Source of the DNA: Bacteroidetes bacterium QS_3_64_15
Lineage (GTDB): Bacteria > Bacteroidota > Rhodothermia > Rhodothermales > Salinibacteraceae
DNA: 40,702 nucleotides
NCBI GenBank assembly: GCA_003022565.1
Contig: PXTN01000103.1
Location: 1-40,702, forward strand
Reading direction: 5' to 3'
The notes below the pieces were generated by a model. It had not been told where the DNA came from and did no database searches. It saw only the letters and a program-made list of their open reading frames with translations. Positions 1 to 40,702 of the stretch are shown here, in pieces; within the stretch, counting starts at the first letter, position 1; each line of letters starts with the position of its first letter. The position numbers and the translations under genes were made by a program.

Positions 1-534
1 CTTGTTTTCGTACTGCGACGCGGCCTGTTCGTAGAGTTCAGCGGCCCGCTGGAGGGAGCCCTCGTTCTCCTGAATTGCAGCCTGAGCGGCAAACGCACTC
101 GCCCCGAGGAAGTCCTGCTCCTTCTCGAACCGCTGGAAATAGGTGCGGGCCCGGTCGTACTCTTCGAGCCGGTAGAGCGCATTGGCCGCGTAGAACGTGG
201 CGAGGTTGCCGGCGTCCGTATTGCTGTAGTTATCGGCAATCGTGAGGAGCCCCGTCCGGTCCCCCGCCCCGTCGAGGGCCTGCTGATAATTCCCCTGCTC
301 GTAGACGGGAAGGATTTGGCCAAGCTGCTGGTTGGCGGCCTGCTCCTGCTGCTGGTGATAGTAAATGTACCCGGGAATGGCCAGCACAAGCACGAGGAGC
401 GCCACGCCAATCCCCTGCGCCAACCGACGGTGCTCGTCGTAAAACAGCAAGGCCCGCGCATAGAGGTCGATAAAAAAGTTCTGCCGAAGCTCCTGGCGGC
501 GAGATTTTTTCTCGGGCGTCTCGAGGGCAGTCAT
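1..534 (-). CDS. TPR-containing membrane protein, partial (C-terminus outside window)
   Basis: The reading frame starts at ATG 534 and runs off the left edge after 178 codons. Residues 1-40 are charged and basic (EKKSRRQELRQ). A single membrane segment follows at about 39-58 (GIGVALLVLVLAIPGYIYY), and then come Gln-rich helices with alternating Ala/Tyr/Leu typical of tetratricopeptide repeats (YQQALDGA, ALYRLEEYDRARTYFQRF, AAELYEQAASQYENK). The topology suggests an N-terminal anchor with a periplasmic TPR domain, as in YfgM-like or other Bacteroidota TPR scaffold proteins. The partner is unknown. It is divergent from gap, with 361 nt between the two starts. The TPR reading is good; the exact family is uncertain because the end is missing. 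Confidence 0.8.
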   Translation of the reverse strand, partial: MTALETPEKKSRRQELRQNFFIDLYARALLFYDEHRRLAQGIGVALLVLVLAIPGYIYYHQQQEQAANQQLGQILPVYEQGNYQQALDGAGDRTGLLTIADNYSNTDAGNLATFYAANALYRLEEYDRARTYFQRFEKEQDFLGASAFAAQAAIQENEGSLQRAAELYEQAASQYENK

Positions 535-811
535 GTTCGACGGATGTCCAGGGTCCTATAAGTGCGAGAGTAGGGGGCCTAACACGGATGGGTCGGGTGG
601 GAGCCGGGTCCATCTGGGGTGGCGAATGCCGTTTAACGGTCCGCCATTCGTTCGTTTCCCCTCGACTCAGACCGATCGCCGACCGGGAAGGTTTTGCATG
701 TGATCTTTATTTATGAGAGAACCGGATTTTTATAACTTGGAGGTGCGTCACGTCCAGTGATGCTCTCCCTGGCACGGGGATCTTTCCGAAGATGTCTTCG
801 CGCGATACATT

Positions 812-841
812 ACATGGCGGTACGCCACATGGTGGTACGCC
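812..841. repeat. 15-bp tandem direct repeat upstream of gap
   Basis: Two adjacent copies of a 15-mer (acatggYggtacgcc, 812-826 and 827-841) differ at one base. A weaker third similarity follows to about 857. The pair lies 55-84 nt before the gap start codon, a position suited to a regulator-binding site or leader element. The function is not known. Confidence 0.6.
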
Positions 842-861
842 GTGGTCGTGGCGTGCCGTTC

Positions 862-876
862 GTTCGATCTTCGAAC
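862..876. promoter_or_regulatory. Perfect 6-bp palindrome before gap
   Basis: GTTCGA-tct-TCGAAC is a perfect inverted repeat with a 3-nt spacer, centred 27 nt before the gap ATG. It could be an operator or a small RNA hairpin in the leader. It is a sequence observation only, and the binding protein is unknown. Confidence 0.35.
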
Positions 877-880
877 CTAG

Positions 881-1906
<1,026 letters not shown>

Positions 1907-2002
1907 CACGAACTTAACCCCCCACCCGCCCCGAGGATCGGATCCTCCGCTCCGAGGCGGCACGGTGGATCGCCCGTCCTGCTCGCTCAGCCCCCACTCC
2001 TT

Positions 2003-3196
2003 ATGCGGAAGCTAACTCTCGACGACGTTGACGTACGCGGCGAGCGCGTCCTCATCCGTGTGGACTTCAACGTCCCTCTCGATACCACGGAGGATGGAAG
2101 TCCCCGTGTGGAAGATGATACTCGCATCCGGGCCGCCCTTCCCACCATTCGCCAGGTCCTCGACGATGGGGGCAAGGCCGTCCTCATCAGCCACCTGGGG
2201 CGACCCGGGGGGCAGCCCGATCCGGACCTGAGCCTCGCCTGCGTGGGCGACCACCTCGGCACGCTGATCGAAGAACGGGTGCGCTTCTCTAGCAATACCG
2301 TGGGGGAGACCGTCGGGGAGATCGTCAACGGCATGGGCGACGGAAGCGTCATTCTGCTGGAGAATACGCGGTTCGACGCCGGAGAGAAGTCAAACGACGA
2401 TACTTTCGCGCAGGCCCTGGCCGATCTGGCCGACGTGTACGTCAACGACGCCTTCGGGACGGCCCATCGCGCTCACGCCTCTACGGCCGGGGTGGCGGAG
2501 CACGTAGACGTGGCCGTCATGGGACGCCTCATGGAGAAAGAGCTTGAGGCGTTGACCCGCGTCCGCGACCACCCCGAGCACCCGACGGTTGCCATCCTCG
2601 GGGGCTCCAAGGTGTCCGACAAGCTTGGGACAATCGAGGCTCTTTCCGAGACGGCCGACCACCTGCTCATCGGTGGCGCCATGAGTTATACGTTCCTCAA
2701 GGCACTTGGTCGTGAAGTGGGAACTTCCCGCTTCGAAACCGACCGCTTGGACACCGCCGAATCGCTCTACGAGCAGGCGGGGGACACTCTCCATCTCCCG
2801 GACGATCACGTCGTCGCCGAGGCGGCGGAGGCGGACGTTGAACCCTCCGTGGTGAACAGCATTTCGGAGGACAAGATGGGGCTTGACATCGGACCCGACA
2901 CGATCGACACGTATCGAAACCTCATCCTCGATGCCTCCACGGTGGTGTGGAACGGGCCGATGGGGGTCTTCGAGATCGACCAGTTTGCGGAGGGGACGAT
3001 GGCGATTGCCAACGCGGTGGCCGACGCGACCGACGGCGGGGCGTTTTCCGTGGTCGGCGGGGGCGACTCGGTGTCGGCACTCGCCCAATCGGGGTGCACC
3101 GACCGCATCAGTCACGTCTCCACCGGCGGGGGCGCTCTGCTCACCTTCCTCGAAGGTGCTCCCCTTCCCGGCATCGAGGCTCTGACGGACGCGTAG
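2003..3196 (+). CDS. pgk: Phosphoglycerate kinase
   Basis: Phosphoglycerate kinase transfers the phosphate of 1,3-bisphosphoglycerate to ADP, the first ATP-forming step of glycolysis, in the cytoplasm. The family signature RVDFNVPL is at residues 20-27, the ILGGSKVSDK segment is in the hinge region, and the nucleotide-binding GGGDSVSAL is near the C-terminus. The full length is 397 aa, normal for bacteria. It follows gap at 96 nt. That gap holds a short palindrome (GAGGATC-g-GATCCTC) without a T-run, so I do not read it as a terminator. The start MRKLTLDDVDVRGERVLIRV matches the family. Confidence 0.97.
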   Translation: MRKLTLDDVDVRGERVLIRVDFNVPLDTTEDGSPRVEDDTRIRAALPTIRQVLDDGGKAVLISHLGRPGGQPDPDLSLACVGDHLGTLIEERVRFSSNTVGETVGEIVNGMGDGSVILLENTRFDAGEKSNDDTFAQALADLADVYVNDAFGTAHRAHASTAGVAEHVDVAVMGRLMEKELEALTRVRDHPEHPTVAILGGSKVSDKLGTIEALSETADHLLIGGAMSYTFLKALGREVGTSRFETDRLDTAESLYEQAGDTLHLPDDHVVAEAAEADVEPSVVNSISEDKMGLDIGPDTIDTYRNLILDASTVVWNGPMGVFEIDQFAEGTMAIANAVADATDGGAFSVVGGGDSVSALAQSGCTDRISHVSTGGGALLTFLEGAPLPGIEALTDA

Positions 3197-3259
3197 TCGC
3201 CTTCGCTCTCTGTGCACTACATGGCTCTTCAGAGCCCGAGGAGAGCAACTGAATTCTCT

Positions 3260-4204
3260 ATGCCCGCCCTCTCCGTATCGTCGCTGTCGAAAACCTACCG
3301 CACAGGGCTGCTGCGGCGATCGACGGTACAGGCCCTCGACGACGTGTCGCTGACGGTGGAAGAGGGCGCCATCTTCGGTCTCCTCGGCCCCAACGGGGCG
3401 GGCAAGACCACCCTCGTCAAGATTCTGCTCGGCCTCGTCCACCCCACGAGCGGCACGGCCCACCTCTTCGGCCGTCCCGCCGGAGACCCTGCCGCGCGCC
3501 AGCGGATCGGGTTCGTGCCCGAGAATCACCGCTTTCCGGGCTTTTTTACCGCCATGCAGACCCTGCACGCCTATGGCCGCCTCGCGGACGTGCCCCGCGC
3601 CGAGCGGATGGACCGCATCCTGGCCCTACTGGAGCGTCTTGATCTGGAAGGGCGCGGCGACTCGAAGGTCAAAACCTTCTCGAAGGGAATGCTGCAGCGC
3701 CTCGGGCTGGCGCAGGCCCTGCTCAGCGATCCGGACCTGCTGTTCCTCGATGAACCGACCGGCGGGGTCGATCCGGTGGGGCGCCGCGCCATCCGCGACA
3801 TTGTGCTGGAGCTGCGGGAGGAGGGGAAAACCATCTTCCTCAACTCGCACCTGCTCTCGGAGGTGGAGAAGGTGTGCACACAGATTGCCATCCTGCGCGA
3901 GGGGTCGCTGGTGCGGCAGGGGAGCGTGGAGGAGCTTACCGCCGTGGAGCGCGTGTACGACCTGGTCGCTACACCCGTCCCCGACGCGCTCCTGGACGAC
4001 CCGGACACTGCGCTCCAACCGGCTCCCGACGGGGCCCCGCCCAATCCCGACCTGGCCCAGTACCGCGTCCACGCCGACGACCGGACGACCCTCAACGCTG
4101 TGCTCGACCGCCTCCGCGGGGCCGACGTGGAGATCGAGTCGATCACGCCCCTGCGACAATCCCTCGAAGACTACTTCATCGACGTGGTGGATCCCCCTTC
4201 GTGA
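3260..4204 (+). CDS. ABC transporter ATP-binding protein (ABC-2 exporter type)
   Basis: Cytoplasmic ATPase subunit of an ABC transporter. Walker A GPNGAGKTT is at residues 43-51, the signature-like loop FSKGMLQRLGL at 140-150, and Walker B LLFLDEP at about 160-166, followed by the D-loop and the H-loop histidine (LNSHLL). A roughly 100-residue C-terminal extension is typical of ATPases paired with ABC-2 permeases (CcmA/NodI/GldA-like). An in-frame ATG lies at 3212, but I prefer ATG 3260. Its N-terminus MPALSVSSLSKTY matches the family, and a GGAG is present upstream. The permease gene follows after a 144-nt repeat array, so the two probably form one transporter. The substrate cannot be told. 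Confidence 0.9.
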   Translation: MPALSVSSLSKTYRTGLLRRSTVQALDDVSLTVEEGAIFGLLGPNGAGKTTLVKILLGLVHPTSGTAHLFGRPAGDPAARQRIGFVPENHRFPGFFTAMQTLHAYGRLADVPRAERMDRILALLERLDLEGRGDSKVKTFSKGMLQRLGLAQALLSDPDLLFLDEPTGGVDPVGRRAIRDIVLELREEGKTIFLNSHLLSEVEKVCTQIAILREGSLVRQGSVEELTAVERVYDLVATPVPDALLDDPDTALQPAPDGAPPNPDLAQYRVHADDRTTLNAVLDRLRGADVEIESITPLRQSLEDYFIDVVDPPS

Positions 4205-4269
4205 TGCGTGAGAACGTGATGCGGATTCCGCAATTCGGCGATCACCTCCACTCACCACCGTCCTCCCTC

Positions 4270-4348
4270 AACGCGGAACGCACAACGCCCAACGCTTACC
4301 GCCCACACGCCCAAACGCCCGTACGCAAAACCCAAACGCCCACACGCA
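4270..4348 (+). repeat. Heptamer repeat array abutting the ABC permease start codon
   Basis: From 4270 the sequence reads as consecutive degenerate 7-mers (AACGCGG, AACGCAC, AACGCCC, AACGCTT, ACCGCCC). Further 7- to 8-nt units with ACGCCC or ACGCA follow up to 4348, directly against the ATG at 4349. There are about eleven units with core ACGCNNN. It is non-coding and probably lies in the 5' leader of the permease gene. It shares its core with arrays elsewhere in this window. Confidence 0.8.
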
Positions 4349-5197
4349 ATGCGCCCGTTGCTCGGCCTCGTTCTCATCACGTTTCGGGAGCTCTGGGCCC
4401 GCAAAATTGTGCTGGGGCTCTTCATCATCAGCTCGCTGGTCCTGCTGGCCGTGACCTTCGCGCTCAACCTTGACGTGGTGGAGGGGTCGCTCGCCGGCAT
4501 TCGGCTCTTCGGACAGGAGGCCACGCCCGAGGACCTGGCCGAGGGGGACACGCCCCCCCTCACGCTCAACCGCGTGGTGATCGCTGTCGAGTCCGTCGTG
4601 GCCGGGGCGGCGTACTGGATCGGGATCCTGCTGGCCCTCTTTGCCTCCGCCTCCCTCTTCCCCGACCTGCAGTCAGCCGGACGGGTCGAACTGCTCCTCT
4701 CCAAACCGGTCAGCCGCACGAAGGCCTTGTTCGGGCACGTGCTGGGGGTGTGGAGCGCCATCGCCGTGCTCACGCTCTACCTCATGGGCGGTGTCTGGAT
4801 CATCATGTCGCTGAAGACGGGCGTCTGGAATCCGCGTTTCCTGCTTTCTCTGCTCATCGTGGTGGGCATGTTCGCGGTGATGTACGCTGCCGTCATGCTG
4901 ATGGGCGTGTGGACCGAAAGCACCGCCTTAGGGCTCATCGTCTCATACGGTCTTATTTTCGTGTCGATGGTCCTCGCAGCGGCCAATCAGATCAGCCCCA
5001 CGCTCGGTCCCGTGGGCCGACCCGTGTTCTGGGGACTCTACCACATGCTCCCCAACTTCACGGAGGTCACCCAAATTGTGTCGACCCTCGCCGAGGGCAA
5101 CGCGGTCTCGTCGTGGTATCCCTTCTTCTCCTCCCTCCTGTTCGGGGGCGCGGCCTACGCCGTTACCGGCTACTGGTTTGCCCGGCGGGACTTTTAG
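4349..5197 (+). CDS. ABC-2 type transporter permease
   Basis: Inner-membrane permease of 282 aa with about six hydrophobic segments (roughly residues 23-40, 78-98, 130-150, 160-182, 188-206 and 255-275). It has the first-loop helix RELWARK before TM1 that is common in ABC-2 permeases (ABC2_membrane_2/GldF-like). It lies downstream of the ABC ATPase in the same direction and is its likely partner. The start at ATG 4349 is fixed by family-like MRPLLGLVLITFRELWA and by the repeat array that ends just before it. There are no transport-specific residues, so the substrate is unknown. Confidence 0.88.
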   Translation: MRPLLGLVLITFRELWARKIVLGLFIISSLVLLAVTFALNLDVVEGSLAGIRLFGQEATPEDLAEGDTPPLTLNRVVIAVESVVAGAAYWIGILLALFASASLFPDLQSAGRVELLLSKPVSRTKALFGHVLGVWSAIAVLTLYLMGGVWIIMSLKTGVWNPRFLLSLLIVVGMFAVMYAAVMLMGVWTESTALGLIVSYGLIFVSMVLAAANQISPTLGPVGRPVFWGLYHMLPNFTEVTQIVSTLAEGNAVSSWYPFFSSLLFGGAAYAVTGYWFARRDF

Positions 5198-5258
5198 GGG
5201 TCCATGCCCCAATTCGCCTTCATCATCAGGGCGCACGCGGAGGGGCTCTCTTCGTATG

Positions 5259-5392
5259 TATTCCGTACTGCGTAGTGCGTATTGCATAAGAACATCTTGC
5301 GCAAGAACATCTCCAAGATACCCCGACAGCACCGACAGCCATCGGGAAGGCTGCAATACGAGATACGCAATACGAGATAGCGTAATACGCAA
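5259..5392. repeat. Inverted heptamer array A (hairpin-forming)
   Basis: The left arm 5259-5286 is four 7-mers (GTATTCC, GTACTGC, GTAGTGC, GTATTGC). The right arm, about 5352-5392, carries complementary units (GCAATAC, GAGATAC, GCAATAC, GTAATAC). The arms could pair across a central segment of about 65 nt. It lies between the ABC permease stop and the DDAH-like gene and contains no ORF. Confidence 0.75.
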
Positions 5393-5449
5393 CCAGGCTC
5401 ATTCCGCCCCCTTTAACCGCCCCCTCCGACCCCTTCCCCACTGCTCCAC

Positions 5450-6343
5450 ATGGTCTACCAAACGCTCGACGCCCTCGACGTTCAGTTGAAGGATCTGCCG
5501 GTCCTCCCTCCCCCAAACCGGGTCGTTCTCACTACTCCCACCCACTTCGACGTCGAATACGTGATCAATCCCCACATGTCGGAGAACGTGGGGGCCGTGC
5601 GCAAAGAGGTGGCCTGGCAGCAGTGGAAGGCCGTCCGCGCCGCGTACACTGCCCTCGACCGGAAACCGGTCGTGGTCAACGGCCAGCCCGGCCTCCCGGA
5701 CATGGTGTTCTGTGCAAACCAGACCCTTCCCTTCTACAATCCCGGTGCCGACACGAAGGGCGTCGTCCTCAGCCGCATGCACAGCGAGCATCGGGAGGGC
5801 GAGGTGCCCTACTACGACCGATTTTTCGAGGACATGGGGTACGCCGTGAAGACACTCCGCGAGGACCTGGACGCGGATTTTGAAGGGATGGGCGACGCCC
5901 TCTGGCACCCGACACGCCGTCTGTTGTGGGGCGGGTACGGCTACCGGACGAGCCCGGAGGCGTACGAGGCACTGAGCGACCTGCTGGACGTGCCGGTCGT
6001 GCTGCTCCGCCTCACCGATCCCGACTACTACCACCTCGACACCTGCCTGTGCCCGCTCGACGCGGAGCACGCCCTCGTGGCCCCCGACGCATTCGACGAC
6101 ACCGGCCGGGCCCTCATCGAGTCGTTCTTCGACACGCTCATCGAGGTGCCGGACCATGAAGCGCGTCACCAGCTCGCCTGCAACGGCCACTGCCCCGACG
6201 GCACACACGTGTTGATTCAGGAAGGCTGCGAGCAAACGAACGAGCGACTGCGAGAGCACAACTTCGTCCCCGTTGAACTGGACACGAGCGAGTTTTTGAA
6301 GGCGGGGGGCTCGGTCTTCTGCATGAAACAGATGATCTGGTGA
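5450..6343 (+). CDS. DDAH/arginine deiminase-fold hydrolase (amidinotransferase family)
   Basis: A 297-aa member of the pentein superfamily, which hydrolyses or transfers guanidino groups (dimethylarginine, arginine or related substrates). Visible motifs are the substrate-loop PDMVFCANQ, the acidic FEGMGD, the catalytic His in YYHLDTCLCPL and the catalytic Cys291 in GGSVFCMKQ at the extreme C-terminus, so the active site looks complete. The closest functional class is probably N,N-dimethylarginine dimethylaminohydrolase, giving citrulline and dimethylamine. Arginine deiminase or amidinotransferase activity cannot be excluded from sequence. It stands alone between two heptamer arrays. The start ATG 5450 follows a pyrimidine-rich leader. 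Confidence 0.82.
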   Translation: MVYQTLDALDVQLKDLPVLPPPNRVVLTTPTHFDVEYVINPHMSENVGAVRKEVAWQQWKAVRAAYTALDRKPVVVNGQPGLPDMVFCANQTLPFYNPGADTKGVVLSRMHSEHREGEVPYYDRFFEDMGYAVKTLREDLDADFEGMGDALWHPTRRLLWGGYGYRTSPEAYEALSDLLDVPVVLLRLTDPDYYHLDTCLCPLDAEHALVAPDAFDDTGRALIESFFDTLIEVPDHEARHQLACNGHCPDGTHVLIQEGCEQTNERLREHNFVPVELDTSEFLKAGGSVFCMKQMIW

Positions 6344-6399
6344 ATGCACGAACCAGAACGACCAGTGCAGCGGGGCGGAAAATTGTGAGGGCTCCTCCG

Positions 6400-6466
6400 C
6401 GTAGTGGGTATTCCGTATTGCGTATTTCGTATCGCGTGTTTTCCTTACGCATTACGCAGTACGCAC
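6400..6466. repeat. Inverted heptamer array B (hairpin-forming)
   Basis: Four exact-period 7-mers (GTATTCC, GTATTGC, GTATTTC, GTATCGC) run on the left. On the right, after a short centre, come three units TTACGCA, TTACGCA and GTACGCA. The arms align as an imperfect stem of about 23 bp. It lies between the DDAH-like gene and the glycosyltransferase gene. Confidence 0.8.
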
Positions 6467-6524
6467 TCCTCCTGTCTCGAAGCATTCGGCGGACCAAACT
6501 GTCTCGATTCCCGCCTGGAGTGAA

Positions 6525-7238
6525 GTGACACATCCACAGCTCATCTCGGTCATCATTCCGACTCTGAACGAGGAAAGCACACTCGGCGCCACGCTGCGTC
6601 GCCTCCAGCGGCAGGAGGAACCGTTTGAACTCATCGTCGTGGACGGGCGCTCGGAGGACGAGACGCGGGCGGTCGCCTGCTCCCAGGGGGCCACCGTACT
6701 TCAGGCCCCGCGGGGCCGCGCCTCACAGATGAACCGAGGGGCCGAAGCAGCCACCGGCCGTGTCTTTCTGTTTCTGCACGCCGATACCCTCCTTCCCCCG
6801 GACGGCCTGTCGACCATCCGGAGCGCGCTCAACGATCCCGACACGTCCAGCGGCACCTTCCGGCTTCAGTTTGACGACCCAACCCCCCTGCTCCACTTCT
6901 ACGCCCAGTGCACCCGCTGGCCGTGGATCCGGCTCTGCTTTGGCGACCGGGGGCAGTTCGCGGAGCGGTCGGCATTCGAGGCTGTAGGCGGGTTTCCGGA
7001 ATGGCCCCTCTTTGAAGACCTCGAGCTCGCGTCGCGCCTCCGCGAGCACGGGGGCTTCCGCTTCCTCGACACCGCCGTGACCACCTCGGCCCGGCGGTTT
7101 CGCCGGTGCGGCACCCTTCGCCAGCAGCTTCGCAACCTGTACCTGTGGAGCCACTACATGTGGGGCACCGATCCGGAGCGGGTCGCGCACCGTTACCACG
7201 GCCCCGCCCCGGACGCGGAAACGCAGCCCCAGTCCTGA
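6525..7238 (+). CDS. Family 2 glycosyltransferase (TIGR04283-like)
   Basis: A 237-aa GT-A type glycosyltransferase. The N-terminus ISVIIPTLNEESTLG is the nucleotide-sugar-binding start of GT2. IVVDGRSEDET and LFLHADTLLP supply the DXD-like metal site, and FEDLELASRL is the usual catalytic-base region. The motif RGRASQMNRGA is typical of the TIGR04283 subgroup, which is often found near selenium- or arsenic-related radical SAM genes, though none is here. The start is GTG 6525 with GGAG four bases upstream, a tight spacing. The product is probably cytoplasmic or membrane-associated; the acceptor is unknown. Confidence 0.87.
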   Translation: MTHPQLISVIIPTLNEESTLGATLRRLQRQEEPFELIVVDGRSEDETRAVACSQGATVLQAPRGRASQMNRGAEAATGRVFLFLHADTLLPPDGLSTIRSALNDPDTSSGTFRLQFDDPTPLLHFYAQCTRWPWIRLCFGDRGQFAERSAFEAVGGFPEWPLFEDLELASRLREHGGFRFLDTAVTTSARRFRRCGTLRQQLRNLYLWSHYMWGTDPERVAHRYHGPAPDAETQPQS

Positions 7239-7301
7239 ACCGCCGACGGGGCCGAAAAGTGATAACTTCGTAACGGCCCTTGCGGTTCTACGATCTTCGT
7301 A

Positions 7302-7319
7302 ATACTAAATGAGTAGTAT
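7302..7319. promoter_or_regulatory. Putative BlaI-type operator palindrome
   Basis: ATACTA-aatgag-TAGTAT is a perfect 6-bp inverted repeat immediately before the repressor gene. BlaI/MecI repressors bind dyads built around TACT/AGTA half-sites next to their own genes, so this is a credible autoregulatory operator. It overlaps the first possible ATG (7309), which argues for the later start at 7342. Confidence 0.55.
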
Positions 7320-7341
7320 CAAATCAGAAAGACACCCTGCT

Positions 7342-7758
7342 ATGCAACGCAAATCTCTGACGCACCTCGGCGAAACCGAAATGGAGGTCCTGCACCACGT
7401 GTGGGACCTCGGGGAGGCCACCGTGGCCGACGTCCGCGAGCGCATCCTCGAGGACCGCGAAGTGGCGTACACCACGGTCATGACAGTGCTGAAGACGCTG
7501 GCCGAGAAAGGCTACCTCGAGTATTACAAAGAGGGCCGATCCTACGTCTACGAGCCCGCTCAGGCCCCGGACGCGGTGCAACACAGCCTCCTGCAGCGGC
7601 TGATGGAGAAGGTTTTTCAGGGCTCGCCCTCCGCCCTCGTGCAAACGCTGGTGCGGCGGGAGGATCTGTCCGACGACGAGCGGGAAGAAATCAAGGTCCT
7701 TATCGACGCCCTTGAGGAAGAGGAACACGATTCCGATGACGTGGACCGCGATGCTTGA
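7342..7758 (+). CDS. BlaI/MecI-family transcriptional repressor
   Basis: Winged-helix repressor of the penicillinase-repressor family, about 138 aa. THLGETEMEVLHHVW starts the DNA-binding domain, and VAYTTVMTVLKTLAEKGYL is the recognition helix and wing region. The C-terminal helices mediate dimerisation and carry the site cleaved by M56 sensors in BlaR1/MecR1 systems. An in-frame ATG at 7309 would add 11 residues, but it lies inside the putative operator, so 7342 is preferred. Its stop overlaps the start of the first M56 gene (ATGCTTGA), implying translational coupling. With the two M56 proteases it forms a signal-transduction operon. No beta-lactamase gene is visible nearby, so the regulated target is open. 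Confidence 0.9.
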   Translation: MQRKSLTHLGETEMEVLHHVWDLGEATVADVRERILEDREVAYTTVMTVLKTLAEKGYLEYYKEGRSYVYEPAQAPDAVQHSLLQRLMEKVFQGSPSALVQTLVRREDLSDDEREEIKVLIDALEEEEHDSDDVDRDA

Positions 7759-9154
7759 CATTCTGGCTGACCTCGGGACCGCAACGGTCGAATCTCTCTG
7801 GCTTCCCGTCCTGGCGTGGACGATCCTCGCTATGACGGCATACGGCGTGCTCCAACGCTGCCGACTCGGCGTGCACCTCCAATACCGCGTTCGGCAAGGG
7901 CTCCTCATTGCGCTGCCGATCGGCCTCCTCCTCGGTGTCACCACCTCTTGGGTCTCGAACCTTGGTCTCTTCTCCCCCGGCATCCAGGCCCCGCTTGACC
8001 TTTCTGGACCTGGCGCTGCCCGTTCTCCTTTTCCCGAGGCAACCTCATCGTCTGCGCTCCCGTCGTGGTCGTGGCTGCACGCTGTGGGGCTTCTCACCGT
8101 TGCCGCTTGTGGGATCGGAGCTTATCGGTTGACTCAATTCCTGGCCGATGCCCTCGCACTGGTTCGCGTTCGGAACCAGAGCGACTTTCGCACCCGACCT
8201 TCCGTCCAACACCTTACGGACCGGCTTGCCGATGACATGGACATCCAGCGATCCGTACGCACGCGGATTGCTCCGGGCGACATCGTGCCGCAAACGGTGG
8301 GCTTCTTTCGTCCAACGATCATCCTGCCGGAGACCCTGACCGAGGACCGCGCTGCACTGCGGATGACCCTCACGCACGAGCTCGTCCACGTCCGGCGCTA
8401 CGATTGTGTGGCCCAGTGGGTCGAGCACCTCGTCGCCTCGGCGCTTGCTGTCCATCCCGGCGTCGGGATTCTGTGCCGATCCATTGCCCACTTCCGTGAG
8501 CAGTCATGCGACGCCGCGGTTCTGGGCACGGAAGCGGTGGGGCGCTCGCAATACGCCACCCTGCTGTATCGATTCTCGACCCCTCTGAATTCGCGCAACA
8601 GCGTCGCACTCCGAATCGGGGACGCTGACTCCTCTCTCCAAAATCGGATTCGAGCCATGCACGAACACCCGTCCTCAGCAGATTCCACGTCGCTCCTCAC
8701 CGGTTTCACCCTCAGCGTTCTGATCGTAGGCCTGACCGTCGGTGTTGCTGCCTGCTCGGATTTCGGGGGCAAAGCACCCCCTTCTACAGCGGAGCCCAAG
8801 GCTCAGTCCGCCAATCGCTCCGAGGCCCTTCTCTCAGGACGCGTGGTCGACCGTCAAACCGGAGATCCGATTCCGCGCGTCAACATCATTCGGGCCTATG
8901 GGGCAGACGAGCAATCGTCCCGGGACGGATTCGGAGAAGGTATTGGTTCGACGAACGGGAACGGTGAATTCACGGCCTCCAATTTGTCCCCTGGCTCGCA
9001 CCAATTGATCATCTCCTGCGTCGGCTACGAGCGCAAAACCAGGGAAATCACCCTCAGGGCCGGACATCCCCGGACGGTGACGATTAAGATTCAACGTGAG
9101 ACGATGTCGCTACAGGGGGTCGAAGTAGACGCACCTCGGACACGAAATGAGTGA
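7751..9154 (+). CDS. M56 family (BlaR1-like) membrane metalloprotease with CarboxypepD_reg-like C-terminus
   Basis: A 467-aa inner-membrane sensor protease. Four hydrophobic segments lie near residues 7-30, 50-68, 105-128 and 316-334. The zinc site HELVH (209-213) and the downstream Glu of REQSCDAAVL match peptidase family M56. After the last membrane segment the periplasmic part reads as a CarboxypepD_reg/DUF4480-like beta domain (SGRVVDRQTGDPIPRVNI to VTIKIQ) in place of a penicillin-binding sensor. The fourth segment ends in VGVAACSD, which resembles a lipobox. The start at 7751 is chosen because MLDIL and the preceding bases (ACCGCGATGCTTGACAT) recur in the next gene. An earlier in-frame ATG at 7712 would overlap blaI further. 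It probably cleaves the BlaI-type repressor upon a cell-envelope signal. Confidence 0.88.
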   Translation: MLDILADLGTATVESLWLPVLAWTILAMTAYGVLQRCRLGVHLQYRVRQGLLIALPIGLLLGVTTSWVSNLGLFSPGIQAPLDLSGPGAARSPFPEATSSSALPSWSWLHAVGLLTVAACGIGAYRLTQFLADALALVRVRNQSDFRTRPSVQHLTDRLADDMDIQRSVRTRIAPGDIVPQTVGFFRPTIILPETLTEDRAALRMTLTHELVHVRRYDCVAQWVEHLVASALAVHPGVGILCRSIAHFREQSCDAAVLGTEAVGRSQYATLLYRFSTPLNSRNSVALRIGDADSSLQNRIRAMHEHPSSADSTSLLTGFTLSVLIVGLTVGVAACSDFGGKAPPSTAEPKAQSANRSEALLSGRVVDRQTGDPIPRVNIIRAYGADEQSSRDGFGEGIGSTNGNGEFTASNLSPGSHQLIISCVGYERKTREITLRAGHPRTVTIKIQRETMSLQGVEVDAPRTRNE

Positions 9155-9209
9155 GAAGGACGATCGAGAATCCCTCAACAACTGGACGCCAAACATGTGG
9201 TGAACCGCG

Positions 9210-10928
9210 ATGCTTGACATACTGACCAGCCTTGGTGCCGCGACCGCCTCCTCGCTGTGGCTTCCGGTTCTGGCGTGGACCGTTCTCGCCCTCCCTCTGT
9301 GGACGTTGCTGGAGCGAACGGACCGCCTACACCCCCTCGCGGAATACCGCCTCTCGCAGGTGCTTCTCGCCGCGCTGCCGGTCGGCACCGGGGCGGTGAG
9401 TGTCGTGGAGATGCTCCCGGACGCCGCGCGCTCCTCGGTGCTCTCTGCACAGTCGGTCGTCGTGCTGCCCGCGATCGAGCCGGTCAGCACAGGGGCGCCG
9501 GCCGCCTCGTGGACGTGGATGCACGCGGTGGGGCTCTTCACCGTCGGCGCTCTCGGCGTCGGGCTGTTTTTCCTGGGGCGGCTCGCGCTCGAGGTCGTGG
9601 CGGCAAGACGCGTTCGGCGGCGCCTGGCAACTGTTGCAGCGCCGTCTCTGCGGGCCGAGGCGGATCGGCTCCGGGAGCGGCTCAACGTTCGTCGTCCCGT
9701 CCAGCTCTACACCACGTCGGACGCCGCCGTCCCCCTCACGCTCGGCGGCCTCCGACCGATGATTCTGGTGCCGGATCAGCTTGCGGAGGCGACGGAGGAG
9801 CTCCGCATGACGCTCCGACACGAGCTCATCCACATTCGCCGGTGGGACGATTTTGCTCACCTCGCCGAACGGCTCGTCGCCGCCCTGTTCGCCGCGCATC
9901 CGCTCGTGGGCCGGCTCCGCAGGCAGACCGCCGAGGCGCGGGAGCGGGCCTGCGACGCGGCCGTCCTCGACGGCAGCCAGACGCCCGCAGGCGACTACGC
10001 TCGCCTCCTCACCGCCTTTGCGGACGGAGCCTCCCCCCATCGCCTCGGCGCCCTTTCGCTCTCCGAATCGCCCTCCTCCCTCAAAGACCGCCTGTCTGCC
10101 ATGCGCTCCTCAATGCCCTCGCTTCTCTCTTCCCGCCGTGCTCTCGGCACTGCCCTCGCGGCGATCGGCCTTGCCCTTACGCTCGGTGTGGTCGCCTGCT
10201 CGGACAGCGTCGCGCCCTCCGCCTCCACAGACGATCCCGCCACTACAGAGTCGTCCTCGGCCTCCACCGAAGACGGCGAGGTGTTCACGGTCGTCGAAGA
10301 TCAACCCGAGCTCGTGGGCGGCATGAAGGCCCTTCAGAAAGCCGTAAGCTATCCGGAATTGGCGATGGAGGCCGGGATTGAGGGCCGCGTCATCGTCCAG
10401 TTCGTGGTCGACAAAGACGGAACCGTGACGAACCCGAAGGTCACGCGAGGCGTCCACAAGCTGCTGAATGAGGCCGCGCTCCAGGCGGTGAAGCAGCAGG
10501 AATTCAAGCCGGGCCAGCAACAGGGCGAACCTGTGAAGGTGCAGATGTCGCTGCCTGTGACCTTCCGGCTTCCTTCCTCCCACTCGGAGTCCGCCGCACA
10601 GGAGGAAATCCTGCAGGCCCCTGAGTTCTCCGTTGCCGGATCCCATCCAGACATCGAGGGAGGAATGAGGGCGCTACAAGAGTCTCTTTCATACCCAGAG
10701 ATCGTCCGCAAGGCCGGCATCGAGGGGACGGTGCACGTGACCTTCACGGTTGACGAGACGGGAGAGGTACAGAACCCCCAGATCACCAAAAGTGTCCACG
10801 AGGCCCTGGACGCGGAGGCGCTTTCCGCCCTGAAGAGCGTGTCGTTTGTTCCCGTAGAGAAAGACGGCCGCCCGATCGCCACGGAAGTGACCCTCCCGAT
10901 CCGCTTTGCCCTTCCTGAGGAGAAGTAA
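9210..10928 (+). CDS. M56 family (BlaR1-like) metalloprotease with two TonB_C domains
   Basis: A 572-aa paralogue of the preceding gene, arisen by tandem duplication (same MLDIL start, same spacing of motifs). HELIH is at 204-208, ARERACDAAVL supplies the third zinc ligand, and there are about four membrane segments. After LGVVACSD (326-333, lipobox-like) comes a Ser/Thr-rich linker. Two TonB_C domains follow at about 367-453 and 482-567, each with the YPELA/YPEIV, AGIEG and V.F.VD.(D/E)G patterns. M56-TonB fusions are known in Bacteroidota. The periplasmic TonB domains may sense or engage envelope partners. The paired but different C-termini suggest that the two proteases read different signals for one repressor. 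Confidence 0.9.
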   Translation: MLDILTSLGAATASSLWLPVLAWTVLALPLWTLLERTDRLHPLAEYRLSQVLLAALPVGTGAVSVVEMLPDAARSSVLSAQSVVVLPAIEPVSTGAPAASWTWMHAVGLFTVGALGVGLFFLGRLALEVVAARRVRRRLATVAAPSLRAEADRLRERLNVRRPVQLYTTSDAAVPLTLGGLRPMILVPDQLAEATEELRMTLRHELIHIRRWDDFAHLAERLVAALFAAHPLVGRLRRQTAEARERACDAAVLDGSQTPAGDYARLLTAFADGASPHRLGALSLSESPSSLKDRLSAMRSSMPSLLSSRRALGTALAAIGLALTLGVVACSDSVAPSASTDDPATTESSSASTEDGEVFTVVEDQPELVGGMKALQKAVSYPELAMEAGIEGRVIVQFVVDKDGTVTNPKVTRGVHKLLNEAALQAVKQQEFKPGQQQGEPVKVQMSLPVTFRLPSSHSESAAQEEILQAPEFSVAGSHPDIEGGMRALQESLSYPEIVRKAGIEGTVHVTFTVDETGEVQNPQITKSVHEALDAEALSALKSVSFVPVEKDGRPIATEVTLPIRFALPEEK

Positions 10929-10939
10929 GCGACCTCCGC

Positions 10940-11464
10940 TTACCGCACCACCTGACGGGCCGGATGGTCGGAATCCGGCTCTTTGACACCCCGCTGGGCC
11001 GGGTCGCCCTCGCGGCGGAGGCTTCGGTTCCAAAACCAGATGGCCACCCCGAAGAGCAGCGCGGCACCCAGACTCATGAGCGCATTGATGCCCGCAATTC
11101 GAATCTGGGTGTCCACGACCGGTGTGGCCTTGATGGGCTCCGTTACGACGACGGACCGGCGGGCGTCCGGCGCCACCCGCACCGTCAGGGTTTCTTTTTC
11201 TTCCAACGGAGGGACGACGCCGTGGGGTAGCGACAGCCGCTCCCGCGTCAGCACCGACCCGTCGGGCATCGGGACGCGGAGGCTCACATAGTCGTACGTC
11301 ACTTGCGTGCGGTTCGACGCGTGGACTTCTTGCACTTCCGCCGTCGCCACCGTCCCTTTCGCCTTCGTGGTGTGCAGGTCGTAGACCACCCTGCCCTGAT
11401 GGAGAGCGAGGCCGGCAAACAAGACCGGAAGCAGCCAGGCAATACGGGCAATCCAGCGTGTCAT
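10940..11464 (-). CDS. DUF3592-like two-TM membrane protein
   Basis: A 174-aa protein convergent with the M56 gene (12 nt between stops). An N-terminal hydrophobic segment (residues 5-22) is followed by an extracytoplasmic beta-rich part. The latter has the pattern KAKGTVATAEVQEV, TYDYVSLRVPMPDGS and LTVRVAPD, resembling DUF3592. A second membrane segment lies at about 128-148, with a charged C-terminal tail. The function of the family is unknown. The start ATG 11464 gives a plausible signal-anchor MTRWIARIAWLLPVLFA. Confidence 0.65.
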   Translation of the reverse strand: MTRWIARIAWLLPVLFAGLALHQGRVVYDLHTTKAKGTVATAEVQEVHASNRTQVTYDYVSLRVPMPDGSVLTRERLSLPHGVVPPLEEKETLTVRVAPDARRSVVVTEPIKATPVVDTQIRIAGINALMSLGAALLFGVAIWFWNRSLRREGDPAQRGVKEPDSDHPARQVVR

Positions 11465-11573
11465 AGGGTGCGAAAGGTCGCCGAGGGAAATTTACGAGAT
11501 GGCGCGCAGAGACATACACTCATCGTTCGTCGTCGATCGGAACGCACCGGGGAATGTGAGTGAAAAGCAACGC

Positions 11574-11627
11574 CATATTTCGTATTGCGTACTTTCGATC
11601 CAACATACGCAATGCGAAACGCAAAAT
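11574..11627. repeat. Inverted heptamer array C (hairpin-forming)
   Basis: The left arm ATTTCGTATTGCGTACT faces a right arm ATACGCAATGCGAAACGC across about 11 nt. TTTCGTATTGCGTA and the complement of the right arm agree at 13 of 14 positions. It lies in the 224-nt gap between the HNH gene end and the DUF3592-like gene start, which otherwise shows no gene. Confidence 0.7.
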
Positions 11628-11688
11628 AGACCGCGTGGCAGGAGGCTTTTCCGTCCTGGACAGAGAATGAACCGGGAACTCGCTCTTC

Positions 11689-12189
11689 CTACGAGAGGAA
11701 AAGATACGGCTTCCAGGTATCTTCGATCTCCCCGGCAAAGTCCCGCAGGAACATGACGTAGCTGGGCCGGAAGGGCCGACGGGTCAACTCCATGCCGGCC
11801 TCCTCCGGCGTGGCATCCCCCTTCCGATTGTTGCACGTCACGCAGGCCGCCACGAGGTTCTCCCACGTGTCTCGCCCTCCGCGCGACTTCGGTACCACGT
11901 GGTCGATGGTGAGATTGGCTTCGGCTCCGCAGTACTGACAGGTATTGCGATCCCGCCGCAGCACGTTCTTCCGGGACAGCATGACGCGCTTGTACGGCAC
12001 GTTCGCGTACTGCTTGAGCCGAACGATACTCGGCCAGGGCATCTCCACGCTGGGGGATCGCACGTGCCGGTCCTCAGCCGCCTCCACGAGGTGCACCTTC
12101 TGAAGGTGCATGAGGACGACGGCCCGCTCGACGCTGCAGACGGTGAGCGCGCTATAGTCTTGGTTGAGGACGAGGACGTGCCCGTTCAT
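11689..12189 (-). CDS. HNH endonuclease
   Basis: A 166-aa HNH nuclease. The core is at residues 83-125 with two CxxC zinc pairs (CQYCG and CVTCNNRKG) around the catalytic IDHVVPKSRGG. The N-terminal MNGHVLVLNQDYSALTVCSV is shared by a widespread group of stand-alone bacterial HNH proteins of unknown biological role. The start is ATG 12189; a GTG one codon earlier (12192) is possible. The gene is isolated; 297 nt separate it from rluD, with no gene in that gap. Confidence 0.88.
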   Translation of the reverse strand: MNGHVLVLNQDYSALTVCSVERAVVLMHLQKVHLVEAAEDRHVRSPSVEMPWPSIVRLKQYANVPYKRVMLSRKNVLRRDRNTCQYCGAEANLTIDHVVPKSRGGRDTWENLVAACVTCNNRKGDATPEEAGMELTRRPFRPSYVMFLRDFAGEIEDTWKPYLFLS

Positions 12190-12489
12190 CACAGACGGGC
12201 CTCCCGTGCGACGGCGCCTTGAGGAGACTCAGGGACGGACCGAAGCGTTGGCACGACAAACTTAAAAACGGTGCGGAAGAGGAGTGCCTCCACCGGGATC
12301 GCCGGTTCTGTTACGCGAGAGCGAAGCTGTGAACAGGGGGATACCCACCGCGAACCTTTATCGAACCGCCCCCCCTTTGTTTCCCTTCGCAAGGAGGCCC
12401 AGGACACGACTTCGTTGTATTCGTACGTAGATTTTCCGGACGGAGGGTCCGAGGCGCGTCGGTCCGCGCTGCTCCTCTGAGGCGTGCCC

Positions 12490-13623
12490 TCAACGACGGC
12501 CGGTTTGCCCATCGTCGGTCCGCAACTGGTCCAGCACACGCTGCCACTCGGCCGGCGGGTCGGCCTCAAAACGCAGGACCTCGTCCGTGGTGGGATGGGC
12601 AAATCCGAGGCGGTATGCGTGCAGCGCCGGATGGGGGAAGCCCTCGAACAGGTGCTCGAAGAAGGCTCGTCGGTCCTGGCTCTGGGTCCCGTAGCGAACC
12701 CGCTGTCCCCCGTACTTCGGATCCCCGAGAAGTGGATGGTCCTGCGCTCGAGCGTGGACGCGAATCTGGTGGGTACGCCCAGTTTCTAGCCGGAAGTCGA
12801 CGACGGAGGTGTGGGCGTGGGTCTCGACGGTTTCGTAGTGCGTGACGGCCCACTTCCCGTTCTCCTCCGGCACCACGGCCATGCGCTGCCGGTGGTTCGG
12901 GTCACGGCCAATCGCTCCCTCGATGGTGCCCCTCGGCGATTCGAAGCGGCCCCACACGAGGGCTCGGTACCGGCGCTCCACGGTGTGCTCCTTGAACTGC
13001 TCCGCCAGCGGCTGGTGCGCCCGGTCGCGTTTCGCCACTACCAAGAGGCCAGACGTGCCCTTGTCCAGCCGGTGCACGATGCCGGGCCGTACGACCGGAT
13101 GGTCCGGACCCTCGGGCAGTGCGTTGACCATCGACAACCCTACTACTTCGTCGTCCGGACTGCCGTCGGGATCGTCGTTGGCCGCCACCTTACCTCCGTC
13201 CACGTGGTGCAGGAGGGCGTGGACGAGCGTGCCCGAGCGGTGGCCGGGGGCCGGATGCACCACCATGCCCGCCGGCTTGTTCACCACGAGCAGGTCCTCG
13301 TCCTCGTAGACGATGTCGAGCGGAATTGGCTCCGGCTCCGCCCGCATCGGCGGCCTCCGTACGAGTCGGAAGATGATTTCGTCGCCCGGCTCCACCGAAT
13401 AGGACTTCTTCACGTCGCTCCCATTCACCTTGAGGTGGCCCTTCTTGATCGCCCGTTGGATCTTGGTGCGCGAGGCCTCCGGATAGAAGCGCGTGAGGTA
13501 TTTGTCGATGCGAGGTCCATCGGTCTCGGACGCCGGCACCACGACCTGCACGACGTTCTCCTCGCGGGTCACATCGGCGTCATATTCGTTCGGATCGAAG
13601 CTGTCAGGGGGCTGCTCCGGCAC
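12490..13623 (-). CDS. rluD: RluD-type 23S rRNA pseudouridine synthase
   Basis: A cytoplasmic RNA-modifying enzyme of about 377 aa. The N-terminal S4 RNA-binding domain (RIDKYLTRFYPEASR to VEPGDEI) precedes the RluA-family catalytic domain with HRLDKGTSGLLV, whose Asp is catalytic. RTHQIRVHA and LGDPKYGG are the other family signatures. The usual targets are U1911/1915/1917 of 23S rRNA. An acidic insert of about 33 residues (KVAANDDPDG to LPEGPDHP) before the catalytic motif is unusual and probably halophile-specific. I chose GTG 13623, next to the conserved part; ATG 13680 would add 19 residues read through repeat-like sequence. Confidence 0.88.
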   Translation of the reverse strand: MPEQPPDSFDPNEYDADVTREENVVQVVVPASETDGPRIDKYLTRFYPEASRTKIQRAIKKGHLKVNGSDVKKSYSVEPGDEIIFRLVRRPPMRAEPEPIPLDIVYEDEDLLVVNKPAGMVVHPAPGHRSGTLVHALLHHVDGGKVAANDDPDGSPDDEVVGLSMVNALPEGPDHPVVRPGIVHRLDKGTSGLLVVAKRDRAHQPLAEQFKEHTVERRYRALVWGRFESPRGTIEGAIGRDPNHRQRMAVVPEENGKWAVTHYETVETHAHTSVVDFRLETGRTHQIRVHARAQDHPLLGDPKYGGQRVRYGTQSQDRRAFFEHLFEGFPHPALHAYRLGFAHPTTDEVLRFEADPPAEWQRVLDQLRTDDGQTGRR

Positions 13624-13650
13624 TGTGTGTCCGCACTTTGCTGGAAAAAA

Positions 13651-13740
13651 GGAGTGGAGGCGTGGAAGCGCTGGAGGCATGGAACACAGGACAGGAAATC
13701 CTCCACGCGTGCATGGCCTCCAGTCCTCCAAGCATTGTCC
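13651..13740 (-). repeat. Inverted purine/pyrimidine repeat before rluD
   Basis: One arm (GTGGAGGCGTGGAAGCG, CTGGAGGCATGG) is G/A-rich with units of about 7-9 nt. The other arm (CCTCCACGCGTGCATGG, CCTCCAGTCCTCC) is its approximate complement. It occupies the space between the aminotransferase stop and the rluD start and could form a hairpin in the rluD leader. It resembles the heptamer arrays in layout but has a different core. Confidence 0.55.
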
Positions 13741-13750
13741 CTCGGTGGGT

Positions 13751-14893
13751 TCAAGGCGCCCCAAACTGGTCGACCGCCTCCAAAACGGCCGCCAAGTCCG
13801 CCTCATTGTTATAGTACGTCGGCGCAAAGCGAAGCTTCCGGTTGCGGACGGCGCCGGTGATGTCGCGTTCCTTTAGGTAATCGAACAGGGCCTCGGGCGC
13901 GTCGGGCTCCACGGTCACGATGCCGCTGGCGTGGGCCGCATCGTCGGTTCCGTAGCGGGACCATCCGCGGGCCGCAAGCTCGTCCGCAAGAATTGTCGAG
14001 AGGTCGAGCACCCGCTCCTCGCACCACTCCGGGCCGGCCTCCAGATAGAGGCCGAGGGCCGCGTGCAGGGCCGCGACGCCGACGCTGTTGAACGTGCCGG
14101 TCCGGAAGCGCCGGGCATCGTCATGGAACGTCAGGTCGTAGTCATTCAGGGTCGCCCAGTCGAACGGTCCGTGCAGCCAGCCCGTGGGGGGCCGGAGCTG
14201 CTCCTGAAGCGCATCGTCGCAGTAGAGGAGCCCCACGCCCTGCGCCGCCAGCAGCCACTTGTGCCCGCCGGAGGCGAGAAAATCGATGCCCGACGCTTCC
14301 ACATCGAGCTGCAGCGCCCCCAAGCCCTGGATGGCATCGACGCAAAAGAGGACGTCGTGCGTCTCGCACAGCGCCCCGAGGGCCCCTAGGTCGGCCCGGA
14401 AGCCGGACAGGAAGTGCACCCAGGAGACACTGAGGAGCCGGGTCTCCGGCCGCAGGGTGTCTTCGACGTCCGCCACCGTGTACGCCCCCTCGTCCGTCGG
14501 CACGAAGTCGACGGTCACATTTTCCGTTTCCAGGTTCAGAAACGGGTAGACATTGGTCGGAAACGTGCCGTCGGGCACGGCAATGCGGTCGCCCTCGGCC
14601 CAATCGAGACCGCGCGCGAGGACGTTGAGGCCCGCCGACGTGTTGGGAACGAACTCGACCCGGCCCGGATCGGTGCCGAGCACCTCGGCCACTCGCTCCT
14701 TCGTCTCCGCCATCACCGACTGGAACGCGTCGAAGTTTTCGATCGGGGCGCTCGGGTCCGCCCCATGCCGCTCGGCAACGTAGGCATCGATGGCCTCGCG
14801 GACGGTCCGGCTCATCGGACTCACCGCCGCGTGGTTGAGGTAGGTCTGATGCTCGGTGTGGGGGAAGCAGTCGCGAAGGTCGGTGAGAGTCAT
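13751..14893 (-). CDS. Class V aminotransferase (PLP-dependent, SufS/isopenicillin epimerase-like)
   Basis: A 380-aa fold-type I PLP enzyme. YLNHAAVSPMS is the N-terminal substrate loop, VEFVPNTSAGLNVLA contacts the cofactor phosphate, and VDAIQGLGAL holds the Asp that pairs with the PLP ring nitrogen. SGGHKWLLAAQGVG carries the Schiff-base Lys. No active-site Cys of the SufS type is evident in the usual loop, so cysteine desulfurase activity is not implied. ATG 14893 gives MTLTDLRDCFPH; an upstream ATG at 14932 lacks family similarity. It is transcribed in the same direction as rluD. The substrate is unknown. Confidence 0.85.
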   Translation of the reverse strand: MTLTDLRDCFPHTEHQTYLNHAAVSPMSRTVREAIDAYVAERHGADPSAPIENFDAFQSVMAETKERVAEVLGTDPGRVEFVPNTSAGLNVLARGLDWAEGDRIAVPDGTFPTNVYPFLNLETENVTVDFVPTDEGAYTVADVEDTLRPETRLLSVSWVHFLSGFRADLGALGALCETHDVLFCVDAIQGLGALQLDVEASGIDFLASGGHKWLLAAQGVGLLYCDDALQEQLRPPTGWLHGPFDWATLNDYDLTFHDDARRFRTGTFNSVGVAALHAALGLYLEAGPEWCEERVLDLSTILADELAARGWSRYGTDDAAHASGIVTVEPDAPEALFDYLKERDITGAVRNRKLRFAPTYYNNEADLAAVLEAVDQFGAP

Positions 14894-15075
14894 GACGGGC
14901 GAGACCATTGACAAAAAGACCGCCGTTCTCACGCATCATTCTCGACAGCGTTCACCGGCCCCTGACTTGCTGAGACCATTGGAACGTGGGAAGACTCCAC
15001 CCGGCACACCCTCACGTACCATTCATACAAGCTGCACGCCAAACGTCCTTATCGACAATCACCCACCTCCCTCCC

Positions 15076-15552
15076 ATGGAGACACAAGACTCCATATCTG
15101 ACTACGAACGCAAGCGGGGAAAGCCCATGCCCAGCAAAGCCCACGGCTACATTCAACTGAATCTCGGCGTCGAATTGGCTGCATTTCGGGACCAATACAC
15201 AAGCTTCTCTGAACTCACGCTTGAACTCGATGGCCGCGAGATCACCCCCGATCTCTCCGTCTATCCAAAGACCGACGTTGATCTCGTCCACGACGAGGTG
15301 CGCGTGACGGATCCTCCCCTGCTCGCCGTCGAGATTGCCAGTCCCACGCAGAACGTCCAGGACCTGATCGATAGGATCGAATTTCTCCTCGACGCCGGCG
15401 TCCAGTCGTGCTGGCTGGTGCAACCGCCGCTCCGCACCGTCACCCTCTTCCCCGACACCCTGGACGGCACCACCGTCTCCAGCGGCTCCTTCACCGACCC
15501 TGTGCTCGACATCGAGGTGTCCATCGATGCGATCTTCGACCCAGACGAATAA
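15076..15552 (+). CDS. Uma2-family (DUF820) restriction-endonuclease-fold protein
   Basis: A 158-aa PD-(D/E)XK-fold protein. The conserved core reads ITPDLSVYPK (the Asp), then PPLLAVEIASPTQ (the Glu) and DLIDRIEFLLDAGV, ending with a beta-rich tail (VTLFP, DPVLDIEVSIDAIF). Uma2 proteins are abundant in cyanobacteria and some Bacteroidota, and their role is not established. The start is ATG 15076 after a pyrimidine-rich leader; a further in-frame ATG at 14986 would add non-conserved residues. It is slightly shorter than the usual 180-200 aa, missing part of the N-terminal helices. It is isolated, divergent from the aminotransferase gene. Confidence 0.78.
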   Translation: METQDSISDYERKRGKPMPSKAHGYIQLNLGVELAAFRDQYTSFSELTLELDGREITPDLSVYPKTDVDLVHDEVRVTDPPLLAVEIASPTQNVQDLIDRIEFLLDAGVQSCWLVQPPLRTVTLFPDTLDGTTVSSGSFTDPVLDIEVSIDAIFDPDE

Positions 15553-15609
15553 CTCCTGCAGCCTCAGACATCCGGACTTGAGGGGCAGAGCGCCCCCAGC
15601 GACGACCCC

Positions 15610-16683
15610 TTAGTCCGAGTTCCGCTTTTCCGTCAGCTTGTCTAGCTCGTGCTGGGCCTGGGCCTCGTCCTGCCCGTTCGCCTCCGGCTCGTCGTGGTGG
15701 TTCTCGGCGTCGGGGTGGTAATCCAGCTCTATGAGCACAGGAAAATGGTCGGACCCAATGTAGGGGAGCACCTTGAGTTGCGACAGCAGGAAGTGCTCGG
15801 AGTGGAAGGCGTGGTCGAGCGGGTACCGGAGAAGTGGGTACCGGGCGTGGAACGTGTTGTAGAGGCCGCGCCCAATGCGCGGATCGAGGAGGCTGCTGAT
15901 CTTCTGAAAGAGCCGTGTGGTGTACGACCACGAGACGTCGTTGAGATCGCCGGCTACGATTGTAGGCACGTCCCGATCCCGAATCTCGCGGGCCAGGAGG
16001 AGAAGCTCGGCGTCCCGCTCGGTCGTGTCGGGCTCGTGGGTCGGATGCGGCGGACGGGGATGCATGCCGTGAATCCAGACGTGCGTTCCCGAGGGTAGCT
16101 CTACCCTCGTGTGAATGGAGGGCACGTCGTCCTCTACGAGGAACCGAACGGTGGGGGCGACGAGGGGATATCTCGAATAGAGACACATCCCGTAAGCATT
16201 TTCCCGCGGGTGGCGCACGGCATGCGGATAGATTTCCTGAAGCGGTCGCAAGTGCTCCATCCACCACGCGTCTGTTTCAAGGGCGAGCACGAGGTCGGGA
16301 TCTTCCTCGTCGATGAGATCGAGCAGCGGATCCGGGTTCCGGTTTTTGATTTCCACGTTGGCGATCAGGAGTGAGAGGGAGTCGGTCTCCTCGTTCGGGC
16401 TGGCCGCCCTTTTCACCTGACGAGGGGACAGGAGCGTGTATGGCAGAATGTGGTTGACTTGATAGACGAGACACAACCCCAGCACGGCCATCGCGCCAAT
16501 CTCAGCCGGCGACGACGGACGGGCGACGACGAACCCAGCGAGCGTGAGCCCGATGCCTATCGCCAACTGTACCCTGGGAAAATCAAAAAAGCGAACGACC
16601 CAGTGGTCGTGCGAGAAGAGCGGCAGAACCGTCCCTGTGACGAAGAAGGCGGCTACTGCCACCAGCAAAATGGACATGCGCAT
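15610..16683 (-). CDS. Membrane-anchored endonuclease/exonuclease/phosphatase (EEP) family protein
   Basis: 357 aa. Three hydrophobic segments at about 3-22, 38-56 and 62-82 anchor the protein. The EEP domain then follows with LLIANVEIKN (metal-site Asn), LALETD (Glu), IHGMHPRPP (His), VAGDLNDVSWS (Asp/Asn) and GSDHFPVLIEL (Asp-His), which is a complete catalytic set. A highly charged tail rich in His/Glu/Asp ends it. Homologous membrane EEP proteins are common and poorly characterised; they may act on phosphodiesters outside the cytoplasm. The start is ATG 16683 or 16677. It lies 42 nt downstream of dprA and possibly in the same transcript. Confidence 0.85.
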   Translation of the reverse strand: MRMSILLVAVAAFFVTGTVLPLFSHDHWVVRFFDFPRVQLAIGIGLTLAGFVVARPSSPAEIGAMAVLGLCLVYQVNHILPYTLLSPRQVKRAASPNEETDSLSLLIANVEIKNRNPDPLLDLIDEEDPDLVLALETDAWWMEHLRPLQEIYPHAVRHPRENAYGMCLYSRYPLVAPTVRFLVEDDVPSIHTRVELPSGTHVWIHGMHPRPPHPTHEPDTTERDAELLLLAREIRDRDVPTIVAGDLNDVSWSYTTRLFQKISSLLDPRIGRGLYNTFHARYPLLRYPLDHAFHSEHFLLSQLKVLPYIGSDHFPVLIELDYHPDAENHHDEPEANGQDEAQAQHELDKLTEKRNSD

Positions 16684-16725
16684 ACTGCTTGGTGGAAAAG
16701 GGTCTCAGGACCGCGGCTTCGCGAT

Positions 16726-17889
16726 CTACGACCGGCGAAATTGTTTGCCCGCAAGCTGCCGCACGAGGCCCTTGAACTCCAGCTCCAGCAACGTGGGAAG
16801 GGCCGAGGACGGGTCGAGACCGGTGTCCTCGCAAAGCTCGTCGACGTGGACGGGGGTGTTCGAGAGGGCCTCGTAGAGCACCTCCGCATCGCCCGAGAGC
16901 TCCTCGGGATCGGGACCCGTGCCAGTCGTGACGGTTTCGGCGTCCACCTCCTCGGGGTCCTCCACCGTCACCTCCGGAAGCTCCTCGAGCAGGTCCTCCA
17001 CCTCCATCACCAGCTTGGCGTGGCCCCGCTGGATGAGGCGGTTCGTTCCTCGACTGGAATCTTTCGTGATGCCCCCCGGCACCGCAAACACCTCCCGGTT
17101 TTGCTCCACCGCGAGGCGCGCCGTGATGAGGGCCCCGCCCTTCGAATACGATTCGACGACGAGCGTGCCGAGGGACAATCCGCTCAGGATGCGATTGCGC
17201 TCTGGAAAATTGGGAGCATCGGGCTCCGCGTCCAGCGCGTACTCGGACAGCACAGCTCCGTTGTCGATGATCCGTTCGGCGAGGGCGGTATGGCTCTGGG
17301 GGTAGATGTGCCCCACCCCGGAGCCAAGGACCGCAATCGTGCGCCCCCCGGCGTCGAGCGCCCCCTTGTGCGCGGCGGCGTCGATGCCGTAGGCCAGCCC
17401 GCTGACGACCGTAAAGCCGCGCCGGACGAGCTCGGCGGCGAAGCGGTGGGCCTGTGCCCGGCCGTAGTCGGTGCAGCGGCGGGTGCCTACGATGGTGACC
17501 ATGGACCGGTCCACCTCGGGGAGGGTGCCCCGCATCCACAGGTAGGCAGGCGGGTCGTAAATCTCGCGGAGCCGGTCCGGAAATCGCTCGTCCCAGGGCG
17601 AAACCAGGGCGGCACCAAGCTCATCGGCCCGCTCCACCTCCTGCTCGACCGCCGCCCGGTCGTCGAACGTGAGGATCTCCTCGGCGGTCTGGTCGCCCAC
17701 CCCGTCTACCTTCGTGAGAGCAGAGCGGGAGGCTCGAAAGATCTCCCTCGGCGTGTCGAACGTCGCCAGGAGGGCGCGCAGGCGCTGCGGCCCCACGCCG
17801 TCCACCAGCGACAGCCCGATGAGGGCGCGCTGCTCGCCGACCCGGTCTCGATCCGGGGATTCGTCGTCGTCATCCAGGGGCAATCTCAT
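16726..17889 (-). CDS. dprA: DNA-processing protein DprA
   Basis: A 387-aa cytoplasmic protein that loads RecA on incoming single-stranded DNA during natural transformation. Residues 25-80 form the N-terminal SAM/HhH-like region (LVDGVGPQRLRALL). The Rossmann core has VTIVGTRRCTDYG, VVSGLAYGIDAAAH, IAVLGSGVGHIYP and FPERNRILSGLS, and GALITARLA follows. A C-terminal winged helix is at about 325-387. The ATG overlaps the obg stop (ATGA, 17886-17889), so translation is coupled. Together with the ComEA-like gene in this window it hints at transformation ability. Confidence 0.96.
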   Translation of the reverse strand: MRLPLDDDDESPDRDRVGEQRALIGLSLVDGVGPQRLRALLATFDTPREIFRASRSALTKVDGVGDQTAEEILTFDDRAAVEQEVERADELGAALVSPWDERFPDRLREIYDPPAYLWMRGTLPEVDRSMVTIVGTRRCTDYGRAQAHRFAAELVRRGFTVVSGLAYGIDAAAHKGALDAGGRTIAVLGSGVGHIYPQSHTALAERIIDNGAVLSEYALDAEPDAPNFPERNRILSGLSLGTLVVESYSKGGALITARLAVEQNREVFAVPGGITKDSSRGTNRLIQRGHAKLVMEVEDLLEELPEVTVEDPEEVDAETVTTGTGPDPEELSGDAEVLYEALSNTPVHVDELCEDTGLDPSSALPTLLELEFKGLVRQLAGKQFRRS

Positions 17890-18908
17890 GCGTCAACCGG
17901 CTCCGTGGATTTCGTGGCGCTGACCATGTCGAAGAGGGTGTATTTGAGCTGATCGATCCCGACGTCGGCCACGGCGCTGATCGGCAGAATTGGCACCTCG
18001 TCCGGAAACGCGTCGGCCACCACGTCGGGCAGGAGCTCGCGCTCGTCGGGGGCCAGGATGTCAATCTTCGACAGCGCGATGACCCGAGGCTGGTCCAGAA
18101 GATCGGCCTCATGCGCCTCCAGTTCGTGGAGGAGCTGTTCGTACTCGCCCCCCAGGTCCGACGACGTGATGGGAATGACGAAGAGCAGCACTGACGTGCG
18201 CTCGATGTGGCGGAGGAACTGCAGGCCGAGCCCCTTCCCCTCGTGCGCGTCCTCGATGATGCCGGGAATGTCCGCCATCACGAAGGTCTCGAACTCGCTT
18301 ACGTACACCATCCCGAGTTGGGGCGTGATCGTCGTGAACGGGTAGTCCGCCACCTCCGGCTCCGCGGCCGAGACGGCCGAGACGAGCGTACTCTTCCCGG
18401 CGTTCGGAAAGCCTACGAGCCCGACGTCGGCCATCAGCTTGAGCTCGAAGGTCAACTCGCGCTCTTCCCCCGCTTCCCCCGGCTCGGCGTGGCGGGGCGT
18501 CTGGTTCGTGCTCGACTTGAAGAAGGCATTTCCGCGTCCTCCCTCGCCCCCTTCGGCCACCACGATCCGCTGTCCCGACTCCACGACCTCCCCGACCATC
18601 TGGCCCGTGAGCTTGTCCTTCACCACTGTCCCCGGCGGCACGCGAATGACCTCGTCCTCCCCCGAGGCGCCCGTCTGCTTGCGGCGCCCCCCCGGCTCCC
18701 CGTCGCCCGCGAAGACGTGCGTGTTGTGGCTCAAGTCCATCAGCGTGTATAAATTTTCGTCGGCCTCCACGTAGACGGAGCCCCCATCGCCCCCGTCGCC
18801 GCCGGAGGGACCGCCCTTCGGTACAAACTTCTCCTTGCGCCACGCGACGATGCCCTTTCCCCCATCGCCACTGCTAACCTTGAGATCGACCTGGTCGAGA
18901 AACTTCAT
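17886..18908 (-). CDS. obg: Obg GTPase (ribosome assembly / CgtA)
   Basis: A 340-aa essential GTPase bound to the large ribosomal subunit. The N-terminal glycine-rich Obg fold (SSGDGGKGIVAWRKEKFVP, then GGDGGDGGSVY, about 1-158) precedes the G domain. G1 GFPNAGKST is at 166-174, G2 YPFTTITP and G3 DIPGIIEDA follow, and the G4-type motif ALSKID is present. The variable C-terminal OCT domain is absent, as in many Bacteroidota. ATG 18908 is the conserved MKFLDQV start; a longer frame from 19082 is not conserved. It is followed without gap by dprA. Confidence 0.96.
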   Translation of the reverse strand: MKFLDQVDLKVSSGDGGKGIVAWRKEKFVPKGGPSGGDGGDGGSVYVEADENLYTLMDLSHNTHVFAGDGEPGGRRKQTGASGEDEVIRVPPGTVVKDKLTGQMVGEVVESGQRIVVAEGGEGGRGNAFFKSSTNQTPRHAEPGEAGEERELTFELKLMADVGLVGFPNAGKSTLVSAVSAAEPEVADYPFTTITPQLGMVYVSEFETFVMADIPGIIEDAHEGKGLGLQFLRHIERTSVLLFVIPITSSDLGGEYEQLLHELEAHEADLLDQPRVIALSKIDILAPDERELLPDVVADAFPDEVPILPISAVADVGIDQLKYTLFDMVSATKSTEPVDA

Positions 18909-19036
18909 GCGCGCGCCAAATGCCTGCGAATTTCTCTGTTGTGTCAAACGGAGAAGCCAGCGGATATGCTGGGGGCGTGGACGTGCAGACTCTTCATCAG
19001 TGAGCCTTCGTGCCTCCACGAATCTCCCCAAATTCC

Positions 19037-19077
19037 CCACGCACACACGCCCATACGCCCAACCGCCCACTCGGGTT
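19037..19077. repeat. Octamer/heptamer repeat array between obg and rnhA
   Basis: The units CACGCCCA, TACGCCCA and ACCGCCCA run with an 8-nt period beside CACGCACA. They share the ACGCCC core with the array before the ABC permease. It lies in the 257-nt divergent promoter region of obg and rnhA. Confidence 0.6.
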
Positions 19078-19165
19078 TTCACGGGGCTTTTCGGCGCACG
19101 GCTGGACCTGCCCGCCCTGCCCGCATAGGTTTCGGTCCATCAGCACAGACCACTTCTCCCCTTCC

Positions 19166-19612
19166 ATGACCGACGTGACCATTTACACTGACGGCGCCTG
19201 CAGCGGCAACCCCGGTCCAGGCGGCTGGGCGGCCATCATCATCCCCGACGACAATCCTGATGCCTACGAGGAACTGACGGGCGGCGAGCCGCACACCACG
19301 AACAACCGCATGGAGCTCAGGGCCGCGCTGGAGGCGCTCCGGGCACTGGAGGCGCCCACCCAGGTGGCCCTCCACACCGACAGCGAGTATCTCTCCAAGG
19401 CGTTCAACGAAGGATGGCTCGAGAGCTGGCAGGACAACGATTGGCAGACCTCCTCGAACAGCGACGTGAAGAACCAGAGCCTCTGGAAGGCGCTGCTCGA
19501 CGAGGCGAAGCGTCACGACGTGGACTGGGTGTGGGTGAAGGGGCACGCCGACGACGAGCTCAACATTATGGCCGACGAGCTCGCCGTCACCGCGATGGAG
19601 CAGTTCAAGTGA
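19166..19612 (+). CDS. rnhA: Ribonuclease HI
   Basis: A 148-aa cytoplasmic nuclease that degrades RNA in RNA-DNA hybrids. The active site is complete: Asp9 in YTDGACSGNPGPGG, Glu50 in NNRMELRAA, Asp72 in LHTDSEYL and Asp137 in IMADELA, with the catalytic His127 in VKGHADDE. ATG 19166 gives MTDVTIYTDG. Earlier in-frame starts run through repeat sequence and are not conserved. It is transcribed divergently from obg. Confidence 0.95.
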   Translation: MTDVTIYTDGACSGNPGPGGWAAIIIPDDNPDAYEELTGGEPHTTNNRMELRAALEALRALEAPTQVALHTDSEYLSKAFNEGWLESWQDNDWQTSSNSDVKNQSLWKALLDEAKRHDVDWVWVKGHADDELNIMADELAVTAMEQFK

Positions 19613-19752
19613 GGTGGGGGCGCGGGAGTGGAGAGCGTGGGGGCGTGGGAGTGCAGAGCATGGGGGAAAGGGGAAACGCCGGTTCCCAACACTCACCGCA
19701 AAACACCGAACCCTTAACGCTCAATCCCCAACCCTCAACTCCCAACACGTAA
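19613..19752. repeat. Compound repeat: 23-bp direct repeat plus perfect heptamer array
   Basis: The first half has two imperfect copies of a 23-mer (gcgYgggagtgSagagcRtgg and two G). From 19688 to 19750 nine consecutive 7-mers follow in perfect register: AACACTC, ACCGCAA, AACACCG, AACCCTT, AACGCTC, AATCCCC, AACCCTC, AACTCCC, AACACGT. The array starts right after the rnhA stop and overlaps the last codons of the YigZ relic on the other strand. Confidence 0.8.
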
Positions 19753-20075
19753 CAGTTCGCCACGATCTGACAGCGCATTCGTAAACGCCTCGACGAACGC
19801 GTCCACCTCTGACCGACGCACGCCCACCGTGAGGGTCGTCACGTCCGTGTACTCACTGCGCTGTACCTCCGTGTCGAACTGCCGGAGCACCCGTCGTGCG
19901 GGCGAGGTGTCGTAGCGAAAGTCCTCTCCGTCCTGCCCCAGCCGGTACGCCGCGCAGTGGTGCGTGGCCGTCCGCTCGCGCTCGCGGATGGCGCCGACCC
20001 GTGCCTGCACTTCCGTCCGCGTTGAGACCGGCACGCCGACAAGCGGGATCGGCGCTCACGTTCGCAGCGGCGAGA
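19735..20075 (-). pseudogene. Decayed YigZ/IMPACT-family gene (internal deletion and frameshift)
   Basis: The open part (GTG 20034 to 19735, 99 codons) begins VSTRTEVQARVGAIRERE and ATHHCAAYRLG, matching the N-terminal UPF0029/IMPACT domain. It then jumps at FRYDTSPARRVLRQFD directly into sequence like the C-terminal DUF1949 domain (SEYTDVTTLTVGVRRSEVDAF). The central block with DDGEPSGTAG and RYFGG, nearly half of a normal protein of about 200 aa, is missing. Just upstream, in the next frame, ERERRSRL resembles the family's RSRF start, so a 1-nt frameshift lies near 20040. The C-terminus runs into a heptamer array. I infer a pseudogene; a shortened functional protein is the alternative. Confidence 0.55.
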
Positions 20076-20282
20076 TGTGGCTGGGAACTTCGTGCGTGCA
20101 ACTGATCGCCCAGCCAGAAACCCTTACAGAACGGTCCAGTCCGTACACTGCACTGAGGTAGGCCCAGTGACGCTTTGGTTCCCTAAGCGCAACGATGTTG
20201 CCACGCTGAGGGACGGGAGACACATTGCCCGCATGAAATCGTTTCAGAGGTCCTTTTACTCATTTCCTGCCGTGCACGCACA

Positions 20283-21698
20283 ATGACGCGGTTGACTGCG
20301 CTTCTTTTTACGGTTGCCCTTTTGCTCACTGGATGCGGGTCATCGGGGGAGGAGGACGGTCCCCAGCGGCGACGGGGCGGCTCCGACAACTCGACCCCAT
20401 CGGTGGAGGCGGTGCAGGCCCGCGACGGCACGCTTCCTCTGGAGGAGCGGATGAGCGGCACGGTACGGGCGCGCAACCAGGTGGCCATCTACCCGGAGCT
20501 GAGCGAGCCGGTCGTCGCCGTGGAGGCCCAGACGGGCGACTACGTAGAGGCGGGGGATGCGCTCGTCCGTCTTCGGCGCGAAACCCACGAGCAACAGGTT
20601 CGGCAGGCCAAGGCCTCCGTCCGCACCGCCAAGGCCGAGGCCAATGGGGCGAAGGCTCGCCTCCGTGAGCTCGAAGCGCAACTGAAACGGACCGAACGCC
20701 TCGCTGAGCAGGACTTCGAGAGCGAGCAGCAGCTCGAATCGCTCCGGGCGCAGGTGGAGCAGGCCAAGGCGAGCTACGAACAGGCGCAGGCGCAAGTAGA
20801 GCAGGCCGAAGCGACCCTTGAAGAACGTGAGACAGCGCTCCAGCAGACCGTCGTACGCGCCCCCATCAGTGGCTATGTGGGGCAGCGCAACGTGGAGGTG
20901 GGGCAGCGCGTCGATCCCAGCACCCGCCTGTACGTGATGGGCGATCTCGATGCGGTGAAGGTGCGCGTGGAGGTGACCGACCGGATGTTCGGGCGCATTC
21001 AGCCTGGGCAGACGGCTCGCATTCACGTGCCGCAGAAAGACACGGTGCTCACGGCCTCAGTCACCCGCATGTCCCCCTTCCTCAGCGACGAGTCGTACAG
21101 CGCCGAGGCCGAGATTGAGGTGCCCAACGAGGACCGCATCCTCAATCCCGGCATGTTTGTGGAGGTGGACGTGGCCTACGGCGAGAGCCAGCGGGCGACG
21201 ATCGTCCCGCTCAGCGCCCTCTACGAAGACCCGGCCACCGACACGCGGGGCGTGTTTGTCGCCCCCACGCTGGGGACAGAGATTCCGGTCGACGTGCCCG
21301 ACTCGTTCGACGAGGACGATCCCCCTCCGCTCACCCCTCCGACCCCGACGACGTTCCGCGAGGTGGAGATCTTGGCGGAGGGCCGGCAGACCGCCGGCGT
21401 CCGGGGCATCGAGCCGGGCGACTGGGTCGTCACCGTGGGCCAGAACCTGCTGGCCAACGACACCGGCGAGCGGGTCGACGCTCGCGTGCGCCCCCTCCCC
21501 TGGTCCCGCCTCCTGAGCCTGCAGCGCCTACAGGACACCGACCTTCTGAACCGTGTGCTTGAACGGCAGCAGCGCCTCGCGAAGCAGCGCTTCGGGGACG
21601 ACTCCGCGCCGGACGATACGTCCCAGTCCTCTACGACTCAGGAGGAGACCTCCCCGGACAGCACTGCGCCTTCGACGGCCGTGAACCAGCGTCCGTAG
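20283..21698 (+). CDS. RND efflux periplasmic adaptor (HlyD/MFP family) lipoprotein
   Basis: A 471-aa membrane-fusion protein of an RND tripartite pump. The signal peptide ends in the lipobox LLTGC (Cys18), so it is lipid-anchored. A split barrel-sandwich/lipoyl domain (VVAVEAQTGDYVEAGDAL and APISGYVGQRNVEVGQRV) flanks a long coiled-coil hairpin at about residues 95-195 rich in Glu/Gln/Ala. A beta-barrel follows, and the C-terminus is a Ser/Thr/Asp-rich tail. The RND pump gene begins 42 nt after the stop, so the two form an operon. No outer-membrane TolC-type gene is nearby. The substrate is unknown. Confidence 0.92.
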   Translation: MTRLTALLFTVALLLTGCGSSGEEDGPQRRRGGSDNSTPSVEAVQARDGTLPLEERMSGTVRARNQVAIYPELSEPVVAVEAQTGDYVEAGDALVRLRRETHEQQVRQAKASVRTAKAEANGAKARLRELEAQLKRTERLAEQDFESEQQLESLRAQVEQAKASYEQAQAQVEQAEATLEERETALQQTVVRAPISGYVGQRNVEVGQRVDPSTRLYVMGDLDAVKVRVEVTDRMFGRIQPGQTARIHVPQKDTVLTASVTRMSPFLSDESYSAEAEIEVPNEDRILNPGMFVEVDVAYGESQRATIVPLSALYEDPATDTRGVFVAPTLGTEIPVDVPDSFDEDDPPPLTPPTPTTFREVEILAEGRQTAGVRGIEPGDWVVTVGQNLLANDTGERVDARVRPLPWSRLLSLQRLQDTDLLNRVLERQQRLAKQRFGDDSAPDDTSQSSTTQEETSPDSTAPSTAVNQRP

Positions 21699-21740
21699 CC
21701 CCTCGCTCGTCGTTTCCCCATTGCTCGACCGCCCCTGCCC

Positions 21741-24700
21741 ATGTCGCTCTACGACCTTTCCATCCGACGCCCAGTCGCGACGGCAATGACGTTTCTGGCC
21801 GTCATCGTGATCGGCAGCGCCAGCTTTTACTACCTGCCGGTGGACCTGCTGCCGGAGATTGAGTATCCGCGCGTGACGGTCTACACCAACTACCCGAACG
21901 TGGGGCCGGAGGAGGTGGAAAGCATCATCACCGACCCGGTGGCGAACGCGGTCTCCAGCGTGCCCAACGTGGAGCGGATCACCTCCAGCTCCGAGGAAGG
22001 ATCGAGCCGGGTCAACCTCGAATTCGCGCAGGGCACCGACCTCAACGCAGCGGCCAATGACGTGCGCGCCGCCCTCGACCGCATCCGCGACAACCTGCCG
22101 GTCGAGGCCGAGCCGCCCGGCATCTGGAAGTTCGACCCCAACAGTCAGGAGATCGTCACCATCGCGGTGGAGTCGAGCCGCGACATGGAGTCGCTCACGC
22201 GGCTGCTGGAGCGAAACCTGGGGAAGCAATTTGAGCAAATTCCCGGTGTGGGGACCCTCAACATCCAGGGCGGCATCTACCGGCAGATCCGCGTCAACAT
22301 TAATCGGGACCGGCTGAAGACCTACGACCTGTCGGCCGCGCAGGTGCAGCAGGCCATCGCCCAGTCGAACGTGGCACTGCCGGGGGGCAACGTGAAGGAG
22401 GGGCTGAACGACCTGTACGTCCGCACGCAGGGGGAGTACGAGTCGCTCGATGAAATTCGCCGCACCGTCGTGACGACGGCGGAGCAGACCTCGATCCGCG
22501 TGCAGGACGTGGCCGAGGTCGTAAACGGCTACGAGGACCTCAGCCGCATTGCGGAGCTGAACGGAATCCCAGTCGTCCGCCTCGAAATTCAGAAGCAGAG
22601 CGGGGCCAATACGGTCACCGTTGCGGACAATATCCGCACCAAGGTCGAGCGCATCAACGAGACGCGCTCGGACGTGAAGCTCACGGTCGTGAGCGACCAG
22701 AGCGAGTTCATCCGGAAGTCGATCAACAATGTCCAGAACGCGGCCATCTGGGGCTCGCTCCTGGCCATCCTGGTGCTGTACCTCTTTCTCCGCAACGGGT
22801 CGACGACTTTCATCATCGCGCTGTCGATCCCCATCTCGATCATCGCGACGTTTGCCCTCCTCTTCTTCAACGACCTGACGCTGAACCAGATGACGTTCGG
22901 CGGGCTGGCGCTGGGGGTGGGCCTCATTGTCGACAATGCGATCGTGGTCTTAGAGAACATTATCCGACAACGGGAGGAGAACGGACGATCGCTCAAGGAG
23001 GCCGCCTCGATCGGCACGCGCGAGGTGGCAGGCGCCATCGTCGCCTCTACGCTTACCACGTCGGTCATCTTCCTCCCCCTCGTCTTCGCCCGCACCACGA
23101 CGGCGACCCTCTTCCAATCGCTGGCGCTAGTCGTGGTCTTTGCGCTGGTGTGCTCGCTGCTGGTGGCCCTCACGCTGGTGCCCATGATGGCGAGCCGCTT
23201 CCTGACGATCGACGCCGGGGAGCAGACGAGTGACCGGGACGCATCGAAGTCGTGGTTCCAGCGCGCCTTTGCCCGGCTGGAGAACCGCTACTCGCGACTC
23301 ATCGAAACGCTGCTCGGCCGCCGCTGGTGGGTCTTCGGCGCGACGGTGGTCCTGCTCGCCGGAGCCATCGCAATGTGGCCGTTGATATCGGTCGAACTGG
23401 CCCCTCAGACCGATGCCAGCGAAATTGACATCAACCTGGAGATGGCCCAGGGGACCAACATCGCCGTCGTCATGGAGTATCTCGACGAGCTGGAGCAGAA
23501 CGTGAAGCCCCTCCTTCCCGAGGAGGACATGGAAAACTTCGCCAAGCAGGTGCAGCCCTGGGGGGCGGAGGTCGAGATTCGCCTGAAGTCGGCCAGTGAG
23601 CGCTCCCTCAACACCTTTGCGCTGGCCGACCGCATCCGATCCGAAGTTCTTGGGTCTGTCCCGGGGGCTGACATCCGGGTGAGCGCCCAATCGGGGCTTT
23701 GGATCCTACGGCGTGTCTTCAGCACCGGTGGGGGCAACCAGGCCCTGCAGGTGGAGCTTCGCGGGTACGACCTGGAGCGGGCCCGCTCGATTGCCGAGCA
23801 GATCCGGGCCCGCCTTGAACGGGTCGAGGGCGTGGCCACGGCCCGCACCGGGCGGCGGGAAGGGCGGCCGGAGCAGAACATTCGGTTCCTCCGGGACAAG
23901 ATTTCCTCGTTGGGGCTGTCGACCCAGGAGGTGGCCGCGGCCGTCCAGACGAACGTGGGGGGGAGTCGCGCGGCCTCCTACCGCTCGGGCGGCGAGCAAT
24001 TTCCGATCACTGTCCGCCTGCGCCCCGAGGATCGGCTGTCGGTGGAGGACCTGGACAACGTGTCGGTCCAGACCCCCAACGGCGAATCGGTCCCCCTCTC
24101 CACCCTCGTCGACACCGATCGCGGCCGGGGCCCCACCGAGATCCAGCGCATCAACGGCCAGCGGGTGACCTACATTTCGGCCACCCTCAGTAGCGACGCG
24201 GTGCTCGGCGAAGTGGTGGACCGCGCTCGCAGCGAACTGGCCGACCTCAATCTGCCCGAAGGCTTCTCCGTCACGTTCGGCGGGGAGTATCGAGAGCAGC
24301 AGAAGGCGCAGACCGACTTCCTGATCGCCATCCTCATGGCGCTGGTGCTCATTTACATGGTCATGGCGGGCCAGTTTGAGCGCTTCCTCGACCCGCTCGT
24401 GGTCATGTTCAGCGTGCCGCTTGTGCTCATTGGCGTCCTCCCCACGCTCGTGCTTACCGGCACCACCGTCAATATCCAGAGCGTGATGGGGCTGGTGATG
24501 CTGATCGGGATTGTGGTGAACAACGCCATTGTGCTTGTCGACTACATCAACCTCATGCGGCGCGAGCACGGGATGGATCTCTTGCCGGCGGTGGCGAAGG
24601 CCGGTCGCCTGCGCCTGCGTCCAATTCTCATGACGACCCTCACCACCGTGCTCGGGCTCGTCCCCCTCGCTCTAGGCATCGGGGCCGGGGCGGAGATTCA

Positions 24701-24875
24701 GGCGGCCCTCGCCCGCGTCGTCATCGGCGGACTCCTGGCCTCGACGCTCGTCACGCTCGTGCTGATCCCGGCCGCCTACGTGAGCCTCGAACTCGCGGCC
24801 CGCTCCGTGCAGGCGACGCTGCCGGACTGGTCGTGGCTCCCCGACTCCACCCCCCTGCAGCCCCGACGGACCTGA
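21741..24875 (+). CDS. RND family efflux transporter permease (AcrB/HAE-like)
   Basis: A 1044-aa proton-driven inner-membrane pump with the standard two-fold repeat. TM1 follows [14 protein letters not shown], and a large periplasmic loop lies at about 35-330. TM2-6 follow with the proton-relay region [14 protein letters not shown], whose second Asp is Asn as in many HAE2-type pumps. A second loop is at about 550-850, and the second TM set has the matching [14 protein letters not shown]. The N-terminal motif [12 protein letters not shown] and GGLALGVG are family hallmarks. Its adaptor is directly upstream. It probably exports toxic or amphipathic compounds. Confidence 0.95.
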
Positions 24876-25075
24876 GTGCCGGTGTCAGGGACGGTACGGA
24901 GACTCGGGTAGTCGTCTCAGTCGTGTAGAACGAAGCCCCGTGTCGACCGGCACGAACGATCTTGCGGATGTCCCTTTCTATCCAGGGCCGGTTCAGGATT
25001 GACCACTGTCGTGCTCGCTCCTGGGTTGGCCGCGCGTCTACACCGTTTTCCCATCCATGACGATCCTGTTTCCGC

Positions 25076-25750
25076 ATGCGCCTCATTCCTTCCGTCCCTC
25101 GCGCTCCCTTCGTCCACGTCCTCGCGTGCAGTCTTCTCATCGCCGGGCCTCTGACAGGATGTGCCCAGGATCAAGACAGTTCGGAGGCCCAGTCGCCCGA
25201 GATTCAAGACTCGGAGGTACAAACCCCTCCGTCCTCCTCCGCTCCTACGGTCGCGGACTCAAGTGTGGACGCAGACGTTCCCTACGTGGCCACGCCGCAG
25301 GAGACCGTGGAGGCAATGCTTGAGCTTGCCAACGTGTCGTCGGACGACACCGTGTACGACCTCGGGAGCGGCGATGGGCGCATCCCTATCGAGGCCGCGA
25401 ATCGGTACGGCGCTCGGGGCGTGGGCATCGAAATCAAACCGAGCCTTGTGGACCGGGCCCGGAAGAACGCCGAGCTCTCGGGCGTGAGCAACAAAGTCGA
25501 GTTCCGCCGGCAGGACATCTTCGAGGCCGACTTCCGCGAGGCCACGGTCGTTACCCTCTATCTTTTTCCGGAGGTCAACCTGAAACTGCGCCCGATGCTC
25601 TTCGAACAGCTGGAGCCGGGGGACCGCGTTGTCTCCCACAGCTTCGACATGAACGGCTGGGAGCCCGACTCCACGAGGCAAGTCAACGGGGACGTGCTTT
25701 ATCTCTGGACGATTCCGGAAGAGACCCCGGACTTCATCGAGACGAAATAG
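25076..25750 (+). CDS. Predicted lipoprotein with class I SAM methyltransferase domain
   Basis: 224 aa. Residues 1-29 form a signal peptide ending in the lipobox PLTGC (Cys29), followed by an acidic Ser-rich linker to about 65. The rest is a Rossmann methyltransferase: VYDLGSGDGRIPIEAA (motif I), GVGIEIK (acidic end of beta2), VEFRRQDIF and VVTLYLFPEVN (motif IV region). SAM is a cytoplasmic cofactor, so an exported enzyme is puzzling; similar proteins with signal sequences do occur in databases under general methyltransferase names. A translation start inside (no good Met before the domain) seems unlikely. The gene stands alone between the RND pump and tRNA-Ala. The function is unknown. Confidence 0.82.
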   Translation: MRLIPSVPRAPFVHVLACSLLIAGPLTGCAQDQDSSEAQSPEIQDSEVQTPPSSSAPTVADSSVDADVPYVATPQETVEAMLELANVSSDDTVYDLGSGDGRIPIEAANRYGARGVGIEIKPSLVDRARKNAELSGVSNKVEFRRQDIFEADFREATVVTLYLFPEVNLKLRPMLFEQLEPGDRVVSHSFDMNGWEPDSTRQVNGDVLYLWTIPEETPDFIETK

Positions 25751-25839
25751 CGACCCATTCCGCCGCCAACGACAAAAACCTCGCTCGTGCCCCGAAGGTT
25801 ATCGGGGCGGAGCGGGGTTCTGTGGCAAAAACCAATCTG

Positions 25840-25912
25840 TGGAGCCACTGGGATTCGAACCCAGGACCTCTGGAGTGCGATTCCAGCGCTCTACCAGCTG
25901 AGCTATGGCCCC
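25840..25912 (-). tRNA. tRNA-Ala (anticodon CGC)
   Basis: On the minus strand a full cloverleaf folds in 73 nt. The acceptor stem is GGGGCCA/TGGCTCC, the D-arm GCTC/GAGC, the anticodon stem CTGGA/TCCAG with loop ATCGCAC (anticodon CGC, reading GCG), and the T-arm CTGGG-TTCGAAT-CCCAG. The discriminator is A. The 3' CCA is not encoded. GCG is a frequent Ala codon in this GC-rich genome. Confidence 0.96.
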
Positions 25913-26162
25913 AGTCGGAAAACTCTACAGCGGACGGGCTGCCGTGTCTCAATATTTAACCATTCGAAGCAACGTCCCTGTTTGATGATCTGTTCCTGTG
26001 AGTCGGGCCGCCGGGGCAATCTATTCGGGCGGCTGTCGTGAGACTCCCTGCGAAGGACCGATCCGTGACGCACGTGTAAGAAGCTCGGCGAGGTAGGCAC
26101 GCCCCCTGTTCCCCCTCATAGAAGGCCCCTGCGTGCTATCTCGACGCCGTTCCTCCGACGCA

Positions 26163-26324
26163 ATGAGCCACAAGAATCTCCCCACCAAAACCTGTCCCGT
26201 CTGCAACCGCGAGTTCGAGTGGCGGAAGAAATGGGAAGATGACTGGGAGAATGTGAAGTACTGTAGCCAGCGGTGCCGCCGCAACAAGGACCGCGACCAC
26301 ATCCCTTGGGCAAAGGCGGAGTAA
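26163..26324 (+). CDS. DUF2256 zinc-finger-like small protein
   Basis: A 53-aa protein with CPVC near the N-terminus and CSQRC near the C-terminus, a likely four-Cys zinc site, and a central Trp-rich stretch ([16 protein letters not shown]). This is the DUF2256 pattern. DUF2256 genes are frequently next to photolyase/cryptochrome genes, and the DASH cryptochrome gene follows here by 98 nt. ATG 26163 is the family start ([16 protein letters not shown]); the 10 extra codons upstream are not conserved. The role is unknown. Confidence 0.85.
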
Positions 26325-26363
26325 CAGACGGAAAACGGGAACGGATGGATGTTTTTTCTCCAC

Positions 26364-26422
26364 TGTCCCTCCTTCCACACCTTCCAACCTTTTGACCTTC
26401 CCACCTTCAACCTTCCCACACA
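26364..26422 (+). repeat. Pyrimidine-rich heptamer-like array abutting the cryptochrome start
   Basis: Units such as CCTTCCA, ACCTTTTGA, CCTTCCC, ACCTTCA and ACCTTCC recur with a period near 7, up to the GTG at 26423. The layout is the same as in the array before the ABC permease, but the core is CCTTCCN. It probably lies in the 5' leader. Confidence 0.6.
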
Positions 26423-27874
26423 GTGCCGTCAACCGCCCTCGCCTGGATTCGCAACGACCTCCGCGTGCGCGACCACGCCCCGCTTCGCTACGCAGCCGAC
26501 CGCTTCGACCAGGTGGTGCCCGTCTACTGCTTCGACCCGCGCCATGTCGGCACCACCATGTTCGACCTGCCGAAGATGAGCGCCATCCGGGCCCGCTTCC
26601 TGTGTGAGAGTGTGGAGGACCTGCGCGCGTCTCTTCGCGACTTGGGAAGCGACCTCGTGGTGCGCCGGGGCCGCCCCGAAGCCGTGCTGCCCAAGCTGGT
26701 GCGCACGGCTGAGGCCGAGGAGGTGGTGATGTTCCAGGAGATCGGGACGGAGGAGCGCCAAGTCGAGGACGCCGTGAAGGACGCACTGAAAGGGACCGAC
26801 GCCACGCCCGGCTTCTTCTGGGGCAAGACGCTCTACCACATCGACGACATCCCGTTCGAGGGGCCGGACGACATTCCGGACGTATACACAAACTTTCGGA
26901 AGGGCGTGGAGAAAAAGAGTCAGGTCCGCCCTACCATCGACAAGCCAACCTCTCTCCCGCCGCTGCCCGAGGACCTCGAGCCCGGGACGGTCCCCACGCT
27001 CAATGATCTCGGCTTCGACGACGACGGCACCGTCGACGAGCGCGCCGTGCTGCCTTTTGAAGGCGGCGAGACCCGCGGCCTCGACCGGATCGACGAGTAC
27101 ATCTGGCGCGAGGACTGCCTCAAGAAGTACAAGGCCACACGCAACGGTCTCCTCGGCGCCAACTTTTCGTCGAAGTTCAGCCCCTGGCTCGCCCACGGCT
27201 GCATCACGCCGCGCCAGATCCATGAGGAGGTGGAGCGCTACGAGGATCAGCGGTTCGACAACAAGTCGACCTACTGGATGAAGTTCGAGCTCATCTGGCG
27301 CGACTTCTTCACCTACGTCGCCTGGAAGGCCGGCGCCCGCCTTTTCGCCCCCGGCGGCCTCATCGGCAACGACATCGACTGGACGTACCACGACGAGTCG
27401 TTCGAGCGCTGGGCCACCGGCACCACCGGCATCCCGTTCGTGGACGCCAACATGCGCGAGCTGAACCGGACCGGCTACATGTCGAACCGGGGCCGCCAAA
27501 ACGTGGCCAGCATGCTCTCGCAGAGCCTAAAGCTCGACTGGCGGATGGGCGCGGCCTACTTCGAGTCGCGGCTGGTGGACCACGACGTGGCCTCCAACTG
27601 GGGCAACTGGGCGTACAACTCGCGCGTGGGCAACGACCCGCGGGCCCGCTATTTCAACATCGTAAAGCAGGCCAAGCGCTACGACGGGGACGGCGAGTAC
27701 GTGCGCTACTGGCTGCCGGAGCTGGAGGGGGTGCCCACCGAGTTCGTCCACGAGCCGCACCGGATGAGCCCCGAGCAGCAGAAGCTCTACGACTGCGTCC
27801 TCGGCGCGGACTACCCGAAGCCCATCGTGAACCTCGACAAGACCTACGAGCGCATTCGAAACGAACGCGACTAG
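26423..27874 (+). CDS. DASH-type cryptochrome / single-stranded DNA photolyase
   Basis: A 483-aa flavoprotein of the photolyase/cryptochrome family. The N-terminal alpha/beta antenna domain (ALAWIRNDLRVRDH, VPVYCFDPRH, TMFDLPKMSAIRARFL) precedes the helical FAD domain (TRNGLLGANFSSKFSPWLA, FKFELIWRDFF-like WMKFELIWRDFF). The C-terminal signature YNSRVGNDPRARYFN, then QAKRYDGDGEYVRYWLPEL, is characteristic of the DASH subgroup, which repairs cyclobutane dimers in single-stranded DNA with blue light. The start is GTG 26423. It forms a pair with the DUF2256 gene. The enzyme fits a sunlit hypersaline habitat. Confidence 0.94.
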   Translation: MPSTALAWIRNDLRVRDHAPLRYAADRFDQVVPVYCFDPRHVGTTMFDLPKMSAIRARFLCESVEDLRASLRDLGSDLVVRRGRPEAVLPKLVRTAEAEEVVMFQEIGTEERQVEDAVKDALKGTDATPGFFWGKTLYHIDDIPFEGPDDIPDVYTNFRKGVEKKSQVRPTIDKPTSLPPLPEDLEPGTVPTLNDLGFDDDGTVDERAVLPFEGGETRGLDRIDEYIWREDCLKKYKATRNGLLGANFSSKFSPWLAHGCITPRQIHEEVERYEDQRFDNKSTYWMKFELIWRDFFTYVAWKAGARLFAPGGLIGNDIDWTYHDESFERWATGTTGIPFVDANMRELNRTGYMSNRGRQNVASMLSQSLKLDWRMGAAYFESRLVDHDVASNWGNWAYNSRVGNDPRARYFNIVKQAKRYDGDGEYVRYWLPELEGVPTEFVHEPHRMSPEQQKLYDCVLGADYPKPIVNLDKTYERIRNERD

Positions 27875-27916
27875 GTAGCACTTCGCGGGGGATCCGCCGG
27901 AGGCGGAAGCAGCCCA

Positions 27917-27944
27917 CCCGTCTCACGCATCCCGTCTCACGCAT
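27917..27944. repeat. Perfect 14-bp tandem repeat
   Basis: CCCGTCTCACGCAT occurs twice without a gap (27917-27930 and 27931-27944) in the 150-nt space between the cryptochrome gene and the sulfotransferase-like gene. The length is two heptamers, and the ACGC core recurs as in the other arrays. Confidence 0.7.
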
Positions 27945-28024
27945 CAGACCGGGTCGGTTGTCATCGACCGAATCGGGGATTATCTTTCCGCTGAATCAGG
28001 TGCCCCAGACGAACCGGACCCTCC

Positions 28025-28768
28025 GTGTCTTCAGACGTGCGCATCGCAATGTGGTCGGGGCCGCGCAATATCTCGACGGCGCTGATGCGGGCGTGGGAGA
28101 CCCGCCCGGACACGGTGGTCGTCGATGAGCCGCTCTACGCGCACTACCTGCAGCAAACCGGCCGCGAGCATCCCGGACGGGATGAGATCATCGACGCTTA
28201 CGACACCGACTGGCGTCGCGTCACGGAGCGCCTGATGGGCCCGGTGCCGGACGAGGCGTCGATCTTCTACCAGAAGCACATGGCGCACCACCTCCTCCGC
28301 GAGATGGAGACCGACTGGGTGCTCGACCTCCGCAACGCCTTCCTCCTCCGGGAGCCGTCGGCCATGCTGACATCGCTGATGGAGGTGCTGCCCACCCCCA
28401 CCCTTGCCGACACGGGGCTCAAGCAGCAGTGGCGCCTCTTCGAGACCCTCCGCGACGCGACGGGGACCCCGCCGCCGGTGCTGACTGCGCGCGACGTGCT
28501 GGTTGATCCCGAGGCTACTCTCCGCGCGCTGTGCGGGGCGCTCGGCGTATCGTTCCGCGACACGATGCTGACGTGGGCACCGGGCCCACGCGAGAGCGAC
28601 GGCCTCTGGGCCGAGTACTGGTATGACACCGTAGAGCAATCGACCGGCTTCCAGCCCTACGAACCGAAAGAGGCCACCGTGCCGGCGCGTCTCCAGGACC
28701 TCCTGGAGGAGTGCCACCCCTACTACGACCGCCTGCACGAGCACCGTCTGATGAATCGAACGGCGTAA
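28025..28768 (+). CDS. Sulfotransferase-like P-loop protein
   Basis: A 247-aa protein with an N-terminal PAPS-loop-like motif SGPRNISTALMRAW (residues 11-24), followed by VVVDEPLYAHYL and a PAPS 3'-phosphate-binding-like LDLRNAFLLREPSAML. The fold is sulfotransferase-like, but the donor and acceptor are unknown. The class IV aminotransferase gene follows by 40 nt. In plants, branched-chain-aminotransferase-like proteins fuse an N-terminal domain of this kind to a class IV aminotransferase, so the adjacency supports a shared function. The start is GTG 28025. Confidence 0.75.
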   Translation: MSSDVRIAMWSGPRNISTALMRAWETRPDTVVVDEPLYAHYLQQTGREHPGRDEIIDAYDTDWRRVTERLMGPVPDEASIFYQKHMAHHLLREMETDWVLDLRNAFLLREPSAMLTSLMEVLPTPTLADTGLKQQWRLFETLRDATGTPPPVLTARDVLVDPEATLRALCGALGVSFRDTMLTWAPGPRESDGLWAEYWYDTVEQSTGFQPYEPKEATVPARLQDLLEECHPYYDRLHEHRLMNRTA

Positions 28769-28808
28769 TACGCCTCTCTTCCCTCACCCTTTGCCCCTCC
28801 CCCGTCCC

Positions 28809-29726
28809 ATGAAGCAAGACTTCGACGACCGAAACCGCGACCTCATCGTCAACGTCGACGGGGAGCTTACCCACCGGGACGAGGCCGGGGTGAGTCCGTT
28901 CGACAGCGTCGTGCAGGGGGGCGACGGCGTGTGGGAAGGGCTACGGCTCTACGACGGGCGCATCTTTCACCTCCTCCCCCACCTCGACCGCCTGCGGGAT
29001 TCCGCGAAGGCGCTGGCGTTCGACACGATTCCGTCGCACGAAACGATCATCCACGAGCTGCGGCGCACCCTGGACGCCAACGACATGCGCGACGGGGCCC
29101 ACATCCGCCTCACCCTCACGCGCGGCGAGAAAATCACGTCCGGCATGGACCCACGGCTCAACCAGTCCGGCCCTACCCTCATCGTGCTGCCGGAGTACAA
29201 AACGCCGGTCTACGACAAGAGCGGGCTCGCCTTCGTCACCAGCTCCATCCGCCGCTTTCCACCGGACGGGCTCGACCCTAAGATCCACCACAACAACCTG
29301 TTGCAGTCGGTCCTCGCCAAGATCGAGGCCAACCACGCCGAGGCCGACGCCGCCCTCATGCTGGATCCGGACGGCTTCATTGCCGAGGGGCACGGCACAC
29401 ATGTCTTCATCGTGGAGGGCGAGACGGTCGTCACCGGCACCACGAAGGCGTGCCCGGAGGGCATCACGCGGCAGACGGTGCTCGACCTCTGCGCCGCAAA
29501 CGACATCGACCATGTGGTGCGCGACCTCTCGGTGATGGAAGCCTACCGCGCCGACGAGATGTTTTGTACCGGCACGATGGGGGAGCTGGCAGGCATTACG
29601 ACGCTGGACGGGCGCATTATTGGGGACGGAACGGTCGGACCCATGACGCAGCGCTTGTCGGCGCTCTACCGCGAGGAGACCGCGACCAGCGGGTACGCGC
29701 TATGGAAAGAAGAGCCGAGGACGTGA
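28809..29726 (+). CDS. Class IV aminotransferase (branched-chain/D-amino acid type)
   Basis: A 305-aa PLP enzyme of fold type IV. Catalytic Lys158 sits in LDPKIHHNNLLQSVLAK, FIAEGHGTHVFIV holds the cofactor Glu region, and CPEGITRQTVLDL and FCTGTMGELAGI are the phosphate-binding motifs. The sequence is like IlvE/BCAT, but the changed HHNN after the Lys (often SLNY) suggests a different or narrower substrate. The start is ATG 28809; a TTG at 28791 would add six residues. It is in tandem with the sulfotransferase-like gene and likely co-transcribed. Confidence 0.9.
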   Translation: MKQDFDDRNRDLIVNVDGELTHRDEAGVSPFDSVVQGGDGVWEGLRLYDGRIFHLLPHLDRLRDSAKALAFDTIPSHETIIHELRRTLDANDMRDGAHIRLTLTRGEKITSGMDPRLNQSGPTLIVLPEYKTPVYDKSGLAFVTSSIRRFPPDGLDPKIHHNNLLQSVLAKIEANHAEADAALMLDPDGFIAEGHGTHVFIVEGETVVTGTTKACPEGITRQTVLDLCAANDIDHVVRDLSVMEAYRADEMFCTGTMGELAGITTLDGRIIGDGTVGPMTQRLSALYREETATSGYALWKEEPRT

Positions 29727-29841
29727 CGGTTGGCGGAGGCGCGACGAGTCGTCCCCGATTCCTGCCTCCCGTCCGCTCAGAGACAGATTGCGGCCGGACG
29801 AGTTCGGTCGAGAGCGTGACGCTGGATAGCGGACGGGCGTG

Positions 29842-30468
29842 TCATGCGGCCACGCGTCCCCCCGCCACGAAGAAGTCGTCCTGTCGCCACGCGCAGTCCA
29901 CGTCCACAAAGCCGGCTCGCTCCATGGCCTTGAGCTGGGGGTAGAGCGGGAGCGTGCCCACGTGGTCGCCAATGAGGCAGTGCCCGCCAGGGCGGAGCGG
30001 CTCGTGGACGCTGCGGAAGAGCAGCTCGTAGCGCGACTCGGCCTCCGCCGCATCCACGTCGTGCCCCACGATGGCGTGGAGGGCTAGCGAAGCCACGACG
30101 AGGTCGTACGGCCCGCCGGGAAGCGGCGCCCCATCGGTGGGCACCGCGACCTGGAGTGGATCCGCATTGCGCGTCAGTTGCCCCACCTTTTCGTGCGCGA
30201 TGGCGAGTAGATCCGAATCCTCGTCGAGCAGCACGAGCTCCACCTGCGGGTACGCGTCTAGCACCGTGGCGGCGGCATTGCCGGTGCCGCACGCAAGGTC
30301 GCAGACGGCAGCACCGGGCGGAAGGGGCGGCAGCGCCATCGCTAGCTCCTCCAGCATGGGTACCGCGTGCGGCATTTTGCGCTCCAGATGAATGTCGTAC
30401 CAGCGGCCGTCGTCCCAGTGGCCACCGTCACGGTCGAGATTTCCTTTCCAACTCGGCAGTTCGCTCAT
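29842..30468 (-). CDS. Class I SAM-dependent methyltransferase
   Basis: A 208-aa cytoplasmic methyltransferase with no signal peptide. Motif I AVCDLACGTGNAAATVL, motif II ELVLLDEDSDLL, post-motif DLVVASLALHAIVGHDVD and LRPGGHCLIGDHVG are all typical of the Methyltransf_25 group. The N-terminus WKGNLDRDGGHWDDGRWYD is family-specific sequence that I do not recognise. The substrate is unknown. It is convergent with the aminotransferase gene and lies 40 nt past the lexA stop in the same direction. Confidence 0.85.
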   Translation of the reverse strand: MSELPSWKGNLDRDGGHWDDGRWYDIHLERKMPHAVPMLEELAMALPPLPPGAAVCDLACGTGNAAATVLDAYPQVELVLLDEDSDLLAIAHEKVGQLTRNADPLQVAVPTDGAPLPGGPYDLVVASLALHAIVGHDVDAAEAESRYELLFRSVHEPLRPGGHCLIGDHVGTLPLYPQLKAMERAGFVDVDCAWRQDDFFVAGGRVAA

Positions 30469-30507
30469 AGAGATGTGGTCAAAACGAGGGCTTCAGAGAA
30501 GGCAGTG

Positions 30508-31158
30508 TTAACGCGCCATCGGGCTCCCACTGCGTTCTTTTTTGTGGATTCCATTCTCGTTGACGTGACCGACGTACCGACCCAGAATGGTGACCTCCTC
30601 GAACACGTCGGGCTGAATGTGGATGTCGTCGTACTCCGGGTTGCACGGCTCCAGGCGGAGCCCCTTCTCGTCGTGGTACACCCGCTTCAGCGAGGTCTCG
30701 CCGTCGTAGAGCACGGCCCCAATTCCTCCTTCGGGAATGTCTTCATCGACGAGCAGCACGTGGTCCCCGTCGTGGATGTCGGCCCCTCGCATGGACTGCC
30801 CCGACACGCGGATGGCAAAGATCTCATCGAGGTTTGAGAAAAGCATGTCGAGGGTGATGGTCCCAAGATCGGCCTCGACGGCCTCCTGCAGAGTGCCGGC
30901 CGAGATGATGCCCTTCACGGGAATCCCCGGAGCTTCCTGCTCCTGATAGCGCGGGGCCAGGTGATACCCCTGATCGTCCCGCGTGAGGTGGCCCTTGCGG
31001 TGCAGCGCCTTCAGATTCTGCGTGACGCTGTTGGGCGAGCTGTACCCGAAGTGATCAATAATTTCCCGATAGGTGGGCCAGACGCCCGTCTCGTGCGTGT
31101 GATCGATGAGAAACTGGAGGAACTCGTGCTGCTTGGCGGTAAGCTTTTTCCGACCCAT
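30508..31158 (-). CDS. lexA: LexA repressor
   Basis: A 216-aa SOS regulator. The N-terminal winged HTH is LTAKQHEFLQFLIDHT to SPNSVTQNLKALHRKGHL. The autocleavage site Ala87-Gly88 is in GIISAGTLQEA. The catalytic dyad is Ser122 (SGQSMRGADI) and Lys158 (ETSLKRV). ATG 31158 gives the family-like MGRKKLTAKQHEFL; the longer frame from 31260 is not conserved. recO lies 112 nt upstream on the same strand. I could not recognise a clear LexA box in the upstream region, so the binding motif in this phylum stays open. Confidence 0.94.
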   Translation of the reverse strand: MGRKKLTAKQHEFLQFLIDHTHETGVWPTYREIIDHFGYSSPNSVTQNLKALHRKGHLTRDDQGYHLAPRYQEQEAPGIPVKGIISAGTLQEAVEADLGTITLDMLFSNLDEIFAIRVSGQSMRGADIHDGDHVLLVDEDIPEGGIGAVLYDGETSLKRVYHDEKGLRLEPCNPEYDDIHIQPDVFEEVTILGRYVGHVNENGIHKKERSGSPMAR

Positions 31159-31269
31159 GACGGAGGGAGGCAGTGGGCATAGTTGGCGAACGGCGGCACC
31201 TCGATGGACGCCAGCGGAGGTTTGGCCACATGTTCCACACAGTAAGGGTATTGAGGACACCGGAGAAGG

Positions 31270-32058
31270 TCAAGCCTCCGTCGCGTCGCTGGCCTGCTCA
31301 ATCTGCGCGATTACCGAGCGGCTGCGGTCCGGGTAGGCGTCGTCGAACTGGTACCGGAGGAAATCGCGCACGAGGGCCTCCACCTCGCGGCGAACGGCGG
31401 GCGTCATCTCCAGGCGCATCACCGTGTCGAGGTCCGCCCGTGCGCACACGGCATAGGCCCGCAGGGCGGCCCGCGAGGCCCGGCGGGGCTCTGCTGGCGC
31501 CGCGTCCCGAATGCCGTCGGGATACACACCGCCGTCTGCGAGCGAGAGCAGTCCTTCATCTCCCTGCACCGCCTCCACCCGGTCCCGCTCCACGGCCGGG
31601 GCCACGCCCAGCATCCGGGCCAGCCGCAACTGGGCGTACGGCCACAGGTTGGTCACCCGGGTCTCGGTGGCGTCCAGCCGGCGAAGCGTGCGCACGAGCA
31701 ATGCGAACACGTCGGGCTGAGCATTTTCCTCCTCCATCAGAGCATCGACGAGCTCCACGATGCGCAGCCCTACGGTGATGGACTTCAGGTCGCGGCGGAG
31801 GGAGTGGAACGACTCGACGTGACTGCTCTCGCTCAGGGTCTGCAAGGTGCGGGTGGGCTTGTAGTAAAACACCACCTGCGTGTACGCCATGGGCTGCAGG
31901 GTGGCCCCGAACGAACTCTTCGGCCGGCGCGCCCCCTTGGCCATCACGCCGAGCTTGCCCTTCTCCCGCGTGAAGAGGGTGACGATCTGGCTCGTCTCGC
32001 CGTAGTCGAGGCTCCGCAGGACCACCGCCTCGGTCCGAATGATGGAGCGTTGTGTCAT
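31270..32058 (-). CDS. recO: DNA repair protein RecO
   Basis: A 262-aa recombination mediator that loads RecA at gaps with RecR. The N-terminal OB fold (IIRTEAVVLRSLDYGETSQIV, FTREKGKLGVMAKGARRPKS) is followed by an all-helical domain. The usual CxxC zinc site in the C-terminal part is not visible, as in some other RecO proteins. ATG 32058 gives MTQRSIIRTEAVVLR; TTG at 32073 is a weaker choice. It lies upstream of lexA on the same strand, which places two DNA-damage genes together. Confidence 0.9.
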   Translation of the reverse strand: MTQRSIIRTEAVVLRSLDYGETSQIVTLFTREKGKLGVMAKGARRPKSSFGATLQPMAYTQVVFYYKPTRTLQTLSESSHVESFHSLRRDLKSITVGLRIVELVDALMEEENAQPDVFALLVRTLRRLDATETRVTNLWPYAQLRLARMLGVAPAVERDRVEAVQGDEGLLSLADGGVYPDGIRDAAPAEPRRASRAALRAYAVCARADLDTVMRLEMTPAVRREVEALVRDFLRYQFDDAYPDRSRSVIAQIEQASDATEA

Positions 32059-32135
32059 GGGGGGCCTGATCAACCGGTGCGTTTCAGAAGAAAGACACCG
32101 CAGGCTGGATGGGGGTCCTGACGGTCCAGGTAGAA

Positions 32136-32194
32136 GCGTATTGCGTATGATTTAAGACAACCTTTACGCAATACGCACCACGCAATACGCACCA
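32136..32194. repeat. Inverted heptamer array D (12-bp perfect stem)
   Basis: GCGTATTGCGTA (32136-32147) and TACGCAATACGC (32165-32176) form a perfect 12-bp inverted repeat around a 17-nt loop. The right arm continues as period-7 units TTACGCA, ATACGCA, CCACGCA, ATACGCA to 32191. It lies in the divergent region between recO and the ComEA-like gene. Confidence 0.85.
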
Positions 32195-32317
32195 TGCTCA
32201 ACGTCCCAACAGCCTCCTGCTTCGCAACCCAGACGTTAGATTTCAGGAGTGAATGTGTCTCTCTAATTACAACAGGTCGCTGCGCATTGTGCCGGTCTCA
32301 AACGCCGTCGTTCTGCT

Positions 32318-32761
32318 ATGATTTGGCTCTATCGACTGCAACAGCGTCTCTCTATCACGCGCCGCGAAGGCCTCACGGTCCTAACGCTTGCCGTCCTCTT
32401 CTTGCTCGGCCTTGCGGTGCGCCACATCCAGGAGCAGCAGGTGCCGCCCCTCGATGCCGACTCTCTCGTCGCCAAGTCGGTCGCGGACTCCACTTCCCCA
32501 GACTCCCTCGGCCCCACAGCCTCTTCGCCCGCCTTCTCCGCAAAGCCCCCCATTAACGTGAACACCGCCTCCCGCAAGGCCCTGGAGGTACTTCCCGGCA
32601 TCGGGCCTGCCCTGTCGAAGCGCATCGCAGCGTACCGGTCGGCCCAGGACTCCTTTCAGCGCGTCGACGAGCTCACGCGTGTAAGTGGCATCGGCCCGAA
32701 GACGCTATCCACACTCCGCCCGATGGTTCGCGTCGCGCCCCCGGCGGACTCGTCCAGATAG
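32318..32761 (+). CDS. ComEA-like helix-hairpin-helix membrane protein
   Basis: A 147-aa protein. A single membrane segment is at about 18-36 (LTVLTLAVLFLLGLAVR), followed by a Ser/Asp/Pro-rich linker. Two helix-hairpin-helix motifs occupy the C-terminal part (INVNTASRKALEVLPGIGP and RVDELTRVSGIGPKTL), which bind DNA backbone. ComEA proteins hold incoming DNA in the periplasm during transformation. In Bacteroidota similar proteins are annotated as helix-hairpin-helix or ComEA-family proteins without proof. The start ATG 32318 gives a basic n-region before the membrane segment. Confidence 0.87.
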   Translation: MIWLYRLQQRLSITRREGLTVLTLAVLFLLGLAVRHIQEQQVPPLDADSLVAKSVADSTSPDSLGPTASSPAFSAKPPINVNTASRKALEVLPGIGPALSKRIAAYRSAQDSFQRVDELTRVSGIGPKTLSTLRPMVRVAPPADSSR

Positions 32762-32773
32762 GGTGCCGTCGCG

Positions 32774-33037
32774 TTACGGCGACGCCGATGACGGCCTGTC
32801 AGGCTCGGACGACTGCTCGCGTTCCTCTGCGGCCTTCGTCCCGTTCGCCGCGGTTTGTTGCCGCTCGCGCATCCGTTCGGCGAGGGCGTCCGGGGTCCAG
32901 TCTTCGGCCACCTCCTCCTCCCGATCGAGAAACCGGGAGATCGGCACGAGCAGCAAAGCCGCCAGTGCAGCAAAGCCCACCAGGGTGCCCGCGATGATGG
33001 GGAGATACTGAGGATCGAAGAGGGGGGACGCGTCCAT
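32774..33037 (-). CDS. Small single-TM membrane protein
   Basis: An 87-aa protein. After MDASPLFDPQYLP comes a membrane helix (IIAGTLVGFAALAALLLVPI) and then a Glu/Arg-rich cytoplasmic tail ending in a Ser/Pro/Glu segment. No known domain is recognised. It is convergent with the ComEA-like gene (12 nt). The start at ATG 33037 is preferred; the frame is open to 33091. It may be a membrane scaffold or stress protein. Codon use is like its neighbours, so it is probably real. Confidence 0.6.
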   Translation of the reverse strand: MDASPLFDPQYLPIIAGTLVGFAALAALLLVPISRFLDREEEVAEDWTPDALAERMRERQQTAANGTKAAEEREQSSEPDRPSSASP

Positions 33038-33258
33038 GCTAGGAGGACCGGACCCTGCTGGAACGAATGTCGCTGATTGATGAGGGTGCATGTACTTGCA
33101 AACCGCGCCTCCGTTCAGCTGTACTGTCGCAGGGACCGCACAGCGCGAATTTTGCCTCTTCCGTGTCGGTATGGTAGTTTTTACCAGAAGAGTAATCCGC
33201 GGAAGTGCTCCGTCCCCTCACCTGTTCCTCCGCGAACCATCCCTCCATCAATGTGGCC

Positions 33259-34023
33259 ATGTCTTCGTCCGACGATTCAACGTCGACCAACGCCCCTGAA
33301 GCCCGGCTTCTCATCGCCGAGGACGACCCCGAGATCGGAAATGGCTTGGAGGCCCTCTTTTCTCGGAAGGGATACGAGGTCCGACGCACGACCGACGGGG
33401 AAGAGGCCTTTCAGGAACTCACGACGCTCCCCCCGTACGACATCGTCCTGCTTGACGTGAAGCTGCCGGGGAAGGACGGGTTCGAGGTGCTGCGTGAGGC
33501 GCGCCGGGCCGGCGTCGACTCGCCTGTCATCATGCTCACGGTGAAGGATGAGCACAAGCATAAGCTCCGGGGGTTCGACCTCGGGGCCGACGATTACGTC
33601 ACTAAGCCCTTCGACACGAAAGAGCTCGCCGCTCGGGTCAGGGCCGTGCTTTCGCGGAGCGCGTCGGACCTGACCGACACCGGTGCCGCGTACTCGTTCG
33701 GAGCGGTTACCGTCCGCTTCCCTGAGAAAACGGTCACGAAGGAGGGTGAGGAGATTGAGCTCACCAACCTGGAGTTCGACATCCTCGAATACTTTATCCG
33801 GCATCGAGGACGCACCGTGAGCCGCAAGCAGCTGCTGCGCGACGTGTGGGGCATCAGCGGCGACATCACCACCCGCACCATCGACCGACACGTAGCGTCG
33901 CTGCGCAAGAAAATCGAGCCGACGTCAGACGATCCGACGTACCTGAAGACCGTCTACAGCGTCGGCTACAAGTTCGTCGGGGAGAATGAGTCCGAATCTA
34001 CGGCGTCCCGCGAAGATGGATGA
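33259..34023 (+). CDS. OmpR-family response regulator (orphan)
   Basis: A 254-aa two-domain regulator. The receiver domain has the acidic triad start EDD (21-23), the phospho-acceptor Asp66 in VLLDVKLPGKDGF and the conserved KPFD Lys. A linker leads to the Trans_reg_C winged helix (TNLEFDILEYFIRHRGRTVSRKQLL, then RTIDRHVASLRKKIEP, and the YSVGYKFV end). It binds DNA when phosphorylated. No histidine kinase lies on either side, so the partner is elsewhere. ATG 33259 is chosen; 19 residues of an upstream frame are not conserved. Confidence 0.93.
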   Translation: MSSSDDSTSTNAPEARLLIAEDDPEIGNGLEALFSRKGYEVRRTTDGEEAFQELTTLPPYDIVLLDVKLPGKDGFEVLREARRAGVDSPVIMLTVKDEHKHKLRGFDLGADDYVTKPFDTKELAARVRAVLSRSASDLTDTGAAYSFGAVTVRFPEKTVTKEGEEIELTNLEFDILEYFIRHRGRTVSRKQLLRDVWGISGDITTRTIDRHVASLRKKIEPTSDDPTYLKTVYSVGYKFVGENESESTASREDG

Positions 34024-34310
34024 GTCCGTCTCGCCCCTCGCTCGTTGAGCGGAATCGCGTATGGGGCCAGCTTTCACACTCCCTCTACTGCGGGCGCACG
34101 ACCCGAGGCACAGCGTGCCGGGTCTGTCGTGAAGCTGCTCTCGATATGCCGACTCAGTCGCAGCGTTGGCCGAGGAGAGTCGCGCCGCAGGCGATGCCAT
34201 GCATCGTCACGGAGGACACTTGAGCGGATGGGAGCCTGCCCTCGACCGCCGTCGGGGCCGCCTCTGACGCCGCAGTGGCGTCCCGTGAGGAATCAGGAAT
34301 AGGCAAAATG

Positions 34311-34383
34311 TACCCCCGCGTGGACTCGAACCACGATCTGCGGCTTAGGAGGCCACCGCTCTATCCAGTTGAGCTACGGGGGC
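34311..34383 (-). tRNA. tRNA-Arg (anticodon CCT)
   Basis: On the minus strand 73 nt fold as a cloverleaf. The acceptor is GCCCCCG/CGGGGGT, the D-arm GCTC/GAGC, the anticodon stem GTGGC/GCCGC with loop CTCCTAA (anticodon CCT, reading AGG), and the T-arm CGTGG-TTCGAGT-CCACG. The discriminator is A. CCA is not encoded. Confidence 0.95.
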
Positions 34384-34515
34384 ATCAGGCCAGCGGCGCT
34401 GTTACTGTTTCCATGAAGGCGTAACCGACGCGACCAAAACGGTTCCCGCCTGAACGCCAGTGCCCGGTCCGCATTCGACGACGACACTGCATGTCCGCCC
34501 GTCGCTCCCGCCTGT

Positions 34516-35523
34516 ATGTCTGACGCATCATCCTCCTCACCGTCTCTCACCCGCACGGCACTCACCACGGGCGCGACCCTCGCGGGAGCGTACGCGGGCG
34601 TCAGAGTTGCGAAATGGGCGTACCGTCGCACCCTCCCGTCGCCCTTATCCCTTCCGCCCGCGCTCGACCTTGCCCCTCATACGTTCGAGGCCCCGGATGG
34701 GCGTGTGCAGTACTACGCGCGCCCCGGGAGCGGGCCGCCGTTCGTGTTGCTCCACAGCTTCAACGCCGTCGCGTCGAGCATCGAGATGGAGCCGATTGCA
34801 GAGCATCTCGTCGCGACGACGGACCGGCCCGTCTACGCCCTCGACTGGCTCGGCTTTGGCCGATCGGCCCGTGCAGCGCTCAACTACCGTCCGGCCCTGT
34901 ACGAGCGGCAGCTCTATCGCTTTCTCGCGGAGGTCCCCGACACGCCGGCGGACCTCATCGCGTTGTCGCTGGGCGGGGAGTACGCCGCGCAGATCACCCT
35001 CCGGGCCGCCCCACTGGTGCGCCGACTGGTCCTCGTCTCCCCCACCGGCCTCGGCAACACGCAGGGCCCCTCCACACCCGGCCGCCTCGGGCTCGCGCTG
35101 GCCGATAAGACCGGGACCTTCGAGTTGCTGTACGACTGCCTCACCCGCCGCTCGTCCCTCCGCGACTATTATGCACATCAGATTTTCCTGGACCCCGACG
35201 CCATTCCCGACGTGTTGCTCGACTACGCCGAACGAAGCGCTCACGTTCACGGGGCCCACCGCGCGCCCCTTCGCTTCGTCGATGGCACACTCTCCATCGA
35301 ACAGGTAGCAGCCTCCGTCTACGCGCGGCTCTACCGCCCCACTCTTCTCCTCACGCCCAAGACTCCGGCGTCAACGGCGCAATCGTTCGAGCGGCTTCCC
35401 GCCCTCCTCGGCCAAAATCCTCGCGACCTCTCGCACGAGGCCCTCCCCGGCGGCCTCCTGCCCCACTGGGAGGCTCCGAGTCCCTTCTTCGAGGCACTGA
35501 ACGCATTCCTGGGCCTGACGTGA
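34516..35523 (+). CDS. Alpha/beta hydrolase
   Basis: 335 aa. An N-terminal hydrophobic, Ala/Gly-rich helix (about 11-32) could be a membrane anchor. The hydrolase core has PPFVLLHSF (oxyanion hole), ALDWLGFGRS, and the nucleophile Ser in LIALSLGGEYA, a variant of the G-x-S-x-G elbow with Ala at the first position. The catalytic His is probably in LPHWEAP near the end. The structure is like the putative hydrolases of plants and cyanobacteria in this family. The substrate is unknown. It stands alone downstream of tRNA-Arg. Confidence 0.82.
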   Translation: MSDASSSSPSLTRTALTTGATLAGAYAGVRVAKWAYRRTLPSPLSLPPALDLAPHTFEAPDGRVQYYARPGSGPPFVLLHSFNAVASSIEMEPIAEHLVATTDRPVYALDWLGFGRSARAALNYRPALYERQLYRFLAEVPDTPADLIALSLGGEYAAQITLRAAPLVRRLVLVSPTGLGNTQGPSTPGRLGLALADKTGTFELLYDCLTRRSSLRDYYAHQIFLDPDAIPDVLLDYAERSAHVHGAHRAPLRFVDGTLSIEQVAASVYARLYRPTLLLTPKTPASTAQSFERLPALLGQNPRDLSHEALPGGLLPHWEAPSPFFEALNAFLGLT

Positions 35524-35550
35524 CGCGGATCGCTTGCCCGAGGCGACGAT

Positions 35551-35754
35551 CGGAAACGACCCGAGCCAGATCTGCAAAATTCTTTTTAATCGTCCGGGTT
35601 CATCGAAAGTTAGCGGAGCAAGTCGTTTCCGTACGCTTACGTATCAGTGCATTAGCGAAAGATGGCAAGTACTGCTTGCCACGCTCTCCTCCTCTTTTTG
35701 CCCCGGGCCGTTGCCCTCCCCTCCCCGCCCCGCGGTCCGGGGCTTTTTTATTTT
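35551..35754 (+). ncRNA. Possible structured non-coding RNA ending in a terminator
   Basis: The 362-nt gap 35524-35885 holds no gene but several helices. CGGAAACGAC (35551-35560) pairs perfectly with GTCGTTTCCG (35622-35631). GGCAAG-tactg-CTTGCC (35664-35680) is a perfect hairpin, and a terminator closes it at 35727-35754. The segment 35570-35665 is AT-rich for this genome. This could be a small RNA or the processed 3' UTR of the hydrolase gene. No Rfam family is recognised. Confidence 0.35.
35727..35754 (+). terminator. Intrinsic terminator
   Basis: GCCCCG (35727-35732) and CGGGGC (35738-35743) form a GC stem with a 5-nt loop, followed by a run of T (TTTTTTATTTT). It is the clearest rho-independent terminator in the window. 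It could end the alpha/beta hydrolase transcript or an independent RNA. Confidence 0.8.
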
Positions 35755-35885
35755 CTCCTTGACCGGTTCCGTTGGGCCACACTCGTCCTGGAGTCACATT
35801 GGTCGGTGAGCGCACTCCGCTTCCACATGTGGTGACAACCGGATCGGTTCCTCTCGCGACCGTCTTCAAAACTCAAGCAACTGTC

Positions 35886-36122
35886 ATGGCTACGTGTGAG
35901 GTGTGCGGCAACGACTACGACAAATCGTTCGAGGTCATCATGGGTGGGGAGCGCCACGTCTTTGATTGCTTCGAGTGTGCCATCCATGCCCTCGCCCCGG
36001 AGTGTGCACGTTGTGGAACCCGAATCATCGGCCACGGGGTTGAAGGAGCGGGCCAGTACTTTTGCTGTGCCCACTGCGCCGAGGAGTTTGGGGTAACCGG
36101 ATTGGAAGACCGGGCTGATTGA
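35886..36122 (+). CDS. Small Cys-rich zinc-binding protein
   Basis: A 78-aa protein. CEVCG at the N-terminus, FDCFECAIHAL in the middle, CARCG and CCAHCAEEFG give four paired Cys/His sites, like treble-clef or MYM/TRASH-type zinc proteins. The frame is open to 35772, but ATG 35886 (MATCEVCGNDYDK) starts at the conserved part. I do not recognise the exact family. It is convergent with the SDR gene and isolated from others, with a terminator 130 nt upstream. A regulatory or metal-handling role is possible but not shown. Confidence 0.75.
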   Translation: MATCEVCGNDYDKSFEVIMGGERHVFDCFECAIHALAPECARCGTRIIGHGVEGAGQYFCCAHCAEEFGVTGLEDRAD

Positions 36123-36181
36123 TCCCCCATCGTGACCTCCCGGGTCCCAGGACTTGTACTCTCTGGGAGCAGATCTCTCTG

Positions 36182-36985
36182 TCAGAGCACGTGCTTGCTC
36201 CGCCCGCCGTCGACGGGCAGGGCGACCCCCGTGACGTACCCGGCCCGGGCGCTGGCGAGGAAGGCGACGGTCGCGGCAAACTCGTCCGGCTCGCCGATGC
36301 GGGGGAGCGCGTTGTCGTCCGCCCAACCCGCCTCGATCTCCGCCCGCGATTGGCCGGTCTCGTCCTGAATGTCTTCAGCGAGCTCTTCGAGGCGCTGCGT
36401 GCGGGTATAGCCGGGCAGCACCGTGTTCACCGTAATGCCGGTTGGGCCCACGTCCTCGGCCAGGCTCTTGGCGTAGCCCTGCACCCCGGCGCGGGCCGTA
36501 TTCGAGAGCGCGAGCGTGGGGATGGGCTGTTTGGCCGACACGCTCGTCACCATGATGATGCGGGCGTGATCGTCCTCGTCCGCCGCCGTGCGGAGGTGCG
36601 GAAGGGCAGCGTCGCAGAGCGAAATGGTGCTCATCAGATTTCGCTCGACGGCGTCGCGGTAGTCCGCCGGGTCGAGCTCCGTTGCTGCCCCCGAGGGCGG
36701 TCCGCCGGCGTTAGTGACGAGCACGTGGAGCCCGCCGAACGTGTTGACCGTCTGGGCGATGGCCGACTCTACCTGATCCGCGTCGGTCACGTCGCACACG
36801 AGGGGAAGCACCTCCGCGCCCGTTTTGTCGCGGATGGCGTCCGCCGCGCTCGCAATGCGGTCCTCGTCGCGCGAGCACAGGGCCACGCGGCATCCCTCCT
36901 GAGCAAGCTCGCGGGCGGCGGCCCGACCCAGGCCCTTGCTCGCTCCAGCGACGAACGCAGTGCGGTTCGTGAGTCCAAAATCCAT
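36182..36985 (-). CDS. SDR family oxidoreductase with altered active site
   Basis: A 267-aa Rossmann protein. The cofactor motif AGASKGLGR (13-21) is present, NAG is at about 92-94, CDVTD follows beta3, and Ser148 of the catalytic triad is in VTSVSAK. The YxxxK motif is replaced by SNTAR at 161-165, 13 residues after Ser148, so Tyr and Lys are Ser and Arg. The same change is seen in a known subgroup of FabG-like SDRs. Whether these reduce 3-oxoacyl groups or act otherwise is unknown. The C-terminal GYTRTQRL and YVTGVALPVDGG are normal. The start is ATG 36985. Confidence 0.88.
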   Translation of the reverse strand: MDFGLTNRTAFVAGASKGLGRAAARELAQEGCRVALCSRDEDRIASAADAIRDKTGAEVLPLVCDVTDADQVESAIAQTVNTFGGLHVLVTNAGGPPSGAATELDPADYRDAVERNLMSTISLCDAALPHLRTAADEDDHARIIMVTSVSAKQPIPTLALSNTARAGVQGYAKSLAEDVGPTGITVNTVLPGYTRTQRLEELAEDIQDETGQSRAEIEAGWADDNALPRIGEPDEFAATVAFLASARAGYVTGVALPVDGGRSKHVL

Positions 36986-37091
36986 GAGTGCGCGTGGCTT
37001 GGTGGTGGGAAAACGCGTGAGTCCTCAACCTACGAGACGGAGCGCAGGACTGCAGCTGGAAGAACTGCAACTGGAATAAAAGCTTTCCTCC

Positions 37092-37925
37092 TTATTCGGT
37101 GCGAAACCGCCGATAGCGCGCCAGCATGAAGCAGTACACGCCATAGGCCATAAACCCGACGGCCACCAGCCCCATCAGCCATGGGCCATACGGCTGATGC
37201 GCAAGAGTCTGGAATGCAGCCCCGAGCCCCTCCACCTCCTGGGGTTCAGCCTGAACCGCCGCCTGAATCACAAACCCCCCAATCAGGAGAAACGCCACGC
37301 CCCGCGCCGGAAGACCGAACTGCCCGGTCCGCTTAACGATCTTCTCGCGCTCAAGACTCATGCGACCAGCCTGCAGATGCTTCATGAAGCGGGCATTGCT
37401 CGCCTTGTAGAAGAAGTACATCCCCGCACCGATAATGCCCAGCCCAATGGCCCCCACGAGCCAGGGCCCCAACGGCTGGGTAAGAAGGCGAGCAGTCCAC
37501 TCCTGCTTCGATCCCCCAGAAGAACTAGCTGATCGAAACGCGACCTGAAGAGCGTACCATGCAAGGGCGAGGTTGACGACGGCGCTGCACGCGTAGCCGA
37601 TCCGCTTTGCCAGCTCCTTCGCCCCGTTCCCACTCGAGGTTGGATTGTAGAGGGCCTGGATGCCCCGCCAAACCACGTATCCGAGAAGCCCCACTCCCGC
37701 CAGGGCCAACAGCACTCGACCAAACGGTTGTTGTGCAATCTTCCGAAGGACCGCGCGGGATCCCTCGCTGGTCCCCCCCGACCCGACGGCCGCAAGCGTG
37801 GCAAATCCCCCAATCGCCGTATATACAAACCCCTTGGCGGCATAGCCAGCCCGGCCAGCCGTTTCGATCCAATCCGGTTGCAAAGCGTCCCCTCCTTCTG
37901 CTCTCGCTGTGTAGGAATGTCCCAT
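37092..37925 (-). CDS. DUF1206 membrane protein
   Basis: A 277-aa integral membrane protein. Three similar units, each of two membrane helices, begin with AGRAGYAAKGFVYTAIGGFA, GYACSAVVNLALAWYALQVA and FGLPARGVAFLLIGGFVIQA. Each unit also has a (Q/H)QP(F/Y)G- or QPLGP-type loop, which marks DUF1206. The function is unknown. The start ATG 37925 gives MGHSYTARAEGG and a short soluble N-terminus. An open frame extends to 38102 through the non-conserved region upstream, which I do not count. Confidence 0.85.
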   Translation of the reverse strand: MGHSYTARAEGGDALQPDWIETAGRAGYAAKGFVYTAIGGFATLAAVGSGGTSEGSRAVLRKIAQQPFGRVLLALAGVGLLGYVVWRGIQALYNPTSSGNGAKELAKRIGYACSAVVNLALAWYALQVAFRSASSSGGSKQEWTARLLTQPLGPWLVGAIGLGIIGAGMYFFYKASNARFMKHLQAGRMSLEREKIVKRTGQFGLPARGVAFLLIGGFVIQAAVQAEPQEVEGLGAAFQTLAHQPYGPWLMGLVAVGFMAYGVYCFMLARYRRFRTE

Positions 37926-38465
37926 CAGTTTGCCCAATCGTTGACATGCGAGGCGTCCCCATGCCCCTTTAAGAACCTGTTTTGCGAGCGGATACGTAGC
38001 CGAGACACAATGGGCGAAGGGCCATGGAGTGCCCAAATGAACCTTGCACTCGAAAGCTTTCGGCGCCAGGCGAGTGCAGAAGCTCCATGGCATGAGATTC
38101 ACAAAGTCGAAGCGCTGGGGGCGCAGTGCTGGAAGCGAAGCGACCGAATACTCCCGGGGTGCGACCGAGCACCCTCCGGGATGGCCGTAGAACGTCTCGC
38201 CAAACAGGCTCTCTTAAAAGGTTCAACTTCCTGCTTTTTTCAGAGATCCCCAGATGCGCTTGATCGACAAAGATCTTACGGATGCGGATGGCCCTTGCAC
38301 AGATGTGATGCGGTGCGCCGGCCCGGCGTGCCGGAGTACAGGGGGTCGCCATGTAGCACAACCCGCCCCAAGAGGGCATCGCTCTTCTGTAGCATCTCTG
38401 TAGCATCGTGCAGACCAAATTCCCCACGAAAATGCCGGCCCCAATGACGCAGCCTTGCCCCGCAT
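37926..38465. other. 540-nt region without a clear gene
   Basis: No conserved gene can be supported here. A minus-strand frame contains RIRKIFVDQAHLG, which faintly resembles the second catalytic Asp region of IS5-type transposases, so a worn IS fragment is possible. A GC hairpin lies at about 38152-38181 (TCCCGG...CCGGGA with GGTGC/GCACC inside). CTGTAGCATC is tandemly repeated near 38393-38414. The upstream promoter of DUF1206 must also lie here. Confidence 0.4.
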
Positions 38466-39245
38466 TCAGGCGCCGGCCGTCTCGGTCAAAAAGTCGACCA
38501 CGACCTTGGCCAACGCCTCGGGGGCGTCGGCGTGGACCCAGTGCCCCGCCTCGTCGATGGTGACGAGGGTGGCGTCGGGGAAGCGTCGGCGGATCCCCTC
38601 GAGATCGTCGTCGGCGACGTAGTCGGACGCGCCCCCTCGCACGAAGAGCGCGGGACCCTCAAACGTCGCGTCCGTCGGGAGGGCCGCCGTGATGTCGTCG
38701 TAGTGCGCCCGGATGGCGGCCACGTTCATCCGCCAGGTGTAGATCTCGCCGTCGTAGTCGAGATTTTTGAGCAGAAACTGGCGGATGGCCCGCGAGGACA
38801 CATCCTCGGCCAGCGCAGCGTCGATGGCGTTCCGGTCCTCGTACGCTTTCGGATCGATCTGGGCGAGGGCCTCCAGCAGACGGGTGTGGTGGGGCGGGTA
38901 CGCCTTCGGGGCCATGTCGACGACGATGAGCCGGTCCACCCGGTCCGGATCGGAGAGGGCGGTTTGCATGGCCGTCTTTCCGCCCATCGAGTGCCCCAGG
39001 AGGGTTGCCGGCGCAAGATCGTGGCGATCAATAAACGTCCAGAGGTCGGCCGCCAGGGTCGGGTAGTCCATTCGGTCGGCGTGGGGAGAGCGCCCGTGGT
39101 TGCGCTGGTCCACGGCGTAGACGCGGGCCACCTGTCGGAACGCCGTCCGGCTGAGGGTGTGCCAGTTTCCGTGAGCGCCGAGAAGCCCGTGTAGGATGAT
39201 GAGCGGGGGACCGGAATCGCCGTACTGGTTGTAAAATAGCTCCAT
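38466..39245 (-). CDS. YbfF-like alpha/beta hydrolase (esterase)
   Basis: A 259-aa soluble esterase. PPLIILHGLLGAHGNW is the oxyanion-hole region, and AVDQRNHGRSPHAD and the nucleophile motif LLGHSMGGKTAMQ match the YbfF/ABHD11 group. IVVDMAPKAYPPHH follows. The acid residue lies in the segment before GHWVHADAPE, which carries the catalytic His. YbfF hydrolyses acyl-CoA and short esters in E. coli. ATG 39245 (MELFYNQYGDSGPP) is the family start. Its neighbours give no pathway hint. Confidence 0.88.
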   Translation of the reverse strand: MELFYNQYGDSGPPLIILHGLLGAHGNWHTLSRTAFRQVARVYAVDQRNHGRSPHADRMDYPTLAADLWTFIDRHDLAPATLLGHSMGGKTAMQTALSDPDRVDRLIVVDMAPKAYPPHHTRLLEALAQIDPKAYEDRNAIDAALAEDVSSRAIRQFLLKNLDYDGEIYTWRMNVAAIRAHYDDITAALPTDATFEGPALFVRGGASDYVADDDLEGIRRRFPDATLVTIDEAGHWVHADAPEALAKVVVDFLTETAGA

Positions 39246-39387
39246 CGGCACGTACTTGAATGGAAAAGATTGAACGCCCGGTTCGCACGGTGAGGCTTCT
39301 CTCATCCCCGAGGCAGTTGCCCCTTCTTAGCAGGTCCGGGGCAGCACAAACGAAACGCATCCTTCTGGACGAATACGATCGAATTCC

Positions 39388-40122
39388 TTGCACGCTCGCC
39401 TGCCGGCCCTCGCGGTACTCATCGGCCTCCTCGTCCCCGGCGCTTGTGCGGCCCAGTCCATGGCCCGCTCCGCCCAGTTAGCCGATACCAGTGCCCCGAC
39501 CCAGTCGCCTCCCTCGAAGCCAGTCGCTCTTCAGGCCCTCTCCGCAAACACTGTAAGCGCATGGGCGGGGGGGTCATTCGCAACCGGAGGCCCCATCGGC
39601 AACATTCAGCGGGCACGTGTTGGCCTGGTGGGACTTCGGTATCATCGCCTCCTCCTCCCGTCCCCTTCAAAAACGAAGACGGACGGACCCACGCTAACGT
39701 ACACGGTCGACGTGTTTCCGGTTCTTCTGCTGTCGATCCCTCCAAATACGGTCGCCGCTCCCTTCGCACGTGAGAAGCCCGGGCCGGAAGAATCTTCCGT
39801 CTACCAGGAAGGGATGGACGCGTATGGATTCGGAGTGGGCCCAGCGGGACTTCGGCTTACCTCCCGCGTTGCGAAGCGCGTCCAGCCCTTCGTGGCGGGC
39901 AGCACCGGCCTCAGCTACTTTTCTCAACCCATTCCCAATGGGTTGGGACGGCATTTGAACTTTATGTTCGGCGTGGGGGCAGGCGTGCAGATCGTCCTGA
40001 CGTCAGATCTTATTCTTACCGCAGGCTACCGCTACTATCACCTGTCGAATGGTTTCCGTGGACAAATTAATCCCGGCATTGATGCAAATCTTCTCCACCT
40101 CGGGGTCGCGATGTCTCAATAA
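39388..40122 (+). CDS. PagL-like lipid A deacylase / acyloxyacyl hydrolase family outer-membrane protein
   Basis: 244 aa. It has a signal peptide to about residue 22 (LPALAVLIGLLVPGACAAQ), then amphipathic beta strands of an eight-strand barrel. The C-terminal motif YRYYHLSNG holds His218 and Ser220, which align with PagL's catalytic His and Ser. Twelve residues later, where PagL has Glu, there is Asp232 (NPGIDAN), a change common in Bacteroidota relatives. PagL removes the 3-O acyl chain of lipid A in the outer membrane. The start is TTG 39388; no better ATG was found. The S9 peptidase frame overlaps its end. Confidence 0.75.
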   Translation: MHARLPALAVLIGLLVPGACAAQSMARSAQLADTSAPTQSPPSKPVALQALSANTVSAWAGGSFATGGPIGNIQRARVGLVGLRYHRLLLPSPSKTKTDGPTLTYTVDVFPVLLLSIPPNTVAAPFAREKPGPEESSVYQEGMDAYGFGVGPAGLRLTSRVAKRVQPFVAGSTGLSYFSQPIPNGLGRHLNFMFGVGAGVQIVLTSDLILTAGYRYYHLSNGFRGQINPGIDANLLHLGVAMSQ

Positions 40123-40702
40123 TCCACCGGCCCTTTTCCCAACTACAGCCTCAGGACACCGACCTCGGACTCCGACGGGGACTCAGGGCTTCGTTCTGCT
40201 TGGTCTCCTCGTCGCCGGACTTCTGGGCGCCCCCTCCCTGTCCCACGCCCAGCCCGAGGGGGCACGTGCCATTCAGGCCCAGGACCTGTACCGGATGCAG
40301 GAAGTGCGCGACGTCGTTCTCTCTCCGCGCGGCCGATCCGTCGCCTACACGGTGCGTCACGTGGTGTCCGACACTCGTTCGTCGGCCCGCTCCACACCCG
40401 TCCACCGCACGCAGCTGTACGTCGCCCGCACGTCCGGGCGCCGGGCACCGACACTGCTCATCCGGAAGGGCCGCGATCTTCGTCAGCCCGCCTGGCATCC
40501 CGACGGGACTTTCCTCGCCTACGTACAGTCCGTACAGGGTACCCCCCAGGTGTTTGTCGTCTCCCCGAATGGGGGCGATCCCTACCAGCTCACGAATTAC
40601 CCGTCCGGCGCCGAGCGTCCGCAGTGGAGCCCCGACGGCGAACGGCTGCTGTTCGCAAGTGCCGTGCCCGAATCGGCCCTGGAGCGTCGGTCGGGGCGCC
40701 CC
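40082..40702 (+). CDS. S9 family (prolyl oligopeptidase-like) peptidase, partial N-terminus
   Basis: The frame runs off the right edge. A signal peptide is visible (GFVLLGLLVAGLLGAPSLSHAQ). A beta-propeller of the TolB/S9 type follows, with repeating LSPRGRSVAYTV, PAWHPDGTFLAYVQS and PQWSPDGERLLFAS blades, as in S9 peptidases such as dipeptidyl peptidases and acylaminoacyl peptidases. The catalytic domain lies outside the window. The start is uncertain: ATG 40082 leaves a long n-region of about 35 residues and overlaps the PagL-like gene by 41 nt. No ATG, GTG or TTG lies nearer the signal peptide, so a rare start codon is possible. Confidence 0.8.
   Translation, partial: MQIFSTSGSRCLNNPPALFPTTASGHRPRTPTGTQGFVLLGLLVAGLLGAPSLSHAQPEGARAIQAQDLYRMQEVRDVVLSPRGRSVAYTVRHVVSDTRSSARSTPVHRTQLYVARTSGRRAPTLLIRKGRDLRQPAWHPDGTFLAYVQSVQGTPQVFVVSPNGGDPYQLTNYPSGAERPQWSPDGERLLFASAVPESALERRSGRP

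Follow-up and report, generated by a model that had tools for sequence, protein, structure and literature searches.

Inverted pairs of degenerate heptad arrays near gene 3' ends in a Salinibacter relative

The intergenic DNA analysed here carries a family of degenerate heptad arrays in which the units vary while the seven-base period stays, as the preliminary description of this DNA had rightly claimed. A full element consists of two heptad arrays that flank a short spacer at the 3' end of a gene, with a G/T-rich arm on the left and an A/C-rich arm on the right. This inverted two-armed layout was missed in the preliminary description, and two of the eight sites listed there do not fit the family.

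Heptad arrays in the window and its genome

The window, meaning the whole stretch of 40,702 nucleotides that was analysed, comes from a salt-loving relative of Salinibacter. All six of the main sites put forward earlier have the 7-bp period (6/6). Lag 7 ranked first or second among lags 4–20 at every one of them, and comparison with 1000 dinucleotide shuffles for each site gave p values of 0.001–0.007 after taking the maximum over lags 4–12. Four of the six (5259, 6400, 11574, and 32136) proved to be inverted pairs, a point overlooked before; in each, a unique spacer separates a G/T-rich heptad arm on the left from an A/C-rich arm on the right. Genes were called by our own codon-usage script, so gene starts are approximate. 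The features, in window coordinates and with no strand assigned, are as follows.

4269–4348: single A/C-rich arm, family F3 (AACGCNC), with a mixture of 7- and 8-bp spacing; ends at the start codon (ATG, 4349) of a gene resembling ABC-2 permeases
5259–5286: G/T-rich left arm of family F1 (GCGTATT); follows a stop codon at 5197
5352–5392: right (A/C-rich) arm, F1 (AATACGM); separated by 65 nt from the arm at 5259–5286
6399–6440: left arm, F1, six heptads; after the stop at 6343
6445–6467: right arm, F1 (TTACGCA units)
11577–11626: short pair of F1 arms, TTTCGTATTGCGTACTTTCGA on the left and TCCAACATACGCAATGCGAAA on the right; a minus-strand gene on either side
19039–19069: period-8 ACGCCCAA repeat, no heptad array
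19614–19666: G-rich 23-bp repeat block, 2.3 copies; directly follows the stop codon of the RNase H gene (19612)
19687–19749: right arm, F3, nine heptads in register
26366–26419: C-rich repeat, period 8/15; ends before the photolyase start at 26423
27917–27945: duplicated 14-mer, F2-like (TCACGCA/TCCCGTC), weak
32136–32147: left arm, F1; flanked by the divergent genes recO (minus) and a helix-hairpin-helix protein (plus)
32165–32194: right arm, F1, two copies of ACGCAATACGCACC

The stretch 5259–5392, previously taken as one array, keeps its period of 7 but is really the two separate arms listed. The nine units in register reported at 19688–19750 were recovered as a nine-heptad chain at 19687–19749. 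The G-rich block, which had gone unremarked at this site, is a candidate left partner of that arm. Neither of the two "weaker relatives" is as stated: the one at 19037–19077 has a period of 8 rather than 7 (lag 8, 0.67; lag 7, 0.29), and the one at 27917–27944 is a perfect 14-mer duplicated, with a lag-7 p value of 0.12 after the maximum, and may be due to chance. The pair at 32136–32194 lies between divergent genes and is an exception to the usual context. The repeat at 26366–26419 resembles the heptad arrays in look and differs from them in period. At the gathering threshold, Rfam found no family in the whole window except two tRNAs.

The excess of period 7 over shuffled intergenic DNA, on which the earlier claim depended, was found in a sample of 216 intergenic regions from the same genome, which held 29 period-7 clusters compared with none in each of 20 dinucleotide shuffles. 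The other periods tested on the same regions (5, 6, and 8–11) gave 1–8 clusters each. One cluster at every period, including one of the 29 at period 7, is probably a poly-A run in locus L044. Period-7 clusters were intergenic rather than coding by 32 to 1 at a threshold of 0.5 and by 38 to 7 at a threshold of 0.4.

Arm order and word families within and outside the genus

The arm calls cover 2.47 Mb from five genus genomes. A control on reversed sequence was unclean for F2 and F3 (34 and 19 hits), and the final calls therefore used one dinucleotide shuffle, which yielded 25 chance arms compared with the 205 found. By family, the shuffled and found counts were 13 and 90 for F2, 9 and 18 for F3, 2 and 3 for F7, and 1 and 2 for F5; single arms of F3, F5, and F7 are therefore weak calls. 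The stretches of G083, a genome of another family, and some of those of G000, G003, and G010 were selected for holding F1 matches, and array densities are therefore not unbiased.

Adjacent arms ran from G/T-left to A/C-right in 55 pairs and in the reverse order in none. The same order was apparent when neighbouring clusters in the genus were classified by composition only (25 G/T-then-A/C, 0 reversed). A single word family occupied both arms in 49 of the 55 adjacent pairs, where random pairing would give 0.36. The main families of the right arm are AATACGM and NTCACGM. Word frequencies agree between the arms, AATACGC and AATACGA accounting for 61 and 37 of the 168 right heptads and for 48 and 30 of the 140 left heptads. 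The spacers are unrelated to one another, with a mean score of 4.54 compared with 4.46 for shuffled sequence (32 spacers of at least 12 nt, outside G001 and G011). A G-quadruplex motif was present in only 2 of the 205 arms when 7-nt flanks and either strand were considered.

The lineage is not special for period-7 clusters. Clusters with other words were found in 739 kb of Balneolaceae and related loci, 28 intergenic and 2 coding; note that one of the 28 is a run of N and that some of the loci are near-copies of one another. In a collection of viral contigs the F2 word was present in 32 stretches and the exact F1 21-mer was absent. Labelled arms in G083 were in left-right order in four cases and right-left in none, and in the viral-collection loci the counts were six and two. 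One of the two right-to-left pairs outside the genus joins neighbouring elements, and the other, at L261, is a true exception. By composition, other Rhodothermota gave no normal and one reversed order; by G/C skew, the viral-collection loci gave three normal and two reversed. A 78-nt composite of F1 words had no BLAST match among plasmids, a result that says little with the low-complexity filter on. A plasmid search with the window genes at 20283–24875 gave partial matches only.

Gene context, pairing, and turnover

The pairs lie shortly after stop codons, with a median distance of 11 nt to an adjacent stop (n = 58) compared with 47 nt to a start (n = 42), and arrays are present in 114 of the 910 gaps between tandem or convergent genes but in only 4 of the 205 between divergent ones. 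This placement favours a 3'-end element with a function, either a transcription terminator acting in both directions or a stem at the 3' end of the mRNA, for which any heptad word would serve, so that the slot is kept while its sequence turns over. We consider that explanation possible but on the whole doubtful. Three of the window pairs form more stable folds than their shuffled versions (z = -3.5 at 5250, -3.1 at 6395, and -4.1 at 32130), and exact stems average 8–10 bp, both of which count in its favour; the pair at 11565, however, shows no such advantage (z = -1.0). Nor do the arrays clearly replace the canonical hairpin and T-tail, which was called in 25 of the 114 array gaps and 237 of the 796 others (p = 0.097); its call rate on one strand of divergent gaps was 35 of 205. 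Rho loading, which would call for a YC dimer every 7 nt, was also considered and set aside; the F1 consensus, read by eye, contains no YC dimer.

Swapping arms between loci bears further on a 3'-end stem. The longest exact stem between own arms measured 10.3 compared with 11.9 for locus-swapped arms in F1 (n = 18, P = 0.0013) and 8.1 compared with 9.2 in F2 (n = 24, P = 0.0074); F3, with three elements, was too small for a verdict. When fixed windows or full chains were swapped, P(perm<=own) was below 0.05 in 8 of 12 tests and 0.055–0.58 in the other four, and none of the 12 showed a significant pairing excess. Own arms are thus no more complementary than swapped arms, the direction being that of a deficit. 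This result counts against the 3'-end element, and on the same grounds we rejected a model in which the layout is selected as a hairpin.

The arrays turn over fast, as became evident when, along the lines suggested in the preliminary description, array presence was compared at orthologous slots of two relatives, G003 and G011, whose genomes are about 95% identical. Identity fell below 60% in 14 of 27 array gaps compared with 21 of 255 array-free gaps of at least 80 nt (p = 1e-7); in shorter array-free gaps (<80 nt) the count was 7 of 92. Restricting the comparison to non-divergent gaps of 80–400 nt gave 13 of 26 with arrays and 16 of 182 without. By automatic label, the 27 array-bearing slots comprised 12 with the same family in both genomes, 4 overlapping, 3 switched, and 8 with an array on one side only, although the switch at 313578 is a mislabelled shared array, the overlap at 8519 is one family in both genomes, and at two of the one-sided slots, 37163 and 473369, inspection by eye shows an array below the threshold in the second allele. 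The one-sided slots, with that reservation for two of the eight, again argue against a 3'-end element; the slots that hold an array though its word differs argue for one.

Differing families at one slot numbered four clear and two partial cases compared with 0.28 expected, the cases and the inputs to the expectation (10 and 9) having been read by eye after the data were seen. By eye, the word family differs in both arms at three of the slots, and at a fourth a new-family pair stands next to one old arm. These both-arm differences bear on a second explanation, that the arrays are binding sites at 7-nt spacing for proteins that recognise specific DNA or RNA sequences, each word family having its own protein. 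Such proteins would account for a vocabulary that is common to both arms and has no need of pairing, and perhaps for the spacer lengths of 16–28 nt in 16 of 20 F1 pairs and of 17–24 nt in the four G083 pairs. They would, however, require coordinated replacement of both arms at one slot between such similar genomes; the families are also numerous, F2 spacers vary widely in length (4–64 nt), and the protein is only hypothetical. We regard binding arrays as unlikely.

Ordinary heptanucleotide microsatellites, arising by polymerase slippage at each site independently, are a distinctly unlikely source. Perfect 14-mer arrays do vary in copy number between relatives (2 compared with 7 at one slot), and heptamers are reported to be the most abundant intergenic tandem repeats in many prokaryotes (PMC6344855). 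Independent slippage, however, gives neither the same words at dozens of loci nor the same-family pairs and fixed order described above. Where array gaps retained 60% identity or more, only 11 of 53 indels of at least 4 nt were multiples of 7, compared with 28 of 209 in array-free gaps, and heptad-step slippage is therefore a weak signal. In conserved elements the arms change only slightly faster than the remainder, at 10.7% of aligned sites compared with 8.5%.

The gain/loss and switched gaps inspected had no clean insertion breakpoints, and most or all of the gap differed. In an earlier, smaller G003/G011 sample, one slot had a right arm and spacer in one relative that were missing from the other, like a plain deletion, and at one slot one arm looks, from reading the sequences, copied onto the other. 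For three alleles searched as DNA in G003 and G011, none of the scored candidates (for example, 40/46 and 40/59 in G011) was a near-identical donor. With no near-identical full copy among these candidates and with spacers unrelated, we rejected whole-element transposition.

REP/BIME elements are inverted and intergenic and lie near gene 3' ends. That resemblance notwithstanding, spread of mobile palindromes of this kind by a Y1 (RAYT) transposase is very improbable here: PF01797 was found in 6 of 13 genus genomes and was not found in the array-bearing G000 (84% complete), G001, G010, and G011, so that a Y1 transposase is not obligatory, and, unlike REP/BIME elements, the arrays yielded no shared spacer and, for the three alleles searched, no near-identical full-length copy.

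Proposed origin and known systems

We tentatively favour an origin in which both sides of a break-prone 3' slot are extended separately from a shared vocabulary. DNA synthesis would proceed in 7-nt, often 14-nt, steps at a slot prone to breaks or stalls; each 3' end would be lengthened on its own from a common source of words, and the two would then be joined. Slippage may adjust copy number afterwards. Arrays would persist mainly after stop codons, either because that is where they are least damaging or because the breaks occur there, and the inverted layout would reflect the way the element formed rather than a hairpin selected for its fold. In favour are the fixed order, the family and vocabulary common to both arms without extra pairing, the unrelated spacers, the fast turnover with differing families at one slot, the failure to find donors for the three alleles, and the 14-mer that differs in copy number. 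Against it count the small excess of change in conserved arms, the weak 7-nt signal among indels, the gaps with no clean breakpoints, the slot that resembles a plain deletion, the slot where one arm looks copied, and the reversed pairs outside the genus. The enzyme, the template, and the break are candidates only, and the proposal as a whole is plausible without being probable. A more specific form, which we think improbable, is a telomere-like activity in which an enzyme carrying a degenerate template of its own extends both 3' ends of a break at a gene end with heptads, followed by fusion; the order of G-strand heptads, junction, and C-strand heptads would then be the layout of a head-to-head telomere fusion. 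If this were true, word families would be templates, and differing slots would be repair scars from a different template. Any explanation has to satisfy three constraints: the arm order that never varies in the sample, a vocabulary common to the arms without extra pairing, and family differences between two close relatives at individual 3' slots.

CRISPR repeats are some 20–50 nt long and are accompanied by unique spacers and cas genes, whereas the repeat unit here is 7 nt. The STRR sequences of cyanobacteria, the parallel drawn in the preliminary description, are heptameric tandem repeats. Calothrix heptanucleotides are mentioned by Rehm et al. (2015, PMC4692102), whose accessible text provides the closest published parallel, the heptameric intergenic repeats GGGAATC and GGGGA(C/T)T of Xanthomonas and Nostoc. 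These differ in length and sequence among related species and are described there as having no known function. Shared with our arrays are period-7 tandem units in intergenic DNA and convergent inverted pairs near stop codons, few of them between divergent genes. In contrast, the unit GGGNATC/GGGGAYT is not that of our arrays, whose main right-arm families have other words, and a single G-rich, quadruplex-forming word is replaced by several words with almost no quadruplex motif; heptad arrays thus exist without the G-quadruplex words on which the Xanthomonas/Nostoc work focuses. Word families that differ at one slot in relatives are likewise a property of the Salinibacter-genus arrays, unlike those described in the available part of that paper. 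In Xanthomonas, 83% of the Xcc repeats are still present in Xac and the loci are called stable (PMC4692102), compared with the 12 of 27 slots that keep one family by label here, at unmatched species distances.

The TAACTGA direct repeats of Beggiatoaceae, Cyanobacteria, and Bacteroidetes (MacGregor 2015, PMC4679880) have in common with our arrays intergenic heptamers, repeat-less slots in relatives, and other heptamers nearby; indels between two strains are mostly in 7-nt steps. They differ in being a single word, repeated directly and, in the main genome, usually placed shortly before start codons, and in the portions of that paper available one indirect repeat is reported and an inverted-pair rule is not described. 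The survey of 7006 prokaryotic genomes that reported the abundance of intergenic heptamers (PMC6344855) concerns the same phenomenon; its authors state that there is no clear clue to function, and arm order, word sharing, and turnover are not among the analyses in its accessible text. The Salinibacter arrays offer a handle on this unexplained abundance. They are a non-quadruplex, multi-word, fast-changing variant of the known heptameric intergenic repeats.

Period-7 arrays in the window and beyond

Intergenic arrays of degenerate 7-bp repeats had been proposed in a preliminary description of the window, and the period of 7 was confirmed at all six main sites (4270, 5259, 6400, 11574, 19688 and 32136), with p values of 0.001–0.007 for lag matching (maximum over lags 4–12, 1000 dinucleotide shuffles for each site). 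Neither of the two sites put forward as weaker relatives held up as described, the repeat at 19037 (19039–19069) having a period of 8 and that at 27917 being a duplicated 14-mer. A second period-8 cluster in the window lies at 26366–26419. Four main sites (5259, 6400, 11574 and 32136) are inverted pairs, in which a G/T-rich left arm and an A/C-rich right arm flank a spacer, and a G-rich block follows the stop codon upstream of 19688. RNA folding was better than that of shuffled sequences for the pairs at 5250 (z -3.5), 6395 (z -3.1) and 32130 (z -4.1), and no better at 11565 (z -1.0), 4255 (z +1.0) and 19611 (z -1.1).

The window is contig C103 of its own genome assembly (G000; 2.62 Mb, 84% complete). 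An excess over shuffled intergenic DNA was found as had been supposed, with 29 period-7 clusters in 216 intergenic regions (62 kb) compared to 0 in 20 shuffles. Period-8 clusters also exceeded chance (8 compared to 0 in 20 shuffles), and the remaining periods tested gave 1–3 clusters each. An intergenic run of about 45 A in this GC-rich genome (L044:2203-2284), either real or an assembly artefact, is probably the one cluster counted at each period. The supposed intergenic location was likewise upheld, 32 clusters being intergenic and 1 coding at a threshold of 0.5 (38 and 7 when the threshold was lowered to 0.4), and mean matching at lags 7 and 14 was a little higher in intergenic DNA and not in coding DNA. 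The pattern GCGTATTNCGTATT, which represents word family F1, had 18 matches in G000 and none with backward controls. It was present in 24 of the 100 genomes searched, G000 included, in a search where two genomes had one backward-control match each, and in 12 of 13 genomes of the genus; no match was found in G004, a 99% complete genome of the same genus.

Outside the genus, 739 kb of Balneolaceae and related loci contained 28 period-7 clusters between genes and 2 in coding sequence, built of other words; the 28 include one unmasked N run, and certain loci share one and the same array. The same loci gave 8 intergenic and 0 coding clusters at period 8. In 140 kb of Salinibacteraceae-type loci (L049-L055) there was one period-7 cluster. 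A further 179 kb from other Rhodothermales loci also gave one, which is an N run, and 96 kb from six loci of other groups gave none between genes and 2 in coding sequence. These low counts indicate that the distribution of the arrays is patchy.

Arm order, vocabulary and pairing

Arms were labelled, in right-arm orientation, by seven word families whose names are our own. In 2.47 Mb from five genomes (G000, G003, G010, G011 and G012) 205 arms were labelled, compared to 25 in one dinucleotide shuffle.

Word families of the arms (arms labelled; arms in shuffle)
F1, AATACGM: 83; 0
F2, NTCACGM: 90; 13
F3, CAACNCY: 18; 9
F4, CTCATGA: 5; 0
F5, ATTCCGM: 2; 1
F6, ATTCGMC: 4; 0
F7, GGTCCGC: 3; 2

Adjacent arms at most 150 nt apart in this sample were ordered left-right in 55 cases, right-left in 0, left-left in 5 and right-right in 8, and all 13 same-sided neighbours were of different families. 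The two arms belonged to one family in 49 of the 55 left-right pairs (fraction expected under random pairing, 0.36), and 47 of these 49 remained once orthologous duplicates were dropped. Left and right arms draw on one vocabulary, with nearly equal word frequencies. In both Salinivenus-like genomes an inverted GGTCCGC/GCGGACC pair (F7) adjoins an F1 array (gap g12_1_140932_141243; loci L205 in G012 and L209-L210 in G001).

In a genome from another family of the order (G083), 4 left-right and 0 right-left pairs were found in 46 kb selected for F1 matches. The F2 word occurred in 32 stretches of viral-collection contigs, and labelled pairs in such loci were left-right in 6 cases and right-left in 2, one of the latter spanning two adjacent elements and the other (L261) being a genuine exception; the arm-order rule has thus been demonstrated only within the genus. 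At L261:11447-11503 the usual order is reversed, an A/C-rich F1 arm being followed directly by a G/T-rich F2 arm. Another, short viral-collection contig (L260, 7.4 kb) carries several heptad pairs, whose spacers measure about 10 nt and whose words are a mixture of CGTAATT and CGTGATT.

Arms from the same element paired less well than arms swapped between loci. The longest exact stem averaged 10.3 for own arms and 11.9 for swapped arms in F1 (n=18, P 0.0013), and 8.1 and 9.2 in F2 (n=24, P 0.0074); the values for shared exact 7-mers were 0.34 and 0.42 in F1 (P 0.0014), and 0.13 and 0.20 in F2 (P 0.016). Eight of 12 related arm-swap tests were below 0.05 toward a deficit, four were not below 0.05, and none gave a significant excess. 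These results thus give no indication that either arm is a reverse copy of its partner, or that selection favours perfect pairing; the deficit could stem from loss of long perfect palindromes. No relatedness was found among the 32 spacers compared from different loci.

The elements lie close to stop codons (median distance 11 nt, n=58; 47 nt to start codons, n=42). Only 1 of 50 left-right elements with both neighbouring genes called was in a divergent context, and arrays were present in 114 of the 910 gaps between tandem or convergent genes compared to 4 of the 205 between divergent genes (gaps of 80-500 nt; Fisher p 5e-7). The window pair at 32136, flanked by recO and a gene for a helix-hairpin-helix protein, is a divergent exception.

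Turnover between relatives

We compared G003 with G011 (94.8% identity over 190 kb) at 374 orthologous gaps between genes, with a flank identity of 95.9%. Identity fell below 60% in 14 of 27 array gaps. Among gaps without arrays this was so for 21 of the 255 that measured 80 nt or longer (p 1e-7 for the comparison) and for 7 of the 92 shorter ones; for non-divergent gaps of 80-400 nt the numbers were 13 of 26 with arrays and 16 of 182 without. Automatic labels assigned the 27 slots to the same family in 12 cases, overlapping families in 4, switched families in 3 and one side only in 8. Of these calls, the switch at 313578 is a shared array given a wrong label, and the overlap at 8519 is F1 in both genomes. 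By eye we counted four clear cases of different families at one slot; with these inputs 0.28 would be expected by chance (P(>=4) 6e-5).

Slots differing in word family between G003 and G011, judged by eye
G003 gap 37163: different families in both arms
G003 gap 444: different families in both arms
G003 gap 284763: different families in both arms; flank identity 88%
548886: F2 pair in G011, adjoining an F1 right arm common to G003
17989 and 290984: partial differences

At the first three slots some arms fall below the labelling threshold and were identified directly from the sequence. In DNA searches of G003 and G011 with three alleles, leaving out the query itself and the orthologous flanks, the two-arm matches scored were only about 70–83% identical, and hence no recent donor was found among them. 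Between G001 and G012 (97.6% flank identity) turnover was not evident, the single array gap among 39 being 94% identical. Within conserved elements, 10.7% of arm positions had diverged compared to 8.5% of other sites.

A neighbouring gene in the window is DDAH-like (Pfam), and its named matches, among them Salinibacter altiplanensis and Salinivenus, suggest that the window belongs to the Salinibacter lineage. In our reading, the gaps flanking this gene have no clear window-like arrays in 12 other genomes of the genus, and G006 has degenerate array traces. At gap g3_650k_85985 of G003, G011 keeps the F1 left arm without spacer and right arm, resembling a deletion. At g3_650k_89951 the G011 arms have a common stretch that differs between the arms in G003; judging from the sequence, this looks like copying of one arm over its partner.

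Origin, possible roles and known heptameric repeats

We tentatively favour local synthesis as the origin of the arrays. The slot after a stop codon would be prone to breaks or stalls, and its two sides would be extended separately with words drawn from a common source. Such synthesis would explain the arm order, the shared vocabulary and the lack of extra pairing, as well as the unrelated spacers, the absence of observed donors and the family differences in both arms at one slot. A terminator or other 3'-end element is possible, if somewhat doubtful; it accounts for position and slot retention, but leaves the pairing deficit unaccounted for. Local synthesis as origin and a 3'-end role as later use can be compatible. 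That the arrays are protein-binding sites is unlikely, and independent slippage at each site is more unlikely still. Mobility of the REP type is very improbable, PF01797 being present in 6 of 13 genomes of the genus and not found in the array-bearing G000, G001, G010 and G011.

The window arrays are of a known kind, intergenic heptameric repeats. In the available portions of the sources, PMC2700814 describes heptanucleotide elements of Geobacter and PMC4679880 a single heptamer located mainly upstream of gene starts; PMC8780764, as far as its available text goes, concerns regulator binding sites and has no bearing on heptad arrays. No paper on word switching or arm independence appeared among those listed in searches of open-licence PubMed Central papers, and PMC4060949 gave no match to the terms looked for in it. 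The accessible part of PMC4692102 describes heptad repeats of Xanthomonas, whose function is given there as unknown; their anatomy is largely like that of the arrays described here, whereas a G-quadruplex word is a feature of the Xanthomonas repeats.
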